Of a stretch of 64,000 nt of DNA, positions 1-64,000 are shown one piece after another. Numbering within the stretch: the stretch's first letter is position 1; each line of letters starts with the position of its first letter. The stretch spans positions 2,789,001-2,853,000 of the forward strand of contig NZ_CP109067.1 of assembly GCF_035917335.1 (NCBI RefSeq), read 5' to 3'. The translations under genes were made by a program, and so were the position numbers. The stretch is from Micromonospora sp. NBC_01813 (GTDB lineage Bacteria; Actinomycetota; Actinomycetes; Mycobacteriales; Micromonosporaceae). Below the pieces are notes generated by a model. It saw only the letters and a list, made by a program, of their open reading frames with translations, was not told the DNA's origin and ran no database searches.

Positions 1-295
1 GGACCATCCGGTCGATGACCCACGCCTTGTGGTGCGCCCCGTCGTAGCCGCCGTGCTTGAATGCGATCGCCAGCGCCTCCGCGATCTGCGTCCGGGGGGC
101 GTCCGCGACCTGCACGTACTTGGCGCGGAAGACGTCGAGGCGAGCGCAGCCCGCCCCCATGGCGTCCGTCGCCAGTCCGTTGGTGTAATAGTTGACCCAC
201 CGGCCACCAGCGTCCACGGCGATACCGGTGACCGTGACGATGTGGTCCTCCCTGACCCAGACGCTGCCCTTCTCGGGCAGGGTGTGCCTGCTCAC
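1..295 (-). CDS. Phage protein of unknown function, 3' part outside window
   Basis: Ninety-eight codons are visible and the gene runs off the left edge. GTG start at 295-293 is preceded by AGGGAGA about 5 nt away and overlaps the TGA of the next upstream gene (GTGA). The visible end contains KHGGYDGAHHKAWVIDRMV, a style I associate with a small actinophage protein family without assigned function. It shows that the prophage continues left of base 1. Confidence 0.7.
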   Translation of the reverse strand, partial: MSRHTLPEKGSVWVREDHIVTVTGIAVDAGGRWVNYYTNGLATDAMGAGCARLDVFRAKYVQVADAPRTQIAEALAIAFKHGGYDGAHHKAWVIDRMV

Positions 296-477
296 TTCTC
301 TCCCTCGGTCACGGTCAGCTCCGCGAGCGCGTAGGCGCACGGCGAGCACATGAACAGACGGATCGGCCGGTGTCCGCCGACAACTGCGGTCGGAGTTTCG
401 ACCAGGACGAACTGGCCCTCATGGGCCCGGTTCGAGCACGCCATGTTGGCGCACCCTTCGAGCAACCGGGTCCTCAC
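292..477 (-). CDS. Small cysteine-rich phage protein
   Basis: 61 aa if the GTG at 477, which overlaps the preceding TGA, is used; an ATG at 444 is the alternative. The GTG start keeps an extra cysteine pair (CANMAC) that, with the later CSPC, could form a four-cysteine zinc site, so I prefer it. No enzymatic motif is seen. Translationally coupled to both neighbours. Confidence 0.65.
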   Translation of the reverse strand: MRTRLLEGCANMACSNRAHEGQFVLVETPTAVVGGHRPIRLFMCSPCAYALAELTVTEGEK

Positions 478-890
478 TCGGTGGCCTTGTTCCACGCCGC
501 GTAGACGCGGGCCTGGACGGCGGCGTCGTGCTCGGCGATCAGCCATGGCCGGGTGCCGTAGCTGGTCTCGTCACCCTGCCCGACGTAGCCAGCGAGCACG
601 CCGTCCCCCGGAAGGGTGCGCACGAGCTGGCGAAAGATGAGGCCGACATTGACGATCGTGTCGGGCAGCACCGTCGTTGGGCGACCGGCGTCCAGGTCGG
701 CCTCGGAGGCGAACACCAGCGCCGAGCACAGCATCTCGCCTTTGCCGTCTTCGATGGCAGGTAACTGCTCCCGGGGCTTCAGCGCGACGGCGAACGCGTC
801 CTTGAAGTCGACCGGGCGGAAGTAGTGCGCGCTGACGGCGCGCGGACTGACGAATCGAGTGTCGGTCATGGTCATCTCCTCTGTGCTCAT
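474..890 (-). CDS. Conserved-looking phage protein, unknown function
   Basis: 138 aa, acidic, no transmembrane segment and no recognised motif. ATG at 890 begins MSTEEMTMTD; a second ATG lies six codons in. The first ATG overlaps the end of the WhiB-like gene (stop at 887), so it is probably translated by coupling. No function is proposed. Confidence 0.65.
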   Translation of the reverse strand: MSTEEMTMTDTRFVSPRAVSAHYFRPVDFKDAFAVALKPREQLPAIEDGKGEMLCSALVFASEADLDAGRPTTVLPDTIVNVGLIFRQLVRTLPGDGVLAGYVGQGDETSYGTRPWLIAEHDAAVQARVYAAWNKATE

Positions 891-1393
891 GCTGCTGTCG
901 CTCGGCTCAGGTATCGCTGGAGGCTGCGACGTGAGATGCGCAGCTCCTCGGCGACTTCGTTCGGGGTGCGGCCAGCGGCCAACAGCTCGCGAGCCTGACT
1001 GGCACGCTGGTCGGCGCGGTCCCTCTGTACGACTGGGCCGCTCCGCTGCCCGGTCGACGCCGGCCTCGGGTTCTTTAGCAAGTTCTGCTTCAGTCGCGCG
1101 TTCCGGTTTCGATCGGCCACTCGCGACCTCTCGCGAGTGCGGACGACCCGTTCCACTTCGCGTGCGGCCTCCTCCCGCACCTCTGGGTCAGGGTGATGCT
1201 CGGCCATCCAGGCGTTGCGTTCTTCCGGCGTCTCGCCGCCCCATACGCCGTAGTGGTAGCCGCCTTCTCGGGCGGCCTCCCGGCAGTCGATCATCAACGG
1301 GCAGTTGAGACACAGCTCGACAGCCCTGCCGGCGGATTGAGCGCGGAAGAACAACTCCGCGCTCGACGGGTTGCACTGCCTGGACTTGTTCAT
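887..1393 (-). CDS. WhiB-family iron-sulfur regulator fused to a C-terminal helix-turn-helix
   Basis: 168 aa from the ATG at 1393, chosen because AAGGA lies 5 nt upstream; an ATG five codons earlier (1408) has a weaker site. The N-terminal half is WhiB-like: a lone Cys, then CLNCPLMIDC, giving the four cluster-binding cysteines, followed by GVWGG and PEERNAW. WhiB proteins bind a [4Fe-4S] cluster and act on the housekeeping sigma factor; phage TM4 WhiB affects septation and superinfection. Unusually, about 100 more residues follow, ending in NEVAEELRISRRSLQRYL, a clear HTH. It may be the DNA-binding regulator of this arm (inference). Confidence 0.85.
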   Translation of the reverse strand: MNKSRQCNPSSAELFFRAQSAGRAVELCLNCPLMIDCREAAREGGYHYGVWGGETPEERNAWMAEHHPDPEVREEAAREVERVVRTRERSRVADRNRNARLKQNLLKNPRPASTGQRSGPVVQRDRADQRASQARELLAAGRTPNEVAEELRISRRSLQRYLSRATAA

Positions 1394-1437
1394 GCCATTC
1401 CTTGCCATTTCTGGTGCTCGTAGGGTGTGGGTGGCTG

Positions 1438-2163
1438 TCAGCCGATGGCCTTCGTCGCTGACTGCTGGCCGAGCCGACTGGAGCCGATGTCCGCCTGCGA
1501 TCCGGCCCGCTGGCCGGCGCCGTAGCCGAGAACGGACACCTTCGGCCCCTTCAGTTCCTTGAGGTTCGAGTAGGCATCCTTGGCTCGGCCGATGGCCAAG
1601 GTCCTGCGGTCGGCGAGCACCATGGCGGTCGAGGTGGTGTTGCCGCCGACCTCCCGGACCGCCTGGTCGTTCGCCTCGGTCAGCCGTTCGCCCACCCGGT
1701 TGGCGAAGCCGCGGATCCACGCCTTCCGGTAGCCGACCAGCGTTTCGCCGAGCGGCACCCAGTTCACCGCGGCGACCCCTCGCACCGCCTGGATGAGCAG
1801 GCTGGCAAACAGCAGCTCGACCCGGTCGAGGTCACTGTCGGTGCCGAACATGTGCACCGGGTAGCTCCCGCCAGCGACCCGGGAGTGGCGCACGATGTAG
1901 ACGTTCAGCGGCACACTGACTCGGTGCAGCAGGACCGCCTTTTCCATGCCGTACGGGGCGGACACGGTCCGCATGCGGTCGACGACCGGCTCACGCTCGC
2001 TGTCCACCTTCTTGGCGTCCAGCAGGGCCTGGTCGATGCCGTACTTGGCGACCAGGGCCATCGCCATCCCGGCGTACGCCTCGGCCTCCTCCGGGGTGGC
2101 GGCGGGGTCTTCGGCCTTGGCGAGCAGCTTGCGGATCTTGTCGAGCATCGAGCTCTGACTCAC
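1438..2163 (-). CDS. DUF2786-domain protein
   Basis: 241 aa. GTG at 2163 is preceded by AAAGGGAAC; upstream in-frame codons are only the translated palindrome, so they are excluded. The N-terminus MLDKIRKLLAKAEDPAATPE followed by EAEAYAGMAMALVAKYGID is the DUF2786 signature common in actinobacteria and their phages. The rest is alpha-helical with no catalytic motif. A palindrome and a stoperator-like repeat lie just upstream, so this starts a transcription unit. Confidence 0.8.
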   Translation of the reverse strand: MSQSSMLDKIRKLLAKAEDPAATPEEAEAYAGMAMALVAKYGIDQALLDAKKVDSEREPVVDRMRTVSAPYGMEKAVLLHRVSVPLNVYIVRHSRVAGGSYPVHMFGTDSDLDRVELLFASLLIQAVRGVAAVNWVPLGETLVGYRKAWIRGFANRVGERLTEANDQAVREVGGNTTSTAMVLADRRTLAIGRAKDAYSNLKELKGPKVSVLGYGAGQRAGSQADIGSSRLGQQSATKAIG

Positions 2164-2171
2164 GAGTTCCC

Positions 2172-2184
2172 TTTCAAAATTGAA
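2172..2184 (-). promoter_or_regulatory. TTTCAAWWYTGAAA palindrome copy 1
   Basis: AT-rich inverted repeat 9 nt upstream of the DUF2786 gene start, next to its ribosome binding site. One of 13 copies. Confidence 0.75.
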
Positions 2185-2190
2185 GACAGG

Positions 2191-2205
2191 CTTCCTAGCA
2201 AGTGC
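2191..2205 (-). repeat. Stoperator-like repeat, minus orientation
   Basis: CTTCCTAGCAAGTGC (minus: GCACTTGCTAGGAAG), intergenic upstream of the DUF2786 gene. Confidence 0.75.
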
Positions 2206-2207
2206 GG

Positions 2208-2510
2208 TCAGTAGGCGCCGCACGGGACGACAGCGATCCCCGACGGCAGGGTAGTGAGGTCGCTGTTGCCCGCTTCCCAGATGCCCCGGCTGGTCACGAA
2301 CACCATGTAGCAGCCGCCACCCTTGGCTGCGTACCGAGTGACTGCCACGTTGCGGAACCCGTCCGGCATCCGGATGACCTGGGTGTTGCCGCCGTCGATG
2401 ATGTTGTCCGGCGTCGGCTCGGGTGCGTCGCCCTTGGGTGCCGCGCCGCAGCCGGCGACCGCCACCAGAGCGACGGCGACGAGCGCGGCGGCCATCGACT
2501 TCTTGAACAT
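2208..2510 (-). CDS. Small prophage lipoprotein
   Basis: 100 aa. ATG at 2510 has GAGAGGGA upstream. MFKKSMAAALVAVALVAVAGC is a lipoprotein signal peptide: Lys-rich start, hydrophobic core and lipobox VAGC, so the mature protein would be anchored outside the membrane. The mature part has two more cysteines (GGGCYM, VVPCGAY) that could form a disulfide. Prophage lipoproteins sometimes block superinfection; that role is only a guess here. Confidence 0.8.
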   Translation of the reverse strand: MFKKSMAAALVAVALVAVAGCGAAPKGDAPEPTPDNIIDGGNTQVIRMPDGFRNVAVTRYAAKGGGCYMVFVTSRGIWEAGNSDLTTLPSGIAVVPCGAY

Positions 2511-2521
2511 GCTGATCCCTC

Positions 2522-2752
2522 TCATCTGATCCGTGCTTTCACGATCGTGCAGTCCTGGAACGCCCTGTAGGTGTCCTGGACGAGGCGCCACAGTGCCTCC
2601 AGCTCCGCGTCCCGATCCCCCCTGTCGCTCGCCTCGCTCGCCACCATCAGTGATTCCTGGAACGCGGCAACCTCTTCCGCCGGCATCAGGTACACCCGGG
2701 GCAGCTCGGCCACCTGCTCCGGCGACAGGGCTTCCTTAGCAACCTTGGTCAT
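2522..2752 (-). CDS. Small phage protein carrying an in-frame repeat site
   Basis: 76 aa, helical, unknown. The start MTKVAKEALSPEQ encodes a stoperator-like repeat across codons 4-8. ATG overlaps the TGA of the gene before it (ATGA). Confidence 0.65.
   Translation of the reverse strand: MTKVAKEALSPEQVAELPRVYLMPAEEVAAFQESLMVASEASDRGDRDAELEALWRLVQDTYRAFQDCTIVKARIR
2731..2744 (-). repeat. Stoperator-like repeat, minus orientation
   Basis: Minus strand GGTTGCTAAGGAAG, coding VAKE at the start of the 76-aa gene. Confidence 0.7.
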
Positions 2753-3015
2753 GCGGCCTCGGTCCTTCCGTAGTTGTTCATCTCGTCAATGGCTTGCTGC
2801 GTCCACTCCGGGTGCGGGATCCCGGCCGCGCACATGCCACCGCAGTAGGGGCAGTGGTACTGCCCGATGGGTGCGCCCACGAGCTGCTGGGGATCCCACG
2901 GCCACGGGCACCGCTCCCCCAGCTCGTTCATCGGCGCCTCGACCCGGCCTTCCGGGCCGTCCCATGGCAGCGTGATGTCGACTGCATCCTTCGGGGCGAT
3001 CTCCGACCAGTGCAC
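2749..3015 (-). CDS. Phage zinc-ribbon-like protein
   Basis: 88 aa. A CPWPW block and QYHCPYCGGMC, a CxxC knuckle, suggest one zinc site. I recognise the general style of a widespread small actinophage protein with no known role. ATG at 3015. Confidence 0.7.
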   Translation of the reverse strand: MHWSEIAPKDAVDITLPWDGPEGRVEAPMNELGERCPWPWDPQQLVGAPIGQYHCPYCGGMCAAGIPHPEWTQQAIDEMNNYGRTEAA

Positions 3016-3300
3016 CTATGCCTCCTTGGTTGCGTCGACCCGGCGCACGGTCCACTCACCGTTCCGCTTCCGGCCCGCATCGAAGGTTGCGATCGGGGAG
3101 TCGTAGTTCCCCCACCGGTAGACGAACATCGTTGCGAGCGGGCGGCCGTTCGGAGCGTGCCAACCCGAGGGCAACCCGCCCGCTCCGCGCCCGTTGAGTC
3201 GGCGACGGAAGTACTCAGCCGCGGCCTTGACTGACACGAAGTCCTCCTCGAAGTGGGCCTTCGTCTTCCCCTGGAACGCGATCACCGCTTGCACAATCAC
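3016..3300 (-). CDS. Small phage protein, member 1 of a tandem paralogue pair
   Basis: 94 aa. It shares with the next gene the framework EDF-S-K-A-E-FRR-NG-GLP ... GEWTVR, plus a Y-x-x-G-x-YD-x-P block. Unknown function. The two copies abut, so a local duplication is likely. Start ATG at 3300. Confidence 0.7.
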   Translation of the reverse strand: MIVQAVIAFQGKTKAHFEEDFVSVKAAAEYFRRRLNGRGAGGLPSGWHAPNGRPLATMFVYRWGNYDSPIATFDAGRKRNGEWTVRRVDATKEA

Positions 3301-3303
3301 GCT

Positions 3304-3570
3304 TCAGTCCTCCTCTCGCACAGTCCACTCGCCGCGGCGGCGGCGGCCCACACTGTAGACCGCCATGGGGTAGTCATAGTCGCCCTGTTGGTAGATGAGC
3401 ATCGCGGCATCCGGGTGGCCGTCCGGCCCGCGCCCATCCATGGGCAACCCGTCATCGATCCCGTTGACCTGGCGGCGGAAGTGCTCGATCGCGTCCTTCG
3501 CCGACGAGAAGTCCTCCTCGTAGCTGATCGCGCCCGAAGCGTAAGACGTGATCGCCGCTCGCACGGTCAT
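3304..3570 (-). CDS. Small phage protein, member 2 of a tandem paralogue pair
   Basis: 88 aa from the ATG at 3570; a longer in-frame reading is the shadow of the next gene. Overlaps that gene's TGA. Ends RRRRGEWTVREED, matching GEWTVR of its neighbour. Confidence 0.7.
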   Translation of the reverse strand: MTVRAAITSYASGAISYEEDFSSAKDAIEHFRRQVNGIDDGLPMDGRGPDGHPDAAMLIYQQGDYDYPMAVYSVGRRRRGEWTVREED

Positions 3571-3854
3571 GCGGTCACCTCCCCCTCGGCCAACGCGGCG
3601 CGGAGCCGGCGAACCTCGGCGACCAGGGCGGGCACCAGAGCGTGAGCCTCGGCGATGAATCGGGTGTTCGCCTCGGCTCGTTCGCCATCGTGCTGCCGGG
3701 TCTGGCTGACGGTGACGACCCGCCGATTCCGACTGGCGGAGCGAACCACCGTGTAGCGGCCGGAGTACACCCCATCGATCTCCCTGGCGACGTGCCACGG
3801 CCCCTTGGTGGTGGCGGCAACCAGCCTGTCGATCTCTTCCAGGTTCAGATCCAT
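3567..3854 (-). CDS. Ead/Ea22-like phage protein
   Basis: 95 aa from the ATG at 3854, which has GGAG 6 nt upstream; two earlier in-frame ATGs (3866, 3902) lack a good site. MDLNLEEIDRLVAATTKGPW, then ANTRFIAEAHALVPALVAEV and RRLRAALAEGE, is the layout of the small 'ead/Ea22-like' proteins found in many phage accessory arms. No biochemical role is established. Confidence 0.65.
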   Translation of the reverse strand: MDLNLEEIDRLVAATTKGPWHVAREIDGVYSGRYTVVRSASRNRRVVTVSQTRQHDGERAEANTRFIAEAHALVPALVAEVRRLRAALAEGEVTA

Positions 3855-3870
3855 CCGAGTCTCCATCTCG

Positions 3871-4008
3871 TTAGTCGTGCCATCGGCACAGGATCGTGCC
3901 ACTGAACTTGCGCACCGACCGGTGCCCGATCAGCGGGCAGACGATCCGCTTGGAGAGCCAACACCGCAGCCGAGTGAGCGGCGGGTCGGGGATTTTCCAG
4001 TGATCCAT
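3871..4008 (-). CDS. 45-aa basic phage protein
   Basis: Short gene whose ATG (4008-4006) overlaps the TGA of the kinase gene by one base (TGATG). Sequence begins MDHWKIPDPPLTRLRCWLSK and is rich in Arg/Lys with three Cys and several His, so metal binding is possible. Coupling and codon use support it. Confidence 0.55.
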   Translation of the reverse strand: MDHWKIPDPPLTRLRCWLSKRIVCPLIGHRSVRKFSGTILCRWHD

Positions 4009-4934
4009 CAGAAGTTGCCCTCGGCGACCTGGAACACGGTCAGCCCCAGCGATCGCCACATCTCGACGACCGACTGCCGGTCGTCGAACACGCCGACCAC
4101 GTTGTAGTCGTTGCGGATGTGCCTGTTGAAGATCTCCAGCTTCATCGCCCAGTCCGGCCGGAAGTCGCTGGCCGCCCGCATGTGCAGCGCCGCGTACTGC
4201 ACGTCCAGGTGATCGACGAGCCACTTCTCGGTGGCCTCCCGGCAGCCATCGGTCCGGCCGGAGCAGAAGATGACCGCGTAGTTCTGCCCTTCGAGCGCCT
4301 CGACCGCCTCGATCACTGCGCGGTTCGGTCGGTCTTCGTGCACTCGCGACTCGTCGAACGGGTCCCGACTGCCCATCAGCGCCACCGTGCCGTCGATGTC
4401 GACGATGACCGCCTTCGGTTTGCTGGTGTCCGGGACGTACGGCTCCATCGACGTGGGTCGGGGTACCTCCAGCGGAATCGGCAGTGGGTACGGCCGACCG
4501 TGGATGAACCGCTGGTACATGTCGCGGATCACGGTGTGCCCGACGCAGTGAGGCGAAGGGCGCAGCATGTCGCGCTCCATGCACACCTCCGGCGACACGT
4601 CTGTCATGTCCCACACCTCGAACTCGGCGCGAGCCAGCGTCGCCAGCCGGCGCAGGTCCCGCACCGTGCGAGCCGGCAGGTTCGTGTCGTCGTTGATGAC
4701 GTCGATGCCGAGGCGCAGTAGCGCGCTGATGCTGGCGTTCCGCACCGCGATGATCGCCTTCTCGGTACCGCGCTGGTCCCGACCCTGCTTGATGTACGCG
4801 CCGTCGTGCGCCATCAGGCGCAGCGTGTCCCGGTTGACCCGGGCGCGGCGCGCCGGGTCCTCGGCCACCCACGCCAGCGCCCGTGAGCTTTTGCCCGAGC
4901 CGGGAAGTCCTCGGGTGACGATCAGCTTCGGCAT
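4008..4934 (-). CDS. Polynucleotide 5'-kinase / 3'-phosphatase (T4 Pnkp-like)
   Basis: 308 aa from the ATG at 4934 (GGGAGAG upstream). The N-terminal kinase domain starts MPKLIVTRGLPGSGKSS, a P-loop, with an RVNRDTLR lid-type motif. The C-terminal HAD phosphatase has VDIDGTVAL (nucleophile Asp) and later FDDRQSVV. This order equals T4 Pnkp, which heals 2',3'-cyclic-phosphate and 5'-OH RNA ends before ligation. Two ligase-family genes lie about 0.4-2 kb upstream in the same transcription direction, making an RNA-repair set. Confidence 0.9.
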   Translation of the reverse strand: MPKLIVTRGLPGSGKSSRALAWVAEDPARRARVNRDTLRLMAHDGAYIKQGRDQRGTEKAIIAVRNASISALLRLGIDVINDDTNLPARTVRDLRRLATLARAEFEVWDMTDVSPEVCMERDMLRPSPHCVGHTVIRDMYQRFIHGRPYPLPIPLEVPRPTSMEPYVPDTSKPKAVIVDIDGTVALMGSRDPFDESRVHEDRPNRAVIEAVEALEGQNYAVIFCSGRTDGCREATEKWLVDHLDVQYAALHMRAASDFRPDWAMKLEIFNRHIRNDYNVVGVFDDRQSVVEMWRSLGLTVFQVAEGNF

Positions 4935-5116
4935 CAGTTGCTCTCCCAGTATTCGTAGTCGCGGCGGACGACCTTCGGCCACCGCGTGAGCGCGTACTCC
5001 AGTGCGTCTTGCAGTCGTGCGATCTCGCTGTCGTTCGAGTCCCCGTGGGTGGCCTGGTCGGCACTGTCGACCAGGGACTGCATCTGCTTGTTGGCCTCGC
5101 GGGCGGCCTTGCTCAC
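4934..5116 (-). CDS. 60-aa helical phage protein
   Basis: MSKAAREANKQMQSLVDSAD start; acidic, probably helical. Its stop overlaps the kinase start (TGATG) and its start overlaps the preceding stop (ATGA). Unknown function. Confidence 0.6.
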   Translation of the reverse strand: MSKAAREANKQMQSLVDSADQATHGDSNDSEIARLQDALEYALTRWPKVVRRDYEYWESN

Positions 5117-5325
5117 CCGTCCACCCCCGGCGCGTCCGGCGGTGCCGGCCTCTCCATCGGCATCCAGTGCGTCACCTGGACGTCGAGGTCGTTGGCCAGG
5201 CGGTAGAAGGTGGAGCCGGCGTGGTAGCCGATGTCAACCTCGCCGTCGTCTTCGACGATCCATACCGACTCCCCCAGTGGGGGCGCGGGTTCACCGCGCC
5301 CCCGGTCGTACTCCCGCCAGCTCAT
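5113..5325 (-). CDS. DUF551-like small protein
   Basis: 70 aa from the ATG at 5325. VWIVEDDGEVDIGYH and the end VTHWMPMERPAPP resemble the short DUF551 domain of phage proteins, which ends in a THWMPLPEPP-type motif. Function unknown. Confidence 0.6.
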   Translation of the reverse strand: MSWREYDRGRGEPAPPLGESVWIVEDDGEVDIGYHAGSTFYRLANDLDVQVTHWMPMERPAPPDAPGVDG

Positions 5326-5876
5326 GCGTCCACCTCGATTCCGAACCTCGCCCGGAACACGGTCCAGCCAGGGCCGCCGAAGATCAGGACGCCCTCCGGC
5401 TCCATGAACCCGGGGGCCGCCATCGAGCCGTTGCACCGCAGGTGCTCAATGGCCTCCTGGACCATGAACACGGTGAACGCGCCCTCGTAGAGCATCGGTA
5501 GGGGCTGGATGCCGATCTCGGGAGCCGACACCTGCCGCTTCGGGTGCAGCGGCGTCCACCGCCGCTCCGAGAGCCCGTAGTTCCGGTTGATCCCGGCGCC
5601 CCACCATTCGCCGTAGTGGCGACCCGGGCCGAGCAGTTCCACCAGCGCTTCGGCCTCCGCGCTGACCCACTCGGCGAACCCGTAGTGATCGTTGTCCACG
5701 GTGAGGACGCGGTTGCGCGACTGCGCGCCCACAAGCCAGCCCGAGCCCCGCTGCTCGATGTAGACGCAGCAGTTCGCGCCATCGATCAGCTCGGTCACGG
5801 TCATGTGGCGTGGCAGCGACTGTGGCGAAGCGTGCCGAGCGACCTCGAAGTCGTCTTCCTTAGCAAGTGTGATCAT
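5322..5876 (-). CDS. RNA-ligase-like protein lacking the catalytic lysine
   Basis: 184 aa, short for a ligase. VTELIDGANCCVYI aligns with motif I of nucleotidyltransferase ligases (KxDG), but Leu replaces Lys (codon CTG). AQSRNRVL, FAEWV and GEWWGAGINRNYGL match the blocks that follow motif I in phage RNA-ligase-domain proteins. Without the lysine it should not form a lysyl-AMP adduct, so it may be an RNA-binding partner or a decayed paralogue. Its start codons MITLAKEDD contain a stoperator-like repeat, and it overlaps the true ligase gene by 4 nt. Confidence 0.7.
   Translation of the reverse strand: MITLAKEDDFEVARHASPQSLPRHMTVTELIDGANCCVYIEQRGSGWLVGAQSRNRVLTVDNDHYGFAEWVSAEAEALVELLGPGRHYGEWWGAGINRNYGLSERRWTPLHPKRQVSAPEIGIQPLPMLYEGAFTVFMVQEAIEHLRCNGSMAAPGFMEPEGVLIFGGPGWTVFRARFGIEVDA
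5855..5869 (-). repeat. Stoperator-like repeat, minus orientation
   Basis: Minus ACTTGCTAAGGAAG, codons 4-8 (LAKED) of the ligase-like gene. Confidence 0.75.
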
Positions 5877-7147
5877 GCTGCAACCTCCATCTCCACGCTC
5901 TCCATGTCCTCGACGCCCTGGTCGAGGAGTTTCGTCTCGTGTCGCAGGAACTCCGGCGACTTCGCCTTGACCACGGTCGGCGTAATGCCCTCCACCCGCA
6001 GGCAGATGCCCTCGTCGACCATGTCCCCGTCCGTCGGCAGCGCCGCCGAGTACTCGTCGGCGTACCGCACGTCCATGAACTCCTGGACCAGCTCCTCGCT
6101 CGCCCACAGGGCCACCTTCAGCTCCGGCACCACGTGCAGGCCGACGTTGGCGCAGAATTCCTTGAGTGCGGTCCATGACAGGTCGACGGCCTGCCCGTCC
6201 GGGTTGACCGTGACCACCCGATAGACGTACAGCCGCGCCGTGCCCACCGGCAGGCGGTAGGTGTAGCCCCGCTGAATCGGCATGTCGGTGTCCGGCACCC
6301 ACCCGATGACTTCGCCGTAGACCAGGAAGCCCTTCGGCAGCGCGCCCTTGAGCTGCTGCCCGATCTGCGAGTACAGGTCGGTGCCGTAGAAGTCGTGACC
6401 CGACGGGCTATCCGGGTCCTTGACCACGTTGCGGCTGCCGTAGATGTACGCCCATTCCTGCTGCTGCACCTGGGCGCCGAAGAACCTCGCGATCCGGTCC
6501 CGCCACGTGAGCTTGCGCGCCACCAGCGTGTGGCCGACCCGCAGGCTGGTCCCGTGCAGCTTCTGCGTGATCACCACGTCCCCGTCCGCGAGCGTGATCA
6601 GCTCCGGTGCCCGGAAGAAGGACGTGGTGTCGAAGTGCTTCGGGAACAGCTTCTCGTCGACACGCGGCTCCCCCACCTTCTTCGGCTGGTTGCTGGGACC
6701 GCGCCCGCTCGACTGCCGCACGACGTACTTGCGGCATACCTCGCGACCATCGATCGCGTCGAACGTGTCGCCCTCGTTGAGCTGGGTGACGTCGATGCCG
6801 AGGTAGGCCAGGCTGCTCAGCGGCATCGCCAGGGCGTCCGACCGGTGACCCCGGAACTTGAGCGCCTTCACCCGGCGGTTGTTCTCCAGGTACCCCTTCT
6901 TCTCGGGGTCGGCGTTCAGCTCGGCGTGCCGGTGCAGGCTGTTCGCCGCCGCGTACTCCAGGCTGAGCTGGGTCTCCGCACCGAAGACGACGACCAGGTC
7001 GTCAACCTGCGTGTCCTTCGAGACGATCGCCTGAAAGCCGAGCAGCGGCAGGCCCACGACGTTGTCGCAGTTGGCCAGCTGGTTGATGCGTCGGACGCGG
7101 ACCACGGTCGCCGCGTAGTTGACGTTCTCGGGGGTGTTGAGCTTCAC
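5873..7147 (-). CDS. RNA ligase with intact motif I
   Basis: 424 aa, GTG start at 7147 with AAAGGGA upstream. ITQKLHGTSLRVG is motif I of an RNA ligase (KxHGTS form); GEVIGW and the later DEGICLRVEG and VVKAKSPEFL fit motifs IIIa, IV and V (catalytic VKxKS-like). An N-terminal OB-like region precedes it, as in Deinococcus-type Rnl5 ligases, though the exact family is uncertain. It would seal RNA nicks after end healing by the Pnkp-like enzyme encoded downstream. Confidence 0.8.
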   Translation of the reverse strand: MKLNTPENVNYAATVVRVRRINQLANCDNVVGLPLLGFQAIVSKDTQVDDLVVVFGAETQLSLEYAAANSLHRHAELNADPEKKGYLENNRRVKALKFRGHRSDALAMPLSSLAYLGIDVTQLNEGDTFDAIDGREVCRKYVVRQSSGRGPSNQPKKVGEPRVDEKLFPKHFDTTSFFRAPELITLADGDVVITQKLHGTSLRVGHTLVARKLTWRDRIARFFGAQVQQQEWAYIYGSRNVVKDPDSPSGHDFYGTDLYSQIGQQLKGALPKGFLVYGEVIGWVPDTDMPIQRGYTYRLPVGTARLYVYRVVTVNPDGQAVDLSWTALKEFCANVGLHVVPELKVALWASEELVQEFMDVRYADEYSAALPTDGDMVDEGICLRVEGITPTVVKAKSPEFLRHETKLLDQGVEDMESVEMEVAA

Positions 7148-7166
7148 GCCATTCCCTTTCGTCGCG

Positions 7167-7181
7167 TTTCAGTTTTGAAAT
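7167..7181 (-). promoter_or_regulatory. TTTCAAWWYTGAAA palindrome copy 2
   Basis: 20 nt upstream of the RNA ligase start; preceded by a hairpin at 7204-7235. Confidence 0.75.
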
Positions 7182-7203
7182 CCACCGGCCATACCGGGGT
7201 GGC

Positions 7204-7235
7204 GGTCGCCGGGCATAAGGAATCGCCCGGCGGCC
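7204..7235 (-). terminator. Probable terminator hairpin
   Basis: GGTCGCCGGGC / GCCCGGCGGCC, 11-bp stem with one mismatch and a 10-nt loop, just after the stop of the upstream gene and before the palindrome of the ligase unit. No U-tract, as is common in actinobacteria. Confidence 0.55.
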
Positions 7236-7250
7236 ACCATCAGGGCACGA

Positions 7251-7505
7251 TCAGGGGTTGATCCACGCTGCGACCACCGCATCCACTCCCAGGGGCTCGA
7301 ACGCGCGGCCCCAGATGCCGCTGCCGGACCTGAACCTGAACAGGTCATCCAGGGGGTGGTCGGTGTCGTCGGAGTCGTTGTGGCAGGCCACGACCACGTC
7401 GCCGCCGTGCTTCTCTCGCAGCTCGGTCAAGTTCTCGATCAGGTCGTCGATCGTGTAGACGGTCGTCACGAATCCGTACTTCGGGTCCTTGATCTCCTTC
7501 GGCAT
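7251..7505 (-). CDS. 84-aa phage protein, unknown
   Basis: ATG at 7505 with GAGGAG; overlaps the preceding TAA (TAATG). Contains a helical IDDLIENLTELREKHGGDVVV segment and an acidic DSDDTDHPLDD stretch that could bind metal. No family recognised. Confidence 0.65.
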   Translation of the reverse strand: MPKEIKDPKYGFVTTVYTIDDLIENLTELREKHGGDVVVACHNDSDDTDHPLDDLFRFRSGSGIWGRAFEPLGVDAVVAAWINP

Positions 7506-7729
7506 TACAGCTCCTCGATCTTGATGGACACGCGGTCGACGCCCAGGCATGAGGCGTCGCTGTACTCCGACAGTTCGTCCGCCAGGACGTTCTCGGAGTC
7601 CCACTCGGTCTGCTTCGGGTCGTCTTCCACCTGCTCGACGTCTGCCCCCAGCAGCTCGGCCAACTGAGCCGAGGTCAGATCGATCTCGTGGTCGGTGATC
7701 TCCCGCCACGTGACCCGGTACGTCTTCAC
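7505..7729 (-). CDS. 74-aa acidic phage protein, unknown
   Basis: GTG at 7729 overlaps the preceding TGA (GTGA). Begins MKTYRVTWREITDHEIDLTS; acidic, single cysteine. No motif. Confidence 0.6.
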   Translation of the reverse strand: MKTYRVTWREITDHEIDLTSAQLAELLGADVEQVEDDPKQTEWDSENVLADELSEYSDASCLGVDRVSIKIEEL

Positions 7730-7935
7730 GCCGCCACCACCTCGCAGATCAGCGCGTGCTGGTCGGCGATCTCCTTGGACCGGGCAAGCTGCTCCTTGCA
7801 CTTGACGAGCGCGTCGCGGTTGCGCTGGCTGGGGAACCGCAGTAGCCGCCGGACGGCGTGCCTCAGGTCGCCCTCGTGCAGGCGAATCAACGCCGGTCCG
7901 GTCCGGCACGCCTGACAGGCGGTCGTCGTCGTCAT
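7726..7935 (-). CDS. 69-aa phage protein with CxxC
   Basis: MTTTTACQACRTGPAL start gives one CxxC; two later Cys. The rest is basic and helical. Start ATG 7935 overlaps the TGA of the DUF2637-like gene. Unknown role. Confidence 0.6.
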   Translation of the reverse strand: MTTTTACQACRTGPALIRLHEGDLRHAVRRLLRFPSQRNRDALVKCKEQLARSKEIADQHALICEVVAA

Positions 7936-8498
7936 GCGATTGCCTCCTTAGCAACTTGAGTGATGGATGGTTGGTTCGCGGTCTTGCCCGCCTCGATCTC
8001 GGAGATCGGTGTCACCCGGGTACGCGACCGTGGCCGCCGCGGCTTGGTCGCCGGGGATGCGGTGTCTTGGTCGGCCGGCTGCACTGCCTTCGCGGCACGT
8101 GGCGTGCGCGCCGGCTTGGCCTGCTCGGCACTCCGGTGCCGACGCGCCAACGACGCCACCGCCTCGGTGCCGAGGTAGATCAGGACGCACCACACGTGGG
8201 CGATCCGCTGGACCAGGTTGTCCCCGGCCACCGCGTTCGCCCCGATGCTCACGGCGCACGCCACCCCCAGCACCGCCCACGCCAGCCGGCGCGCCTGCGG
8301 ATCGATCTCCGGCGAGTTGATGACCAGCGAACTCGCGATCACCGCCAGGTCGACCGTGAGCGGGATGGCCGTGGCCGACACTGGGTCGACGTCGTGGTCG
8401 AGCAGCAGCCCGCGCTGTGTCCAGTAGGAGACGCCGGCCGCGATAGCCGCGATCCCACTGAGCGCCGCACGGGAGCCCCACAGCGTCCTGTCCCCCAT
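7932..8498 (-). CDS. DUF2637-like membrane protein
   Basis: 188 aa with about four hydrophobic segments in residues 10-120 (SGIAAIAAGVSY, IPLTVDLAVIASSLVI, AWAVLGVACAVSIGANA, VWCVLIYLGTEAVASL) and a basic Pro/Thr-rich cytoplasmic tail. This resembles DUF2637 (SpdA/SpdB-type) proteins of actinobacterial mobile elements. The last codons (VAKEA) hold a stoperator-like repeat. Confidence 0.65.
   Translation of the reverse strand: MGDRTLWGSRAALSGIAAIAAGVSYWTQRGLLLDHDVDPVSATAIPLTVDLAVIASSLVINSPEIDPQARRLAWAVLGVACAVSIGANAVAGDNLVQRIAHVWCVLIYLGTEAVASLARRHRSAEQAKPARTPRAAKAVQPADQDTASPATKPRRPRSRTRVTPISEIEAGKTANQPSITQVAKEAIA
7943..7957 (-). repeat. Stoperator-like repeat, minus orientation
   Basis: Minus AAGTTGCTAAGGAGG at the 3' end of the membrane-protein gene, coding VAKE. 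Confidence 0.65.
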
Positions 8499-8500
8499 GG

Positions 8501-9106
8501 CTACAGCCGCCCCAGCTCTGCCAGCACGCCTCGCAGCAGGTCCACCTGCCCGGTCACCTCGAAGGACAGCTGGCCACCCTTGCGGACCGCGACGCCAACC
8601 CGGCCAGGGCTGTAGACGTACACCGCCTGGTCGGGGTTGGTGCCCAACCGCGGCCGGGGCGGCTCGACCCCCAGCAGCGCGGCCACGACGGTGACCGCCC
8701 GGTCCCGTTCCGCCCGGTCGGCGAGGCTCTGCTTGGCCCGGTCGCGAGCGATCCTCAGGTTCTCCTGGTACTGCGGCAGTAGCCGGCGCGAGATCTCCTT
8801 GGCGATCGTCGCCGTGCCCCGGTCCTTGCCCACCTTGATGCTGATCGTCTCCAGGTCGCGGAGGTAGGCGCCGGAGTCGAGGAGGTCGCCCGGCATCCAG
8901 CCGCTGATGTCGATGTGCGTCTTCGGCTTGTATGAGTCGACACCGACCATCAGGTACTCGCCGTCCGGGCCGAAGATGTTGGCGTACCAGTGGTTCGCCA
9001 CCGTCTCGTCGTCGTGGCGCCAGCCTTCGCCCAGCTCCTTGGCGACGGCGACCGCCAGCTCCGGCAGGTCCTTGCGCGCAACCTCGATGTCGTCGTACTT
9101 GCTCAT
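8501..9106 (-). CDS. 201-aa phage protein, unknown
   Basis: ATG at 9106 with GAGGAGATC upstream; earlier in-frame codons read through the palindrome and are rejected. N-terminus MSKYDDIEVARKDLPELAVA, a helical middle part (EISRRLLPQYQENLRIARD) and a small beta-rich C-terminus. No recognised domain. Confidence 0.65.
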   Translation of the reverse strand: MSKYDDIEVARKDLPELAVAVAKELGEGWRHDDETVANHWYANIFGPDGEYLMVGVDSYKPKTHIDISGWMPGDLLDSGAYLRDLETISIKVGKDRGTATIAKEISRRLLPQYQENLRIARDRAKQSLADRAERDRAVTVVAALLGVEPPRPRLGTNPDQAVYVYSPGRVGVAVRKGGQLSFEVTGQVDLLRGVLAELGRL

Positions 9107-9120
9107 GTGTCGATCTCCTC

Positions 9121-9135
9121 TTTCAGTTTTGAAAC
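9121..9135 (-). promoter_or_regulatory. TTTCAAWWYTGAAA palindrome copy 3
   Basis: 15 nt upstream of the 201-aa gene start, beside a stoperator-like repeat. Confidence 0.75.
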
Positions 9136-9139
9136 GGGA

Positions 9140-9153
9140 CTTCCTAGCAAGTC
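9140..9153 (-). repeat. Stoperator-like repeat, minus orientation
   Basis: Minus GACTTGCTAGGAAG between the 201-aa gene and the next gene end. Confidence 0.7.
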
Positions 9154-9159
9154 GGGTGA

Positions 9160-9636
9160 CTAGTTGTCGACTTCCGCGATCCGGGCGGACATCCCCGCCA
9201 CCGCATCCAGGACGCGCTGCCACTCCTTCCGCCAATCGAGTTGGCTCCGCTCACCCAGGGCGTCGCCGAGCTGGCCGATCGCATCGCCCAGGGCGATCAG
9301 CTCGGCCCACGACGTGCCATAGAGCGCGGCGCGCACGGCCAGGTCGTTGACCTCGTCCACCAGGTGCTCGATCGCGAGCCTCATGGAGAACGTCTTGAAC
9401 GCGCCCCGCCAGTCGGCGATGGAGTTGTTCGGCTTGTCCGGGTCGGTCGCGTACAGGTGGATGCCGCCGCCCCTGGCCACGCTGTCGGTGACGTCGTTGT
9501 CGAGCCCCTGCGTCGATCGGAGCCAGAACGAGCGGCCGGCGAGCGGGCCGGCGTTCACGGTGACGGTGGCGGCCGGGCCGCCCCACGGGGACGTGCCGAG
9601 AACGACGGTGATGTCTTCCGGGGTGATCTTCTGCAT
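9160..9636 (-). CDS. 158-aa phage protein, unknown
   Basis: ATG at 9636 with AGGAGACCAAG. Begins MQKITPEDITVVLGTSPWGG; the C-terminal half is helical and Trp-containing. No family assigned. Confidence 0.65.
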   Translation of the reverse strand: MQKITPEDITVVLGTSPWGGPAATVTVNAGPLAGRSFWLRSTQGLDNDVTDSVARGGGIHLYATDPDKPNNSIADWRGAFKTFSMRLAIEHLVDEVNDLAVRAALYGTSWAELIALGDAIGQLGDALGERSQLDWRKEWQRVLDAVAGMSARIAEVDN

Positions 9637-9647
9637 CTTGGTCTCCT

Positions 9648-9740
9648 TTAGATCGGGGCAGGCGTGTCGGCAGTCGCAGGACGCACAGACGCGTCCTCGG
9701 AGTCGGTCGGGATCGCGCCGGGGCAGTTGACGTTGCTCAC
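9648..9740 (-). CDS. 30-aa mini-protein
   Basis: GTG at 9740 overlaps the preceding TGA (GTGA); TAA at 9648. Begins MSNVNCPGAIPTDSEDAS. Tight coupling, with the next gene's Shine-Dalgarno directly after its stop, supports translation. Too short to classify. Confidence 0.4.
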   Translation of the reverse strand: MSNVNCPGAIPTDSEDASVRPATADTPAPI

Positions 9741-10003
9741 CCGGCCAGTTGCCACCCGGGAGCCCACGCGTCGAGGCGCGCCTCCAGGCCGCGCGCCCAG
9801 GCGGCCACCGCGCCGTCGAGGTCGGCGCGCAGCTTCAGCAGGTCGAGGGCGTACGAACGGTCACTCTCATCGAATGGGTCGAGGTCGTGCTCGACCATCA
9901 CTCGGGCCAGCTCCGGGTCCTCGCCGATCTCGCGGGCCGGCGACCAGTCGAGCGTTGCGCCACTCGGTTCGGGCTTACTCCTCCAGAAGGGCAGCAGCAC
10001 CAT
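9737..10003 (-). CDS. 88-aa phage protein, unknown
   Basis: ATG at 10003. N-terminus MVLLPFWRSKPEPSG may be a short membrane-associating segment; the remainder is acidic and helical (LDLLKLRADLDGAVAAWARG). First gene after a palindrome/repeat pair. Confidence 0.65.
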   Translation of the reverse strand: MVLLPFWRSKPEPSGATLDWSPAREIGEDPELARVMVEHDLDPFDESDRSYALDLLKLRADLDGAVAAWARGLEARLDAWAPGWQLAG

Positions 10004-10007
10004 CGTT

Positions 10008-10021
10008 CCTCCTTAGCAAGT
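10008..10021 (-). repeat. Stoperator-like repeat, minus orientation
   Basis: Minus ACTTGCTAAGGAGG, placed where the Shine-Dalgarno of the 88-aa gene lies (AAGGAGG), so bound protein could also mask initiation. Confidence 0.7.
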
Positions 10022-10035
10022 TTCAGTTTTGAAAT
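10021..10035 (-). promoter_or_regulatory. TTTCAAWWYTGAAA palindrome copy 4
   Basis: Directly abuts a stoperator-like repeat, 18 nt upstream of the 88-aa gene. Confidence 0.75.
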
Positions 10036-10044
10036 CGGGGGTGG

Positions 10045-10308
10045 TCAGGGGTTGCTGGGCAGGAAGATGGCGCGACCGGTTCCGTCGATGACGAAGCTGA
10101 CGCCCCGGCCGTTGCCCCGCTCGGTCGCGTTGAAGTAGCACGGCTCCCCGGCCACAGCGGCCGAGTCCTCGGCGGCGCACGGCTGCATCGGTTCCGCCGG
10201 CCGCGAGTCCCGCAGCATCCAGCCGAAGACGATGCCGACCGCTGCCGTGGCGACGCCGACCCCCAACGGGGCCAGAAGGTCCGCCAGTGAACCGAAGGTC
10301 TTCTTCAT
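10045..10308 (-). CDS. Single-span membrane protein
   Basis: 87 aa. MKKTFGSLADLLAPLG then VGVATAAVGIVFGWML is one transmembrane segment; the outer part has two Cys (QPCAAE, EPCYF) possibly disulfide-linked. GAAGGAGAG precedes the ATG. A surface role is possible but unproven. Confidence 0.65.
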   Translation of the reverse strand: MKKTFGSLADLLAPLGVGVATAAVGIVFGWMLRDSRPAEPMQPCAAEDSAAVAGEPCYFNATERGNGRGVSFVIDGTGRAIFLPSNP

Positions 10309-10332
10309 TGACTCTCTCCTTCAATTGGTGTT

Positions 10333-10635
10333 TCAGGCGTTCCGCTGGTGAAGGACCTCGATGATGGGTCCGTCGACATAACGGAAATCCATGGTGACGA
10401 TCCGGCGGTACCCGTCGATGAACACCGGGCCGTCGTAGGCCCGCCTCTCGCCGCGCATATGGCCGCTCGTGCTTCCGCAGTTGCTGTAGCGGACCAGGAC
10501 CCCGGCAACCTCGACCTCGAAGTCGCCCGTGTTCCATCCGGAGGACGCGTTGAAGTGGGTCACCGGAGCCCAGTAGTCGATCGGCTCCTCCCCGTTGACC
10601 GCGATGGTCAACAGCTTGGCCGGTCGCTTGCTCAT
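10333..10635 (-). CDS. 100-aa phage protein, unknown
   Basis: ATG at 10635 overlaps the Ku stop (ATGA). MSKRPAKLLTIAVNGEEPID start; beta-rich. No motif recognised. Confidence 0.65.
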   Translation of the reverse strand: MSKRPAKLLTIAVNGEEPIDYWAPVTHFNASSGWNTGDFEVEVAGVLVRYSNCGSTSGHMRGERRAYDGPVFIDGYRRIVTMDFRYVDGPIIEVLHQRNA

Positions 10636-11474
10636 GCGACCCTCCGCTCCGCAGCGGCACTCCTGGCGGACCGGGCCGACTCGATGGGCGTCGGCTCGAC
10701 CCCCCGTGAACTGGCCTGCTGGACGGATGCGGTCAGCGCGGCGATCAGGTCCACCGCTGCCGACCCCTGCTCGATGGCCGCCGGCTGTGTGACCTTGCGG
10801 CCCTCCAACTTGGCGTCGATGACCTCCTGGAGCGCCACCCGGTAGTTGTCGGCGAACCGGGCCGGCTCGAAGTCGGCCACCATCGCCTCGATCAGCGAGC
10901 CGGCCATCGACAGCTCCTGCGGGCTCAACGACACCTCGTCGTCGAGACCCCGGACCTCGGGCACCCGGACCTCGTCGGGCCACAGCATCGTGTTGAGCAG
11001 CAACACGTTGTCGCGCACCCGGAGGGTGGCCAGGTGCTCCCGCTGTCGCAGCGCCAGCTTCACCACCGCGACCCGGCCGGAGCTGGCCAGCGCGTCGCGC
11101 AGCAGGAAGTACGGCTTCGACGTCGGACCGTCCGGCCCCAGGTAGTACGCCTTGTCGTAGAAGATCGGGTCGATCTGGTCGGCCGGCACGAACTCCACCA
11201 CGTCCATGACCCGGGACGTCGACAGCGGCAGGCCGGCGAAGTCCTCGTCGTCGAGGACCACCAGGTCGCCACTGTCGGCATCGAAGCCCTTGGCCATGTC
11301 GCCGTAGGCAACCTCCTGCCCGTCGATCTCGCAGACCCGCTTGTACCGGATCCGGCCACCGTCGGCGGCGTGCACCTGATGGAAGCGGATCGACTTCTCC
11401 TCGGTCGCCGAGTAGATCTTGACCCCGACCGACACCAGGCCGAACGCGACAACGCCCTTCCAGATCGCCCTCAC
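10632..11474 (-). CDS. ku: Phage-encoded Ku protein (non-homologous end joining)
   Basis: 280 aa, normal for bacterial Ku. GTG at 11474 overlaps the preceding TGA. MRAIWKGVVAFGLVSVGVKI, then FHQVHAADGGRIRYKRVCE and YYLGPD, is the Ku core; the Lys/Arg-rich linker and KVTQPA near the end also fit. Ku forms a homodimeric ring on DNA ends and recruits LigD; no ligase D is visible, so the host enzyme would be needed. Mycobacteriophages Omega and Corndog carry Ku, thought to help circularise short cohesive ends. Confidence 0.93.
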   Translation of the reverse strand: MRAIWKGVVAFGLVSVGVKIYSATEEKSIRFHQVHAADGGRIRYKRVCEIDGQEVAYGDMAKGFDADSGDLVVLDDEDFAGLPLSTSRVMDVVEFVPADQIDPIFYDKAYYLGPDGPTSKPYFLLRDALASSGRVAVVKLALRQREHLATLRVRDNVLLLNTMLWPDEVRVPEVRGLDDEVSLSPQELSMAGSLIEAMVADFEPARFADNYRVALQEVIDAKLEGRKVTQPAAIEQGSAAVDLIAALTASVQQASSRGVEPTPIESARSARSAAAERRVA

Positions 11475-11875
11475 CGCGCCGCCGCCCGCGCGGCCTGGGC
11501 CGCGGCCTGGACCAGGTAATGCTCGGCCCACACTTCGGCCTCGTGGCGCGCGTCGCCCCAGGTGTGACCGTTGTCCTGGAACCCCTGTGCGACCCGGAGG
11601 TATTGCAGCGCAGCACCCGAGACGCGGTCCTTGAGATCGGCTATCTCATCGACACACTCCGTCTCGTCCGCCGGCAGCTCGATGCCGGCCAGCTTGAGCA
11701 CCTCCCCCGCGATGCAACCACAGGTGGCGCGCGGATCGGTCTCGCGGTAGAGGTCGGGGCGTGGCTGGTAGTAGCAGCCCGCACCGTGGGCGCCGATCGG
11801 GGCGTACCGGAAGTGCCCGCCCTTCTCCTCGACCACCTGGGCCAGCAGTTCGCGAATCTCGGACAGCTCGATCAT
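11471..11875 (-). CDS. 134-aa protein, paralogue A (MIEL family)
   Basis: Starts MIELSEIRELLAQVVEEKGG; Cys-containing middle (GAGCYYQPRP, CGCIAGEVLKLAG) and Ala-rich end. It aligns in order with the gene at 14486-14881, a dispersed duplication. ATG 11875, CTT/GGAGA upstream. Function unknown. Confidence 0.65.
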   Translation of the reverse strand: MIELSEIRELLAQVVEEKGGHFRYAPIGAHGAGCYYQPRPDLYRETDPRATCGCIAGEVLKLAGIELPADETECVDEIADLKDRVSGAALQYLRVAQGFQDNGHTWGDARHEAEVWAEHYLVQAAAQAARAAAR

Positions 11876-11889
11876 GCGTTTCTCCTTGG

Positions 11890-11904
11890 TTTCAGAATTG
11901 AAAT
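11890..11904 (-). promoter_or_regulatory. TTTCAAWWYTGAAA palindrome copy 5
   Basis: 15 nt upstream of paralogue A. Confidence 0.7.
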
Positions 11905-11919
11905 CGGTCATGGGTGCGC

Positions 11920-12159
11920 TTACGCGCCCGACCCGAGGTGTCCGCCCGCGTAGTTGTGGCAGCCGGGCGTCGTGCAGCGCGGGGCGAACAGGTCGACCGG
12001 GTGTTCGCAGGTGGCCTTCTTGTGACACAACCCGGCCACCCTGTCTGCGACCTGGACTTGCCGCGCCGACAGGTTCGCGAAGGGGTCGTTGTGCAGCTCA
12101 GCCAGCGTGCGCAGGGCGACCTCGACGTCTTCGAGGCTGAGGCTCTGAAACGGGCTCAC
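11920..12159 (-). CDS. Small putative zinc-binding protein
   Basis: 79 aa; C-terminal CHKKATCEHP and CTTPGCHNY could form one zinc site. Helical N-terminus. ATG 12159 with AAAGGAGTTAG. Unknown role. Confidence 0.65.
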   Translation of the reverse strand: MSPFQSLSLEDVEVALRTLAELHNDPFANLSARQVQVADRVAGLCHKKATCEHPVDLFAPRCTTPGCHNYAGGHLGSGA

Positions 12160-12189
12160 CTAACTCCTTTGTGGTTGATGTTGTCGCCG

Positions 12190-12205
12190 ATTTCAGTTTT
12201 GAAAT
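12190..12205 (-). promoter_or_regulatory. TTTCAAWWYTGAAA palindrome copy 6
   Basis: 31 nt upstream of the 79-aa gene; a hairpin and a stoperator-like repeat precede it. Confidence 0.75.
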
Positions 12206-12240
12206 CGGGTCAGGCTTCCTGACTGGCAAGCCTTGGCGAC

Positions 12241-12266
12241 CACCAGCCCACCCCCGAGGGCTGATG
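12241..12266 (-). terminator. Hairpin ending the amidoligase/GATase unit
   Basis: CACCAGCCC / GGGCTGATG with one mismatch, 8-nt loop. A similar hairpin with the same CACCAGC...ACCCCCG wording occurs at 14967-14992. Confidence 0.5.
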
Positions 12267-12284
12267 ATCACCAGGACGCGCCAG

Positions 12285-12299
12285 GCTTCTTAGCAAGTG
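12285..12299 (-). repeat. Stoperator-like repeat, minus orientation
   Basis: Minus CACTTGCTAAGAAGC, immediately after the GATase stop. Confidence 0.7.
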
Positions 12300-12302
12300 G
12301 CC

Positions 12303-13154
12303 TTAGCCGATGACGGTGCTACCGGTCGGCACCTCAGCCTCCGCGGCCTCCTCCCACCACTTCGTGTACTCCCGCTCCTTCGTCAGGGCCATCGGCTTGT
12401 AGCACAGGCACTCGGTCGCGCCCATGGAGCAGTCGAGGCACGAGTTGCACCAGTCGCAGATCTCCTGCGCCCGCTCGGTCTCCTGGTCGCAGACTCGACA
12501 CTGGACCGGGTCCTCGATCACCGGCTTCTCGCTCGGCCAGCCCGTGCCGGTCTTGCCGTAGTACGTCGACCACCCGGTCGACGGCGTGAAGACGTACGGC
12601 AGGTAGCCGTCGTTGCTGTACCAGATGCCGTCGTCCCAGGAGCCCGCCTTCTCGTTGAGCAGGTACGCCGACTCCTTGTATCGGGGATTCACCGAGAGGA
12701 TGGCGATCTTGTTGTGGCTGCCCATCCACTTCTCCACGCGGAGTCGCGTGCGCTTCAGGTGCAGCGACCCGACCCCAGGGATGAATCGCTCGGCGGCGAT
12801 CCGGGTATCCGAGCGGTGGTCGCCCTTACGTGGCTGGACGTTGGCCGGCAGCACTCCGTTGTGCGCCAGCACGGTCCGCCGGTCCCGGCCGACGTAGAAC
12901 GGGTGGCAGTTCGACAGGTTGGTGTCGCCGTGGGTGGTGAAGCGGGAGTGGAAGATCGCCGGCCCCTGCGGAGCCCTCAGGCGCGCCGTGGCGAACTCCT
13001 CGATCGCCTGCTCGTCCTTCATGCTGTGCCCCACGATCAGGCGGTCACCGGCCACGATGGCCCACCCGTGCCCGTCAGCGTTGAACATGGCGCCGTTGTA
13101 GAGCGCGTTCGTGTTGGGCTGCTGGCCGGCGGGGAAGAAGGTCAGAAGACACAT
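12303..13154 (-). CDS. Class-II glutamine amidotransferase with C-terminal zinc ribbons
   Basis: 283 aa from the ATG at 13154 (AGGAGC upstream). MCLLTFF puts Cys at position 2, the Ntn nucleophile of class-II amidotransferases once Met is removed. FHSRFTTHGDTNLSNCHPF and LAHNGVL match the substrate-binding blocks. The last third has CRVCDQ, CDWCNSCLDC and CLC, probably two zinc sites. It would release ammonia from glutamine. The upstream amidoligase-like gene overlaps it by 13 nt, so the ammonia is probably used by that partner. Confidence 0.85.
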   Translation of the reverse strand: MCLLTFFPAGQQPNTNALYNGAMFNADGHGWAIVAGDRLIVGHSMKDEQAIEEFATARLRAPQGPAIFHSRFTTHGDTNLSNCHPFYVGRDRRTVLAHNGVLPANVQPRKGDHRSDTRIAAERFIPGVGSLHLKRTRLRVEKWMGSHNKIAILSVNPRYKESAYLLNEKAGSWDDGIWYSNDGYLPYVFTPSTGWSTYYGKTGTGWPSEKPVIEDPVQCRVCDQETERAQEICDWCNSCLDCSMGATECLCYKPMALTKEREYTKWWEEAAEAEVPTGSTVIG

Positions 13155-14395
13155 ACGGAAAGCTCCTGCGGGTTGAGGGTGGTGGTGGGAACGAGCTTGT
13201 TGATCTGGTTGGTCAGCGGGGCGTATTTGGGTCGCTCGGCGACCCACCGGGCGAACGCGTCGAACGTCCACCCGTTTTCCTTGGCGATGCTGTGGTAGGT
13301 CAATCCGCGGGTGTACTCCACCGAGGCGTGCGCGAACCCGAATGCCGCCTGCACTTCCTCCGGGTCGAGGCTGCTCTTGAACATCCGCAGCTCGTACGTC
13401 GTCGCGTTGTTCGGATTGATCGCGGAATACCGCTGCCCGTAGTGGCGGCGATCGTCCTTGATGTGCTTTCTGACCTCGGATCGGACGTAGCTGTCGAACG
13501 ACGAGTACTCGCTGTCGTGCCGGCGCGCGACCGCCTGTATCTCGTCCCGGTTGCGGTAGATGAACTTCATCCACCGGTACCGGTGGCACGGACTGGTGAA
13601 GCCGGCCCGGGATACGTGGACGTGCATCCCAGTGCTGCGCTCGGCCCGCGCGCCCCGCTCGGCCAACCCGGGCAGCACCTCCCACGGGAAGTTCTCCATC
13701 GCCCAGTCGAGGGACATCGGGTGCGTCACGACTTCGAACCCGTGACTCAGCGACGAGTCCTCCTTCAGGTAGCCGAGGCTGCCGAGCATCTCGGCCGCGT
13801 ACGAGGCGGCGCCGCCCAGCCCGTAGCCGTCGCCCACCTCGACCTCGATCTCCGGACCGAGGAACAGCGGGCCGTCCCCCCGGAAGACCGGGTCCGGCTT
13901 GTAGCTGTACTCGCGGAGCACGTCGCCGCAGCCGCCGCAGTCGTCGCAGCCGCAGTGGCAGCCGTTGTCGTCGCAGCCGGTGTAGCAGTCGTAGCCGTCA
14001 CGGTTCCACCCGTTGCACCTGCTGCACTGCCAGTAGTAGTCGCGCTGGCAGTCTCCGCACACCACCGACCCGCGGAGCGTAGTGATGGTGTCGTCCTCGT
14101 CGACCTGTTCGTCGCAGCGCCGGCAGGTGACGGTGGGCTCGCTGTTGCAGTCGCCCTCGCAGTCCTCGCCGTTGCGGTTCCAGCCGTCGCAGCCGCTGCA
14201 CTGCCAGTAGTGGGCGCGGCGGCAGTCGTAGCAGACCCTCGTGCCCCACAGAGTCCTGACCGCCGTGGCGCTGGAGGCGCGGTTGAGACAGTGGTCGCAG
14301 GTGATCTCGGGGTACGAGGGCCATGGGTACTCCCGGACCCGTGGCGCAATTGGGTCGAGGGTCGTGATAAAGAAGTCGGGTACCGGATAGGTCAC
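13142..14395 (-). CDS. Amidoligase-like enzyme with N-terminal zinc-ribbon array
   Basis: 417 aa, GTG at 14395 (GAGGAAA upstream). Residues 30-160 hold about eight CxxC-type knuckles with repeated YYWQCS-C-GWNR blocks. The C-terminal 250 residues fit the Amidoligase_2 (COOH-NH2 ligase, glutamine-synthetase-like fold) pattern: LGPEIEVEV, GFEVVTHPMS, TGMHVHVSR, YRWMKFIYRNRDEIQ and YELRMFKS. Such enzymes join an amine to a carboxylate with ATP, and are known next to class-II amidotransferases in phages. Substrate unknown; the cysteine array may bind a protein or nucleic acid target. Confidence 0.8.
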   Translation of the reverse strand: MTYPVPDFFITTLDPIAPRVREYPWPSYPEITCDHCLNRASSATAVRTLWGTRVCYDCRRAHYWQCSGCDGWNRNGEDCEGDCNSEPTVTCRRCDEQVDEDDTITTLRGSVVCGDCQRDYYWQCSRCNGWNRDGYDCYTGCDDNGCHCGCDDCGGCGDVLREYSYKPDPVFRGDGPLFLGPEIEVEVGDGYGLGGAASYAAEMLGSLGYLKEDSSLSHGFEVVTHPMSLDWAMENFPWEVLPGLAERGARAERSTGMHVHVSRAGFTSPCHRYRWMKFIYRNRDEIQAVARRHDSEYSSFDSYVRSEVRKHIKDDRRHYGQRYSAINPNNATTYELRMFKSSLDPEEVQAAFGFAHASVEYTRGLTYHSIAKENGWTFDAFARWVAERPKYAPLTNQINKLVPTTTLNPQELSVCVF

Positions 14396-14421
14396 GGGGG
14401 TTTCCTCACTTCAGATTGGAT

Positions 14422-14435
14422 TTCCTAGCAAGTCG
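14422..14435 (-). repeat. Stoperator-like repeat, minus orientation
   Basis: Minus CGACTTGCTAGGAA between palindrome copy 7 and the amidoligase start. Confidence 0.65.
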
Positions 14436-14449
14436 GGTTGAGGGAATGG

Positions 14450-14465
14450 ATTTCAAAATTGAAAT
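14450..14465 (-). promoter_or_regulatory. TTTCAAWWYTGAAA palindrome copy 7
   Basis: ATTTCAAAATTGAAAT, perfect 16-bp palindrome, 55 nt upstream of the amidoligase start. Confidence 0.8.
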
Positions 14466-14485
14466 CCCAGGGTTCAGTGCGCCGC

Positions 14486-14881
14486 TCAGTAGACGTCGGC
14501 CATGCGCAACGCGTCGTCCTCAATGCGCTCGACGTCGGACTCGGCGTAGTCGTGCGCCTCACCCCAGGACCAGCCGCCGTCCTGCTTGTGCTGGGCCGCG
14601 TTGAAGTAGAGAACGGCGGTGTAGGTCATCATGTCGGGGTAGCGGTTGTACAGGGTGACGACGCCGACCTGGGAGTTGTCGCCCTCGTGGTGCCTGGTCT
14701 CCCCCGCCAGGTCCAGCGCCACGCCGATCAGGCACCCCGTCTTCGCCACGGGGCTGTCCGCGTAGGAGATCTGCGGGGTGTACTGGCACCAGTACGCCCC
14801 ATCCGGGTTGTAGACGAAGGAGCGACCCTGCGTCTCCACAGCCTTGGCCAGCAGTTCGCGCGCCTTCTCCAGCTCGATCAT
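14486..14881 (-). CDS. 131-aa protein, paralogue B (MIEL family)
   Basis: MIELEKARELLAKAVETQGR start with AAGGAGAAC upstream; TGCLIGVALDLAG and QDGGWSWGEAHDYAES match paralogue A (11471-11875) in order. Function unknown; Cys conserved between the two. Confidence 0.65.
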   Translation of the reverse strand: MIELEKARELLAKAVETQGRSFVYNPDGAYWCQYTPQISYADSPVAKTGCLIGVALDLAGETRHHEGDNSQVGVVTLYNRYPDMMTYTAVLYFNAAQHKQDGGWSWGEAHDYAESDVERIEDDALRMADVY

Positions 14882-14910
14882 CTGTCCGTTCTCCTTGCTG
14901 TTGTCGGTGG

Positions 14911-14926
14911 ATTTCAAAATTGAAAC
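14911..14926 (-). promoter_or_regulatory. TTTCAAWWYTGAAA palindrome copy 8
   Basis: 30 nt upstream of paralogue B. Confidence 0.75.
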
Positions 14927-14943
14927 CGAGGGTTGACTCGCAG

Positions 14944-14958
14944 CTTTCTTAGCAAGCC
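14944..14958 (-). repeat. Stoperator-like repeat, minus orientation
   Basis: Minus GGCTTGCTAAGAAAG, intergenic. Confidence 0.65.
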
Positions 14959-14966
14959 ATGGCCAC

Positions 14967-14992
14967 CACCAGCACCCCCGTTGAGGCTGGTG
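14967..14992 (-). terminator. Hairpin between units
   Basis: CACCAGC / GCTGGTG, 7-bp perfect stem, similar in sequence to the hairpin at 12241-12266. Confidence 0.45.
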
Positions 14993-15011
14993 ATGACCAA
15001 GGTCAGCTAGA

Positions 15012-15260
15012 TCAGCTAGACCTGATTGCGGACACCTTAGCAAGTGTGGTCGACGGGTACAAGTCCCGGACCGCCTCGATCATCTGCGGAGCCTGCATCT
15101 GCTCCCACGGGGTCGCCGTCGGGTCCGGCTCCACCTCGAACTCACGCCGCCGGTACTCCCGGTTCAGCAGTATCGCCGCCGCGTACGCGGCCTCGAACGG
15201 CACCGCCAGTGAGCCGGCGACGCGCGCGCCATTGCGGGTAACGCAGTACATCATGGACAT
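15012..15260 (-). CDS. 82-aa phage protein, unknown
   Basis: Strong TAGGAGGGCTGA site before ATG 15260. MSMMYCVTRNGARVAGSLAV then a helical AAYAAAILLNREYRRREFEV. The tail (TLAKVS) encodes a stoperator-like repeat. Confidence 0.65.
   Translation of the reverse strand: MSMMYCVTRNGARVAGSLAVPFEAAYAAAILLNREYRRREFEVEPDPTATPWEQMQAPQMIEAVRDLYPSTTLAKVSAIRSS
15033..15048 (-). repeat. Stoperator-like repeat, minus orientation
   Basis: Minus CACACTTGCTAAGGTG, in the 3' end of the 82-aa gene (LAK). Confidence 0.65.
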
Positions 15261-15313
15261 GGTTCAGCCCTCCTAGAGATAGGTTCATGTTGATGGTTGT
15301 GTGGGTCAGTGGG

Positions 15314-15490
15314 TCAGCCCGTCGGGAGGTGAGCGGCCACCGGGCCGGGCAGGCCGCTCTTGACGACGATCAGCAGTTGCAGCCGGTGGTGGAAGTGGAC
15401 GCCCTGCCCAACGGACAACATGCAGTCGTTTGCCAGCTCTGCTACGCGCTCATCACGCCAGCTGTCGACGTACAGCACCCGGTGAGTCAT
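15314..15490 (-). CDS. 58-aa phage protein
   Basis: ATG at 15490 overlaps the preceding TGA (ATGA); TGA at 15314. Sequence begins MTHRVLYVDSWRDERVAELA; contains HFHH, a possible metal site. Coupling supports it. Confidence 0.5.
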   Translation of the reverse strand: MTHRVLYVDSWRDERVAELANDCMLSVGQGVHFHHRLQLLIVVKSGLPGPVAAHLPTG

Positions 15491-15741
15491 CGGGCCGCGC
15501 TCGCGACCGGCCGAGTCAGATCGAGCATCATGTCCACCATGACGTCATCGCTCCCGGCGAGTCGCCGGAGCTTCTTGTTCAACCGACGCCGCTGCCGATC
15601 CGTCAGGGGCGTCATCATCGGGTCTTTCCCGGAGTGACTCTGCGCCATGTAGCCCAAGATCCGGCGTCCAATCGCGTCGGCGACGCAGTCAGGCGCCAAG
15701 AGCCACTCGCCAGAGGCGTCGGTGATGCGAAATCGGATCAC
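15487..15741 (-). CDS. 84-aa basic phage protein
   Basis: ATG 15741 with AAAGGAGAAG. Arg/Lys-rich helix TDRQRRRLNKKLRRLAG may bind nucleic acid. No family recognised. Confidence 0.6.
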   Translation of the reverse strand: MIRFRITDASGEWLLAPDCVADAIGRRILGYMAQSHSGKDPMMTPLTDRQRRRLNKKLRRLAGSDDVMVDMMLDLTRPVASAAR

Positions 15742-15768
15742 TTGCTTCTCCTTTGGTTTTGGGTGCCC

Positions 15769-16482
15769 TTACTCAGCCAGCTCGGCCAGCGCGTCCAGGG
15801 CCTCATCCACGGTCGTCAGGCCGCGGCGGTAGAACCTCAGGACGGCGTTCACCGACTCCTTGTCGGCACCCCCGTCAGTGACCCCCTCAGCCACCGACAG
15901 CAGGGCGTCGAAGTCGTCCGAGTCGTCCACCTGGACGTCAGTCACGGGGAGAGTCACCGGCGGGGCCACGGGCACGTCAGCGGGCATCACGGGCTCACCG
16001 ACGCACCCGAAACTCAGCGCGTGCGACCGCCAGCGGCCAGAGCCACGGGTGAACCCGTTGGTGTGCGTACCAGGCAGACAGTCACACGAGTCAGGCACCA
16101 CCGGTGCGGGGCGAGTCAGCACAGACGTCACGCGCTCCCTGGTGGGCGTCACGGGTGGCGCGTCAGCACTGCGCATCTCGACGCCGGCCGGCGCGTTAAC
16201 GCGAGGAAGGATGCGCTCGTGGGTGGGTCGCTTGAAGTTGCGCTTGACCCCACCGGCAGGCGTGCCGCCGTGCAGCCGCTGAACCTCCCGGCGAACCTCG
16301 GTCCTGACCTCGGAGAGGATGTCCTGACCGTCGACCAGCGGCTTCCACTTGAGCGTGCCAATCGGGCGAACGAGCGACATCGAAGCGTGCTCGCGAACCC
16401 CCTCGTAGACCTGCGTGAACTGCGCGTACGCTTCCGTTCCGTGTTCGTTGACGTTGATCCGAATGTGTTCGACGAGCGACAC
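15769..16482 (-). CDS. 237-aa phage protein, unknown
   Basis: GTG at 16482 with GGAAGG upstream; the longer in-frame reading is translated palindromes and is rejected. MSLVEHIRINVNEHGTEAYA start; an Arg/Pro-rich middle with CDC; acidic VDDSDDFDALLSVAEG and a helical C-terminus. No domain recognised. Three palindromes lie upstream. Confidence 0.65.
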   Translation of the reverse strand: MSLVEHIRINVNEHGTEAYAQFTQVYEGVREHASMSLVRPIGTLKWKPLVDGQDILSEVRTEVRREVQRLHGGTPAGGVKRNFKRPTHERILPRVNAPAGVEMRSADAPPVTPTRERVTSVLTRPAPVVPDSCDCLPGTHTNGFTRGSGRWRSHALSFGCVGEPVMPADVPVAPPVTLPVTDVQVDDSDDFDALLSVAEGVTDGGADKESVNAVLRFYRRGLTTVDEALDALAELAE

Positions 16483-16505
16483 TATCAATTGCCTTCCGGG
16501 TGAGG

Positions 16506-16520
16506 TTTCAATTTTGAAAT
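16506..16520 (-). promoter_or_regulatory. TTTCAAWWYTGAAA palindrome copy 9
   Basis: First of a cluster of three in 88 bp upstream of the 237-aa gene. Confidence 0.75.
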
Positions 16521-16541
16521 CGTCGGCTTTCGCCTTACTCA

Positions 16542-16557
16542 ATTTCAATTTTGAAAT
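16542..16557 (-). promoter_or_regulatory. TTTCAAWWYTGAAA palindrome copy 10
   Basis: ATTTCAATTTTGAAAT; 36 bp from copy 9 and 36 bp from copy 11, so equal spacing. Confidence 0.8.
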
Positions 16558-16576
16558 CTCGGCAGACGCTGACCGG

Positions 16577-16593
16577 AATTTCAAAATTGAAAC
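16577..16593 (-). promoter_or_regulatory. TTTCAAWWYTGAAA palindrome copy 11
   Basis: Third of the cluster, adjacent to the terminator at 16619. Confidence 0.75.
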
Positions 16594-16618
16594 TCAGTGA
16601 ACCGAAAGCAGGCACGGC

Positions 16619-16654
16619 GAATAGCCCGGCAGACTGTCGCCTGCCGGGCTATTC
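16619..16654 (-). terminator. Strong hairpin terminator
   Basis: 14-bp perfect stem GAATAGCCCGGCAG / CTGCCGGGCTATTC with 8-nt loop, 10 bp after the stop of the next gene. It separates that gene from the three-palindrome promoter region. Confidence 0.8.
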
Positions 16655-16663
16655 CGTCGCGTG

Positions 16664-17299
16664 CTAGCTCTTGCTGCCCCGGTTGTTCGTGTCGATCCCC
16701 GACGGCAGCCCCTTACGCGCGGTAACCAGGAGCATGGTCAGCCGCGCCTGGAACTCTTCGGTCATCGCGTCTTCCTTAGCAAGTGCCTTCAGAAGGTCGG
16801 CCTCAATGCGCGTCAGGATTTCAACGCCGCTCTTGCCTCGCGGCTCGTTGGCGCTGCCATCGGCACCGACGTCGGTAGCGTCTTCACTCTCGTTTTCCAG
16901 CGTCGACACCTGCCCCGTGGAAATTCCGAGGACAGCGGCAACGTCCTTGCCGTTCACCTTCCCACCGTCACGCGCGACGTTGCGCAGAGCCTTGACAAGC
17001 GCGCGCTTGTCCTCGTGCGTGAGGATGCGTCCGACACGCTGTGCACCGATCTCCGGTCCCAACGTGTCCGCGTATTCCTTAGCAAGTATGCCAGCGGACA
17101 GCGTCAGGACATCGGCCAACAGCATTTCGCTGTAGCCCCGGATATCGGTGGCGTAGCCCTTGATACGGGCAACGATGTCCGCCCGGTTGACCGCGACAGT
17201 CGGGGCAACGGTGGCCACGGTGTCCGGGGTGGTCGGGGTGGTCGGGGTGGCGGTAGCGGCAGTCTTGCGGGTGCGGGTGGTCGCCTTAGCAGTGGTCAC
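16664..17299 (-). CDS. Putative HTH regulator with Thr/Pro/Ala-rich N-terminal tail
   Basis: 211 aa from the GTG at 17299 (GAGGT upstream), preferred over an ATG at 17446 because the extra reading passes through a palindrome as in the other genes. Residues 1-35 are low-complexity (TPTTPTTPDTVATVAPTV). The centre has KDVAAVLGISTGQVSTLENE, a plausible HTH. Two stoperator-like repeats are inside the gene (LAKED, LAKEY). First gene of the leftward arm and its own transcription unit, so a regulator of the arm is a fair guess. Confidence 0.65.
   Translation of the reverse strand: MTTAKATTRTRKTAATATPTTPTTPDTVATVAPTVAVNRADIVARIKGYATDIRGYSEMLLADVLTLSAGILAKEYADTLGPEIGAQRVGRILTHEDKRALVKALRNVARDGGKVNGKDVAAVLGISTGQVSTLENESEDATDVGADGSANEPRGKSGVEILTRIEADLLKALAKEDAMTEEFQARLTMLLVTARKGLPSGIDTNNRGSKS
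16771..16785 (-). repeat. Stoperator-like repeat, minus orientation
   Basis: Minus GCACTTGCTAAGGAAG within the HTH gene (LAKED). Confidence 0.75.
17075..17090 (-). repeat. Stoperator-like repeat, minus orientation
   Basis: Minus ATACTTGCTAAGGAAT within the HTH gene (LAKEY). Confidence 0.75.
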
Positions 17300-17313
17300 G
17301 TTCGGTACCTCGG

Positions 17314-17327
17314 TTTCAGTTTTGAAG
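17314..17327 (-). promoter_or_regulatory. TTTCAAWWYTGAAA palindrome copy 12
   Basis: 15 nt upstream of the preferred GTG start of the HTH gene. Confidence 0.7.
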
Positions 17328-17451
17328 ATGGGCATTTCGGACATTCCACTCGCCCCCCGGATTTGGGCAGACTCCACCCCTGCACGCAGGGCAGGCTTTC
17401 GCGCGCGCGTCGCGCGCGGGGGGCGGGGGGAGCGGGTTTCCGTCATGGGTC

Positions 17452-17467
17452 AATCTTAGCAAGTAGG
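17452..17467 (-). repeat. Stoperator-like repeat, minus orientation
   Basis: Minus CCTACTTGCTAAGATT; TAAGAT inside it is a fair -10 hexamer for leftward transcription. Confidence 0.75.
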
Positions 17468-17484
17468 CACCCTAGCAAGTATGG
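17468..17484 (-). repeat. Stoperator-like repeat, minus orientation
   Basis: Minus CCATACTTGCTAGGGTG, tandem with the previous copy at the head of the leftward arm. Confidence 0.75.
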
Positions 17485-17553
17485 CCTAAGTCACATTGTG
17501 GAAAGCATCACATTCCCTTGACTCTTGCCTGAAACTCTGATCTATGCGTGCGT

Positions 17554-17638
17554 GCGTAAGCACAGGGAAGCTCGATTGTCAAGGGTCTGTGCAACATATC
17601 ACAAAGCCTTGACAAGGGGGGGTATAGCCCCCTATCGA
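17554..17638. promoter_or_regulatory. Divergent promoter dyad
   Basis: Inverted repeat TTGTCAAGG (17576-17584) / CCTTGACAA (17607-17615) places two outward TTGACA -35 hexamers back to back. Leftward -10 candidates near 17553-17559 (TTACGC/TACGCA) are poor; rightward TATCGA at 17633-17638 is 18 nt away. It sits exactly between the leftward and rightward arms. Confidence 0.5.
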
Positions 17639-17740
17639 TCCTCCGTGGCGCTGTGACTGTTCCCGTCCGAGTTAGCGCGCAGGTTTCGGAGTCGATAGAA
17701 GGCTCACTGCGGCCCCTGAGGCGGCCCGTGAGCGCCTAAC

Positions 17741-17796
17741 GGGGCTCGCTGAGGGGTAACGGGTGGGCTGGGCTCCCGGGCTGGCCAGCGAGCCCC
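17741..17796. other. Long inverted repeat upstream of tRNA-Arg
   Basis: GGGGCTCGCT / AGCGAGCCCC, 10-bp perfect stem around a 36-nt GC-rich interior. Could be a small RNA structure or terminator. No coding reading is convincing in this gap. Confidence 0.4.
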
Positions 17797-17850
17797 TGGT
17801 AGCCCTGGTTTCCGCACCGGGCGGAGCCCTGCTAGCGTTCTCCCCGCCGA

Positions 17851-17925
17851 GCCCCCGTAGCTCAGCGGATAGAGCGCCGCCCTCCGGAGGCGGAAGCGCA
17901 GGTTCGATTCCTGCCGGGGGCACCA
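17851..17925 (+). tRNA. tRNA-Arg(CCG) with encoded CCA
   Basis: Cloverleaf: acceptor GCCCCCG / CGGGGGC, D-arm GCTC..GAGC, anticodon stem CCGCC / GGCGG around CTCCGGA (anticodon CCG, reads CGG), T-arm CAGG-TTCGATT-CCTG, then A and CCA. CGG is a frequent Arg codon in these genes. A prophage-encoded Arg tRNA could offset host tRNA damage; an RNA-repair set lies in the same prophage. Confidence 0.92.
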
Positions 17926-18162
17926 CTGAGCTTGCGGGTTAGCCCCGCTTCGGCGCGGAGCGCCGGCAGGTTACCTCGCCTACCAGGTAGACGGTTCTGC
18001 ACCAACCCTGGCCAGCTATCGCCGCTGGCTCACCTCGGCGCTACGCGTCGACAGGGTTCCCCTCCAGCACCTCGCCGCCGACCAAGCGGGAGTTGTGAGC
18101 TACACCACAAACCCTTGCCAAGCCCGCCTACCACATCCTCTTACAAGTAGGGGGGTAGGGGG

Positions 18163-18232
18163 GTAACCCAGTAACTGAGTTACTGAGTAATCCAGTTACC
18201 GCCCCTAACGGGGCGTAACCCAGTAACTGAGT
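18163..18232. repeat. Direct repeat and dyad cluster
   Basis: An 18-bp word GTAACCCAGTAACTGAGT occurs at 18163-18180 and 18215-18232, with related inverted words between (GTTACTGAGTAATCCAGTTAC region) and at 18399-18420. Between lies a CGCCCC-TAAC-GGGGCG hairpin (18200-18215), repeated identically at 18338-18353. Located just before the HNH and terminase genes, a candidate for terminase recognition or virion ends. Confidence 0.55.
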
Positions 18233-18337
18233 AGCCGCTCATTGGTAGTTCCTTAGTTTCACTCCGGGTTAGCGGTAGAGCAAACGGTTCTACCAGGTAA
18301 ACGCTACCGGAGTTAGCTTCTCCAGCTACAGAGCTAT

Positions 18338-18353
18338 CGCCCCTAACGGGGCG
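18338..18353. repeat. Second copy of GC hairpin
   Basis: CGCCCCTAACGGGGCG, identical to 18200-18215; 6-bp stem, TAAC loop. Confidence 0.55.
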
Positions 18354-18369
18354 TAGAGAGTGAGCCTGT

Positions 18370-18660
18370 ATGAGCTGGAGTGGTTCAGCTAGAAGATCTG
18401 AGTTACCGAGTAACTGGACTCAGATCCGCAACACTGTTCTCGAAGAGGAAGGCTTCGCCTGCCGCATCTGCGGCGGCGAAGCCAACCAGGTCGACCACAT
18501 CGGCGACCGAATGAACCACGAGAGAGCGAATCTCCAAGCACTCTGCGAACAGTGCCACCGAAGAAAGACGGCACTGGAGGGGCAGATGGCTCGTTACCGA
18601 CTGGCTCCCGTTCGGGGCAAGCGGTTTGAGCCCCATCCTGGAATGAGGGGTGCGCGATGA
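18370..18660 (+). CDS. HNH endonuclease
   Basis: 96 aa. CRICGG and CEQCH provide the zinc pairs; NQVDHIGDRMNHERANLQAL is the HNH core (Asp-His, Asn, His). Small phage HNH nucleases sit next to terminase in many siphoviruses and assist packaging cleavage at ends. ATG 18370 lies near the repeat cluster. Confidence 0.88.
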   Translation: MSWSGSARRSELPSNWTQIRNTVLEEEGFACRICGGEANQVDHIGDRMNHERANLQALCEQCHRRKTALEGQMARYRLAPVRGKRFEPHPGMRGAR

Positions 18661-18890
18661 TCGAGAAGATCCTCCTGGCGGCAATTCTTGCCGCCCAGCT
18701 GTGCATCCTTCTAGTCCCGGTCGGGGATCAGCGATGGTACGCCGGCACACACCGGTTGACCACTTGGTGGCGTTGGCTGCCGCTGTACGTAAGCCCGGTG
18801 CTCAGTTGCGCTCGGGGTTGGCCATTCCGCCTCGGAATCGCGGTTGGCTTGTTTGGTCGAGTGGTCTGGGTTGCTCGACTCGAAAGGTAA
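18657..18890 (+). CDS. Small membrane protein
   Basis: 77 aa; MIEKILLAAILAAQLCILLV is a transmembrane segment, two weaker ones follow, rich in Trp/Arg. ATG overlaps the HNH stop (ATGA). Function unknown. Confidence 0.6.
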   Translation: MIEKILLAAILAAQLCILLVPVGDQRWYAGTHRLTTWWRWLPLYVSPVLSCARGWPFRLGIAVGLFGRVVWVARLER

Positions 18891-18896
18891 CACCGT

Positions 18897-18968
18897 GGCG
18901 GGCAGGTGCGTCGGTCGCACACCGGGCTCATAATCCGGCGTTAGTCAGTTCGACTCTGGCGCCCGCTA
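18897..18968 (+). tRNA. tRNA-Met(CAT)-like gene
   Basis: Acceptor GGCGGGC / GCCCGCT, D stem GTGC / GCAC, anticodon loop CTCATAA (CAT), T arm GTCAG-TTCGACT-CTGGC, no encoded CCA. Position 8 reads A rather than the usual U and pair 1 is G-U, so it is slightly degenerate. Could be Met or tRNA-Ile2 if the first C is modified. Confidence 0.6.
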
Positions 18969-19058
18969 CTCAATCGTGAGCACCCGGCCCCGCTGCTACC
19001 CGGCGCTGGGTGCACATCCGGTGATGCGCAAGGCATAAACCGCCTGCGGCTCCCGGCC

Positions 19059-19096
19059 GGGGCGCTCTCCTCGCCCTCTCCGCAGGAGAGCGCCCC
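19059..19096 (+). terminator. Perfect 13-bp hairpin before structural genes
   Basis: GGGGCGCTCTCCT / AGGAGAGCGCCCC with 12-nt loop, then CTGACTTTCTC. A terminator after the tRNA unit, or an RNA stem upstream of the late operon. Confidence 0.65.
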
Positions 19097-19122
19097 CTGA
19101 CTTTCTCGCCCTGGAGGTACCC

Positions 19123-19374
19123 ATGGACCCGGACTACCGCAGCCGCTGGAGTTGGATCTGGACCGCGTGGCTGATCGCCGTCGCGGTGTCGTTCGCGGTA
19201 CTCGAAGGCATCGGCCTGATCAACCGCAAGCCCGGCGACACGCTGTCGGAGAACACCCGGCACTGGCTGGGTGTGGATCGCGGCTGGAAATCCGCCGGTC
19301 CGATCGGTTTCATCGTCGCCTTGGTGGCGTTCGTCGTCTGGTTCGTTCCGCACATCGTGTGGGAGGTCTGGTGA
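19123..19374 (+). CDS. Two-span membrane protein
   Basis: 83 aa; GGAGGTACCC before the ATG. Segments WIWTAWLIAVAVSFAVLEGI and IGFIVALVAFVVWFVPHIVW are hydrophobic helices. Lies upstream of terminase; such small membrane proteins are common there with unknown role. Confidence 0.7.
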   Translation: MDPDYRSRWSWIWTAWLIAVAVSFAVLEGIGLINRKPGDTLSENTRHWLGVDRGWKSAGPIGFIVALVAFVVWFVPHIVWEVW

Positions 19375-19592
19375 GGGCGTCTTTCCGGCTGAATCTGGCC
19401 GGATGGGGCCTGGAATGGGACTTCGGACGCCTCGACGGCGACGACCAGCCCGAAAAAGTGGTGCTCAGCGGTGGTCCGATCGGTTTCGCAGCCCCGGACG
19501 TCGACCAGGTCGACGACGAGGACCCGTCTGCTGGCGTTTCCGCGCCGAACCGACTCCCACTGGAGGCCCGCAATGCCACCTCGCGCTCGTAA
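19371..19592 (+). CDS. 73-aa phage protein, unknown
   Basis: GTG at 19371 overlaps the preceding TGA. MRASFRLNLAGWGLEWDFGR start; acidic second half. No motif. Confidence 0.55.
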   Translation: MRASFRLNLAGWGLEWDFGRLDGDDQPEKVVLSGGPIGFAAPDVDQVDDEDPSAGVSAPNRLPLEARNATSRS

Positions 19593-19839
19593 GGCCGCCC
19601 CTGCGGCGGCTCCGCTCGCTTCTGGAGCCGCCATGCGGCTCGAAGACGGCGGTGAGGCCATCCTGATCCGCTTCGAGGGCGACTTCGCCCTCCTGAGGGT
19701 CGGCACGGGCCATCCCTCGCCGGTTCGGCGGCCCCTGAAGGGCCTGGAGGCCGTGTTCAGGGCTTCTGAGACCGAGCGGCACGCCAAGTTCCGCTCCGAC
19801 GCGCTCAGACGTGGCGAAATCGGATCCAGCGATGGCTGA
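19573..19839 (+). CDS. 88-aa phage protein, unknown
   Basis: ATG 19573 with GGAGG. Basic Ala-rich N-terminus (MPPRARKAAPAAAPLASGAA), then a small beta-rich domain. Overlaps the previous gene by 20 nt. Confidence 0.55.
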   Translation: MPPRARKAAPAAAPLASGAAMRLEDGGEAILIRFEGDFALLRVGTGHPSPVRRPLKGLEAVFRASETERHAKFRSDALRRGEIGSSDG

Positions 19840-19859
19840 GGCGGCAGGGGGTGGTGGCC

Positions 19860-20288
19860 ATGGGAAGTCGAGGGCCGGTCCCTAACCGTTCCGACGACCT
19901 GAGCCGCGACCGCGACGCCAATCGGGGCGACAAGGCTCCGATCACGAAGGGCCTGAGTCGGCCGGCGAGGGTGCCGGAGCCTGATCCGGGCTGGCATCCG
20001 ATCGCGCGGCTGCTCTGGGATTCCGCGATTGAGTCCGGACAGACGGATTTCTACGAGAGCAGTGACTACGCGTTCCTGTTCTCGATCTGCGACGACGTGT
20101 CGTACTACAAGAAGATGACGAAGCGGTCGGGTCAAATGCTCGCCTCGATCTACAGCGCCATGGAGACGCTTCTCGTGACCGAGGGCGCCCGGCGTCGCGT
20201 GCGGGTCGAACTGCAAGACGAAGAGGCCGAACAGGCCGAGGTCGTTGACATGGCCGAGCGCAAAAGGCGGCTCGGACTGGTCGTGTAG
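19860..20288 (+). CDS. terS: Terminase small subunit
   Basis: 142 aa from the ATG at 19860 (a GTG three codons earlier is possible). MGSRGPVPNRSDDLSRDRDA is the typical N-terminus of actinophage small terminases, and an acidic C-terminal helix follows. Directly upstream of the large subunit. It would recognise the phage DNA ends for packaging. Confidence 0.8.
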   Translation: MGSRGPVPNRSDDLSRDRDANRGDKAPITKGLSRPARVPEPDPGWHPIARLLWDSAIESGQTDFYESSDYAFLFSICDDVSYYKKMTKRSGQMLASIYSAMETLLVTEGARRRVRVELQDEEAEQAEVVDMAERKRRLGLVV

Positions 20289-20315
20289 CTCCCGTTGCCA
20301 CGAAAGGGGGCAGAT

Positions 20316-21968
20316 ATGGCTGCCCCTGCCGCAATGAGCGCAGAGCAGGTCGAGGCGCTGGAGCCGTACTACCACGGGCCTACCTGGCAGCGCGGGCCAC
20401 TGGGCACCTTCGTGTCGCCCGAGCGAACCGTCGGGTGGCAGGTCATCTTCTGGTGCGAGCAGTACCTGAACGGCCTGGACGGCGGCAGGTGGCAGTTCAC
20501 GCCGGAGCAGGAACGCTTCCTGTTGTGGTGGTACGCCACCGATACGGCCGGCGAGTTCGTCTATCGCACCGGAGTACTCCAGCGACTCAAGGGCTGGGGC
20601 AAGGACCCGCTTGCCGCGGTGATGTGCCTCGTGGAGTTCGTTGGGCCGTCACAGTTCTCCCACTTCGATGCCGATGGTCAGCCGGTAGGCAAGGCGCACC
20701 GTCGTTCGTGGGTCCAGGTCGCCGCGGTGAGCCGCGACCAGACTCGGAACACGATGACGCTGTTTCCGTCGTTGATGAGTGACAAGCTCATCGAGACGTA
20801 CGGCATCAAGCCCGGCGCTGAACTGATTCGCGCACACCGTGGCCGGTGCCGCATCGAAGCGGTCACCTCGAACTACCGGAGCCTCGAAGGCGGCCGGTCG
20901 ACGTTCGTGATCCTGAACGAGACGCACCACTGGATTCGTGGCAACAACGGCGACAAGATGTACGAGACGGTCGACGGCAATGCGACGAAGATGAACTGTC
21001 GCTACCTGGCGATCACGAATGCTTACCTTCCCGGCGAGGATTCCGTTGCCGAGAAGATGCGGTTCGCCTGGGAGCGAATCCAGGAGGGCCTTGCCGACGA
21101 CGTCGGCTTTCTGTACGACTCGATCGAGGCGCACGAGAAGACGCCGTTGACGCCCGAGGCGTTGCGGATCGTCATTCCGAAGATCCGGGGCGATGCGACG
21201 TGGCTCCGGGTCGACGCCATCATCAAGTCGATCCAGAACATCTCCATCGCGGTCGCGCGCAGCCGGCGAATGTGGTTGAACCAGATCGTCGCCGACGAAG
21301 AGGCGCTGTACGGGCCGGATCAGCTCAAGGCGATCACGCGAGACAGCGCGACGCTGACGCCGGGCGACGAGATCGTGCTCGGCTTCGATGGCGGTCGGTA
21401 CGAGGACAGCACCGCCCTAGTGGCGATCCGCATCAAGGACCGCACGAGCTTCCTGATCGGCCTGTGGGAGCAGCCGCATACCTGGAACGAGGAGCTGCGC
21501 GGGCGCTGGCAGGTCGACACCGAGGCGGTCGATAGCACCGTGCGTTCGACGCTGGCCAAGTTCAAGGTGAAGGCGTTCTTTGCCGACGTGAACCTCTGGG
21601 AGTCATACGTCACCGATTGGACGAAGGACTACGGCGCCGGTTTGGTAGTGAAAGCTCGCTCGGACAACGCGATTGCGTTCGACATGCGCAACCGGGTGCA
21701 GGAGACGACCCGAGCGCACGAGCGGCTGGTGTCCTCGATCGTCGAGGGCAAGGTGTTCTTCGACGGCGACCTTTCGTTGCGCCGTCACACCATGAATGCG
21801 CGCCGGAGCACGAACAACTTCGGCCAGTATTTCAGAAAAGAATCCCAGGACAGCAATCGGAAGATCGACGCATACGCGGCTTGGATGCTGGCGCACGAGG
21901 CGCTGCACCGCTATCTGACCAACCCGAAGCAGGGCAACTCCGGCTCCGGCGATGGATGGTTCCTGTAA
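20316..21968 (+). CDS. terL: Terminase large subunit
   Basis: 550 aa from the ATG at 20316 (GGGGGCAG upstream). ATPase: LKGWGKDPL forms a variant P-loop, FVILNETHHW the Walker B block (Asn in place of Asp). Nuclease: LGFDGGRYEDSTAL with a catalytic Asp and later acidic residues. It powers DNA translocation through the portal and cuts concatemers. Confidence 0.93.
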   Translation: MAAPAAMSAEQVEALEPYYHGPTWQRGPLGTFVSPERTVGWQVIFWCEQYLNGLDGGRWQFTPEQERFLLWWYATDTAGEFVYRTGVLQRLKGWGKDPLAAVMCLVEFVGPSQFSHFDADGQPVGKAHRRSWVQVAAVSRDQTRNTMTLFPSLMSDKLIETYGIKPGAELIRAHRGRCRIEAVTSNYRSLEGGRSTFVILNETHHWIRGNNGDKMYETVDGNATKMNCRYLAITNAYLPGEDSVAEKMRFAWERIQEGLADDVGFLYDSIEAHEKTPLTPEALRIVIPKIRGDATWLRVDAIIKSIQNISIAVARSRRMWLNQIVADEEALYGPDQLKAITRDSATLTPGDEIVLGFDGGRYEDSTALVAIRIKDRTSFLIGLWEQPHTWNEELRGRWQVDTEAVDSTVRSTLAKFKVKAFFADVNLWESYVTDWTKDYGAGLVVKARSDNAIAFDMRNRVQETTRAHERLVSSIVEGKVFFDGDLSLRRHTMNARRSTNNFGQYFRKESQDSNRKIDAYAAWMLAHEALHRYLTNPKQGNSGSGDGWFL

Positions 21969-21983
21969 GGGGGTGGCTGACGC

Positions 21984-23492
21984 GTGACGCAGCCGGACTT
22001 CGTTGTCGATACGAGTGCCAGAGGGTTGGCTCAGCTTCTGCTGAAAATCATCAGCGAGGATCGGCCCCGGTTCGACGTGATTGACCGGTACGTATTCGGA
22101 GATCACGACAATCCGTACATGCCTGCTGGCGCGGATGAAGAATACCGGCTACTCGCCAAGCGGGCGGTGACGAATCTGATTCCGTTGCTGATCGGGACGC
22201 CGGCCCAGGCCCTGTTCGTCGACTCCTTCCGGCGCGGCAGCCAGGATGCGTCCAAGGACGACCTGGTGGCACCTCCGGAGTGGAACCACTGGCAGGCCAG
22301 CCGACTCGACGCCCGGCAGGGACCGATCTACGACGGCGCGCTGAAGTACGGGCACAGCTTCACGCTGACCGAGCAGGTCAAGGGCCGGGTGCTGACCAAG
22401 GGGCTGAGTGCCTACAACACAGCGGCGGTCTACGAGGACCCGGCCAACGACATCGACCCGTATGCGGCGTTGACGATCGTGCGGGAGGCGAAGCCGGACG
22501 CCAAGACGCCGGCGGCTCGCAGGGGCCTCGCGCGACTGTGGGACGGGATCTACGAGTACCGGGTCACGTTCCTGTCGCCGTCGGACCTGGAGTCCGTGTC
22601 AGTGGGCGAGGGCGTGCCGCACGGCGGCGAAGAGTGCCCCGTGACACGGTTCGCGGCCTCGATGGACCTGGAGGGGCGCACGACCGGCCTCGTTGAGCCC
22701 AACATCGCCAACCAGGACCGCATCAACCAGACCATGTTCGACCTGCTGGTCGCGCAAACCTACGGCTCCTTCAAGATCCGCACGGTGACCGGCATGGCGC
22801 CGCCGATGAAGCGGTGGACGCAGGCCGCGATCGAGGACGGCCAGGCGCCGGAGGGTACGGAGGCCGGCGACCCGGTGATCGACCCAGAGACGGGCCGTCC
22901 GGTGCCGGAGCCGGTGAACCTGAACGCGCGGCGATTCTTCTTCGCCGCCGACAAGGACACGAAGTTCGACACGTTGGATGGCACCTCGCTGGAGGGGTAC
23001 ATCAAGTCGCTGGACATGTCGCTGCGGCACATCGCAGTGATCACGCAGACTCCACCCCACTACTTGCTAGGGGAGATCGCCAACCTGAGCGCCGAGGCGC
23101 TTCAGGCGGCCGAGACGGCGTTGCTGCGCAAGGTTGAGACGTTCCGCAAATCCTTCGGGGAGTCCTGGGAGCGGGTGTTCCGGATCGCGGGCGTCCTGTC
23201 GGGCGACAGTGCGGCTGCCGCGGACTACGCGGGCGAAGTGGTGTGGCGCGATACGCAGATGCGGTCGCTGTCTCGCATCGCTGACGGCCTGGTGAAGCTC
23301 AAGGATCTGGGCATCCCCGGCGTCGGGCTGTGGGGCCGAGTGCCGGAGGCGACGCGTACCGAAATCCAGGAGTGGATGCGGTTGCGCGAGGAGGAGCTGG
23401 CCCGCCTCAAGGCTGACCGCGCCGAGCTGATCGCCGCTGGCGCGTACTCGGCGCAAGACCAGGTTCGCATCGACCGTGAGGTGGTGGAATGA
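21984..23492 (+). CDS. Portal protein
   Basis: 502 aa, GTG start. ISEDRPRFDVIDRYVFGDHD, the TPPHYLLGEIANLSAEALQAA helix region and the C-terminal coiled segment match SPP1 gp6-type portals. A dodecameric ring at the capsid vertex. A stoperator-like repeat lies inside (23061-23075). Confidence 0.9.
   Translation: MTQPDFVVDTSARGLAQLLLKIISEDRPRFDVIDRYVFGDHDNPYMPAGADEEYRLLAKRAVTNLIPLLIGTPAQALFVDSFRRGSQDASKDDLVAPPEWNHWQASRLDARQGPIYDGALKYGHSFTLTEQVKGRVLTKGLSAYNTAAVYEDPANDIDPYAALTIVREAKPDAKTPAARRGLARLWDGIYEYRVTFLSPSDLESVSVGEGVPHGGEECPVTRFAASMDLEGRTTGLVEPNIANQDRINQTMFDLLVAQTYGSFKIRTVTGMAPPMKRWTQAAIEDGQAPEGTEAGDPVIDPETGRPVPEPVNLNARRFFFAADKDTKFDTLDGTSLEGYIKSLDMSLRHIAVITQTPPHYLLGEIANLSAEALQAAETALLRKVETFRKSFGESWERVFRIAGVLSGDSAAAADYAGEVVWRDTQMRSLSRIADGLVKLKDLGIPGVGLWGRVPEATRTEIQEWMRLREEELARLKADRAELIAAGAYSAQDQVRIDREVVE
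23061..23075 (+). repeat. Stoperator-like repeat, plus orientation
   Basis: TACTTGCTAGGGGAG within the portal gene. Confidence 0.65.
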
Positions 23493-24640
23493 CCTCGATC
23501 GAGATTGACATGCGTGACCCGCTGACCGGGCACGCGGTCGACGAGATCACCCTGACATTCACTCCGACCAGGCGTCTCGCCGGGGTTGGCGTGGTGCCAA
23601 CGAAGCGCGTGCGGCTCAACGACGGCCTTGGTGGCGTCGACCTGATCCCCACCGACGACCCGACATACGGCGAGGAGCCGTGGTCGTACCGGGTGGGCGA
23701 GTTCATCGGCGGCCAGGACGGCGTGTACCGCTTCGTGGAGGTGCCGACGTCGGACGAGACGGTCGACTACGACTCGCTGGCAGAGGTTGGCGACCCGGGT
23801 ACGGGTGAGCCCGACAACGCCTGGTGGGCCCGGATGTACGAGCTGGAGCAGGCGATCGAGGAGGGCCTGATTCAGGGGCCTCCTGGTCAAACCGGTGCGC
23901 CGGGGCCAGCTGGCCTGTCGGCGTACGCGTTGGCGGTTTCCAACGGCTTCGTGGGCAACGAAGCAGACTGGCTGGCCTCACTCGTGGGCGAGCAGGGTGA
24001 ACAGGGCGACCCGGGTGACATTGGCCCGGCCGGCGAGACCGGCCCGCCCGGTGCTGACGGCGACGACGGGCTTCCGGGCCTGTCGGCGTATCAGGTCGCG
24101 GTCGCCAATGGCTTCGTGGGCAACGAGGCGGCCTGGCTGGCCTCGCTCGTGGGCGAGCAAGGCGAACAGGGCGAGCAGGGGGAACAGGGCGAGCAGGGCG
24201 AGCCTGGAGACTCCGGTCGCAACATCACCCTGACCGCCAACCCGCCAACCGCCATCCGGCAGGTCCGGTTGGACTACACCGGGGACGTCGGGAACGCGAA
24301 CCTGGAAGAGGTGCGCGTCGGCACCGGCTCGGGCGAGCTGGCGTCGTGGGAAAACGAGTGGGGCGCCAAGCGTGGCACGCCGCCGTCCAACTACCGCGAT
24401 GACGCACTGGTGCGGGGTATCCCCCGCGCGGACCTAGGAGTCAACCAACACGGCGGCTTCCTGGACCTGGAGAACACGGCTCGCACCCAGCGTCTCTACA
24501 AGAGGGACTGGCGCGGCAACCTGTGGCGCGGCAACGGATCGGCGGCAGCCGTGAAGATGTCAGAGGTACTGGTCCTGGCGGCCGAGGACGACGTTCCGGA
24601 CGGCACTCCGGAAAACACGGTGATCGTGAGGCTGGACTAG
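23489..24640 (+). CDS. Collagen-like minor structural protein
   Basis: 383 aa. After a 130-residue N-terminal domain come two Gly-x-y tracts (GPPGQTGAPGPAG; GEQGEQGEQGEQGEQGEPGD), each preceded by a copy of GLSAYxxAVxNGFVGNEAxW. A short beta-rich C-terminal domain follows. Triple-helical fibres are usual in tail proteins, so its place between portal and scaffold is unusual; a capsid decoration role is possible. ATGA overlap with portal. Confidence 0.7.
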   Translation: MTSIEIDMRDPLTGHAVDEITLTFTPTRRLAGVGVVPTKRVRLNDGLGGVDLIPTDDPTYGEEPWSYRVGEFIGGQDGVYRFVEVPTSDETVDYDSLAEVGDPGTGEPDNAWWARMYELEQAIEEGLIQGPPGQTGAPGPAGLSAYALAVSNGFVGNEADWLASLVGEQGEQGDPGDIGPAGETGPPGADGDDGLPGLSAYQVAVANGFVGNEAAWLASLVGEQGEQGEQGEQGEQGEPGDSGRNITLTANPPTAIRQVRLDYTGDVGNANLEEVRVGTGSGELASWENEWGAKRGTPPSNYRDDALVRGIPRADLGVNQHGGFLDLENTARTQRLYKRDWRGNLWRGNGSAAAVKMSEVLVLAAEDDVPDGTPENTVIVRLD

Positions 24641-25368
24641 TGGCCTGGGCGGTGGCGCCGACCTCGGCGGCCATCCTTCCGGCCGCATCGACAGCCACGA
24701 TCTCCATGACCTACTCGTCGGTGACTGGCAGGACGTACGTACTGATCCTGTCGAAGACGACGGCGACAGGCGCCGTCACGGACGTCGAGGATGACGCCGA
24801 CAACGAGTGGGAGCGCCTGGACTACGCGCCGAAGACCGGCTCAGCCGGCCGGCGCATCGAGGCGTGGATCTGTACGCCGACCGTCCCGTTCAGCGAGATC
24901 ACCGTGACCAACCCCGGCGGGCAGACCTACGGCGTGCTGGTCGAGGTGACCGGCTCCAACGGGGTGGTCAACGCGGTCAACGCGGACTTCCGGACCGGAA
25001 GCACTTCTCCGGCCCGGGTCGAGATCACCCCGACACAGGCCGACACGCTGGTGATCGCTGCCGTCATGGCCAACTCGAACACGGTCGCCGATATCACCGC
25101 GCCGCCCGAATGGACGGCGCTAGCTTCGCACGCGGACGGCCCGAAGGTCATTTACCGCACTGGCGTTGCCGCGGATGTTGCGGTCGGCGTCGACTATGAG
25201 TTCGAGGTGTCACAGGGCTCCGGCCACATCATTCTCGCCCTGGAGGCGGGGGCTGATGTGTCGATTGCCGTGACCGTCTGGGTTGGCGGCGTCGAACTGC
25301 CCGCTCACATCGAGGGCGTCTGGAATGGCGCCTCCATCGACTCGGCGTCGATTAGTTCATTGACTTGA
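24640..25368 (+). CDS. Beta-rich virion protein, unknown
   Basis: 242 aa, GTG at 24640 overlaps the TAG before it. Thr/Val/Ala-rich with ITVTNPGG and IILALEAGADV; resembles a jelly-roll or Ig-like decoration domain, not assignable. Part of the head operon. Confidence 0.6.
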   Translation: MAWAVAPTSAAILPAASTATISMTYSSVTGRTYVLILSKTTATGAVTDVEDDADNEWERLDYAPKTGSAGRRIEAWICTPTVPFSEITVTNPGGQTYGVLVEVTGSNGVVNAVNADFRTGSTSPARVEITPTQADTLVIAAVMANSNTVADITAPPEWTALASHADGPKVIYRTGVAADVAVGVDYEFEVSQGSGHIILALEAGADVSIAVTVWVGGVELPAHIEGVWNGASIDSASISSLT

Positions 25369-25435
25369 GTTCGTTTCTGGGTGGCCCTGGAGGTCGCTCG
25401 ACTCACCTTTTCGCAAACGTCCAGGAGGCGTGAGC

Positions 25436-25930
25436 ATGTCCGAAAGCACGGAAAACACCGACTCGGCCGGGGCTGCCCAGGGGGCTCCCAGTGGCAACGA
25501 GAACGGCAGCACCGGCACCACTGAGGCGAAGACGCCCGAGTGGTACGAGAGGGAGCTGTCCAAGGTTCGCAACGAAGCTGCCGGTTACCGCACGAGGCTG
25601 CGGGACGCCGAAACCAAGCTCGCCGACGCCAAGACTCCAGAGGAGTTCGAGAGCGCGCGCGCGGAGCTGGCGACGGCCAACCAGAACCTGGAGCGGGAGC
25701 TGATGGTGGAGCGCGCCGGTCGCGGCCTGCCCGAGGAGCTGCGTTCCGTGCTGAAGGGCAACACCGAGGAGGAGCTGAAGGCTCACGCCGCGGTGTTGAT
25801 GAAGTTCGTGCCGACCTCGAAGGTCGCACCGCCCGAGAAGTTGGGCGGCGGACTGAATGCCGGCGGTGGTGGCGGCGACGACTTCGATGTCAAGGACGTC
25901 GCCCGGCAGATTCGACTGGGCCGGCTGTAG
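25436..25930 (+). CDS. Scaffolding protein
   Basis: 164 aa from the ATG at 25436 (AGGAGG 7 nt upstream). Disordered Ser/Thr/Gly start, then a long charged coiled coil (WYERELSKVRNEAAGYRTRL) and a Gly-rich linker before FDVKDVARQIRLGRL. Size, composition and place before the capsid gene are those of a phage scaffold. Confidence 0.8.
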   Translation: MSESTENTDSAGAAQGAPSGNENGSTGTTEAKTPEWYERELSKVRNEAAGYRTRLRDAETKLADAKTPEEFESARAELATANQNLERELMVERAGRGLPEELRSVLKGNTEEELKAHAAVLMKFVPTSKVAPPEKLGGGLNAGGGGGDDFDVKDVARQIRLGRL

Positions 25931-25948
25931 CCAGCGCCCCACCATTCC

Positions 25949-25965
25949 ATTACTTGCTAGGAAAG
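25949..25965 (+). repeat. Stoperator-like repeat, plus orientation
   Basis: ATTACTTGCTAGGAAAG, intergenic, 31 nt before the capsid gene. Confidence 0.75.
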
Positions 25966-25995
25966 CCTAGCGTACCCTCCTGAGGAGACAATTCA

Positions 25996-27105
25996 GTGGC
26001 ACTGAATGCTGTGGTCAAGCCACAGAAGCTGGCCGCCGTCGCGGCCGAGGTGATCGAGCAGAGTCTGACCATTCCGGCCCTGTTCCAGCGCCAGGGCTTC
26101 GACCAGTTCAAGGGCGCCGAGAATGACACGGTCTACATCCGGGTTCCGGGGATTCTGCCGGCCCGGGAGATCGAGGACTTCCGCGCCGAGCGGACCGCCT
26201 CGATCACCTTCGACGCGTTCACCGACCGGAAGATCAGCCTGACCCTGAGTGGCAATACCTACTCGGCCACCAAGCTCCAGGACGAACAGAAGGACTGGGA
26301 CTCCATCCAGTGGAGCCGGGTCATCGGGATGCAGGCGCAGGCTGTCGCGCGGTCCCTGAACGCGAAGGCCGTCACCAAGCTGACCAGCGCTCCGTACCTG
26401 GCGACCGTCGCGGGCGCGAAGTCGGGCCGCACCCTGCGGTCCTCGCTGATCGAGCTGCGCCGGATCGCGAACGCCTTCCGAATGCCGCTGGAGTCTCGGA
26501 CCCTGGTCGTGGGCACCGCCGTTGAGGCGGCGATCCTGAACGACCCGACCCTGGTGCTGGCGCAGAACGTTGGCGACTCGGTCGCTGAGGGTGTGCTGCG
26601 GGAGGCGTTCATCGGCCGGATCTTCGGCATGAACATCATCGTCGCCGCCGAGCTGGCGGCCGACAAGGGCTACCTGATCGTCCCGTCCGCGTTCGCCCTG
26701 GCGACCGCGGCGCCGGCCGTACCGCAGTCCGCGGTAGGCGCGACGGCGACGGCCGCCGCCAACGGCGTCAGCGGCGTGGCGGCGAGGTGGGTGTTGGACT
26801 ACGACCCGACCATCCTGGCCGAGCGCTCGGTGGTCAACCTCTACAACGGGGTCCGGCACGTCACCGACGTCTTCGAGGGCGTCGACTCCAACGGCAAGCC
26901 CAACGGCGCGATCGTCAATGGCTCCGGCACTGTCGGCGAGTTCCTGATCCGTGGCGTCGCGTTCGACGTGGACGCGACCGCTGACGTCCTCCCGGACGCC
27001 GACTCCAACGCGAACGCCACCGGCGTTGGCGGCACTCCGGCGGCCAACTCGCTGCTCGACCAGTTCGTCAAGGCGACCGGCGTCGGCACCATCTTCACCC
27101 CCTGA
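25996..27105 (+). CDS. Major capsid protein
   Basis: 369 aa, GTG start with GAGGAG. ALNAVVKPQKLAAVAAEVIE, NDTVYIRVPG and RTEASITF-like blocks, followed by long alanine-rich domains, fit an HK97-fold coat of the P22-like branch often seen in actinophages. Placed between scaffold and connector genes. Confidence 0.85.
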   Translation: MALNAVVKPQKLAAVAAEVIEQSLTIPALFQRQGFDQFKGAENDTVYIRVPGILPAREIEDFRAERTASITFDAFTDRKISLTLSGNTYSATKLQDEQKDWDSIQWSRVIGMQAQAVARSLNAKAVTKLTSAPYLATVAGAKSGRTLRSSLIELRRIANAFRMPLESRTLVVGTAVEAAILNDPTLVLAQNVGDSVAEGVLREAFIGRIFGMNIIVAAELAADKGYLIVPSAFALATAAPAVPQSAVGATATAAANGVSGVAARWVLDYDPTILAERSVVNLYNGVRHVTDVFEGVDSNGKPNGAIVNGSGTVGEFLIRGVAFDVDATADVLPDADSNANATGVGGTPAANSLLDQFVKATGVGTIFTP

Positions 27106-27120
27106 TCCGACCTGAGCGCG

Positions 27121-27150
27121 AGGAGAGCTGCCCTTCAAGGCGGCTCTCCT
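27121..27150 (+). terminator. Hairpin after capsid gene
   Basis: AGGAGAGCTGCC / GGCGGCTCTCCT, one mismatch pair, 6-nt loop. May partially terminate or stabilise the abundant capsid message. Confidence 0.6.
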
Positions 27151-27172
27151 GCCTCTGCCTGAAGGGAGTTCC

Positions 27173-27643
27173 ATGGAGCCGTTTGCTCAGGTAGGGGACG
27201 TCCAGCGTCGGCTGGACTTCACGCTCAGCGAGCAGGAGGCCACGGCGGTTTCGGCGGCCCTGGAGGATCTATCCAACGAGGCGCGCTTCATTGCCGACCG
27301 CGAGTGGTCGGATGTGGACAACCTGCCAAACCCAGTGCGCAACACCGTGGTCAAGGCAGCGACGCGGTGGGCCCGGAACATGAACGGCTACGTGCTGAGT
27401 CGGGCCGGCGACGAGACGTTGCAGTGGGCGAACGTTGGCGAAGAGGCCGGCGCACCCGAGTTCACCGCCAAGGAAATCAAGCTGATCCGCGCCGTCGGTG
27501 ACGGCCGGCAAGGTGCGCCATTCTTCGGGTCGATCGAGGTGTACGCCTACGTGCGGCCCGGCACCTTCGATCACGGATACCTGGGCACGGTGAACGGTGG
27601 GAACAAGCCGTTCCCGTTCAATCAGCCTGGCGGGGGCTGGTGA
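27173..27643 (+). CDS. Head-to-tail adaptor
   Basis: 156 aa, helical N-terminus (VGDVQRRLDFTLSEQEATAV; ARFIADREWSDVDNLP) typical of connector proteins below the portal. Position right after the capsid supports it. Confidence 0.7.
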   Translation: MEPFAQVGDVQRRLDFTLSEQEATAVSAALEDLSNEARFIADREWSDVDNLPNPVRNTVVKAATRWARNMNGYVLSRAGDETLQWANVGEEAGAPEFTAKEIKLIRAVGDGRQGAPFFGSIEVYAYVRPGTFDHGYLGTVNGGNKPFPFNQPGGGW

Positions 27644-27981
27644 TGAGTCATCAGCGCGCCCGCGGTCAACCGGCACTCGTCTACCGCACCAAGACCATCA
27701 TCGACGCCCGTGGCCACCAGGTGGCGATCGTCGACACCGAAAACCCGACCCCGGTGACTGCGGTATTCGTTCCGCAGCGCTCGTCGAGGGCCGAGGTCGC
27801 CGGCCAGCAGGACATCGACGTGACTCGCATGATCGTCAGCTCGGACACCCCCGAAGTGACCTCGTGGTCCCGGGTCTCCTGGGACGGATCGATGTGGGAC
27901 GTGGTCGTCCCTCCGGCGTACCACCACGGCACCCGGCACACCCGGCACTACTCGATCGATATCCGCCGGAGGCCGAGCTGA
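27643..27981 (+). CDS. Head-to-tail stopper
   Basis: 112 aa, small beta-barrel-like, ends WSRVSWDGSMWDVVVPPAYH. TGATG overlap with both neighbours. Assigned by order and size. Confidence 0.6.
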   Translation: MSHQRARGQPALVYRTKTIIDARGHQVAIVDTENPTPVTAVFVPQRSSRAEVAGQQDIDVTRMIVSSDTPEVTSWSRVSWDGSMWDVVVPPAYHHGTRHTRHYSIDIRRRPS

Positions 27982-28391
27982 TGGCCGAGGTCTACAAGTT
28001 CCTCAATGGCCGCCGACTGGAGGACGCCGTCGAGGGGTTTCGGGGCACCCAGGACGCCCTGGGCAGGTATGCCTTCGAGATCAAGGCGTACGCCGACGCG
28101 TTCCTGATCGAGGCCCGCGACTACTCCGAGGCGATCGGTAGGCGCGTCGACTGGGACGCCTACGTCGAGGTCGTGCGGTGGCGCGGGCGGGGCAGCGGGT
28201 CAGCAGGCTTCGACGTGATCCTCAACGACACCTTGGGTGACGGCGCGGCCTACAACATCGAGAAGGGCCGGCGAGTCGAGTTCTACGACGACGTGACCGG
28301 CGAGCCCATGGGTGACATGCAGGGCCTGTTCATTCTCGAACGCGCCGTACAGATCGTCGCCGATCGCCATCGCTCCGAATTGAGGAGGTAG
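27981..28391 (+). CDS. DUF5403-like tail-completion protein
   Basis: 136 aa, MAEVYKFLNGRRLEDAVEGF start, acidic-basic helices and a beta C-terminus; resembles DUF5403 proteins found between stopper and tail terminator in actinophages. Confidence 0.6.
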   Translation: MAEVYKFLNGRRLEDAVEGFRGTQDALGRYAFEIKAYADAFLIEARDYSEAIGRRVDWDAYVEVVRWRGRGSGSAGFDVILNDTLGDGAAYNIEKGRRVEFYDDVTGEPMGDMQGLFILERAVQIVADRHRSELRR

Positions 28392-28393
28392 GC

Positions 28394-28891
28394 GTGGCCG
28401 GCATTCCTCCACAACTGGCCGCAATGGCCGAACGGGTGCCGATCGAGGACATCCTGTTGGGCATCCTGCGGCCCGCGCTCGCGGGCGTCGAGGTCGTGAC
28501 GCAGGTCCGGCGGCACCAGGCGTTCCCCGCGGTCCTCGTGCGCCGACTGCCAACCTTCTACCTCTTCTCCGGGGACGAGCGATTCCTGGAGCAGGCCGAC
28601 GTCGCGGTGCACGGGTTCGCTATCGATCCGAACGGCGACCGTGACGCGGCGATTCTCTCCGAGGCAGCTCGGGTCGCACTGCGCAACGCCGCACTCAACA
28701 ACTGGGGCAGTAGCTCCACGGGCTGGGTCAAGAACATGCAGACGCTGTCGCCCGCTCGCCGACAGCCGGACTGGGCGACCAGTGCGGGACCGGTGCAGTA
28801 CGCGGACCTGCCGTCAAACACCTGGCGCTACGAGGGTCGCTACCGGCTGACCATCCGCAAGCCCGCGAACCACCCGTACCCACTCCCGTAA
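28394..28891 (+). CDS. Tail terminator
   Basis: 165 aa, GTG with GAGGTAG upstream. FPAVLVRRLPTFYLFSGDER, ADVAVHGFAIDP and a C-terminal RYRLTIRKP strand match tail-terminator proteins that cap the tube. Confidence 0.65.
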   Translation: MAGIPPQLAAMAERVPIEDILLGILRPALAGVEVVTQVRRHQAFPAVLVRRLPTFYLFSGDERFLEQADVAVHGFAIDPNGDRDAAILSEAARVALRNAALNNWGSSSTGWVKNMQTLSPARRQPDWATSAGPVQYADLPSNTWRYEGRYRLTIRKPANHPYPLP

Positions 28892-28904
28892 GGAGACGGC
28901 CTGA

Positions 28905-29654
28905 ATGGCTAAGAACGACAACGCGACCCTGGTAGTTGGGTCGGGCAACTTCTTCACGGCGCCGGTTGGCACCGAGATGCCCGAGTCTCTGTCCAGTGCG
29001 CCCGCTGCCCCCTGGGAGGCGGTGGGTCACACCTCGCTGGAGGACATCTTCTCCTTCAGTTCCGAGGGTGGCGAGGCAACCACGCTGGGCACGCTTCAGT
29101 CGAAGTCGCTGCGAACCACCTACTCTCCGCGAACCGAATCGTTCGCGCTGACCATCAACCAGTTCGACCGCCGCTCGCTGCGGCTCTACTACGGCGCCAA
29201 CGCGCCTCTGCTGCCGAATGGCACGCTGGGCATTCCGCAGTCGCCGGAGCCGACCGAGTGCGCCTTCCTGGCAATCTTCGTGGACGGGTCGAGCGCGTTC
29301 GGGTTGTATACCGCGCGCTGCGAGATCTTCAGGGGTGACGACGTCGCAGTGGCGGACGCTGAATCCCTGGTCGGGCTGCCGCTGAACATCAAGCCGCTCA
29401 TCTTCTCGACCAACGAGCACACCTACGAGATCACTCCGCTGGGTGGCATCGCGGCGACCACCGCGACCGCTGGCACCCCGGGCACCTATGGCCCGGCCGG
29501 CGCGGACCTTCCGGTGGGCCTGGCGGCGATGACCGGCGTGGTCACCGCGTCCCCGACCAGCCTGTGGACCGTCGGGCAGTACGTCCTGCTCGACGACGGT
29601 TCGCAGGTGCACTGGAACGGCACCGCCTGGGCAGAGGGCGCAGCTCCGGCCTGA
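28905..29654 (+). CDS. Major tail protein
   Basis: 249 aa. MAKNDNATLVVGSGNFFTAP start; a tube domain (EDIFSFSSEGGEATTLGTLQ, FALTINQFDRRSL) is followed by a roughly 60-residue C-terminal appendage (LLDDGSQVHWNGTAWAEG). Followed by the chaperone pair as expected. Confidence 0.85.
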   Translation: MAKNDNATLVVGSGNFFTAPVGTEMPESLSSAPAAPWEAVGHTSLEDIFSFSSEGGEATTLGTLQSKSLRTTYSPRTESFALTINQFDRRSLRLYYGANAPLLPNGTLGIPQSPEPTECAFLAIFVDGSSAFGLYTARCEIFRGDDVAVADAESLVGLPLNIKPLIFSTNEHTYEITPLGGIAATTATAGTPGTYGPAGADLPVGLAAMTGVVTASPTSLWTVGQYVLLDDGSQVHWNGTAWAEGAAPA

Positions 29655-29657
29655 TCG

Positions 29658-29672
29658 CACTTGCTAGGAAAG
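29658..29672 (+). repeat. Stoperator-like repeat, plus orientation
   Basis: CACTTGCTAGGAAAG directly after the tail tube stop. Confidence 0.75.
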
Positions 29673-29734
29673 ACAACCCTGACCCGGTCGGAGGCGGACC
29701 CGGCCGGGTCGGGGGTTCCACCTGCTTCACCGCG

Positions 29735-29750
29735 ATTTCAATTTTGAAAT
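29735..29750 (+). promoter_or_regulatory. TTTCAAWWYTGAAA palindrome copy 13
   Basis: ATTTCAATTTTGAAAT, the only copy in the rightward genes, 55 nt upstream of the tail chaperone gene. The 151-nt gap also holds a tandem CGCAAACGTCCGC at 29755-29780. Confidence 0.75.
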
Positions 29751-29805
29751 CCCTCGCAAACGTCCGCCGCAAACGTCCGCCGCATGATCTCTGGAGGTCC
29801 GCCCC

Positions 29806-30126
29806 ATGAAGCTCGACGACATTCGCGCAGCAGCCGAGGCCAAGTACGGCTCTCTGCCCATTGAGGTCGGAGACACCACTGTCGTGCTGCTCAACGCACT
29901 GCGCCTGCCGAAGGCCAAGCGTGACAAGATTTCCGCCCTTCAGGACGACCTGAAGGCCGAGGGCGCCGACCAGGAGGCGATCATGCGCGAGCTGATCCGC
30001 CTGGCCGCCAACACGAAGGCCGGCGGCGAACTGCTGATCAAGGGCATCGGCGACGACCTGACCGTGCTGGCCGAGACGCTGGCTGAGTACGGGAAGAAGA
30101 CTCGCGTGGGGGAAGCCTCGGCCTAG
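29806..30126 (+). CDS. Tail assembly chaperone G
   Basis: 106 aa, helical, MKLDDIRAAAEAKYGSLPIE start; GGAGG upstream. Ends close to a slippery heptamer, and the -1 frame continues as the T part. Chaperones the tape measure during tail assembly. Confidence 0.8.
   Translation: MKLDDIRAAAEAKYGSLPIEVGDTTVVLLNALRLPKAKRDKISALQDDLKAEGADQEAIMRELIRLAANTKAGGELLIKGIGDDLTVLAETLAEYGKKTRVGEASA
30108..30114 (+). promoter_or_regulatory. Programmed -1 frameshift site
   Basis: GGGGGAA in phase G GGG GAA just before the zero-frame stop at 30124. Slippage by -1 reads on as AGC CTC GGC into the T frame. Confidence 0.7.
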
Positions 30127-30512
30127 CACGGCTTGTCGACGAGTACGGGGACGGGATCTACCCGGACCTGCGGCGCTACTTCGGGATCGACTTGGTCGAT
30201 GTCATCGAAGGTCGTGGTCCGAATCCCGCCCTCGTACTCCTCGCCGTGCAGGCCCTTCCGGACGACAGCCTGACCGCTGCCCTTGCCGCCGGGGGTCGCG
30301 AGCACTACGGCTGGGGCGTCGATCGCCACATGTGGGCGAACATCTATGACGCCCTGAATCTGAACACGCGTGCAGCCGGCAAGTGGGGCAAGAAAGGTCC
30401 ACCCCGCCTGCCGGACTATCCGCGCCCAAAGCGAAAGCCCGCTGAGACCGCCGCGCCCGAAAAGAAGGTGACGGCCCGGCAGGCCATCTTGCGCATGATC
30501 GGGAAGGGCTAG
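30114..30512 (+). CDS. Tail assembly chaperone T extension (frameshift product GT)
   Basis: 132 codons in the -1 frame, no own good start until well inside; fused to 103 residues of G the product is about 235 aa. Contains LVDEYGDGIYPDLRRYFGID and a basic C-terminus (PKRKPAETAAPEKK). G/GT frameshifting is conserved in long-tailed phages. Confidence 0.75.
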   Translation, partial: SLGLARLVDEYGDGIYPDLRRYFGIDLVDVIEGRGPNPALVLLAVQALPDDSLTAALAAGGREHYGWGVDRHMWANIYDALNLNTRAAGKWGKKGPPRLPDYPRPKRKPAETAAPEKKVTARQAILRMIGKG

Positions 30513-30517
30513 GGCTA

Positions 30518-33500
30518 GTGGCGGACAAGAACACGGTCGGCAAGGTCTCGATTGAGGTCGGGGCAGACGGCTCCGGATTCCCTCAGGAAGTCAAGGCTGT
30601 CGTCGACAAGGCCGAGAAGGGCGCCAAGCCTATCGAGGTCGGCATGGAGTTGACGGGTGAGGCCGAACTCGTCGCTGACGCCAAAGCCGCCAGCGAGGCG
30701 GCTCAGGCCGCGGCACAGGACATCACCCTCAAGGTCAACATGGACGACCTGGGCTCCGTACAGGCGGCCATCAGCCGGGTCCAGACCGAGCTGGTCAGGC
30801 TCGGCGAGGAGGAGCTGAAGGTCGGCCTGAACCATGACGACCTGGATGCGGCTCTCGACCTGCTGAATGAGCGCGTCCGGGACATCGGTGTCGATATCCG
30901 TGTCGACATGGAGGACGACAAGAGCATCCAGCGCGGCATCAAGGAGATCGACAAGCAGCTTGAGTTGCTTGGTGTTGGTCGGACCGTGCCGATTCACCTG
31001 GAGCTAAATGAGGCCGCGCTCCTTGAGCAGCGCAAGAAGCTCTCCGACTCCCTGAGCGCGCAGGACTTCGAGGTCAACATCCGGCCGATGTTCGAGACCG
31101 AGGTGGACCCGACCAGCAAGGCATCGCTCCAGGCGGCGCTGGACAAGGTTCGCAACGAGCTGTTCCCGCCTCTGAAGCTTCGCGCGGAGATGGACACTCC
31201 GAGCCTGCGGGCACTGGAGGTCAAGCTTCGCGGCGACATCGCGCGGCTGGAGCGCCAGGAGCAAATCGACCTCCAGGTCGCCGCCGAGCTGAGTGCCGCG
31301 GAGTTCGCGCGGATGACCACGCTGGCCCGGTCGCTGATCGATGCACAGAATCTCCGGCTCCCTATCGGCGCGAACCTGGACCACGTGAAGGTCGAGCGGG
31401 CCGTGACTGAGCTGACACTGATGCTCAAGGACCGCGACGACCTGGCGGCGCTCATCGACGCCGAGCTGGACCCGTTCGCCAAGACGAAGCTGGCAACGGA
31501 GTTGCAGCACCTCGACGCGCAGATCAAGGGGTTCGCGCCCGACGTCACGGTCGACGTGGAGCCCGTGGTGCCATCGAGGGCGAGGGCGGCGCTGAGTGCA
31601 ACCCTGGCGCTCCTGACCAGGCCCCGCACCATCCCCATCGACCTCGACCTGAAGGAAGCCATCGCGCAGGCGGGGCTGTTCATCGCGACGCTGTCGACGT
31701 TCAAGGCGTTCACTGACAGTCTGGCGCAGGCACGGACGCTACTGGTCGGCTTGTTCACCAACTTGCCCAACTTCGCGGCTGCCACGGTCGGCATCCTGGC
31801 GATGTCCGGAGCCGTGATTGCACTGTCGGCCAACCTGATCGGGCTGGCCGGTTCGCTGGTCAACCTCACACCGTTGCTGCTGACGCTGCCGGGTATCGCG
31901 ATCGGCTTCGGGACGCTGGCGGCGGCCCTCAAGGACCTGCCGGCGCAGCTACCTGTCATTGCGGCCGGATTCCAGGCACTTCAGGGCGTCATCAGCGAGG
32001 CGTTCTGGTACGTCGCGCGCAACCCCATCGAGCATCTTGCTAAGAAGGCTCTGCCTCTAATCACCGACGGCCTCAAGTCGACGTCTTTCGCGATCAGCGC
32101 CTTCATGTCCTTCCTGTCGGTAGACCTGGCGACGACGTTCCTGCCGGGCCTGCCGAGCATGTTCGGCAACCTCGCTGCGTCGATCGGCACCTTCACCGCA
32201 TTCACCCCCGCCCTGGCGAACATCCTCACGATGTTCGGCCAGCTGGGCTCGTCCCTGCTGCCACCCCTGGCGGCACTGATGGGCCAGGTCGTGACGGAGT
32301 TCTCGGCGTGGTTCGAGACGAACGTGGCCGGCGACCAGATGACCGCCACGATTCAGAACGTCATGGCCGCCCTGTCTGGGGTGTTCGAGATCGTCCAGGG
32401 TGCGGCTGGCGTCTTCGGCGCGCTGTTCGCTGCGGCGAGCGCTGGCGGTGCGTCCTCGTTCGGCAGCCTCGGGGCGTCCCTTCAGGGGATCGCCGACACG
32501 TTGCGCGAGATGCAGCCGATCCTGACCACGTTCTTCCAGTCGGCCGGCGCGCTGTTCGCCGCGTTCAGTGCGCAGGCAGGCGACGGCCTGCGGAACGCGT
32601 TCACCGGCATCACGGAGATCCTGTCGGCAGTGCTACCGACCATCGGCAGCACGCTGGGCAAGGTCATGAACGTCCTGGGCGACCTGCTCAACAACCCGGC
32701 GGTCATCGCGGGGTTCACGGCGTTCATCGACGGTGTCAGCCAGGGCATCACCGCCCTGCTGCCGGCGTTCGTGCCGCTGGCAAGCCTGCTCGGTGCGCTC
32801 GGCCCGACGTTGGGCCTCTTGGCCACGCAGATCGGGCAGACGCTCGGGGCCCTGGCTCCGTCGTTCGGCGGGATCCTGGAAGCCCTGATGCCGCTGATCA
32901 CGGTGCTTTCCACGAACCTCCAGAGCGTTCTGATTGCGCTGGGTCCGGTTATTCAGCAGATCGCTGACGTGCTGGCCCAGGCGTTCGCGAACCCAGCGCT
33001 CCACGCAGCCATCGGCGCAATCGCTGATGCGCTGATCGCCGTCATTCCGGCGCTGTCCCCGATTCTCGGCCTACTGCCGGCGATCATGGACCTGCTCGCC
33101 GGAGCCCTGCTGTCGATTGCCGGACCACTGGCCGGATTGATCGGCCAGTTGGCGCCGGCTTTCGGGTTGATCGCCGAGATCTTGCCGCAGGTGTTCGCCG
33201 CGATAGCTCCACTGATTCCGCTGGTCATGGATCTGCTGGTTTCCATTCTAGAGCCGCTGATTCCACTGGTGGTGTTGCTGGCTTCGGCGATCCTGCCGCT
33301 CCTGGTGCCGGTTCTGCAACTCGTCTCGGTCGCATTGCAGGCCGTGATCTCCGCCCTCAGCGCCATGCTGGGCATCATTCTCCCTCCGCTGATCGTGATT
33401 CTGACCAACCTGGCCGGGATCATTGGCGTCGTGTCGGTGGCAATCGGCGCCGCTATCACCTGGATTACCGAGTGGATGGAAAAGGGTCTCGGCAAGATGC

Positions 33501-34399
33501 AGGAGTCTGCCGGGAAGTTTATCCAGTGGTGGCAGGAAAACTGGGACAAGGTGCTCGAATACTGGAAGGGTCTGTGGGAGAGCGTTATCAGTTGGGTCAA
33601 GGACTTCCTTGGCATCCGCTCCCCGTCCCGAGTGTTCATCGAGATCGCCACCAACCTGATCGACGGCCTACTCAACGGCCTCACGGCCGGCTGGGGAAAG
33701 GTGACAGCGTTCTTCTCGGCAGCCTTCCAGTGGGTGAAGGACACGGCGGTTCAGTCTGTCGAAAACGTCATCTTCGTGTACGCCGGGCTCTGGGGCCGGG
33801 TGACTGGCGCGATCGGTGACCTCGCCGGTCGGGTCCGCTCGTTCTTCGGCACAGCCTGGGGCAAGATCCACGAGGCACTGATCTCGACCTGGAACACGGT
33901 CAGCGGCTGGCTGTCGGGCTTCGGCTCGCGGGTGGTCAGTACCATCGGCGATCTCGGCTCGACATTGATCTCCGTTGGGACCGACCTGATCAACGGGTTC
34001 ATCACTGGCATCCGTGACATGGCCGGCGCGGTGACCTCGGCGATCAACACCTACGTGCTCGACAAGATTCCCAGTCAGATCAAGCAGTTCTTCGGCATCA
34101 ATTCGCCTTCTCGAATGTTCATTGAGTTCGGTTCGTTCCTGATGCAGGGCCTCGCGCTCGGTATCGAGAACCAGGCCGACACGGTGATGCGCGCCCTGCA
34201 GGGCGTCATGAGCGAGGTGTCTGATGCCGAGTTCCGTGCACCTTCGGTGGCGCTCGGCGTGTCTCCCGGATCGTACGGCGGCTCCGACGGAACCAGTTCC
34301 GGAAACACCTTGATCTACCACGCGGCTCCGGGCGGATCGCTCAGTGCCGAAGAGGACCTGTTCAGCGCGATCGGTCGCGCTCGCGCATTCGGGTGGTGA
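30518..34399 (+). CDS. Tape measure protein
   Basis: 1293 aa, GTG start. Long charged coiled coil (residues 20-380), a hydrophobic Ala/Leu/Ile/Pro-rich middle, and two copies of the SPSRxFIE motif near residues 1035 and 1195 (GIRSPSRVFIEIATNLIDGL; GINSPSRMFIEFGSFLMQGL). It sets tail length. Carries a stoperator-like repeat at 32034-32048. Confidence 0.93.
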   Translation: MADKNTVGKVSIEVGADGSGFPQEVKAVVDKAEKGAKPIEVGMELTGEAELVADAKAASEAAQAAAQDITLKVNMDDLGSVQAAISRVQTELVRLGEEELKVGLNHDDLDAALDLLNERVRDIGVDIRVDMEDDKSIQRGIKEIDKQLELLGVGRTVPIHLELNEAALLEQRKKLSDSLSAQDFEVNIRPMFETEVDPTSKASLQAALDKVRNELFPPLKLRAEMDTPSLRALEVKLRGDIARLERQEQIDLQVAAELSAAEFARMTTLARSLIDAQNLRLPIGANLDHVKVERAVTELTLMLKDRDDLAALIDAELDPFAKTKLATELQHLDAQIKGFAPDVTVDVEPVVPSRARAALSATLALLTRPRTIPIDLDLKEAIAQAGLFIATLSTFKAFTDSLAQARTLLVGLFTNLPNFAAATVGILAMSGAVIALSANLIGLAGSLVNLTPLLLTLPGIAIGFGTLAAALKDLPAQLPVIAAGFQALQGVISEAFWYVARNPIEHLAKKALPLITDGLKSTSFAISAFMSFLSVDLATTFLPGLPSMFGNLAASIGTFTAFTPALANILTMFGQLGSSLLPPLAALMGQVVTEFSAWFETNVAGDQMTATIQNVMAALSGVFEIVQGAAGVFGALFAAASAGGASSFGSLGASLQGIADTLREMQPILTTFFQSAGALFAAFSAQAGDGLRNAFTGITEILSAVLPTIGSTLGKVMNVLGDLLNNPAVIAGFTAFIDGVSQGITALLPAFVPLASLLGALGPTLGLLATQIGQTLGALAPSFGGILEALMPLITVLSTNLQSVLIALGPVIQQIADVLAQAFANPALHAAIGAIADALIAVIPALSPILGLLPAIMDLLAGALLSIAGPLAGLIGQLAPAFGLIAEILPQVFAAIAPLIPLVMDLLVSILEPLIPLVVLLASAILPLLVPVLQLVSVALQAVISALSAMLGIILPPLIVILTNLAGIIGVVSVAIGAAITWITEWMEKGLGKMQESAGKFIQWWQENWDKVLEYWKGLWESVISWVKDFLGIRSPSRVFIEIATNLIDGLLNGLTAGWGKVTAFFSAAFQWVKDTAVQSVENVIFVYAGLWGRVTGAIGDLAGRVRSFFGTAWGKIHEALISTWNTVSGWLSGFGSRVVSTIGDLGSTLISVGTDLINGFITGIRDMAGAVTSAINTYVLDKIPSQIKQFFGINSPSRMFIEFGSFLMQGLALGIENQADTVMRALQGVMSEVSDAEFRAPSVALGVSPGSYGGSDGTSSGNTLIYHAAPGGSLSAEEDLFSAIGRARAFGW
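32034..32048 (+). repeat. Stoperator-like repeat, plus orientation
   Basis: ATCTTGCTAAGAAGG within the tape measure gene (LAKKA). Confidence 0.65.
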
Positions 34400-34400
34400 G

Positions 34401-35285
34401 ATGCCGCATCTTCGTTTCGAGACCTCGGACGATTCGCTCGACCTAACCGGGGTGTCCCTTACTGGCTACGGCGTGGAGGCCCTGTCCGGAGTTACCGGGC
34501 TGGGCCTCCCGCCCGTGGCGGTTAACTACATCGAGGGCGCCGGGGACGGCGCCGTATACCGAGGGGAGCGCATTCAGCCTCGTGATCTCGACATCCCGCT
34601 GTACGTCCGCGCTCCCGACCGGGAGCAGCTGAAGGTGACCACCTCCCGGTTGACGAGGATTCTCACCAGCGAGATCCGCCTATGGTGGGTTGAGGACAAC
34701 GGCGAGGAGTGGGGCCTGGTCTGTCGCCGCCTCGGTGGCGGCGGCTACATCTACGGCAAAGACACCGTCGGGTACGACGAGGCGCAAACAGTCGTGACGC
34801 TCCGGGCCGGGCAGCCGTTGTGGCAGGCGCGCAATCCGATGAGTCGGGTCATCGTCTCCGCTAACGCGGGCCGCGGCCTACTCAAGGGCGATACGTCGCT
34901 GTCGATGCTGCGCGTGTCTGGCAGTGCCGCCAACGGCGTCATTCTGTTCGAGAGCCCTGGCGACGCCAAGGCCGTCCCGGTCTGGACGATTCGGGGGCCA
35001 ATCCAGGGTGACGGGGAGCACCCCGCCCTGGAGGCGATCTCTCCCACCGGAGAGCGGTTCGCCTGGGACGGCGTGCTGTCGGCGGACGACACCCTGACCA
35101 TCGACACGGGTCGCGCGCTGGTGTACGACCAGGCCGGCGTCAACCGGTACGACGACCTGTTGCCAGCACCCCGGCTGTGGCGGATCCCCTCGGGGCAATC
35201 CCGGGCGACGATCATGGCCCTCGGCACCGGTGGCACCACCAGGATCACGGCGACGTGGTATCCCCGGAAGTGGGCGGTGATCTGA
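34401..35285 (+). CDS. Distal tail protein
   Basis: 294 aa; MPHLRFETSDDSLDLTGVSL, then RDLDIPLYVRAPDREQL and WYPRKWAVI at the end, typical of Dit-type minor tail proteins of actinophages. Follows the tape measure gene. Confidence 0.75.
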   Translation: MPHLRFETSDDSLDLTGVSLTGYGVEALSGVTGLGLPPVAVNYIEGAGDGAVYRGERIQPRDLDIPLYVRAPDREQLKVTTSRLTRILTSEIRLWWVEDNGEEWGLVCRRLGGGGYIYGKDTVGYDEAQTVVTLRAGQPLWQARNPMSRVIVSANAGRGLLKGDTSLSMLRVSGSAANGVILFESPGDAKAVPVWTIRGPIQGDGEHPALEAISPTGERFAWDGVLSADDTLTIDTGRALVYDQAGVNRYDDLLPAPRLWRIPSGQSRATIMALGTGGTTRITATWYPRKWAVI

Positions 35286-36821
35286 GTGGACATCACTCGC
35301 CTGACCGTCGAGGTGCGCGACAAGGACCTGAAGCGGATCGGCCAGGTCCCGTCAGACGACCTGTCGATGCTGATCGAGGACCAGTTCCGGAACGTCGGAT
35401 CCTGGTCGCTGAAGCTGCCGAGCGAGAGCGCGCTTGCTGGCGTGCTCCGCCAGCCCGGTGCGGGCATCATCGTGACGCTGGAGAACGGCGACGTACTGAT
35501 GTCCGGCCCCACGGTTCAGCCGGAGGACTCGGCGACCTCGACGGACCCCGACGGGACACTGACGATCAACGGGCTCACGGACAACGTGTTGCTGGCTGAC
35601 CGGCTGTGCTTCCCCAATCCAGCCAACCTCGACCCGGCCAACCAGCCGGAGACGCACGACGTGCGCACTGGCACGTGCGAAGACCTGATGTACGCCTACC
35701 TGAGCGCCAACATCGGCCCGGATGCTCCAGTGAGCGCGGATCCCGACCTGGGGTCGCGCCGCGACATCCGGCTGACGCTCGGCTCCAACGGGCACCGGGG
35801 GCCGACGGTCACCAGGCGGGCCCGGTTCAACGTGCTGGGCGATCTGCTCCGCGAGCTGGCGGCTGCCGCCGGCATTGGCTTTCGGGTGGTGCAGGTCGGC
35901 GACAAGCTGGAGTTCCAGACGTTCGATGTGGCCGACCGCGCCGGGTCGATCCGGCTGGACATCCGCAACAGCACGCTGGCTGGTCACACCGTGGCCACCG
36001 CTCCCCCGTCCATCACCCGCGCCATCGTGGCCGGGCAGGACGTCGAGCGCAACGCCGATGCCACCGACGATGAGTGGCGGTCCGAGCGACAGTTTGTCGC
36101 GGTCAGTACCGCGGCGTCGCGTGCCGGTGAGGCTGAGTGGGGTCGGCGGGTGGAAGTGTTCGTCGACCGCCGCCAGCAGGACGGCAATGACGAGCTAATC
36201 CAGGCCGGCGAAGAAGCCCTCCAGGAGGGCGGCGCGTCGCAACTCAGCGTGCAGGTCGTGCCAATGGAGGACTTCTATTCGACCTTTGGCGTCGACTGGA
36301 ACCTGGGCGACCGGATCACGGTCGTGGTTCGGGACGTCGAGATGCAGGCCGATATCACCGGATACGTGCTGCGGTACGACGCCAACGGTTTCCGGATGGG
36401 CGTCATCCTGGGCAACCCGGCGGCGCTCAGTCGATCCCCGGCGACCCAGGTGCAGAGCCTGGACGCGCGGGTGTCCGCGCTGGAGCGCAACAGCGTCACC
36501 CCGGCGGCCCTCTCGGTGGTCGAGCAACGCGTCGTCAGCCGAATGGCGCTGGTGGTCAAGGACCAGCCCGTGGGGACGGTGATACCAGGGGTGAACCAAC
36601 TCGTCGTCAACCTGCCTGACGGCAAGGCCATGGTGGACACCGACTACGTCATCCACTTCTTCGTGACCGAGCGGAATGACGGCGCCTTCGGCTCGGCGGT
36701 CTACTCGGCACTCGAAGCCAGGCCCATTTCGACCACGTCCTTTCGCGTTCGATTCAGCTCTAGTTGGACGTCGAACTTGTCCGGCTTCATCTCTTACACC
36801 CTCACCCCCGTGCCGGGGTGA
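35286..36821 (+). CDS. Gp37-like (ReqiPepy6) minor tail protein
   Basis: 511 aa, GTG start. RLTVEVRDKDLKRIGQVPSD, FRNVGSWSLKLP and GLTDNVLLADR followed by a tail-hub core match the 'siphovirus ReqiPepy6 Gp37-like' family, probably the tail hub. C-terminal part includes a DARVSALERN coiled segment. Confidence 0.8.
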   Translation: MDITRLTVEVRDKDLKRIGQVPSDDLSMLIEDQFRNVGSWSLKLPSESALAGVLRQPGAGIIVTLENGDVLMSGPTVQPEDSATSTDPDGTLTINGLTDNVLLADRLCFPNPANLDPANQPETHDVRTGTCEDLMYAYLSANIGPDAPVSADPDLGSRRDIRLTLGSNGHRGPTVTRRARFNVLGDLLRELAAAAGIGFRVVQVGDKLEFQTFDVADRAGSIRLDIRNSTLAGHTVATAPPSITRAIVAGQDVERNADATDDEWRSERQFVAVSTAASRAGEAEWGRRVEVFVDRRQQDGNDELIQAGEEALQEGGASQLSVQVVPMEDFYSTFGVDWNLGDRITVVVRDVEMQADITGYVLRYDANGFRMGVILGNPAALSRSPATQVQSLDARVSALERNSVTPAALSVVEQRVVSRMALVVKDQPVGTVIPGVNQLVVNLPDGKAMVDTDYVIHFFVTERNDGAFGSAVYSALEARPISTTSFRVRFSSSWTSNLSGFISYTLTPVPG

Positions 36822-36840
36822 CCGGAAGGGACCTGCACAG

Positions 36841-37527
36841 ATGGCCATTACCGCCTTCCCTTTTGATACCCAGGACACCTCCGAGTCGGACTACTCCCGC
36901 CTGATGGGCGAAGCCGTTGATGACGGCATCGTTGGCTCGCAGGGCACCGCCGGCTTTCAGGTGTCGGCCGGCGCGGGCATGACGATCGTGGCCGCCGCCG
37001 GAAGCGCTGTGCTCCGCGGCTTCATGGGCTACACCACCGGCACCGAGGGTCCGGTTCAGCTCAGCAACGGCGACTCGTCGTACCCCCGGATTGATCGGGC
37101 GGTCCTGCGGCTCGACCGGACCAACAACAACGTGATCTTCACGGTGAAGCAGGGTGCCGCCGCGCAGACCCCGGCCCCACCGTCGCTGACGCAGACCGAC
37201 ACCGGCATTCACGAGATTCCGCTGGCGCGCCTAGAGATCCCCTCGGGCGCAGGGACCGTGCTGTCGAGTTACATCGTCGATGAGCGTCAGTTCGTGGGCT
37301 CTACGACCGGGGCGTGGACCACGACGGGCCGTCCGGCAAGTCCCCGCAAAGGCAAGCTCGGGTTCAACGTCACCCGGGGCGCATGGGAGTACCACAACGG
37401 CTCGACCTGGGTTGACCTGCTCCCTTCGACTGTCCCGAACGCTACCAAGTGGAACAACTACGGCCTGATCGTGCAGTCGGCGCAGCCGGCCGTGGCGGCT
37501 AACACCATCTGGATTCAGCCGATCTAA
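36841..37527 (+). CDS. Minor tail / baseplate protein
   Basis: 228 aa from the ATG at 36841 (GGAAGGGAC upstream). MAITAFPFDTQDTSESDYSR, then beta-rich repeats with RIDRAVLRLDRTNN and LARLEIPSGAGTV. Resembles the receptor-region proteins downstream of the Gp37-like gene. Confidence 0.7.
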   Translation: MAITAFPFDTQDTSESDYSRLMGEAVDDGIVGSQGTAGFQVSAGAGMTIVAAAGSAVLRGFMGYTTGTEGPVQLSNGDSSYPRIDRAVLRLDRTNNNVIFTVKQGAAAQTPAPPSLTQTDTGIHEIPLARLEIPSGAGTVLSSYIVDERQFVGSTTGAWTTTGRPASPRKGKLGFNVTRGAWEYHNGSTWVDLLPSTVPNATKWNNYGLIVQSAQPAVAANTIWIQPI

Positions 37528-37538
37528 GGAGGCAGCTC

Positions 37539-38927
37539 ATGGCGACCTCCGGAACGATCCGGCCCTCGTCCAACGGCATCTTCATCAAGTGGTCGCTGGC
37601 GTCGCAGAGCGTCGCGAACAACACCTCGACCGTCAGCGTCACCTTCGGCTGGGGGTTCCAGGGAGCCCCACTTGACCGCCAGCTCGACAACGGCGTCCTG
37701 CGAATCAACGGCACGGTGGTGTACCAGAACACCGGCCGGGTCAAGAACTACACCGGCGACCACACGGCCCGCGACCACACCGTGTGGTCGGGTAGTCGGA
37801 CGATCTCCCACAACAGCTCCGGCGCTGCGACGCTGACCCTATCCGGCGGAATGACCGGCTACAGCGGTCATCGCTCCGAGGGGAGCGCCAGCTACGCGCT
37901 GACGAACATTCCGCGCCTGCCCGGTACCCCCGGTGTCCCCTCGGTCAGCGGGCACACCGACTCGGACCCGACGACAGCATCGTTCTCCTGGACCGCGCCG
38001 AGCAATGTTGGTGCCGGCCTGGACCGGCGACAGATCATCGTCTCCCGCACCACGGACCCCCTCGTCGGACCGTACGTCATCAACGACGTTGCGAACTGGG
38101 GCACCACGTTCAGCGCCACGGGGCTGCCGAAGGGCACCACCCTGTACGCGAGCGTCCGGGCCATCAGCAACGACGCCGGGTGGGCGTCGTTCTCCGCGAA
38201 CCGGACCTTCACCACGGGGACGACCGTGCCGAGCACCCCGGCTACCCCGACGCTCTCCGGTATCGGCGGCTCGTCGATGACGGTGTCGTGGACCGCTCCG
38301 AGCGACACCGGGGGCGGCAACATCACCTCCTACGAGGTGCAGCGCGCCACGTCGAGTACCTTCTCCGGCGCGGTGAGCACGACGCTCACCGGTGGCAGCC
38401 GGTCGCTCCAGGTGACCGGCCTGGCGCACACCACGACGTACTACTACCGGGTGCGCGCCACGAACGACAGCGGCAAGGTGAGCGCCTGGTCGGCAGCTGC
38501 CAGTGCCACCACCCTGGCGACCGCGCCAGCGGCTCCGCCCGCTCCGGCGGCCACGAGCAGGCAGGCGACGTCGCTCACGGTGGAGTGGAGCGCGCCGGCA
38601 GACAGCGGCGGCGCGGCCGTGACTGGCTACCAGGTGCAGTGGTCGACGTCGGCATCCATGTCGGCACCGTCTTCCGCCACTACCGCATCGCCATCCCTGA
38701 CCATCGCCAACCTGAATCCAAGCACGCAGTACCACGTACGCGTGCGGGCCGTCAACTCGGTTGGGTCCGGCACGTACGGCGCGGCAACGGCCCTGCGCAC
38801 GACCTCCGGCCTCCGCGTGGCCAACCCCGCCGGCACGGAGTGGCAAGAGGCAGACGTATGGCTGTCGGTGGCCGTGCCCGGTGGGTACGAGTGGCGCCGC
38901 TGCCTCGTGAAACCGCTGGGGGCGTGA
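37539..38927 (+). CDS. Tail fibre protein with three fibronectin type III domains
   Basis: 462 aa. N-terminal DUF859-like beta domain (residues 1-130), then three Fn3 repeats, each with a SWTAP/EWSAP start and a TTYYYRVRA/TQYHVRVRA strand. Fn3 modules on phage tails bind surface carbohydrate weakly. Likely adhesion protein. Confidence 0.78.
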   Translation: MATSGTIRPSSNGIFIKWSLASQSVANNTSTVSVTFGWGFQGAPLDRQLDNGVLRINGTVVYQNTGRVKNYTGDHTARDHTVWSGSRTISHNSSGAATLTLSGGMTGYSGHRSEGSASYALTNIPRLPGTPGVPSVSGHTDSDPTTASFSWTAPSNVGAGLDRRQIIVSRTTDPLVGPYVINDVANWGTTFSATGLPKGTTLYASVRAISNDAGWASFSANRTFTTGTTVPSTPATPTLSGIGGSSMTVSWTAPSDTGGGNITSYEVQRATSSTFSGAVSTTLTGGSRSLQVTGLAHTTTYYYRVRATNDSGKVSAWSAAASATTLATAPAAPPAPAATSRQATSLTVEWSAPADSGGAAVTGYQVQWSTSASMSAPSSATTASPSLTIANLNPSTQYHVRVRAVNSVGSGTYGAATALRTTSGLRVANPAGTEWQEADVWLSVAVPGGYEWRRCLVKPLGA

Positions 38928-39238
38928 TGGAACTAGATCCGATCGTTCAGGTCGCATTCGTGTCGGGCGGCTTCGGCCTACTGAGCCTGATCGTCAGCGA
39001 GCTTCGGCTACGCAAGCAGGCCGGGCAGATCGGCGAGATCAGCGAGCAGGTCAAGAACAGCCACGAAACGAACCTCCGCGACGACGTCGACCGAGTGCTA
39101 AGCGGGGTGGAAACCCTCGTTGAAGCACAGCGCCGCCAGGGCCAGGACATCACCGGCATCCGCGAAGACGTGCGTATGGAGCGGACGGAGCGGGTCGCTC
39201 TATCCGACCGGCTCGACGACCACATTCGATCCACCTGA
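38927..39238 (+). CDS. DUF2746-like membrane-coiled-coil protein
   Basis: 103 aa: one N-terminal transmembrane helix ([20 protein letters not shown]), then a coiled coil ([20 protein letters not shown]). This is the DUF2746 layout next to lysis genes; a holin/spanin-like role is possible. TGATG overlap. Confidence 0.6.
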
Positions 39239-39251
39239 CGGGAGACAACCC

Positions 39252-40025
39252 TTGAACGTCATCACCCGCGCCCAGTGGGGCGCTCGTGCCCCGGAGCGTG
39301 CTTCGTACCAGGCAACCTGGGCGCAGCGCACCACCTTCTACGTGCACTACTCGGCGGCGTCGAAGACGCAGAAGGTCCGGGCCATCCAGGACTACCACAT
39401 GGACACCCATGGCTGGAACGACATCGGCTACAACTGGCTGGTCGACTCGGCCGGCAACATCTACGAGGGTCAGGGCTGGCTGAGCATCGGCGCCCACGTC
39501 GCCAACCACAACACCGCCGGTATCGGCGTGTGTTTCATCGGCAAGGATGGCGACGACACCAAACTTGCTAGGGAGGCCATCCGCTGGCTGTATGACGAGG
39601 CGTGCCGGCGTGCCGGTCGCAAGCTGGCCATCAAGGGTCACCGCGACTCCAACGCCACCAAGTGCCCCGGTGACAAGCTGTACGCCTGGGTGCGAGCGGG
39701 CCTGCCGGTCGATGCGCCGAAGCCGCCGACCACCGGCGCCACCTACACCGTCGTTCGGGGCGACACCCTCAGCGGGATCGCCGCACGCTACGGCACCACC
39801 GTGGCGAAGATCGCCGAGCTGAACGGCATCAAGAACGCCAACCTGATCCACCCGGGCCAGAAGCTGAAGCTGCCCTCGACCCCGTCGAGCCACACCGTCG
39901 TTCGGGGCGACACCCTGGGTGGCATCGCGAAGCGGTACGGCACCACGGTCGACAAGCTGGTGAAGCTGAACGGAATCAAGAACCCCAACCTGATCCACCC
40001 GGGCCAGAAGCTGAAGCTGCGATGA
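39252..40025 (+). CDS. Endolysin: N-acetylmuramoyl-L-alanine amidase with two LysM domains
   Basis: 257 aa. TTG start at 39252 chosen because GGGAGA is 6 nt upstream and [12 protein letters not shown] begins the domain. The amidase-2/PGRP part has [37 protein letters not shown] and [12 protein letters not shown] with the zinc His/Cys residues. Two LysM repeats ([40 protein letters not shown]) bind peptidoglycan. No mycolate esterase is present, consistent with a host lacking mycolic acids. Confidence 0.92.
39561..39576 (+). repeat. Stoperator-like repeat, plus orientation
   Basis: AAACTTGCTAGGGAGG within the endolysin gene (LAREA). Confidence 0.65.
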
Positions 40026-40402
40026 GCGAGTACGTGGGCAAGCGCAGGGCCTCGGGCTACAGCGATGACGAGACCCGGGCGGACGCCCGGCGTCGCCGCA
40101 TCCGCACCACCTTCCAGGTGACCGTGGCCGCGGCCCCGGTTCTGCTGGTGGCCGTGCCGTACGCCCTGAAGCACCTCGAAGCGACCGTGCCGCCGGAGGT
40201 GTACGCGGTCCTGGCTGGCGCGGGCGCGGTGATCGTGGCCGTGGCCAGCTTCATCACCAAGGTCATGAACAACCCGGCGGTAGCCGGGTTCATCGAGCGC
40301 CGACTACCGTGGCTGGCGGCTCAGGATCCTGAGCCTGAGCCGACCGTGCTCGACCAGCTCCGCGAGGTCGAGGTGCGCGACAAGTCGGACTGGTTCGGCT
40401 GA
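40022..40402 (+). CDS. Holin-like two-span membrane protein
   Basis: 126 aa; [17 protein letters not shown] and [20 protein letters not shown] are hydrophobic helices with basic N-terminus and charged tail, right after the endolysin (ATGA overlap). Confidence 0.7.
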
Positions 40403-40410
40403 CGAGAATT

Positions 40411-40443
40411 CCCCCCGGTCGCCCGCATGGGCGACTCGGGGGG
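40411..40443. terminator. Bidirectional terminator at the end of the late operon
   Basis: CCCCCCGGTCGCCC / GGGCGACTCGGGGGG with a small bulge and GCAT loop, between convergent genes ending at 40402 and 40445. Confidence 0.8.
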
Positions 40444-40444
40444 C

Positions 40445-40669
40445 CTATCGTCGTTTGCGAGCCGCCTCGACTTCCTTCATGCTGACCACCTGGACCGACC
40501 TTCGGGCTCGACGGCGCGGTTGCCGCTGGGGCCGCGAGGCTGCCAGGATGGCCTCTAGGTCGACGGCGTGCTCAGCGCACCGCACGGCTGTTCCCGTTCG
40601 GTCCCCGGCCGCCACGGTGTAAGTTGTGACTGGTCGGGTCAAGCTTTTGCAAACACCACAGGTTTCCAT
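40445..40669 (-). CDS. Small zinc-knuckle protein opposite the repressor gene
   Basis: 74 aa, METCGVCKSLTRPV start with CxxC, one later Cys and a basic Arg-rich tail (RQPRRRARRS). Transcribed divergently from the repressor; its promoter region includes the repressor operators. A Cro-like or regulatory role is possible by position only. Confidence 0.6.
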   Translation of the reverse strand: METCGVCKSLTRPVTTYTVAAGDRTGTAVRCAEHAVDLEAILAASRPQRQPRRRARRSVQVVSMKEVEAARKRR

Positions 40670-40677
40670 GACATCCG

Positions 40678-40690
40678 AGTTGCTAAATGT
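40678..40690 (+). repeat. Stoperator-like repeat at repressor promoter
   Basis: AGTTGCTAAATGT; supplies a TTGCTA -35-like hexamer. Confidence 0.7.
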
Positions 40691-40708
40691 TTCAGGGCTT
40701 GCTAAGGT
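40680..40708 (+). promoter_or_regulatory. Repressor promoter overlapping two repeat sites
   Basis: TTGCTA (40680-40685), 17-nt spacer, TAAGGT (40703-40708). Both hexamers are parts of repeat copies, so a protein binding them would control this promoter directly, as expected of autoregulation. Confidence 0.7.
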
Positions 40709-40712
40709 GTCC
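40698..40712 (+). repeat. Stoperator-like repeat at repressor promoter
   Basis: GCTTGCTAAGGTGTC; includes the -10 hexamer TAAGGT. Confidence 0.75.
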
Positions 40713-40740
40713 TTGTTGGACGTTGGCTGGGGAGGGCATC

Positions 40741-41196
40741 GTGTCTGTGAGTAAGCTCCAGAATCGCGACGAGTTCACACGCTGGTACCAGGAGGGCAAG
40801 ACTTACTCCTGGATCATCGAAGAGTACCAGCGGAAGTACGGCATCGAGATCGGCGCGGGCACCATCTCCAACTGGCGGTCCCAGCTCGGCCTGGAGAAGC
40901 GGGCGGTGCGCGACTCCACCCTGATCCCATGGGCGGTGAAGCCGGAGCACCGCTTCGACCACATCCTCCACATGCTGCGCACCGAGGCGCGCCGTCGCGG
41001 CGGTCATCCGATCCCGCCGGCCCGACTCAAGAAGTTGAACGGCTTCCTGGCCAACCTCGAAGCACAGGATGCGGTGGTGCACTACGACCCCGACACCGAG
41101 CAGGGCTGGTGGCTCGTGCACCGTCGCCCGGAGGTCGACACCGACATCATCCGCGTGCCCGACAAGGTCACCCGCGAGCGCGGCGCTCGCGACTAG
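40741..41196 (+). CDS. Candidate immunity repressor (HTH DNA-binding protein)
   Basis: 151 aa, GTG start with GGGGAGGG. Residues 15-45 (YSWIIEEYQRKYGIEIGAGT then ISNWRSQLGL) form an HTH; the C-terminal half has TLIPWAVKPEHRF, HMLRTEARRRGGH and VVHYDPDTEQGWWLV, which I associate with actinophage repressor-like proteins. Its promoter contains two repeat sites, it faces a divergent small gene, and it sits beside the early operon. These are the features of a phage repressor. Direct binding is not shown. Confidence 0.7.
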   Translation: MSVSKLQNRDEFTRWYQEGKTYSWIIEEYQRKYGIEIGAGTISNWRSQLGLEKRAVRDSTLIPWAVKPEHRFDHILHMLRTEARRRGGHPIPPARLKKLNGFLANLEAQDAVVHYDPDTEQGWWLVHRRPEVDTDIIRVPDKVTRERGARD

Positions 41197-41203
41197 CAGC
41201 ACC

Positions 41204-41244
41204 AAAGGGGGCGCACCGGCCATCACGGCGGGTGCGCCCCCTTT
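41204..41244 (+). terminator. Strong terminator after the repressor gene
   Basis: 14-bp perfect stem AAAGGGGGCGCACC / GGTGCGCCCCCTTT, then GTCGTTT. Isolates the repressor from the early operon. Confidence 0.85.
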
Positions 41245-41272
41245 GTCGTTTAGGTGGTTGTCGTTGGCTCGC

Positions 41273-41298
41273 CCGGATTTGCAGCATCTGCAATCCGG
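41273..41298. other. Inverted repeat 1 of structured gap
   Basis: CCGGATTTGCAG / CTGCAATCCGG, one-base bulge, CAT loop. The 446-nt gap 41197-41642 has no convincing gene but three such elements in a row. Confidence 0.6.
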
Positions 41299-41348
41299 AC
41301 CGACCTCGGCCGCATGGCCGCCACTGGCCGACCAGCTCGGGCGGTCAC

Positions 41349-41371
41349 GCGCCGTGGATATTCCACGGCGC
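41349..41371. other. Inverted repeat 2 of structured gap
   Basis: GCGCCGTGG-ATATT-CCACGGCGC, 9-bp arms, short AT centre; suits a dimeric protein site or an origin element. Confidence 0.6.
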
Positions 41372-41399
41372 AACTCTCCACAAGCCTCACGCAGAGTTG
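41371..41399. other. Inverted repeat 3 of structured gap
   Basis: CAACTCT ... AGAGTTG with 15-nt spacer, abutting repeat 2. Confidence 0.5.
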
Positions 41400-41498
41400 C
41401 CCGGGTAGCATGGCCGGGCGCTCAGGTCTAGTGCCCACCTGGTGGGATCCTGGCTCGTCCGATTGTCGGCTGCGCGCCAGGTGACACGGGGTGCAGCA

Positions 41499-41615
41499 TG
41501 GTCATCTTCATTACCCCCCGCTATGCCGGGGCGCATGGGTGGGACGGGTCGAGTCCGCGACACCTTGCCGCCTCGTTGCGACATCTAGCGGATCTTGCTG
41601 GTACGGTTCACTAGC
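41499..41615 (+). CDS. Possible 38-aa leader peptide
   Basis: ATG 41499 to TAG 41615; begins MVIFITPRYAGAHGWDGSSP. No strong ribosome site, and its 3' end overlaps the early operator, so it may be chance. Confidence 0.25.
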
Positions 41616-41618
41616 AAG
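41594..41618. promoter_or_regulatory. Inverted operator upstream of the early operon
   Basis: CTTGCTGGT-acggttc-ACTAGCAAG: two repeat cores facing each other, the only inverted pair in the window. A TACGGT -10-like hexamer (41602-41607) lies in the centre, 35 nt before the first early gene. Best candidate for the repressor-controlled lytic promoter. Confidence 0.65.
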
Positions 41619-41642
41619 TGAGGGCGGCCGGAAGGTGGCGGT

Positions 41643-41849
41643 GTGCAAGTAGAGGTCGAGTTCGATCACGGGGGCGGCAACGGATGGCTGTACGTCGGCC
41701 CCGAAGCCGTCGGGCACGAAATCCAGGTTGCTCTGGCGATCATCGAAGAGGCGGGATACGAAGCCTTGGATCCACTTGAGACCGGCGACGACGCCGAAGA
41801 AGACGACCAGGGGAGGTTGATGCATCCCTTGGTGCGAAAGGGCGGGTAG
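41643..41849 (+). CDS. First early-operon protein, unknown
   Basis: 68 aa, GTG start (AAGGTGG upstream). Very acidic (ETGDDAEEDDQG). Unknown; acidic early proteins sometimes mimic DNA, not shown here. Confidence 0.6.
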   Translation: MQVEVEFDHGGGNGWLYVGPEAVGHEIQVALAIIEEAGYEALDPLETGDDAEEDDQGRLMHPLVRKGG

Positions 41850-42806
41850 ATGGGGCTAGTCAGACTGGATGCGCACAAGGAACGAGCACGGGGAGCCGGC
41901 GGGAACCGCGAGGTCCCTCGCAACGGCAGGAAACAACCACTGATCATCCCGCTCGGCCCGGACGGACGTCCGGACCTTGAAGCCAAGCTCAAGCCGTACA
42001 CCCGGATGACCACGTACATCGACTGTCTCGAAGACAAGTCCGCGCTCTCCTGGTGGCACAGGCGGCTAACCCTGATCGGGCTGGCAAGGCTGCCGGAAGG
42101 CAAGCGGGCCGACGTGGTGGCCCGAATCCTGAAGGCAGATGCCGACGGGGACAAGGAAGCCCTGAAGGGGATCGCCAGGTGGATGCACAAGGTGGCCGGC
42201 GGCGACGACAAGGCCGACCAGGGCGACTGGATTCACGAGTTGAGCGAGTACGCCGACAAGAACGAGGCGCTGCCGGCGAAAGCCAGCGACGACGACCGGG
42301 CTGACATCGCCGCCTACAAGCTGGCGACGATCGACCTGGAGGTCAGGGAGATCGAGCGCTTCGTGGTGCTGGACGACTACAAGGTGGGCGGGACGCCGGA
42401 CCGGATGAGCTGGTACGACGGACCGGACCCGGACGGCATGGAGCCAGCCGGCCACCTGATCACCGACCTCAAGACGGGTCGGGTCGACTTCGGCGCGCTC
42501 AAGATGGCGATGCAACTCGCCGGGTACGCACGGGGTCAGCGGTACGACCCGGCCACCGGGATACGGATGCCGTGGCCCAACGACATGAACCTGAACTGGG
42601 GTCTGATCATCAACGCACCGGCCGGCACCGGCACGTGCGAAGTGATGTGGGTGGACCTGAAGCTTGGCTGGGAGGGCTTCCAGCTCGCCCAGAAGGTCAG
42701 GGACATCCGACGCCTAGGAAACCGGGCGTTCCGCCCGTACCCATCAGCTAGTGCACCACTTGCTAAGGAAGACGCCTCGGATGAGGCAGACGAGGGAGAC
42801 GAATGA
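41850..42806 (+). CDS. PD-(D/E)XK exonuclease (RecB/Cas4-like)
   Basis: 318 aa. GTPDRM, LITDLKTGRV (the D...DxK core) and ALKMAMQLAGYARG (QxxxY-type helix) are the RecB-family nuclease motifs. First enzyme of the early recombination/replication set. Its tail (PLAKEDAS) encodes a stoperator-like repeat. Confidence 0.85.
   Translation: MGLVRLDAHKERARGAGGNREVPRNGRKQPLIIPLGPDGRPDLEAKLKPYTRMTTYIDCLEDKSALSWWHRRLTLIGLARLPEGKRADVVARILKADADGDKEALKGIARWMHKVAGGDDKADQGDWIHELSEYADKNEALPAKASDDDRADIAAYKLATIDLEVREIERFVVLDDYKVGGTPDRMSWYDGPDPDGMEPAGHLITDLKTGRVDFGALKMAMQLAGYARGQRYDPATGIRMPWPNDMNLNWGLIINAPAGTGTCEVMWVDLKLGWEGFQLAQKVRDIRRLGNRAFRPYPSASAPLAKEDASDEADEGDE
42757..42771 (+). repeat. Stoperator-like repeat, plus orientation
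   Basis: CACTTGCTAAGGAAG, exact consensus, in the exonuclease 3' end. Confidence 0.8.
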
Positions 42807-43024
42807 GTCCGGAGGACATCGACAACCGCTTCGACTACCACGCTCCGACCAAGCAGCGGGCCGCGCGGCACCAGTTGGTTCGCGACACGTGCGCCACTCT
42901 GGCCGAGGAGCTGAACGAGCTGCTTCCGGAGGGCCGGGAGAAGGCGCTAGCGATGACGAAGGTCGAGGAGGCCATGTTCTGGGCGAACGCCGCGGTGGCG
43001 CGCCAGGAAGGGAAGGCCGCGTGA
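42803..43024 (+). CDS. Acb2/Tad1 hairpin-domain protein, probable cyclic-nucleotide sponge
   Basis: 73 aa. IDNRFDYHAPTKQRAARHQL, then AEELNELLPEGREKALAMTK and VEEAMFWANAAVARQ, match the small actinobacterial/phage family with the Acb2/Tad1 hairpin domain. Acb2 sequesters cyclic di/trinucleotides to block CBASS, and Tad1 sequesters gcADPR to block Thoeris. Early expression (ATGA overlap with the exonuclease) fits counter-defence. Ligand not predictable from sequence here. Confidence 0.8.
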   Translation: MSPEDIDNRFDYHAPTKQRAARHQLVRDTCATLAEELNELLPEGREKALAMTKVEEAMFWANAAVARQEGKAA

Positions 43025-43242
43025 GCCAGGCCCTCAGGGTGGTGACGCCAGTCCTCGGCTGGCGGCCGTACGTGCTGGTCGAGTTCGAGCCCGACCCGGA
43101 CAGCGAGGCCGGCTTCAAGATCCTCCTCGACGCGGGAGGCGGCATCGACTCGACTGACGACGCCAGGGAGGCCCTGGAGATCACGCTGGCCAATCTGCCC
43201 GCCCCGGCCGAAGAGAAGAAGGAGGACGACCCGAGTGACTGA
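43021..43242 (+). CDS. 73-aa phage protein, unknown
   Basis: GTG overlaps the Acb2-like stop. MSQALRVVTPVLGWRPYVLV start, acidic Lys-rich end. No motif; coupled to the Acb2-like gene. Confidence 0.6.
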   Translation: MSQALRVVTPVLGWRPYVLVEFEPDPDSEAGFKILLDAGGGIDSTDDAREALEITLANLPAPAEEKKEDDPSD

Positions 43243-43717
43243 CACCCCGTGGCAGGACACCGACGGCACGCTCGTCGCCTCGTTCAAGGCCGGCAAAGGC
43301 TACGAGGAACCATGGCTGGTCATCCGCGGATCCTCGGCGACCGTGCTGCGAGACCGGATCGTCGAGGCGTTCGACCTGGAGAACGGCGACGAGCTGAGCC
43401 TGGTGGCCGCAATCCACAACGCCAGCCAGCAGTTCCACGCGCTCGGCAATCTCGGCCGCGGACTGGGTGGCCGGGTCATCAGCTCGAAGTCGGAGGACCG
43501 GGCAACCTCGGCAGGCGACGACCCGTGGATCGCCGCAGCGGCGAACGCGACGAACGCCGAGCCGGAGGACCCGAACCAGCGGTTGCTGGACGAGATCAGG
43601 GCCGCTCAGACGGTCGACCAACTGAAGCGCTTCTGGGTGGAGAACAACCCGCTCAACGAGGTCGTCGAGGCCGAGTGGCGGGCACGCGGTAAGGCTCTCA
43701 AGGGAGGTTCTGTTTAA
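43235..43717 (+). CDS. 160-aa phage protein, possible recombination accessory
   Basis: GTG start. TLVASFKAGKGYEEPWLVIR beta N-terminus; an EIRAAQTVDQLKRFWVENNP helix at the C-terminus. Sits before the ssDNA-binding-like gene. Function unknown. Confidence 0.6.
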   Translation: MTDTPWQDTDGTLVASFKAGKGYEEPWLVIRGSSATVLRDRIVEAFDLENGDELSLVAAIHNASQQFHALGNLGRGLGGRVISSKSEDRATSAGDDPWIAAAANATNAEPEDPNQRLLDEIRAAQTVDQLKRFWVENNPLNEVVEAEWRARGKALKGGSV

Positions 43718-44175
43718 TGGCACTTGCTAAGAAGGACGCGATCGGTGGCAGCCTGGCCCCGTTCTTCAAGCCGGAGAACCACGCCAACGACCTGGCGCTC
43801 ATCTTCGAGCCGCTGAGCATCCGCGAAGGCATCGTCGGCAAGTTCGGCCCCCGGGACCACATCAAGGTCAAGGTCACCGCGTTCCGCTCCCAGGACGCCC
43901 TCGACAAGGGAGCGCCCTCCTCGGAGGAGGTGGTGGAGATCAACGCCACCGTGCTCGCCAAGGACCTGAAGGAACTGATGGAGAACGCTCGCAAGTCGGG
44001 CGACAACGCTCCAGCCCTGATCGCCACCCTGATGCACTACCAGCCGAAGAACGGCGGCAACAAGAGCTGGGTGTTCCGGCTCCCGACCGATGCCGACTAC
44101 GACAAGGCGGTGGCCTTCTACGAGGACCGCGAAGCCAAGCTCCAGGCAGCTCTGGCGGACGTGCCGGACTTCTGA
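43717..44175 (+). CDS. Possible single-stranded DNA-binding-like protein
   Basis: 152 aa; MALAKKDAIGGSLAPFFKPE start, then GIVGKFGPRDHIKVKVTAFR, a likely OB-type strand region, and an acidic end. Context between exonuclease and helicase suggests ssDNA binding, but no diagnostic motif. Codons 2-6 carry a stoperator-like repeat. Confidence 0.5.
   Translation: MALAKKDAIGGSLAPFFKPENHANDLALIFEPLSIREGIVGKFGPRDHIKVKVTAFRSQDALDKGAPSSEEVVEINATVLAKDLKELMENARKSGDNAPALIATLMHYQPKNGGNKSWVFRLPTDADYDKAVAFYEDREAKLQAALADVPDF
43721..43736 (+). repeat. Stoperator-like repeat, plus orientation
   Basis: CACTTGCTAAGAAGGA, 4 nt after the ATG of the 152-aa gene. Confidence 0.75.
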
Positions 44176-44176
44176 G

Positions 44177-44974
44177 GTGCTGACGCCCGGCAGGTCGCTT
44201 AGCCTGCATGCCGAGTCGGGCCGCGAGCTGCCCCGGGTGCCGGGCCTCCAACCGCTCTACAACATGGAGGTCCGGCCCCGGCACGGCGAGGTAGTCATGA
44301 TCGCCGGCCGCAGCGGCACGCAGAAGTCAGGGTTCGCGCTGTGGTGGATGGCGCAGATGGGGCTGCCGACGCTGTACTTCAGCGCCGACATGTCGCCGTT
44401 TACCGCCTCAGCACGGATCGCCAGCATGTTCCTCGGCGAACCCACCGAGTCGATCGAGGAGCGGATGGCCCGAGGGGGCCGAGCCAGACAGGAAGCCCTC
44501 GACGCCATCGAGTCGGTGCCCATGACGTTCGCCTTCGGCCAGCTCAACTGGCAGTCGGTGGACCAGGAGCTGGAGAGCTACGTCGAGCTGTGGGACTCGT
44601 ATCCGCAGTGCGTGGTGTTCGACAACCTCATGGACTTCGAGGGCGCAGAGGCGGACTACTCGGTGCAGATGAACGTGATGAGTAACGCCACGGCGTTCGC
44701 CCGGGAGACCGGGGCCACCACGGTCCTGCTGCACCACGCCTCCGACAAGTCGTGGGATGCCAAGACGGCACCTTACGAACCACCATCGCGCAACGAGGTC
44801 AAGGGCGGACTGAGCGAGAAGCCTGAGCTGAGCCTCAGTGTGGCGCTCGACCCGAACAGCATGGAGTACAAGATCGCCTGCATCAAGCAGCGTATGGGTC
44901 CATCCGACCCGACCGCGCGACGGTACGCGGTGCTGCGCTGCCAGCCGGAACTGACCCGCTTCCACGCACGGTGA
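44177..44974 (+). CDS. RecA/DnaB-like ATPase (replicative helicase or loader)
   Basis: 265 aa, GTG start. MIAGRSGTQKSGFAL is the Walker A; CVVFDNLMDF the Walker B; VLLHHASDK a sensor histidine block. A single RecA-fold domain of DnaB-C type without the DnaB N-terminal domain, so it may load or act as a minimal helicase. Confidence 0.78.
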   Translation: MLTPGRSLSLHAESGRELPRVPGLQPLYNMEVRPRHGEVVMIAGRSGTQKSGFALWWMAQMGLPTLYFSADMSPFTASARIASMFLGEPTESIEERMARGGRARQEALDAIESVPMTFAFGQLNWQSVDQELESYVELWDSYPQCVVFDNLMDFEGAEADYSVQMNVMSNATAFARETGATTVLLHHASDKSWDAKTAPYEPPSRNEVKGGLSEKPELSLSVALDPNSMEYKIACIKQRMGPSDPTARRYAVLRCQPELTRFHAR

Positions 44975-44984
44975 GGAGGGCGCA

Positions 44985-45170
44985 ATGAGCGTCGTTCTGA
45001 AGTTCTCAGCCTCTTCCAACGTCACCTACCGACGCGAGTACGACACCGGCTACTCCCGAGAGCAGTGGGAGGCCCTGACCGACGAGCAGCGCGAACAGGA
45101 GATCGACGAAGCCATCTGGAGCGACATCGACTGCTGGGACGAGGACGCACCCGAGGAGGACTGCGAATGA
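44985..45170 (+). CDS. 61-aa acidic phage protein
   Basis: GAGGAGGG before ATG. MSVVLKFSASSNVTYRREYD then acidic IWSDIDCWDEDAPEED. Unknown. Confidence 0.6.
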   Translation: MSVVLKFSASSNVTYRREYDTGYSREQWEALTDEQREQEIDEAIWSDIDCWDEDAPEEDCE

Positions 45171-45403
45171 ACGAGAAGACATTCATCGTCACCGTCGGGA
45201 AGGTGGTCTTCCTGGACGTCGCGGTCCAGGCGCCCGAGGGGTTCACCGCGATGGACGCCATATCGCTCGCCATGAAGGACGTCACCGACATGTACGTCGA
45301 GGACGCCTGTGCCGACGGCGCGATCGTCGCCGAGAACGACTGGGAGTTCAACTCGATCAGCGAGGCCGACGACGCCGGTAACGCCCAGCTCATCATCGTC
45401 TGA
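45167..45403 (+). CDS. 78-aa phage protein, unknown
   Basis: ATGA overlap. MNEKTFIVTVGKVVFLDVAV; alternating strands and helices, acidic. No motif. Confidence 0.6.
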   Translation: MNEKTFIVTVGKVVFLDVAVQAPEGFTAMDAISLAMKDVTDMYVEDACADGAIVAENDWEFNSISEADDAGNAQLIIV

Positions 45404-45406
45404 GGG

Positions 45407-45422
45407 GACTTGCTATGGAATC
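45407..45422 (+). repeat. Stoperator-like repeat over a start codon
   Basis: GACTTGCTATGGAATC: here the word has ATG in place of AAG, so it contains the start codon of the 41-aa gene. Confidence 0.6.
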
Positions 45423-45540
45423 CGAATCCAAGACGAGCGCCAGAGCCAGCGCCGTGATCGCCCTGGTCGTCCTGGCCCTCGCCATCGGGGTGGGCCTGGC
45501 GTGCGGGGTCGGCGCGACCGCCCTGGTCCTGCTGCGGTGA
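45415..45540 (+). CDS. 41-aa single-span membrane protein
   Basis: ATG 45415 with GAGGGG. MESESKTSARASAVIALVVL continues into a hydrophobic helix (residues 13-40). Overlaps the endonuclease VII start (GTGA). Confidence 0.55.
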   Translation: MESESKTSARASAVIALVVLALAIGVGLACGVGATALVLLR

Positions 45541-45962
45541 CCGACTGTGTCGCCTGCGGAGAGCCGCTGACCGGCCGGCAGAGGAAGTTCTGTGGGTCGG
45601 CGTGCTCGAAGCGGGCGAGCCGGGCGGCGTGGATCGAGAAGGTCTACGGGATCACCCTCGCCGAATGGGACGCGATCTTCGCGGCTCAGGGGGGCGGGTG
45701 CGGCATCTGCCAGCGCCCGCCCCGCCCCGGGGAGACGTTCCACCTGGACCACGAGCACTCCAAGGGCCAGTCCGGGCCGGTCAGGGGCATCCTCTGTCCC
45801 TACTGCAACACCAGGCTGATCGGCCGGCTCAAGGACCACACGAAGGCCCAGTTGATGGCCGACTACCTGCGCGAGCCACCGGCTACCCGGGCGCTCGGTC
45901 GGGTGGTGATCGCACCGGGCAGGCCGAAGAAGAAGCGCTCACTGAAACGGAGGCGACCGTGA
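45537..45962 (+). CDS. Recombination endonuclease VII
   Basis: 141 aa, GTG start. CVACGEPLTGRQRKFCGSAC is a zinc knuckle; CGICQRPPRPGETFHLDHEH, GILCPYCNTRLIG is the endonuclease VII His-Asn/zinc core. Resolves branched DNA before packaging. Basic tail. Confidence 0.88.
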   Translation: MTDCVACGEPLTGRQRKFCGSACSKRASRAAWIEKVYGITLAEWDAIFAAQGGGCGICQRPPRPGETFHLDHEHSKGQSGPVRGILCPYCNTRLIGRLKDHTKAQLMADYLREPPATRALGRVVIAPGRPKKKRSLKRRRP

Positions 45963-46450
45963 GGTTCACTCCACGCAAAGAAGAGATCCAGCCGGTCATC
46001 GACCTGCTGGAGTCCGAGGGGTTCGACAGCGCCGAGGACATGGCGAAGGCACTGATCAAGGCGGTCGTCGAGCTGCTGTGGTTCCGGGACTGGTACGTCC
46101 TGGGAGTCAAGGGTGGTGGCGGGCAACCGGTCGCGTTCGGCCCGTTCGCCAGCGAGGCCGAGGCGCGCAGCCTCGGCACCAAGTTGCAGGGAGTCCTGGT
46201 CCCGCTCGACCCCTCCGAATGGGGGGTGGTGCAGGTCCGCGGTCTCGGCGGCACCGCCGAGGAACGCCAGGGCGGGGGCTTCGGCTTCTGCTGCACCGAA
46301 GGCTGTGGCCACCCGGCGTACGCGCACAGCATGTCGGACGGCCCGGGTCGGGGTCATTGCATCCTCTGTGGCCGCCGGGGTGCGTGCCAGAAGTACGAGC
46401 AGGCACAGAAGGGGACCAGGGCGAAGCCGAAGGCCAAGGGGGCGAAGTGA
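45959..46450 (+). CDS. Zinc-finger phage protein, unknown
   Basis: 163 aa, GTG overlap. Helical start (RKEEIQPVIDLLESEGFDSA), C-terminal CCTEGCGHPAYAH and CILCGRRGAC zinc pairs, Lys-rich end. Possibly nucleic-acid binding. Confidence 0.6.
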   Translation: MRFTPRKEEIQPVIDLLESEGFDSAEDMAKALIKAVVELLWFRDWYVLGVKGGGGQPVAFGPFASEAEARSLGTKLQGVLVPLDPSEWGVVQVRGLGGTAEERQGGGFGFCCTEGCGHPAYAHSMSDGPGRGHCILCGRRGACQKYEQAQKGTRAKPKAKGAK

Positions 46451-46863
46451 CCGCCTGGCGGCCACGCCAGCACGACCGTGAACCCCAGCGGGACCGGCCA
46501 TCACTGGAAGCCGTCCTCGAACACTACGACGTGGTTCTGAAGTCACGGAACCGGCAGATGGTCCGGTGCCCGCTACACGAAGACCGGACTCCGTCCTGCT
46601 CTGTGCGGCTAGATGAGGACCTGTGGAACTGCCACTCGTGCGGCAAGGGCGGGTCCTCATGGGACCTGCTGATGGAGAAGGAAGGGGTGAACTTTGTCGG
46701 AGCGAGAGCCCTTGCGGCCAAGTTCGGACTCACAACGGACGGCCCTGGACCAGGCGGTGAGCCGGTATCAGGTGGCTCTTACTTCGGACGCCGCGGCCTT
46801 CCTCCTGTCACGGGGGGTAAGCCGGGAGGCGGCGGCTATAAGCCGTCTTGGCGTCGTCGCTGA
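46447..46863 (+). CDS. Primase zinc-binding (CHC2) subunit
   Basis: 138 aa, GTG overlap. MVRCPLHEDRTPSCSVR and LWNCHSCGKGGSSWDLLM are the CHC2 zinc ribbon of DnaG, which reads the template start site. The toprim part is in a different frame that begins 170 nt before this gene ends. Confidence 0.82.
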   Translation: MTAWRPRQHDREPQRDRPSLEAVLEHYDVVLKSRNRQMVRCPLHEDRTPSCSVRLDEDLWNCHSCGKGGSSWDLLMEKEGVNFVGARALAAKFGLTTDGPGPGGEPVSGGSYFGRRGLPPVTGGKPGGGGYKPSWRRR

Positions 46864-47398
46864 CCCCGCACCGGGGCACGGCGGCTACACGGGCTGGCTG
46901 GCGCTGCCGTACCTGCGACACGACGGGCAGGCGGTGAGCATCCGGTTCCGCTGCATCGATCCGATGTGCGGAGTGCTGCGGCGCCGCCGGCTCGCTACCG
47001 ATCCGAAAGAGCAGCACTTCGGTCACGGCAAGTACATGAGCCTGGAGGACGAGCCGAGCCGGGTCTTCTACATCCCGGCGGTCCACTTGGCCGACGACGA
47101 GATCCACGTTACCGAGGGCGAGTTCGACGCGATCATCCTCAACCAGGTCGGCCTACCGGCCGTGGCCATCCCGGGAGCCTCCGGGTGGCAACCGCACCAC
47201 CGACGGATGCTCGCCGGCTTCAGTCGAGTCTGGGTCTGGGGGGATCCCGACGACGCTGGAGCGAAGTTCGTCGCCAAGGTCTGCCGGGCTATGCGGCAGG
47301 CGCGCGGCATCCAACTCAGCATCGGAGACGTAACCGAAACCTATCTGGAGCAAGGGGCCGGCGGGCTGTACGCGCTACTGGAAAGCGAGAGGGGCTAA
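46694..47398 (+). CDS. Primase catalytic (TOPRIM) subunit
   Basis: 234 aa, TTG start with GAAGGGGTGA upstream. IHVTEGEFDAIIL, PGASGWQP and VWGDPDDAGAKF are the toprim motifs (acidic E, DxD-type). It overlaps the zinc-domain gene in another frame, so the DnaG functions are split, or joined by frameshifting. Confidence 0.8.
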   Translation: MSEREPLRPSSDSQRTALDQAVSRYQVALTSDAAAFLLSRGVSREAAAISRLGVVADPAPGHGGYTGWLALPYLRHDGQAVSIRFRCIDPMCGVLRRRRLATDPKEQHFGHGKYMSLEDEPSRVFYIPAVHLADDEIHVTEGEFDAIILNQVGLPAVAIPGASGWQPHHRRMLAGFSRVWVWGDPDDAGAKFVAKVCRAMRQARGIQLSIGDVTETYLEQGAGGLYALLESERG

Positions 47399-47400
47399 CC

Positions 47401-47877
47401 ATGGCTTCGCAGCAGATCTTCACGCACCTTGACGTGGACAACGACGTGGTGACCGTCGAGGACTTCGGTGACGGCGAATTGACCGTACTGGTACACCAGG
47501 CTGGCATCGGAACCTCCGGGGGGCGCCTGTCGCCGGAGGCGGTGACCAGGCTGCGAGCCGCACTGCGGCCCTACGAGGAGTACCCGGGCAGCGAGCTGGC
47601 CGAAGAGTGGCGTCGGGGCCGCGAGAGCGCGATCGACGACCACGATCTGATCACCCGGGAGGAGCACGAGGCTGCGCTCGCCGCGGCCTTGGAGCAAGCC
47701 CCTGGGAGCGTGCTCGACCAGGCCCGGGTGGAAGCGCTGGAGAAGGCCACCGCCGCCGCCGAGAAGCTGCGGACCACGGGCGCGTTCGGAATCGGGGGTC
47801 CCGTCTCCCACGAGACCGTGCTGGCGTACGCACTGTTCCTGCTCGACCAGATCAACATCCCGGAGGTGCCGGCATGA
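47401..47877 (+). CDS. 158-aa phage protein, unknown
   Basis: ATG 47401. MASQQIFTHLDVDNDVVTVE start; helical acidic centre (EEHEAALAAALEQAPGSVLD). No family assigned. Confidence 0.6.
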   Translation: MASQQIFTHLDVDNDVVTVEDFGDGELTVLVHQAGIGTSGGRLSPEAVTRLRAALRPYEEYPGSELAEEWRRGRESAIDDHDLITREEHEAALAAALEQAPGSVLDQARVEALEKATAAAEKLRTTGAFGIGGPVSHETVLAYALFLLDQINIPEVPA

Positions 47878-48050
47878 GCGTGCTCTACGTCGTCGTCGAC
47901 CCGCGCACCGGGGAGCCGGCCGAGTCGCGCGGATGGGGTAAGCGAGGCCCGTACGCCTACCGCCGGCTCGGTTCGGCCCGCGCTGTCGCCACACGCATGG
48001 GACTGAGTCACGCGGACGTCGTCCGCTTCGTGCCAGAGGAGAGCAAGTGA
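47874..48050 (+). CDS. 58-aa phage protein, unknown
   Basis: ATGA overlap. MSVLYVVVDPRTGEPAESRG; basic middle. No motif. Confidence 0.55.
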   Translation: MSVLYVVVDPRTGEPAESRGWGKRGPYAYRRLGSARAVATRMGLSHADVVRFVPEESK

Positions 48051-48217
48051 GCGCTGACACCCTACGACTCATCGTCGGACTGACGCTGGCGACAGCCGCG
48101 GCCCTGGGCGTCGCGACCCTCATCCGGGGGACCTGGTGGCGAAACCTGGCGGGCGTTGCCGCCCTCGTCCTCACGGCGATGGTCGTCGTGGTCGCGGTTC
48201 GAGAGGTGATCGCGTGA
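48047..48217 (+). CDS. 56-aa two-span membrane protein
   Basis: GTG 48047 overlaps TGA; TGA 48215-48217. Helices LRLIVGLTLATAAALGVAT and LAGVAALVLTAMVVVVAV. GTGA at both ends supports coupling. Confidence 0.55.
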   Translation: MSADTLRLIVGLTLATAAALGVATLIRGTWWRNLAGVAALVLTAMVVVVAVREVIA

Positions 48218-48456
48218 GGAAGGAAGTGGTCGCTCAGCACGACAGCAAGATCTTCCGGCGCGGCTGGCCGAAGCACGGCGAAGTGCACTTCGAGCTTGGC
48301 GAGCCGGTCCGCTACGAGTCCAGGCGCGGGGCGCAGTGGCTCTATCTGGGGGTCATCGACGGCACACCGATATGGCTGCTGGATGAAGAACCGTTCCTGC
48401 CGGCAGAGGTCGACGGAGACTCGATCAGGGTTCATTTCCCGGGGGTGAAGGCGTGA
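48214..48456 (+). CDS. 80-aa phage protein, unknown
   Basis: GTG start. MRKEVVAQHDSKIFRRGWPK; Trp/Arg-rich beta pattern. No motif. Confidence 0.55.
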   Translation: MRKEVVAQHDSKIFRRGWPKHGEVHFELGEPVRYESRRGAQWLYLGVIDGTPIWLLDEEPFLPAEVDGDSIRVHFPGVKA

Positions 48457-48758
48457 GCAACAGGATCAAGCTGCCGAAGGATCTCGTTCGCGAGTTGGCG
48501 TACGGCGACGACGTGGACGGCTGGATGTTCGTGCAGCGGGAGGTGATCGACACGTGGCGCCACGGAAACATCTACGAGCTGGTCATCCAGGCCCCGCCCG
48601 GTCGGAACTACCACAGCGCGCTGTACGCCTACACGTTCCGCGAGCAGCAGAACGGCGAGTGGTCCGAGTTCGATGACGAGGGCGGCGAGATCGAGCTGTA
48701 CCGGGTGAAGCCGGTGGTCAAGACCGTCATCCACTACGTACCAGCCAGGGAGGGGTGA
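48453..48758 (+). CDS. 101-aa phage protein, unknown
   Basis: GTG start overlaps. MSNRIKLPKDLVRELAYGDD; beta-rich with YAYTFREQQNGEWSEFDDEG. No motif. Confidence 0.55.
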   Translation: MSNRIKLPKDLVRELAYGDDVDGWMFVQREVIDTWRHGNIYELVIQAPPGRNYHSALYAYTFREQQNGEWSEFDDEGGEIELYRVKPVVKTVIHYVPAREG

Positions 48759-48762
48759 GGAG

Positions 48763-49497
48763 TTGAGGACGCTCTACCTCGACATCGAGACGACCCCGAA
48801 CCTGGCGTACGTGTGGAGGCTGTGGCGACAGAACGTCTCGCTGTCACAGCTGGTCGACACGGCTCAGGTGCTCTGCGTCGCGTGGAAGTGGCGCGGAGAG
48901 CGGCCGGTGCAGTTCGCCGGCATCAACGGCGGGCACCAGGAAATGCTGGATGCGGTGCACGCGGCGCTCACCGAGGCCGAGCTGGTGGTGCACTACAACG
49001 GCAAAGTGTTCGACATCCCGCACTTGAACCGGGCGTTCGTGATGGCGGGCATGAAGCCGCCGGCACCGTACGCGCAGCTCGACATCCTGTCCCAGGTGCG
49101 CAAGCAGTTCAGATTCCCTAGCAACAAGCTGGCGCACGTCAGCGAGGCGCTGGGTCTGGAGGGGAAGGTCGAGCACTCCGGCTTCAATCTATGGGTGCGT
49201 TGCATGGCCGGAGAAGCCTCGGCGTGGCAGGAAATGGAGCGCTACAACAAGCGCGACGTCCTCTTGCTAGAGGAGCTGCACGACCGGCTCAGTGGCTGGC
49301 TGCCCGGCTCCCCGAACGCGCGACTCCTCGACGACCGCGACGACGTGTGCCCGCAGTGCGGCTCGGATGACCTTCGGCGCGAAGGGCACGCGTTCACTCA
49401 GGTTGGCAAGGTTCAGCGGTGGCAGTGCCGGGCGTGTGGTGCCTGGTCGCGGTCCAGCGCTCGGGTTTCCGGTACGCAGATCAGGAGCATGTCGTGA
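48763..49497 (+). CDS. DnaQ-like 3'-5' exonuclease with zinc ribbon
   Basis: 244 aa, TTG start. LYLDIETTP (DxE), HYNGKVFDIPHLNR (Exo II) and YNKRDVLLLEELH (Exo III) are the DEDDy exonuclease motifs. C-terminal CPQCGSDDLRREG ... CRACGAW zinc ribbon. Possible proofreading or nucleic-acid degradation; no DNA polymerase gene is seen in this window. Confidence 0.85.
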   Translation: MRTLYLDIETTPNLAYVWRLWRQNVSLSQLVDTAQVLCVAWKWRGERPVQFAGINGGHQEMLDAVHAALTEAELVVHYNGKVFDIPHLNRAFVMAGMKPPAPYAQLDILSQVRKQFRFPSNKLAHVSEALGLEGKVEHSGFNLWVRCMAGEASAWQEMERYNKRDVLLLEELHDRLSGWLPGSPNARLLDDRDDVCPQCGSDDLRREGHAFTQVGKVQRWQCRACGAWSRSSARVSGTQIRSMS

Positions 49498-49811
49498 CCA
49501 CAGTTGCTAAGGAAGCCAAGACCGCGGCTGCGGACTGGTCGTTCATGGACGTCCCGGAGACGGTGGCCGCCGTGAGGCAGGCCGCGCGGATCGTTTCGGC
49601 CCGGTACCGGGAGCGCGCGGTCAACATGCTCGCCGAGTACGACGACCTGCTCCAGGACGGCCTGCTCCTAGTTGCTACGAAGGATCGCCTCCGGAACCTC
49701 GACCCGAGGCTGCTGACCTTCCGGCTGATCCAGGAGCTGAACGGCACGGCGAAGTACGGAGCACCGAAGGCCCGCTCGACGGTCTACCTGTCCGAGCTGG
49801 AGAACGAGTGA
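49494..49811 (+). CDS. 105-aa helical phage protein
   Basis: GTG with AGGAGC. MTTVAKEAKTAAADWSFMDV start (repeat site), then helices DLLQDGLLLVATKDRLRNLD. Reminiscent of sigma-like helix bundles, not assignable. Confidence 0.6.
   Translation: MTTVAKEAKTAAADWSFMDVPETVAAVRQAARIVSARYRERAVNMLAEYDDLLQDGLLLVATKDRLRNLDPRLLTFRLIQELNGTAKYGAPKARSTVYLSELENE
49499..49515 (+). repeat. Stoperator-like repeat, plus orientation
   Basis: CACAGTTGCTAAGGAAG, codons 3-7 (VAKEA). Confidence 0.75.
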
Positions 49812-50338
49812 GTGTGGGCGTACCCGGCTCCTACCGGTCACTGGACTGGAGGGGCCGGTACAGCCCGGAACTGGTAGCGGTGGTGCTCCCGACGGTCTGG
49901 GGGCACCCCCCGTGGCTCGGTCGGGTGCAGGCGCTCGACCGGTGTCAGCGCGGAGCTGGCAAGTGCGGTCACATCTGCTACCTGGACCAGTGGAACGAGG
50001 GCTGCACGGTCGACGGCGATCACAGGATCTGTTCCCACCGCCACGGCGGGCACGACCAGTGCGGCCGGTGCACCTGCGTCTCGCCCTACTCCCGGCGCTC
50101 CACCGACAACCGCGAACCCGACATGCATGTGCAGTCCCTCGATGTCCAGCGCGCGTACCGGGCGCTGTTCGCCAACCGAGACACCGTGATCGCCGAGGCG
50201 CTGCGACTGCGCCACGACAGCGGATTCAGCCACGAAGAGATCGCCGTCATCCAAGGCGTCAGCCGGCAGGCCGTTGGCCTGCGTCTGCGGGCGGGTCACC
50301 TCGCCATCGCCGACTTCCTGAATGGAGACAGGGCATGA
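49808..50338 (+). CDS. Cys-rich protein with C-terminal HTH
   Basis: 176 aa, GTG. Middle has CGHICYLDQW, CTVDGDHRICSH and CGRCTC, a multi-Cys/His zinc region; the C-terminus SHEEIAVIQGVSRQAVGLRL is an HTH of sigma-70 region 4 type. Probably a late or middle gene regulator (inference). Confidence 0.65.
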   Translation: MSVGVPGSYRSLDWRGRYSPELVAVVLPTVWGHPPWLGRVQALDRCQRGAGKCGHICYLDQWNEGCTVDGDHRICSHRHGGHDQCGRCTCVSPYSRRSTDNREPDMHVQSLDVQRAYRALFANRDTVIAEALRLRHDSGFSHEEIAVIQGVSRQAVGLRLRAGHLAIADFLNGDRA

Positions 50339-50730
50339 CCGACAACCACACCCAGCTTCCCCCGGACGTCATCGGGCACATGGCCAGCCTCCAGAGCCGT
50401 GACGAGTCGCTGGACCTGTGCAACTCGTGCCTCCGCGCCCTCCTGTACGGCGCTCTGGCGCACCTGGGATCGGCGGGGGTGAACTTGGTTGAGGGCGATC
50501 AGGAAGCCGCCGGACGGCACATCTCAGCCGCCACGACGGTGCTCCTGGAGCTGGTGAAGGCAGACTTCGAGGGGGCGACCAACTTCATTGACCTGCCCGA
50601 CGTGCAGTACTGGCGGGCGGCGCTGCTGTCGTTCTACCAGGCGCGCGTCGATCACTACTGCGACCCCAACACCGGGGCGATCCGGTTCGACCCGCACGAC
50701 GACGCCAGCCCGGCCGGGGCGCCGGCATGA
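50335..50730 (+). CDS. 131-aa phage protein, unknown
   Basis: ATG with GGAGACAGGGC. Helical (CNSCLRALLYGALAHLGSAG) with CNSC. No motif beyond a Cys pair. Confidence 0.55.
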   Translation: MTDNHTQLPPDVIGHMASLQSRDESLDLCNSCLRALLYGALAHLGSAGVNLVEGDQEAAGRHISAATTVLLELVKADFEGATNFIDLPDVQYWRAALLSFYQARVDHYCDPNTGAIRFDPHDDASPAGAPA

Positions 50731-51005
50731 AGCGGCTGTTCGTGGGCGGCGAGTGGCACGGTCGGGTGGTCGAGATCCCCGACGACCATCGGCACACCCT
50801 GGTTCCGGTCCCTCCCCCCTCGGCGTGGTTCGACGGGCCATGGGTGTTTACGGCCCGAACCCTGGTCTACGAGCTTCGCACGATCTCCCTCGGTGACGGA
50901 CTGGCGGTCATCGACGTCATGGTGTTCGGTCCGCTCGGGATGTCCCGGGTTGTCGACGCCCTGGTGCACGCGGCCGGGGTGCCGTTCCGGGACTGGGGAG
51001 CGTGA
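50727..51005 (+). CDS. 92-aa phage protein, unknown
   Basis: ATGA overlap. MKRLFVGGEWHGRVVEIPDD; YELRTISLGDG. Resembles small actinophage hypothetical proteins with GGEWHG starts. No role. Confidence 0.55.
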   Translation: MKRLFVGGEWHGRVVEIPDDHRHTLVPVPPPSAWFDGPWVFTARTLVYELRTISLGDGLAVIDVMVFGPLGMSRVVDALVHAAGVPFRDWGA

Positions 51006-51154
51006 CCCACACCGTGCCGGACAGCGTCCGGACCCACTTCCGCCAACTCGGTAGGGAGTGGGTCCGGAGCCACCCGGACCCACAGCGAGACGTCGAGGTG
51101 ACTGGCATCCTCCGGGAGATCCGGAGAGACAAGGTCAGTCGCGAGGAACGATAA
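51002..51154 (+). CDS. 50-aa last early protein
   Basis: GTG overlap; TAA at 51152-51154. Begins MTHTVPDSVRTHFRQLGREW, basic and helical. Its 3' end overlaps the integrase 3' end by 20 nt on the other strand. Confidence 0.45.
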   Translation: MTHTVPDSVRTHFRQLGREWVRSHPDPQRDVEVTGILREIRRDKVSREER

Positions 51155-52574
51155 CGATCGAATCCAGGGGCGTCCCGCCCCACTTGCTACTGGCACCCTT
51201 CCCGACTGGCTTGACGATGATCCGCTTGAGGTAGCGGCCCAGGATCTCCCGGCGCATGTGCAGGGTTTCCGGATCATCGTCAAGCCAGTCGTCTAGTTCC
51301 TGCTCCCGGTCGACCGGGACGACAGCCTGCTTAACCAGGTCCCCCTGCTTAGTCCGCAGCTCCTGGATCTGCTGCCTCCTGGGGATGATCTGGTCCAGGG
51401 CCTCATCGTCGGTGTAGATGCCCTTGGCGAGCCCGCTCTGGATCCGCCGGATCTCGGCCGCGATCTCCTGGATCTCAGCTTCGATGGCCGGGCTGTCGCT
51501 GACCTCCACTTCCGGGGCGCCGACTCTGCCCTCGATGGCACCGGCCACCCATTCCCGCACCGCAGTCTCCAGCCAAGGACGCTGGCGCGAGCACTGGCCG
51601 CAGCCGCCCCGCTGGGAGATGCAGACGTAGCGGTTGATGCCGCCCTTCTCCTCCGACCTGTAGACCTGGGCTGACATCGGGGCACCGCAGAGGCAGTACA
51701 CGAAGCCTGGCAGCAGGTACTTTCGCGCCCGTGGCGGACCGCCCTTCCCCTTGGCACCCCGCCCCCCGAGGGCTTCCAGGATGGCTTCGTGCTCGGCCCT
51801 GGTGAAGATGGCGGGCCAGTTGCCGACACCAACCACCACTCCGTCGTGAGCCACGAGCCCGGCGATCCGGGGATTCCTCAGGGTTCGCGCCACGTTGCCG
51901 TCGTTGGTCCACTCCTTCCCGAGCGGCGTCCTGACGCCCATGCGCTGCCACAGCTTGCGCACCTCGGACACCTTCCCGGTGCGGATCAGCCTCGCCATGC
52001 CGTCCCGCAACGCCTTCTTGGCGACCGGGTCGATCTCTCGGCAGTAACCCAGCGGAGAGCCGTGGACGTAGCCGAACGTCCTGGCCCCGCCATGCAGCTC
52101 ACCGGCCTCCCTTCGCCGCTTGGCGGCCCTCTCAACCCGTTCCCCGGTGCGCTCGGCCTCGCCCGCGTCAACCGCGGCCTTGATTCGGGCGACCATCCGG
52201 CCGTCGGCGGTCGACAGGTCGTCGGTGCCACTCTTGACGGTGTGGAGCAAGGTGCCCCTGACCTCGTGCAGCTTGATCAGGCGCTCCAGCTCCATCGGTC
52301 GACGAGTGAAGCGGCCGTTGCTCAGCGACACGAGGACGTCGAGGTGTCCGGCTTCGGCCGCGGTCATCATGTCCTCGTAGTCGGGCCGGCGCTTGCGGGC
52401 CTTCGTGCTGGCCGACAGGTCGTTGTCGACGTAGACGCGGACGACCTCGAAGCCGAGGTTGGCTGCCAGCTCCCGGCAGTCGGCCTCCTGGTCGCGGACG
52501 CCCTTCTCCAGACTCTCCCGGTCCTGGCTGATCCGGCAGTAGATCGCGCAGCGTAGCGGAGTCGGCTCACCCAC
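51135..52574 (-). CDS. int: Large serine integrase
   Basis: 479 aa from the GTG at 52574 (AGGGG upstream); a longer reading would cross the attachment site and the ideR leader. AIYCRISQDRESLEKG holds the catalytic Ser; LSNGRFTRRPMELERL is the resolvase block; a recombinase domain, a zinc ribbon (YCLCGAPM ... CISQRGGCGQC) and a coiled-coil segment follow. It joins attP and attB; an excision factor would be needed and none is recognised here. A weak repeat-like word lies at 51178-51193. Confidence 0.93.
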   Translation of the reverse strand: MGEPTPLRCAIYCRISQDRESLEKGVRDQEADCRELAANLGFEVVRVYVDNDLSASTKARKRRPDYEDMMTAAEAGHLDVLVSLSNGRFTRRPMELERLIKLHEVRGTLLHTVKSGTDDLSTADGRMVARIKAAVDAGEAERTGERVERAAKRRREAGELHGGARTFGYVHGSPLGYCREIDPVAKKALRDGMARLIRTGKVSEVRKLWQRMGVRTPLGKEWTNDGNVARTLRNPRIAGLVAHDGVVVGVGNWPAIFTRAEHEAILEALGGRGAKGKGGPPRARKYLLPGFVYCLCGAPMSAQVYRSEEKGGINRYVCISQRGGCGQCSRQRPWLETAVREWVAGAIEGRVGAPEVEVSDSPAIEAEIQEIAAEIRRIQSGLAKGIYTDDEALDQIIPRRQQIQELRTKQGDLVKQAVVPVDREQELDDWLDDDPETLHMRREILGRYLKRIIVKPVGKGASSKWGGTPLDSIVIVPRD

Positions 52575-52656
52575 GGTGATGGCCCCTGCTCGGGCGGGTG
52601 CAGTACACTGGAACCTCCGGGTCATCGGTCCTTGCCAGCAGGTGATGAAGATAAGT
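52575..52656. other. Prophage right attachment junction (attR)
   Basis: 82 bp between the integrase start and the ideR start; serine integrases lie beside attP, so the phage/host junction should be here. The core is not identifiable without the left end. Best local words: CAGTACACTGGAACCTCCGG region 52601-52620. Confidence 0.55.
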
Positions 52657-53382
52657 ATGAACTCGCTCGTCGATACCACCGAGATGTATCTGCGCACCAT
52701 TCTTGAGCTCGAAGAGGAGTCGGTGGCGCCGTTGCGCGCCCGGATAGCCGAGCGGTTGCATCAGAGCGGTCCCACCGTCAGCCAGACGGTCGCCCGGATG
52801 GAGCGTGACGGGCTGCTCACCATCGAGGACGACCGCCACCTGCGGCTCACCGACACCGGCCGGGCGCAGGCGGTGTCGGTGATGCGCAAGCACCGACTGG
52901 CCGAGCTCCTGCTTGTCAACGTCATCGGCATGCCCTACGAGGAGGCCCACGAAGAGGCCTGCCGGTGGGAGCACGTGATGAGCGACGCGGTCGAGAAGAA
53001 GGTCTACGACCTGCTCAACCGGCCGACCCGGTCGCCGTACGGCAATCCGATTCCCGGTCTGGACGCGTTCAGCGACGGGCCGGCGGTCTTCGTCGACCCC
53101 GACCTCAGCCCGGAGACCGAACGCAACCTGGCCTTCCCGGGGCTGACCGGCACGGTCGTGGTGCGGCGGATCTGCGAAAGCGTGCAGACCAACTCCGACG
53201 TCCTCCGCCAGTTGCACTCGGCCGGCGTCGACCCGGGCGCGACGGTCACCGTGGCCCAGGAACGCGACGGGGTGACCATCGACCGGTCCGGGGAGCGGAT
53301 CCATCTGCCGCGCGAGGTCGCCTCCCGGGTGTTCGTCGCGGCCGCCGATCACGGTCGTTCGCTCGCCGGCGCCCCGGCCTGA
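52657..53382 (+). CDS. ideR: IdeR/DtxR-family iron-dependent repressor
   Basis: 241 aa from the ATG at 52657 (AGGTGA 11 nt upstream). MNSLVDTTEMYLRTILELEE, ARIAERLHQSGPTVSQTVAR (HTH) and EEACRWEHVM carry the metal ligands Met10, Cys102-type, Glu105 and His106, plus His79-type KHRLAE. C-terminal SH3-like domain present. Fe(II)-bound dimer represses siderophore genes. The prophage end lies within 82 bp of its start, so its promoter may be disturbed. Confidence 0.92.
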   Translation: MNSLVDTTEMYLRTILELEEESVAPLRARIAERLHQSGPTVSQTVARMERDGLLTIEDDRHLRLTDTGRAQAVSVMRKHRLAELLLVNVIGMPYEEAHEEACRWEHVMSDAVEKKVYDLLNRPTRSPYGNPIPGLDAFSDGPAVFVDPDLSPETERNLAFPGLTGTVVVRRICESVQTNSDVLRQLHSAGVDPGATVTVAQERDGVTIDRSGERIHLPREVASRVFVAAADHGRSLAGAPA

Positions 53383-53401
53383 ACGACCTCAGTGAGCACG
53401 A

Positions 53402-53426
53402 CGGCCGGCGGTGCAACCGCCGGCCG
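53402..53426. terminator. Bidirectional terminator
   Basis: 11-bp perfect stem CGGCCGGCGGT / ACCGCCGGCCG, GCA loop, between convergent ideR and lipoprotein genes. Confidence 0.8.
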
Positions 53427-53428
53427 AT

Positions 53429-54037
53429 TCACTTCTTGCGGTTCTCGTGCACCACGCGGGCCAGTTCCACCATCTTCGGCGCGAGTTCGACCGCGGAAAG
53501 CTCGTCGTCGCCGGGCGCGAACGTCCAACGAAGGCTGAGCGACTTCGGATCCGCGGTGATCCAGTTGACCTCCAGCGCCGCCCCGTACCCGGTGTCGGGG
53601 TCCGGTTTGAGCGGGATCCAGTAGGCGGCCTTGCCGAGATTGTCGATCTTCTTGGCTCCCACCGGAGCCACGTCGTCGGCGAACACCGCCGCGCTCGCCT
53701 TCGTGTCCGAGATGGACACCATCAGGTCCGGCAACGGCTCCTCGTCCGGCCGCAGCAGACACGACTGCGTCTTTTCGTGTGTGCTGGCCGCCGCCACCTC
53801 GAACCGGAAGCCGACGGTCTGCTCGACGACGTCGAAGTCGAACATCTCGCACGCGCCACCTGCCTCGGCGGCGGGCGGCCGGGGCACCTCCGGGTACGGC
53901 TCGACCGGACTCGGCGGCGGGCTGGCCGGCCCGTCCGTGGCGGGTGCGCCGGGCTCGGTGGCCGCCGCCTCGTTGGAGCATCCGGCGGCCAGCAGCAGAA
54001 TCACGCCGACGGCGCACACGCGCAGCCGACCAGGCAT
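53429..54037 (-). CDS. Host lipoprotein of DUF3558 type
   Basis: 202 aa from the ATG at 54037. Signal MPGRLRVCAVGVILLLAAGC with lipobox LAAGC; a Pro/Ala-rich linker, then CEMFDFD and QSCLLRP, two Cys as in DUF3558 lipoproteins. Outer-surface, unknown function. Confidence 0.68.
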   Translation of the reverse strand: MPGRLRVCAVGVILLLAAGCSNEAAATEPGAPATDGPASPPPSPVEPYPEVPRPPAAEAGGACEMFDFDVVEQTVGFRFEVAAASTHEKTQSCLLRPDEEPLPDLMVSISDTKASAAVFADDVAPVGAKKIDNLGKAAYWIPLKPDPDTGYGAALEVNWITADPKSLSLRWTFAPGDDELSAVELAPKMVELARVVHENRKK

Positions 54038-54178
54038 ACGCAGCCGAACGCCCACAGTGACCTCCACGGGTCAGGCCGGTCGAAAAGGCGGATTGTCCGT
54101 TGCACACCGTACGGCTTTCGCCGGTGCCGCGAAAGTCCGCCACTCACCGGGCCGCGCGCCGCACCACGCACCCGATCG

Positions 54179-54427
54179 TCACGCCAGGTACGGACAGTGC
54201 CGGCAACCCTGGTCACAGCAAGTCCCCCGGCGGGCGAGGAACGCCGCGGTCAGCACGAACAGTCCGGTGCCCGGGTCGAGATAGCCGGCGGCACCCGCGT
54301 CGAGCGCCGCCGTGTGCGCCGCCAGGATCGCCGCCCGGTGCGGATGCCCGGCCGGCAACCGGGCCGGATGCGGCTCGGTGAGCGGCCGGTCCGCCAACGG
54401 CAGACGCCGCCCCCGCTTGGCTGCCAT
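54179..54427 (-). CDS. DUF5522-domain protein
   Basis: 82 aa. RPLTEPHPARLPAGHPHRAA, GYLDPGTGLFVLTA and GTCCDQGCRHCPYL fit DUF5522; the CC..C..C end probably binds metal. Start ATG 54427 is approximate. Confidence 0.65.
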   Translation of the reverse strand: MAAKRGRRLPLADRPLTEPHPARLPAGHPHRAAILAAHTAALDAGAAGYLDPGTGLFVLTAAFLARRGTCCDQGCRHCPYLA

Positions 54428-54518
54428 GGCGGTGACCATACGCAGCCGGCCGGTGTGGTACCACTCGTGGGTCCCACCGCGCCGTGCCGCGCGGCCACCG
54501 ACCTTGAACGGACCACGA

Positions 54519-55589
54519 ATGACCGAGTACGCCCTGCTGATCCACCCGTCGGCGAACCGGGTGTACGCCGAGTCCGCCGTCGAGCTGGCCGCCGCCGAGT
54601 TGGCGGTCTTCAGCGACCTGGCGTTCGGCGGACGACTGACCGACATCGGGACCACCGTGATCGGCGGGCTGCCGTACGTGTGCTTCACCGGCGACGAGCT
54701 GACCGACCGGGACCTGTCGACGCTGGCCAACCTCTCCGCCCGGTACGCGTTCTTCGCCCGCGAGGGTGACCTGCTGCGGCCGGTCGCGGCGGCCGGACGG
54801 GACCGCTTCGACAGCGACCTGATCACCATCCCGAAGTACGCCGGGAAGACCAACGAGCAGTTCACCAAGCTGCTGCTGAACGTCACCGCGCTGGCGACCA
54901 CCGGCTCGGCCGGTGCCGGCCGCTCCGGTGCGGTGGCCGACCCGCTCGGCCCGGACTCACCGCCACTGCGGGTCCTCGATCCGATGTGCGGCCGGGGCAC
55001 CACCCTCAACCAGGCGATGATGTACGGCTGGCACGCCGCCGGGGTGGAGATCGACGGCAAGGACTTCGAGGTGTACGCCAACTTCATCCGTACCTGGTTG
55101 AAGCACAAGCGGCTCAAGCACTCTGCCGAGATCGCTCAGGTGCGGCGCAACCGGACCCAGTTGGGCCGACGGCTGGCGATCACCCTGGCCGCCAGCAAGG
55201 AGGATCACAAGGCGGGGCGCACTCTGGATCTGACGATGGTGCACGCCGACACCCGGCGCGGCCGGGACTTCTTCCGCGCCGGCAGCTTCGACGCGATCGT
55301 CACCGACGCGCCGTACGGGGTGCAGCACGGCACCCGCGGCCAGGCGGACCGGTTGACCCGCGACCCGCTGGGTCTGCTGGCCGAGGCGCTGCCGGTGTGG
55401 GTGGCGCTGCTGCGCCCCGGCGGGGCGCTGGGGATCTCCTGGAACACCCTGGTCGCCGCCCGCGACGACCTGGCGGCGCTGCTGGTCAAGGCGGGCCTGA
55501 AGGTGGCCGACGGTCCGGGGTACGCCGGGTTCGCGCACCGGGTCGATCAGGCGATCGTCCGCGATCTGATCGTCGCCCGCCGCCCGTAA
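54519..55589 (+). CDS. TRM11-like RNA/DNA methyltransferase
   Basis: 356 aa from the ATG at 54519. VLDPMCGRGTTLNQA is the SAM motif; DAIVTDAPYGVQHGTRG the NPPY-like catalytic block (DAPY); N-terminal half is THUMP-like. Suggests tRNA guanine methylation, TRM11 branch. Confidence 0.72.
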   Translation: MTEYALLIHPSANRVYAESAVELAAAELAVFSDLAFGGRLTDIGTTVIGGLPYVCFTGDELTDRDLSTLANLSARYAFFAREGDLLRPVAAAGRDRFDSDLITIPKYAGKTNEQFTKLLLNVTALATTGSAGAGRSGAVADPLGPDSPPLRVLDPMCGRGTTLNQAMMYGWHAAGVEIDGKDFEVYANFIRTWLKHKRLKHSAEIAQVRRNRTQLGRRLAITLAASKEDHKAGRTLDLTMVHADTRRGRDFFRAGSFDAIVTDAPYGVQHGTRGQADRLTRDPLGLLAEALPVWVALLRPGGALGISWNTLVAARDDLAALLVKAGLKVADGPGYAGFAHRVDQAIVRDLIVARRP

Positions 55590-55695
55590 CGGGCCGCGGG
55601 TTGGTGGAGCGGCTCGCCTGGGTCGGGTCGGACCGGATCAGCGCCCGACAACCCACCGACGGCGGTACGCCGGGAGCGGGCGTTGGGTCCGGGGT

Positions 55696-56271
55696 TCAGG
55701 GGCGCGGGTCGTGAACCGGCCCGGCGGTTTCGGGCCAGTTGGCGGTGAAGATCAAGTCGAGGCCGTCCTCCCCGTCCGTGTCCAGATGCGGAGCACGATG
55801 CAGGCCGACGCGGGCGGCGACCTTGAGCGATGCCGTGTTGTCAGGTCGGACTCTCGCGATGATCGGTTGGTCGGGCAGGTGCGCCGTTGCCCAGTTGACG
55901 ATTGCGGTGGCGGCTTCGGTGGCTACTCTGTTGCCCCACGCCAGCGGGTCGAGGCGGTAGAAGAGGTTCAGAACTGTGCGGCCGTGCAGCTGCATCTGTT
56001 TGACGCCGCAGAAGCCGAGCGGTTGGCTGGTCTGCAGTTGGCTGTGCACGGTCCGGTAGCCGAAACCGTACTGCTCCCAGTGCGCGTTCCAGCGCTGGTA
56101 GAGCTCCTCTGCTTCTGTCAGGTTGGCAAGCGCGTCAGCGGGATTGTGCGCATATGCCCTTGGATCGCTGTGTATTCGGTAGATGGCGTCGATATCAGCA
56201 GGAGTCGGGCGGCGCAGCGACAGCCGCGCGGTCCGCAGCTCCTCGTTGTCGACCTGGTAGGCGTGGCCCAT
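55696..56271 (-). CDS. GNAT-family acetyltransferase
   Basis: 191 aa from the ATG at 56271. TARLSLRRPTPADIDAIYRI, YRLDPLAWGNRVATEAATAI and RVRPDNTASLKVAARVGL are the GNAT motifs (RimJ type). Divergent from the next regulator operon. Confidence 0.85.
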   Translation of the reverse strand: MGHAYQVDNEELRTARLSLRRPTPADIDAIYRIHSDPRAYAHNPADALANLTEAEELYQRWNAHWEQYGFGYRTVHSQLQTSQPLGFCGVKQMQLHGRTVLNLFYRLDPLAWGNRVATEAATAIVNWATAHLPDQPIIARVRPDNTASLKVAARVGLHRAPHLDTDGEDGLDLIFTANWPETAGPVHDPRP

Positions 56272-56359
56272 GTCTCCATCCTCTCCACCCGGCGCCACCA
56301 GGTGAAGGCCGCCGGCCACTGCGGCGCATCCATGAGAGCAGCCAGCGCCGGGAAACCAG

Positions 56360-56401
56360 TACTTGACATCAGGCGTCAAGTACTTGACGATAGTCGTCAA
56401 G
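56360..56401 (+). promoter_or_regulatory. Tandem 21-bp operator
   Basis: Two copies of TACTTGAC-N7-GTCAAG at 56360-56380 and 56381-56401, each a dyad CTTGAC/GTCAAG. A 21-bp period places both on one DNA face. TTGACA (56363-56368) may be the -35; the second copy runs into AAGGAGG before the GTG. Confidence 0.75.
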
Positions 56402-56412
56402 GAGGTGCCATC

Positions 56413-56886
56413 GTGGCCGTACCGACCCATGCCGAACTCACCGACCATCTGGTGCGCCAGATCGACATCAGGCTGGTCGACCCGCTGGAGATCCTGCTCG
56501 ACGACCCACTCGACGACCTACGTGGCCGAATCCACCGCCGCGCGGCCACGCTCGCCACCGCGCTGCTCGACGGCGACGACACCGCCGCGCTGCACACGGC
56601 GATCCGCGTCTACAGCAGCCTGCACCCCGGCGACGCGCCGTTCGACCCGCCCGTCGAGTGGTGGCGCACCCCGCTCGGCCAACTCGTCGCCGTCCGATTC
56701 GGCCACCCGGCGGCGGCCGGCGTCTCACTACCGGTCGCCGGGGCGATGCTCGGCATCAGCCGCCAGGGCGTACACGACCTGGTCCGACGCGGCAAGCTCG
56801 ACCGCCACCCGGACGGCGGCGTCACCGCCACCTCGATCCGCGACCGGCTCCGCACGCAGCCGGCCCCACCGACCACCCGGAGCTGA
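56413..56886 (+). CDS. HTH regulator of the hydrolase operon
   Basis: 157 aa, GTG with AAGGAGG. VAGAMLGISRQGVHDLVRRG is an HTH of the MerR/Xre-excisionase kind. It follows the tandem operator and so probably regulates itself. The hydrolase gene starts at 56888. Confidence 0.7.
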   Translation: MAVPTHAELTDHLVRQIDIRLVDPLEILLDDPLDDLRGRIHRRAATLATALLDGDDTAALHTAIRVYSSLHPGDAPFDPPVEWWRTPLGQLVAVRFGHPAAAGVSLPVAGAMLGISRQGVHDLVRRGKLDRHPDGGVTATSIRDRLRTQPAPPTTRS

Positions 56887-56887
56887 C

Positions 56888-57814
56888 ATGTCACCCACAC
56901 CGGCCACCGTTGACCACACCATCGACACCGGACACACCACGATCGCCGTACGGGACACCGGCGGCGACCAACCGCCGCTGATGCTGCTGCACGGCGCCGG
57001 CGGCAACCTCGCCTGGCTGTCGGTGCTCGCCGGGCACCTCGCCGACCGGCACCGGGTGGTCACCGTCGACCTGCCCGGCCACGGCCACTCCGGTGAGCTG
57101 CCAGCCTGGGACTGGGACGCCGTCCTCGACAGCCTCGACGCCGTCGTCGACACGCTGGGGCTGACCGACCCGGCGGTGGCCGGCTCGTCGCTCGGCGGCA
57201 TGGTCGCCGCGCTCTGGGCCACCCGGCACCCGACCTGCCCCGGCGCGGTCAGCCTGGACGGCACCCCGGCACCGACCCGCCCCGAGCAGCTGACCGGCCT
57301 CGACCCGGCGCACGCCACCGCCGAACTGGGCCGGCTGCACGCCGCGTTCACCGCGATGACCGACGCGATGGCCCGCCCGGTCCCGCCGGACCAGCTCGCC
57401 GCGATCCGCCAGGCTCAGCTCGCCGGCCTGACCCGGCACGGCGGCACCGAGGCCGACTGGACCGAAGCCGTCACCCGCAACGAGACGACCGTGGCCGGCG
57501 AGACCTGGCTCCGGCCGCTGCCGGCGACCCTGGCCGCGTTGCGCCCGGCGATGGACTCCCTCGACCTGCCGGGCCTCTACCGGGCGGCCCGCTGCCCGCT
57601 GTTGGTGGTGCTCGCCACCGCCGACCTGCCCGAGCAACTGCCGTACGCCGAGCTTTACACCGCGTACCGGCGCTGGCAGGTCGAGACGTCGCGCGCCGTC
57701 GCGGCCGACAACCCGCTGGTACGCGTACAGCCACTCGACGTTGCCAGTCACGCCATGATCGCCGAGGACCCGGCCGCAATCGCCGACCTCGTCGCCGACT
57801 TCGTCACCCGCTGA
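56888..57814 (+). CDS. Alpha/beta hydrolase
   Basis: 308 aa, ATG. LMLLHGAGGNLAWLSVL (oxyanion), VDLPGHGHSG, VAGSSLGGMVAAL (nucleophile Ser in GSSLG) and ASHAMIAE (His) complete the triad. Substrate unknown; cotranscribed with the regulator. Confidence 0.85.
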   Translation: MSPTPATVDHTIDTGHTTIAVRDTGGDQPPLMLLHGAGGNLAWLSVLAGHLADRHRVVTVDLPGHGHSGELPAWDWDAVLDSLDAVVDTLGLTDPAVAGSSLGGMVAALWATRHPTCPGAVSLDGTPAPTRPEQLTGLDPAHATAELGRLHAAFTAMTDAMARPVPPDQLAAIRQAQLAGLTRHGGTEADWTEAVTRNETTVAGETWLRPLPATLAALRPAMDSLDLPGLYRAARCPLLVVLATADLPEQLPYAELYTAYRRWQVETSRAVAADNPLVRVQPLDVASHAMIAEDPAAIADLVADFVTR

Positions 57815-57830
57815 GTGCCCGCGCCGCAGG

Positions 57831-58403
57831 TCAGGCCCGCGCTCTGACCCCGTCCAACGCCATGGTCAGGACCCGGTCGCGTTGGGCGTCCTGGACGAAG
57901 TTGGCCCCACTGACGCCGTTGACCAGAAACAGCACATCGTCGAAGGTGACGTCGTCGCGGGCCAAGCCAGCGCGTTGGGCACGTTCGAGCAGCGGCCGGC
58001 CGGCGGCGTGGATGACGTCCCGGCCGGACACGAACATCGCCTCTTGGTGGGCGATCGCGTCGTACACCGCCTTCTTGGTCGTCGCGTAGCTGACGAACTG
58101 GCGCAGCCAGCTTTCCAGCGCGTCCCACGGGTCGAGGTGCTCAAGTTCGGCGGCGATCCGGGCCAGGGTCTGCACCTCGTCGAGGTAGGCAGCCTCGAAC
58201 AGGTGCTGGCGGGTCGGGAAGTTGCGGTAGAGGGTGGCGATGTTGACGCCAGCTCGGCGGGCGATCCCTTCCAGGGACGCGCCGGAGCCGTCCGTGGCGA
58301 ACACCTCACGGGCTGCCTCCAGGAGGGCGTCGAAGTTGCGGCGTGCGTCGGCGCGGTGCGGTCGGCGTACGGCCATGCGCGACTCAGGCTCGGTGGCGGC
58401 CAT
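57831..58403 (-). CDS. TetR-family repressor
   Basis: 190 aa from the ATG at 58403 (AAGGGA upstream). GASLEGIARRAGVNIATLYR is the TetR HTH. C-terminal ligand domain. Divergent from the oxidoreductase gene broken by the IS, with a dyad operator between. Confidence 0.88.
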   Translation of the reverse strand: MAATEPESRMAVRRPHRADARRNFDALLEAAREVFATDGSGASLEGIARRAGVNIATLYRNFPTRQHLFEAAYLDEVQTLARIAAELEHLDPWDALESWLRQFVSYATTKKAVYDAIAHQEAMFVSGRDVIHAAGRPLLERAQRAGLARDDVTFDDVLFLVNGVSGANFVQDAQRDRVLTMALDGVRARA

Positions 58404-58451
58404 CACAGTCCCTTCGGCGATCCACCCTTACGAAACGCAGGGGTCCCTGCG

Positions 58452-58501
58452 CTAAAGTCAAGGCACCCCTTCGCCAAAGCGAAGCTTCCCCTTCACTTTA
58501 G
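58452..58501. promoter_or_regulatory. Nested dyad operator for TetR regulator
   Basis: CTAAAGTCAAGG (58452-58463) / CCTTCACTTTAG (58490-58501), one mismatch, around CTTCGC-CAAA-GCGAAG. A likely TetR site between the divergent genes. Confidence 0.6.
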
Positions 58502-58552
58502 TGAGCGCGCGGTCCCAGCGGCCCCTCTCCCCCTCGACAGCAAGGAACCACG

Positions 58553-58832
58553 ATGGTCACTATCGGTTTCATCGGCAGCGGCAAGATCGGCAGCGCCCTC
58601 GCGCGGTTGGCCGTCGACGCCGGACACCACGTCGTCCTCAGCAACAGCCGGGGACCGGACACCCTGCAGGACCTGGCCACCCAACTCGGACCGCAGGCGC
58701 GCGCCGCTACGCCGGACGAGGCCGCCCGAGCCGGCGACGTCGTCGTGGTGACGATCCCACTCAAGGCCTACCGCGACGTCCCCGTCGCACCGCTGCGCGG
58801 AACGGTCGTCATCGACACCCTCAACTACTACC
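58553..58832 (+). pseudogene. 5' part of NADPH/F420-type oxidoreductase gene, interrupted
   Basis: MVTIGFIGSGKIGSALARLA is a Rossmann start (GxGxxG); the reading reaches DTLNYY and then is broken by the IS. Removing the insert restores DTLNYYPERDGHFPELD across the junction. Without repair it yields a truncated, probably inactive protein. Confidence 0.85.
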
Positions 58833-58960
58833 GTTACCTCTCAGTGGGCTTTAGTGAGCGCACGGTTGGTAGTCCTGCCTTGCGGTAGGACGGTCCCGGT
58901 CTGATCCGCTTGAGCGGTGCCGGGTTCACGCTTCACGGCCACCTGCCCGCGTGTGCGGGT
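58833..58960 (-). ncRNA. Probable omega RNA end region
   Basis: By analogy, the omega RNA spans the 3' end of tnpB and the IS end, here near 58833; guide sequence would be the flanking oxidoreductase bases. Length and 5' limit are guesses. Confidence 0.35.
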
Positions 58961-60214
58961 CTTCTGGTCGGCTCCACGTGCTGCCACCGGGCCACTCCCG
59001 GCGGTTGCCGCCGCAAGGGCGGCCAGGTTCACAGCGGCGTTGCGGTCACGGTCGATGACCAGACCGCACGCCTCACACCGGTATTCACGCTCGGACAGGG
59101 CCAGCTTGGTTTTCACCGTGCCACAGCCCGAGCAGGTCTTGCTGGACGGGTACCAGCGGTCGGCCACCACAAGCCGGCCGCCGTTCCATCCGGTCTTGTA
59201 CGCCAACTGGCGGCGGATCTCCGCGAATCCGGCGTCGGCGACGTGCCGAGCCAACCGCCGGTTGCGCAGCATGCCGGTGACGTTGAGGTCTTCCACCACA
59301 ACGGTGCCGTACGTCGTGGCGAGTCGGGTGGTGAGCTTGTGCAGCCCATCACGGCGCAGATGAGCGACCCGGGCGTGAGCACGACCGAGCCGGCTCGCGG
59401 CCCGTTCCCACCGCTTCGAGGGACGTCGTCCGGTACGCCGGTCCGGGCCCTGCTTGCGCGACAGCGTCCGGCCGAGCGCATGCATCCGTTGCCGCGCGGC
59501 CACGAGGTGGCGCGGGTTGTCGACCAACTCGCCGGTGGACAGCACCGCGAGATGCCGGATACCGACGTCCACACCAACCACCGAGCCGGGTCGGGCCGGG
59601 CTGCGTTCGGCGCGTTCGACCTCGACGGTGAACGACACATGCCACCGTCCGCCATCACGACGCACTGTCGCGGACATGATCCGGGCGGTGCCGGCTTCAA
59701 TACGGCGGGCGAGCTTGCGGGCGGACTCGTGCAACTTCAACCGGCCCAGCCGGGGTAGCACCACGTGCATCCGGTCCGGTTCGACCCGGATCGCCCCGGT
59801 GGTGAACCGTACGCTGGGCGTGGTACGGCGGCGGGACTTGAACCGGGGGAAACCCGACGGCCGACCGGCGCGTTTCCCGCTGCGGGAGTCAGTCCAGTTC
59901 TTCAACCCGCGAGCGAGCGCGTCGAGGCCGGTGTTGAACGCCTCCTTCGACACCTCACCCCACCACGGCGCGACTTCGGGCTTCGCGGCGTTCCATGCCT
60001 TCCGAAGACCGGCCAGCGACCAGGACAGTGATGGCGTCAGCAACTCGTCTGGTACGCCGTAGGAGCGTTCGGCGATGCGCTGGTCCATGACCGCCTTGAC
60101 CTTCGCGAGCGCCCAGTTGTGGGCGAGCCGGGCGGCCCCAGCGTGTGCAAGGACGTCGCGTTCCTGGCGCGAGGTGAGGTCGAGGGCGAACCGGTACGCC
60201 TGGATCGTTTTCAC
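58841..60214 (-). CDS. tnpB: TnpB RNA-guided nuclease of the IS607 element
   Basis: 457 aa, GTG start. Full RuvC set: VGVDVGIRHLAVL (Asp), VVEDLNVTGM (Glu), DRDRNAAVNLA (Asp), plus zinc finger CSGCG / CEACG. All catalytic residues are intact. TnpB makes targeted breaks with an omega RNA from its 3' end region, helping retain the element. The 3' end runs to about 58833. Confidence 0.9.
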   Translation of the reverse strand: MKTIQAYRFALDLTSRQERDVLAHAGAARLAHNWALAKVKAVMDQRIAERSYGVPDELLTPSLSWSLAGLRKAWNAAKPEVAPWWGEVSKEAFNTGLDALARGLKNWTDSRSGKRAGRPSGFPRFKSRRRTTPSVRFTTGAIRVEPDRMHVVLPRLGRLKLHESARKLARRIEAGTARIMSATVRRDGGRWHVSFTVEVERAERSPARPGSVVGVDVGIRHLAVLSTGELVDNPRHLVAARQRMHALGRTLSRKQGPDRRTGRRPSKRWERAASRLGRAHARVAHLRRDGLHKLTTRLATTYGTVVVEDLNVTGMLRNRRLARHVADAGFAEIRRQLAYKTGWNGGRLVVADRWYPSSKTCSGCGTVKTKLALSEREYRCEACGLVIDRDRNAAVNLAALAAATAGSGPVAARGADQKTRTRGQVAVKREPGTAQADQTGTVLPQGRTTNRALTKAH

Positions 60215-60792
60215 GCCGGGCCACTCTCGGTGGCGGCTTCGACCGCCCGGCGGGCACGGTTCGCGCCAGCGCGACGCCCGTACAGGCGGGCGCACAACGA
60301 CGTCAGGATCTCCGTCACGTCGCGGACCAGATCATCGTCGACCTCAGCCGGGTCGACCACCAGCAGTCGGCGGCCCTGCGCGGCCAGCGCCGCCTCAACG
60401 TACTCGGCCCCGAACCGGGCGAACCGGTCCCGACGCTCAACCACGATCGTTGCCACCTTCGGGTCGCGCAGCAGCGCGAGGAACTTCTTGCGGTGCCCGT
60501 TCAACGCGGATCCAACCTCGGTCACCACCCGATCGACGCCGAGTTTCTGCCCGGTGGCCCACACGGTGACCCGGGCGACTTGCCGGTCCAGGTCGGATTT
60601 CTGATCGGCTGAGGACACCCGGGCGTACACCACGGTCTGCCCCGTCTCGGCCGACGTGCCGGTGACCGGCTCACCGACCATGATCAGTCGACCGATCCGG
60701 TAGGTGGGAACAGGCAGCGTCCCGGCTGCGTACTGTCGCCGAGCGGTGATGTACGCGATGCCGGTCGACGCTGCCCACTCCTTGAGATTCAC
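60211..60792 (-). CDS. tnpA: IS607 TnpA serine recombinase
   Basis: 193 aa. N-terminal MerR-like HTH (MNLKEWAASTGIAYITARRQ), then VVYARVSSADQKSDLDRQV with the catalytic Ser and VVERRDRFARFGAEYVEA. It is intact, so the element may still be mobile. Confidence 0.9.
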   Translation of the reverse strand: MNLKEWAASTGIAYITARRQYAAGTLPVPTYRIGRLIMVGEPVTGTSAETGQTVVYARVSSADQKSDLDRQVARVTVWATGQKLGVDRVVTEVGSALNGHRKKFLALLRDPKVATIVVERRDRFARFGAEYVEAALAAQGRRLLVVDPAEVDDDLVRDVTEILTSLCARLYGRRAGANRARRAVEAATESGPA

Positions 60793-60849
60793 GCGAGCAT
60801 CATAGCAGCTTCAAGAGCGCCATAGATGCCCGGAGCGCCAACAGTCAGC

Positions 60850-61242
60850 TACCCCGAACGCGACGGCCACTTCCCCGAACTGGACGCCGGCCGTACCACC
60901 GCCAGCGGACTGCTCCAGGCCCACCTGCCCGAGTCGTACATCGTCAAGGCGTTCAGCAACATCTTCTTCAAGCACCTGGCCACGCTCGGCCGTCCGGCCG
61001 GTGCCGCCGACCGCAGCGCCATCGCCATCGCCGGTGACGACACCGACGCGAAGGCCACCGTCGCCAATCTCGTCGACACCCTCGGCTACGACGTCCACGA
61101 CGCGGGCACCCTCGCCGCCAGCCGCCGGTTCGGCCCCGGTACGCCGGCCTACCACGCCTACCTCGACCAGGACGGCATGTTCGCCGCCCCCGGACGCCCG
61201 GCCGGCGCCGCCCGACTCGCCGAACTCCTCGACCACAACTGA
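60850..61242 (+). pseudogene. 3' part of the interrupted oxidoreductase gene
   Basis: PERDGHFPELD, ESYIVKAFSNIFFKHLA, ATVANLVDTLGYDVHDAGTL. Same frame as the 5' part after removal of the insert. The original protein would be about 224 aa. Confidence 0.85.
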
Positions 61243-61261
61243 CCGTACAGTGCACCACCGC

Positions 61262-61355
61262 GCGTCAGGACCATGCCGAACCGCGAGCGACCGGCGAACA
61301 CCAGCTGGTCGTCGACGTCCTCGCCGCCGGCCTGCACCCCCGCGTCCGGTTCAAC
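61262..61355 (+). pseudogene. Fragment resembling a quinone-oxidoreductase N-terminus
   Basis: GEHQLVVDVLAAGLHPRVRF resembles the early part of zinc-type alcohol/quinone oxidoreductases; no proper start or continuation is present. Low-confidence remnant in the 150-nt gap. Confidence 0.3.
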
Positions 61356-61399
61356 CCGACGGGTGAGACGCCGCCGACCAGCGGTAGATTCGGCGATCG

Positions 61400-62110
61400 A
61401 TGGCTACCTGGGACGATGTTCGTCAGGACCTCGCCAGCCTCGCCGACCCGCGTCGGGCGGAGCAGGTGAGCCGGTTCCTGCAGATGCAACCCGGCGGGTA
61501 CGGGTACGGCGACCGGGCCATCGGCGTACTGGTGCCGCAGCAGCGCGCGGTGGCCGGCCGGTGGTGGCGTGACGTGTCCCTGGCCGAGACGACCCGGTTG
61601 CTGACCAGCGAGGTGCACGAGGAACGGCTGACCGCGATCTTCATCCTGGTGCAGATGTTCGCCAAGGGCAGGCAGCGGCAGCGGGCCGCCATCTTCGACA
61701 TCGTGCTGGCCCACACCGACCGGATCAACAACTGGGACCTGGTCGACTCGTGCGCGCCGTACATCGTCGGGCCGTGGTTGCTCGACAAGGATCGGGCGGT
61801 GCTGGACCGGCTGGCCGCCTCCGAGCTGGTCTGGGACCGGCGGATCGCGATCATGGCGACGTTCGCCTTCATCCGGGCCGGTGAGTTCGACTGGACGTTG
61901 CGGCTGGCGCAACGGCTGCTGCACGACCCGCACGACCTGATCCACAAGGCGGTGGGCTGGATGCTGCGCGAGGTCGGCAACCGCGACCGCGCGGTGGCCG
62001 AGGAGTTCCTCGCCCGGCACCAACGGGACATGCCGAGAGTCATGCTGCGGTACGCGATCGAGAAGTTCGAACCGCAGCGCCGCACGGCGTACCTCGCCGG
62101 CACGGCCTGA
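61400..62110 (+). CDS. AlkD-like DNA alkylation repair protein
   Basis: 236 aa, ATG. HEAT-like helices with INNWDLVDSCAPYIVGPWLL and GWMLREVGNRD, AEEFLARH as in AlkD (3-methyladenine/7-methylguanine glycosylase). Weak ribosome site. Confidence 0.85.
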   Translation: MATWDDVRQDLASLADPRRAEQVSRFLQMQPGGYGYGDRAIGVLVPQQRAVAGRWWRDVSLAETTRLLTSEVHEERLTAIFILVQMFAKGRQRQRAAIFDIVLAHTDRINNWDLVDSCAPYIVGPWLLDKDRAVLDRLAASELVWDRRIAIMATFAFIRAGEFDWTLRLAQRLLHDPHDLIHKAVGWMLREVGNRDRAVAEEFLARHQRDMPRVMLRYAIEKFEPQRRTAYLAGTA

Positions 62111-62158
62111 CCAGCCCGGTTGCCGGGAGCCGGCCGGTCGAGATACGCCCCGGTCGGC

Positions 62159-62341
62159 CTACCGGGTGCCGGCCAGGTCGACGAAGGCCCGCCAGGCGGC
62201 TGGGGCGAAGGTGAGGGTGCCGCCGGCGCGGTCCTTGCTGTCGCGCACCAGCACCCGACCGGGCAGGTTGTCGGCGACCTCGACGCAGTTGCCGCCGGAG
62301 GAGTTGGACCGGGTGGCGGTCCGCCAGCGTGGTTCACTCAT
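62159..62341 (-). CDS. DUF397-domain protein
   Basis: 60 aa. RWRTATRSNSSGGNCVEVAD and VLVRDSKD, FAPAAWRAF are the DUF397 signature, usually paired with an Xre regulator; none is adjacent here. ATG 62341, GGAAGGA upstream. Confidence 0.85.
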   Translation of the reverse strand: MSEPRWRTATRSNSSGGNCVEVADNLPGRVLVRDSKDRAGGTLTFAPAAWRAFVDLAGTR

Positions 62342-62415
62342 CAGAGTCCTTCCGTGGATACTTCGGCCTTCAGGCCGGGGAGGAAACGGAACGTCTGCGG
62401 AGCAGGGCAGGGAGA

Positions 62416-62442
62416 GCCGATCCGCCGCCAGGGCGGATCGGC
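62416..62442. other. Hairpin upstream of decayed tnpB
   Basis: GCCGATCCGCC / GGCGGATCGGC, perfect 11-bp stem. Could be a terminator or remnant of an IS end structure. Confidence 0.5.
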
Positions 62443-62496
62443 GTCCATCCACACGCCGCCCCAAGGATCACCGGTCGGATTGTTAGACTGTGGACT

Positions 62497-63389
62497 GTGT
62501 CCAGGACCGTGAAGCGGGCGTTCAGGTACCGCTTCTATCCGACCCCTGGGCAGGCCGCCGAGCTTGCCCGGACGTTCGGCTGGTCTACAACATGGCCCTG
62601 GCGGCCCGCAGCGAGGCGTGGACCCAACGGCAGGAACGGATCACCTACCACGCCACGTCGGCGTTGCTGACCGGGTGGAAGAAGACCGACGAACTCGCGT
62701 TCCTCAACGACGTCTCCTCGGTCCCTCTGCAGCAGGCGCTGCGGCATCTGCAGGTCGCGTTCACCAACTTCTGGGCGAAACGTGCCCGGTATCCGTCGTT
62801 CAAGTCGAGGAAGCGGTCGCGGCGGTCGGCGGAGTACACCGCCAGCGCGTTCCGCTGGCGCGACGGCCGACTCACCCTCGCCAAGATGTCCGATCCGCTG
62901 GACATCGTCTGATCCCGGCCCCTGCCGCAGGGTGCGGTGCCGTCCACGGTGACGGTGTCGCAGGACGCGGCCGGCCGCTGGTTCGTGTCCCTGCTCTGCG
63001 ACGACCGGATCGAACAGGCTCCGGCCTCCTCGGGAATGGTGGGGGTCGACGCCGGGCTCGACAACCTGTTCACCCTGTCGACCGGGGAGAAGATCCCCAA
63101 CCCGAAGCACGAACGGGCCGACCGCCATCGGCTGGCCCGCGCCCACCGGAACCTCGCACGCAAGGCCCGAGGTTCGGCGAACCGGGCCAAAGCCCGGCTG
63201 AAAATGGCCCGGGTTCATGCCCGGATCGCCGACCGCCGCCGCGACCACCTGCACAAACTCACCACTCAACTCGTTCGTGAAAACCAAACGATCGTGATCG
63301 AGGACCTGACCGTCCGCAACATGGTCCGCATGCACAGTCTGGCCCGCGCCATCTCCGACGCGGCCTGGCGGCAGTTCCGCACCATGCTG
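62497..63389 (+). pseudogene. Decayed second tnpB (IS200/IS605-type)
   Basis: Starts MSRTVKRAFRYRFYPTPGQA, then a probable 10-nt loss near 62580 shifts frame (TFG|LVYNMALAARSEAW); an in-frame TGA at 62910-62912 replaces the usual Trp (DIV-W-SRPL); the C-terminal RuvC and zinc part is missing after about 63389. VGVDAGLDNLFTL and VIEDLTVRNM remain. Distinct from the IS607 TnpB. Confidence 0.85.
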
Positions 63390-63390
63390 G

Positions 63391-63793
63391 GGTACAACAC
63401 TCGGGCCGAGGCACCGCTGGATCTCGCCATGGTCGACGCCTTCGCCGAGGCGGTGTGCTCGGACGACGACCGGCTGGTGCTCGACGCGGGGTGCGGGACT
63501 GGGCGGATGAGCCGCTACCTCGCCGATCGGGGCTGCCGGGTCGTCGGGGTGGACCTGTCGCCGGGCATGGTGGCCATGGCCCGTCGCGACCACCGGGAGC
63601 TGCCGTTCGGGGTGGGCTCGCTGGCCGACCTTCCGTTCCCGGACGACCGCTTCACCGGCGTACTGCTGTGGTATTCGACGATTCACACGCCGCCGGCCGG
63701 TCAGGCCCGGGTCTTCGCCGAGGCCGGCTGGTCCGCCGCGCCCGGGGCACCGAACGCGACGACCAGGCAGCCCTGCTGGCTACGGTGCGGTGA
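63391..63793 (+). pseudogene. Broken SAM-dependent methyltransferase
   Basis: GYNTRAEAPLDLAMVDAFAE, then LVLDAGCGTGRMSRYLAD and VVGVDLSPGMVAMAR are class-I methyltransferase motifs, but the gene start is replaced by tnpB remnant sequence, and the frame breaks after ARVFAEA (63725 region), with DDQAALLATVR in another frame. Confidence 0.75.
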
Positions 63794-63871
63794 CCGGCGT
63801 CGCCGCACGCACTGGGTGCGGATGCCCGCCCGGCCCCCTGGTCCGGGCGGGCATCCGACGCTGGTGCGGTG

Positions 63872-64000
63872 TCACTCGCAGAAGACCTTCACCTTGGTGT
63901 CGGGCTGGTCGACGTCGACAGTGAGATCGTCGAGCTGCTCGACCAACTCCTCGATGTGCTCCGGCTTGAGCTGGGTGAGGTCGATCGGCACCCCGGACTT
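63872..64000 (-). CDS. C-terminal end of a small acidic protein, truncated by window edge
   Basis: Forty-two codons end at TGA 63872-63874. PIDLTQLKPEHIEELVEQLD then DLTVDV and KVKVFCE. Resembles a small conserved actinobacterial protein; no function assigned. Confidence 0.6.
   Translation of the reverse strand, partial: KSGVPIDLTQLKPEHIEELVEQLDDLTVDVDQPDTKVKVFCE

Follow-up and report, generated by a model that had tools for sequence, protein, structure and literature searches.

The prophage in the window, i.e., the whole 64,000-nucleotide stretch of Micromonospora sp. NBC_01813 DNA that we analyzed, is an R4-like phage (Arquatrovirinae, cluster BD) in a host of the Micromonospora family, and it carries a directional repeat word whose copies we predict, with a probability of about 0.92, to be the binding sites of its own immunity repressor, forming an R4-like operator/stoperator system. 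Since R4-like repressor-stoperator systems have already been published (Smith et al. 2013, as cited in PMC10276819 and PMC6550527), this is a kind of switch known from related viruses, and what is new is the word and the specificity of the repressor.

Searching positions 1 to 52600 of the window for ACTTGCTAAG with at most one mismatch, we identified 24 sites, where an order-2 Markov model predicts 0.67. All 14 copies at 1.0 to 17.5 kb (the leftward arm) lie on the minus strand and all 10 copies at 23 to 49.5 kb (the rightward part) on the plus strand; exact 15-mers occur three times in the prophage (5855, 16771, and 42757), and a looser weight-matrix scan returned 31 places in the window. The sequence-only reading had claimed about 27 copies of an asymmetric word, and we recovered all 11 of the positions it named within 2 to 3 bases. 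Its claim that the copies follow transcription is borne out for 24 of 24 sites at this threshold and fails for weaker weight-matrix copies at 41605 (minus strand, score 16.6), 49112 (minus, 15.9), 9138 (plus, 10.9, overlapping a minus-strand copy), and 9096 (plus, 10.2).

The word is concentrated in the prophage and rare in the host. Across the whole genome (7.63 Mb), 15 of 16 matches to CTTGCTARGRAR and 23 of 26 matches to ACTTGCTARGRARNM with at most one mismatch fall inside the prophage, and host DNA of the window beyond 52.6 kb, said to lack copies, holds just two matches, each with 4 of 15 positions mismatched. At exactly two mismatches, 33 of 39 ACTTGCTARGRARNM matches lie outside the prophage; these loose matches are without meaning, since the reversed pattern gives more matches at up to two mismatches than the real one (169 vs 65). 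Among 354 genomes of the Micromonospora family, more than one exact 15-mer is present only in the source genome and in one other, which contains a prophage whose repressor is 72% identical, and a scan of viral_contigs found 44 stretches with one exact match apiece. The repeat is real, directional, and limited to the prophage. A polarity signal of replication, recombination, or packaging (Chi- or KOPS-like) would likewise be skewed and dispersed over a phage genome with a strand switch between the arms, but a signal read by the host or by conserved phage functions should be common in the host or across R4-like phages, whereas just 28 of the 354 genomes have any exact copy and neither phiScoe25 nor BroPlease has any TTGCTARG word; we give this explanation next to no weight.

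By our own gene calls on the window, 11 of the 24 sites fall between genes, 7 are 35 bp or less from a predicted gene end, and 6 sit within genes (Table 1). Start-associated sequences are known from cluster K mycobacteriophages, and the 3′ half of the word (AAGGAAG/AAGGAGG) resembles a Shine-Dalgarno sequence, as would suit an element of translation or transcription linked to start codons, with the AAGGA part as a ribosome binding site. Such an element is very improbable here: only 3 of 24 sites (4 of 24 with an ATG at 17446) overlap a predicted start or end no more than 12 bp before one, so that the cluster K arrangement of copies immediately before start codons is not what we find, and the other 20 to 21 sites occur after starts, at gene ends, in farther gaps, or within genes, with the next start as much as 2.3 kb away. 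In addition, the same places carry other words in relatives, where a copy inverted to transcription also recurs.

Table 1. Predicted binding sites and selected genes in the window.
Feature	Position	Strand	Evidence
Stoperator, in gene	1069..1084	-	ACTTGCTAAG scan and weight matrix
Stoperator, intergenic, coincides with G201 site	2189..2204	-	weight matrix
Weaker stoperator, 2 mismatches in 10-mer, outside the 24; 7 bp past start codon	2730..2745	-	
Stoperator, exact consensus, 7 bp past start codon	5854..5869	-	
Stoperator	7942..7957	-	weight matrix
Stoperator, intergenic	9138..9153	-	weight matrix
Stoperator, intergenic	10007..10022	-	weight matrix
Stoperator, intergenic	12284..12299	-	weight matrix
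Stoperator, intergenic	14419..14434	-	weight matrix
Stoperator, intergenic	14943..14958	-	weight matrix
Stoperator, coincides with G201 site	15031..15046	-	weight matrix
Stoperator, exact consensus, in gene	16770..16785	-	
Stoperator, in gene	17073..17088	-	weight matrix
Stoperator/operator, tandem pair heading leftward arm	17450..17465	-	weight matrix
Stoperator/operator, second of tandem pair, coincides with G201 site	17466..17481	-	weight matrix
Stoperator within gene 22167-23492 (portal by position)	23061..23076	+	
Stoperator ahead of capsid gene; own words at this place in R4 and Caliburn	25951..25966	+	
Stoperator past major tail gene (by position); site also present in R4 and G201	29658..29673	+	
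Stoperator within tape measure gene; G201 likewise	32034..32049	+	
Stoperator, in gene	39562..39577	+	weight matrix
Small divergent ORF, 74 aa, C-x2-C...C-x2-H pattern	40445..40669	-	
Weak repressor-proximal site AGTTGCTAAATG, divergent intergenic region	40677..40692	+	
Repressor-proximal site, likely autoregulatory operator	40696..40711	+	weight matrix
Putative immunity (stoperator-binding) repressor, 151 aa, GTG start (40747 also possible)	40741..41196	+	
Inverted copy, likely operator of early rightward promoter	41605..41620	-	
Stoperator, exact consensus, near exonuclease gene end; sites at most 36 bp away in five relatives	42757..42772	+	
Stoperator 4 bp past start codon; G201 core identical	43721..43736	+	
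Stoperator overlapping start codon; G201 likewise	45407..45422	+	
Stoperator 7 bp past start codon; G201 likewise	49501..49516	+	
Serine integrase (longest ORF)	51135..52700	-	phrog_95, E 3.3e-86; Pfam Resolvase

Our analysis of the 151-aa protein demonstrated that it matches 7R6R, the structure of a cluster A repressor bound to DNA, both by profile and by fold (21% identity over 138 structurally aligned residues), i.e., it is homologous to the L5-type repressor with an HTH and a Stoperator domain. The single sequence found no PDB relative with phmmer at E up to 10, where the family profile alone finds one, and matched no Pfam family; VIA/Foldseek rows besides 7R6R cover mostly the N-terminal helices or are weak. 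The protein is also 46% identical to R4 gp29, itself annotated as “similar to L5 gp71”, and very probably binds the word to keep the prophage silent. As described in PMC9283540 and PMC6550527, the cluster A phages L5 and TipsytheTRex have 20 to 30 asymmetric stoperators oriented with transcription, present in promoters and gaps and with one upstream of the repressor. The prophage shares with them the two-domain repressor fold, the number and orientation of sites (24 copies of a word of about 13 bp that is rare in the host), the sites in gaps and probably in promoters, and the repressor-upstream site; it differs in its low repressor identity, in repressor length (about 30 residues below the 183 of L5), and apparently in its word.

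The R4-like identity of the prophage is supported by its gene order and by homologous structural, repressor, and replication genes. For example, a tblastn search with R4 matched 28 of 86 predicted prophage genes (terminase 60%, portal 56%, and exonuclease 40% identity), and positions 19000 to 43900 matched 53 phage records, Streptomyces phages without exception. Common to these phages and the prophage are the gene order, the repressor between lysis and early genes, directional sites, and an inverted copy before the early genes; R4-like phages infect Streptomyces, whereas the host here belongs to the Micromonospora family, the word is ACTTGCTARGGAAG here and TGTGTAAGTG in R4 (found de novo in this analysis), and the recognition-helix region is GTISNWRSQLGL here and PSMWGNFRRRRGL in R4. 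Neither this identity nor the inverted copy as a probable operator was part of the sequence-only reading.

Other R4-like phages carry other words, and the words track the repressor beyond general relatedness. Among the words listed by an 11-mer, 2-mismatch search, other frequent words dominated, probably reflecting codon usage, and a stricter 10-mer search was used in its place. A word passed our filter at 32 of 83 loci. As a predictor of the word, the 17-aa recognition-helix region does no better than the remainder of the repressor (partial 0.16 vs 0.40). Word scores in this prophage (28.2) and in G201 (29.3) exceed those in nine regions without phage (6.5 to 17.7, at slightly different thresholds), and the latter overlap those of Caliburn, BroPlease, R4, and phiScoe25 (13.1 to 20.2). 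The G201 prophage, also from the Micromonospora family, has the same word and strand layout, with 10 window sites at matching places, and differs in its repressor (72% identical here, and identical over the aligned part to that of IMGVR_UViG_2617270872) and in its integrase, the match being merely 25% identical. No convincing word was found by the 10-mer search in L078 or in the related prophage G326 (the best candidate had 8 sites against 0.27 expected, a score of 9.2, and copies on both strands), and direction is looser in some relatives, e.g., Caliburn (10/15) and phiScoe25 (4 or more of 27 against). At the places of the prophage sites, relatives have other words, and for the prophage's own sites the coincidence with other-word phages is not above a near-gene-end null (5 vs a mean of 4.6). 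The word looks matched to this particular repressor, in keeping with the earlier proposal that the 151-aa HTH protein reads stoperators of a distinct consensus, which agrees with the 7R6R homology, the direction of the sites, and a word absent from the host and family background.

The sites upstream of the repressor gene (40677 and 40696) have a similar word at this place in six of seven aligned relatives, the seventh (G234) being truncated, and 40696 is likely an autoregulatory operator of the repressor. Another phage protein could be the reader, for example the small Cys/His protein, whose ORF diverges from the repressor gene in six of eight solitary modules examined (below) as well as in the window, G201, and G283, and whose place in R4, a likeness by position only, is taken by the leftward gp28, annotated “DNA binding protein”. 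This has a slim chance, given that the repressor is homologous to that of a solved repressor-stoperator complex and that the word tracks the repressor.

Relatives have counterparts of the inverted copy at 41605 in the same position, and in 22 of 29 records the inverted copy that lies between the repressor and the early genes has a promoter in front of it, compared with 1 of 226 sense copies. On the strength of this association, the inverted copy is probably an operator and the remaining copies stoperators. In four other records as well as in the window, G201, and G283, the inverted copy failed the promoter test; no sigma-70 promoter was found by scanning 40400 to 41900 or 17000 to 19200, and a candidate early promoter beside 41605, GCGACA-18-TACGGT (41578 to 41607), was read by eye and is weak. 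An element acting in RNA, e.g., a nut/boxA-like antitermination site, would also point with transcription as the copies do, but RNA would have no use for an inverted copy that recurs beside the early promoter, the words co-vary with a DNA-binding repressor, and related words (ACTTGCAA and ATTTGCTA) precede solitary repressors in whose surroundings we found no phage genes, all of which makes such an element highly unlikely.

We propose that the two-domain repressor, a monomer by analogy, would read the asymmetric word, blocking initiation at the early rightward promoter from the inverted copy and regulating its own gene from one or two copies at 40677 to 40711, in the gap that separates it from the small divergent gene. 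The tandem pair at 17450 to 17481 would head the leftward arm, and the remaining sense copies would stop RNA polymerase that has leaked through, so that both arms would be silent. Binding, autoregulation, elongation arrest, and superinfection immunity are what we infer from the comparisons above.

The closest repressor, in G169 (76% identical), is at a locus where the prophage's word is missing and no other prophage gene was found, which drew attention to solitary repressor modules. These occur intact, with no phage genes nearby, in many actinobacterial chromosomes, are under purifying selection where tested, and consist of a repressor, mostly with the small divergent Cys/His gene, and a putative shared operator. 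For 13 solitary loci we compared 106 of 132 predicted neighbors (the gene caller misses genes) with PHROGs, PADLOC, and Pfam, which matched 62, 194, and 137 families, respectively. Among the first 25 matches listed for each database, we observed mostly metabolic families, with methyltransferases and other defense-type or transposase families matched by one or two members each, a single minor-tail-like match, and no block of phage structural genes. The operator word before the repressor is ACTTGCAA in G303a, G239, and G197 and ATTTGCTA in G169, and all four have a recognition helix nearly the same as that of the prophage repressor (GTISNWRHQLGL); because of this helix and the related operator word, repressors of this Micromonospora group may read the prophage word. 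It is conceivable, though doubtful, that chromosomes keep such modules without a prophage and that those of the Micromonospora group silence incoming matching phages at operators and stoperators; the odds are lowered because TTGCAA, not TTGCTA, stands in three of the four operator words. If true, the modules would amount to chromosomal immunity built from one or two genes and maintained by selection, attacking phages via their own silencing sites.

With these findings, the R4-like repressor-stoperator group gains a further immunity specificity and its word from a Micromonospora-family host, and the 34 dereplicated repressor-word pairs provide a basis for studying how two-domain repressors choose their words. 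The comparison separates operators (inverted and promoter-borne) from stoperators (sense and promoter-free) in R4-like phages, and the solitary modules open to testing the question of whether phage repressors are retained by bacteria as immunity genes in their own right.

A search of the window with the pattern ACTTGCTAAG, allowing at most one mismatch at any position, identified 24 sites in positions 1-52600, where 0.67 are expected under an order-2 Markov model, bearing out the sequence-only reading, in which an asymmetric word of 13-15 bp had been described in about 27 copies along the prophage. TTGCTA is constant in all 24 sites and is followed mostly by (A/G)G(G/A)A(A/G)G. The minus strand carries all 14 sites between 1.0 and 17.5 kb and the plus strand all 10 between 23 and 49.5 kb, with the switch agreeing with the two arms of predicted genes; the proposal that copies follow transcription holds for these close copies (24 of 24) and fails for weaker, opposed copies (Table). 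By the gene calls of a simple custom script, 11 sites fall between genes, 7 no more than 35 bp from a predicted gene end and 6 within genes, and 11 of 13 gene-overlapping sites show the frame CTT GCT AAG. An antisense copy lies within a gene at a comparable location in both the window and the related prophage of genome G201, and may reflect coding constraint instead of a site.

Positions of features in the window, unless another genome is named, and solitary repressor loci
Feature	Position or locus	Strand	Remark
WhiB-like transcription factor gene	887-1720	-	C-terminal part with HTH matches; left end of window
tRNA-Arg(ccg)	17851-17925		between the two arms, by HNH gene
HNH gene	18370-18660		adjoins both tRNA genes
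tRNA-Met(cat)	18897-18969		between the two arms, by HNH gene
Exact word CACTTGCTAAGGAAG	5855; 16771; 42757	-; -; +	
Weaker opposed copies of the word	41605; 49112; 9138; 9096		against transcription
Antisense copy inside gene	49112-49127; G201 51979-51994	-; -	
Second repeat, 14 bp each	2172; 7167; 9121; 10021; 11890; 12191; 14451; 14912; 16506; 16543; 16579; 17314; 29736		
Solitary repressor loci	G169/L194; G303a; G239; G197; G205; G176; G189/L201; G303b		
Solitary repressor loci, genome-collection set	L196, L199, L200, L208, L226 and others		21 of 33

Across the 7.63-Mb genome, the prophage holds 23 of the 26 matches to ACTTGCTARGRARNM at up to one mismatch, so the whole-genome motif search that the earlier reading had called for places the close matches largely in the prophage. 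With exactly two mismatches, 33 of 39 matches fall outside it, and at up to two mismatches a reversed control pattern is commoner than the word (169 versus 65), and therefore only close matches are meaningful. Among 354 genomes of the family, more than one exact 15-mer occurs only in the genome holding the window (9, of which 8 in the prophage) and in G201 (8), with the remaining 26 genomes that have an exact match containing one each. The lone host copy of the exact 15-mer pattern, at G000:C1:7030660-7030674, is far from the prophage and is probably due to chance.

On its gene matches, we class the prophage as R4-like. Positions 19000-43900 match 53 phage records, every one a Streptomyces phage, and tblastn against R4 gave matches for 28 of the 86 predicted prophage genes; a serine integrase is located at the right end, and the host is a member of the family that holds Micromonospora. 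The prophage also contains a second repeat, a near-perfect palindrome TTTCA(A/G)TTTTGAAA, with all 13 copies outside predicted genes and 12 of them in the leftward arm, 15-97 bp upstream of predicted leftward starts. The sister set in G201 comprises six intergenic copies in the leftward arm and one within the tape measure gene. This palindrome looks like a putative operator of a dimeric regulator.

The G201 prophage, whose repressor is 72% identical to that of the window, contains the same word 24 times, 23 of these with transcription by arm, and locus L116 (repressor ~62%) contains ACTTGCTATG seven times in 18 kb, on one strand throughout. De novo searches identified other sense words, i.e., TGTGTAAGTG in R4 (16 sites versus 0.47 expected), GTGTGTAACC in Caliburn (15 versus 0.92), GTGTGATAGA in BroPlease (16 versus 0.58), TGTGACAGTG in phiScoe25 (27 versus 2.1) and ATACTGCAAG in the G283 prophage (24 versus 0.80), and gave no convincing word in the G326 prophage. 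In R4 and BroPlease, 15 of 16 sites each run with transcription by arm, the lone exception being the copy directly after the repressor; in R4, the site at 23470 runs antisense to the small gene gp28. The orientation holds less strictly in Caliburn, with 10 of 15 sites following transcription, and in phiScoe25, with at least 4 of 27 opposing it. We examined 83 of 114 available loci (80 viral, 33 genomic and the window; the 31 omitted were mainly short), and 32 passed a filter requiring 12-fold enrichment and a copy close to the repressor, with the window word set by hand and six genomes added outside the filter; L077, with the same repressor as G201, is absent from the passing set because another word scored higher. 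Word similarity tracks repressor identity (Spearman 0.79, 0/2000 permutations; 34 dereplicated of 38 records). The partial correlation of word with repressor is 0.54 given Dit (31 records), 0.62 given exonuclease (33) and 0.54 given the hub protein (31; 0/1000 each), versus 0.12, 0.11 and 0.34 for the word with these three proteins given the repressor. The segment GTISNWR(S/H/Y)QLGL is present in three repressors, exactly the three with CTTGCTA words among the 38 records, and in the partial correlation analysis the helix region alone predicts the word no better than the rest of the repressor.

Sites with different words share places. Projected on the window, they coincide ahead of the capsid gene (R4, Caliburn and the window), after it (BroPlease, G283 and R4, within 1 bp) and at the exonuclease gene end (six genomes), and those after the gene ending at 44175 agree within 2 bp in phiScoe25, BroPlease, Caliburn and R4; sites >700 bp from mapped genes were dropped (G201 1, G283 12, R4 5, BroPlease 4, phiScoe25 18, Caliburn 4). 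We counted 34 same-strand pairs ≤25 bp apart, versus a mean of 4.5 (maximum 13) for uniform placement and 14.7 (maximum 28) for placement near gene ends, with 300 draws each; these pairs are not independent, since the phages are related. The window's own sites gave 5 coincidences, not above the near-gene-end null (4.6), and G201 sites coincide with 10 of 25 window sites, including the inverted one entered by hand.

Several actinobacterial genera have solitary homologs of the window repressor in their chromosomes, around which no further phage gene of the window or R4 was found. Further prophage genes are present at 3 of 12 family repressor loci with longer flanks (G201, G326 and G283); the other nine showed no match to any other window prophage gene, with the G197 flank only ~2.5 kb on one side and the G234 repressor truncated. 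When 33 genome-collection loci were compared with window and R4 genes, 10 had at least four further matching places, 2 had one and 21 had none, with 6 of these 21 loci spanning less than 15 kb. The test can miss phages, as a 3.4-kb locus from G283, where a prophage is present, likewise gave none. G303a, G239 and G197 have long synteny around the module in common, and G169 shares ~0.8 kb with them and no further stretch at the threshold used. Over six pairs of solitary genes tested, dN/dS is 0.14-0.34 (0.24-0.34 in the group of these four, 0.14 for G205/G176, 0.26 for G189/G303b). A divergent small Cys/His ORF is found at 6 of 8 solitary modules, and an operator-like word precedes the repressors where aligned, i.e., ACTTGCAA in G303a, G239 and G197 and ATTTGCTA in G169, with the recognition helix GTISNWRHQLGL in all four. 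No title on such modules was among the matches listed, in a coverage mostly outside subscription journals; for cluster A, the available text of PMC6550527 states that a cloned repressor alone confers immunity that generally falls short of a lysogen's to the same phage.

At 26 of the 32 filter-passing loci, an inverted copy stands between the repressor and the early genes; the filter itself required either this or a copy preceding the repressor. A TTGACA-like, 16-19 bp, xAxxxT promoter occurs ≤55 bp upstream of the inverted copy in 22 of 29 records, picked for having this copy, dereplicated by upstream sequence and including the window with its position set by hand, versus 1 of 226 sense copies, which were not dereplicated. 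This pattern was not found upstream of the inverted copy in the window, G201, G283, L130, L159, L162 and Caliburn; GCGACA-18 bp-TACGGT, read by eye, directly precedes this copy in both the window and G201. The gap that separates the repressor from the small divergent gene is another place where sites are shared. Given the promoter upstream of inverted and hardly of sense copies, and the shared gap site, we interpret the inverted copy most readily as a putative operator for the early promoter, copies in the gap as putative autoregulatory sites and the sense copies as putative stoperators.

This is not a new kind of system, as R4-type repressor-stoperator regulation is already in print. The available text of PMC10276819 describes R4 as regulated in this way, citing Smith et al. 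2013, and gives at least eight intergenic R4 stoperator sites for the phages under study there. Streptomyces phages with systems of this type are also named in that of PMC6550527, and the window word and host family are absent from the available text of both. The earlier proposal of stoperators with their own consensus is supported here by direction, confinement, co-variation with the repressor and layout. We put the probability that the word sites form a repressor-operator/stoperator system at 0.92, in which the predicted repressor would, by homology, provide binding and arrest.
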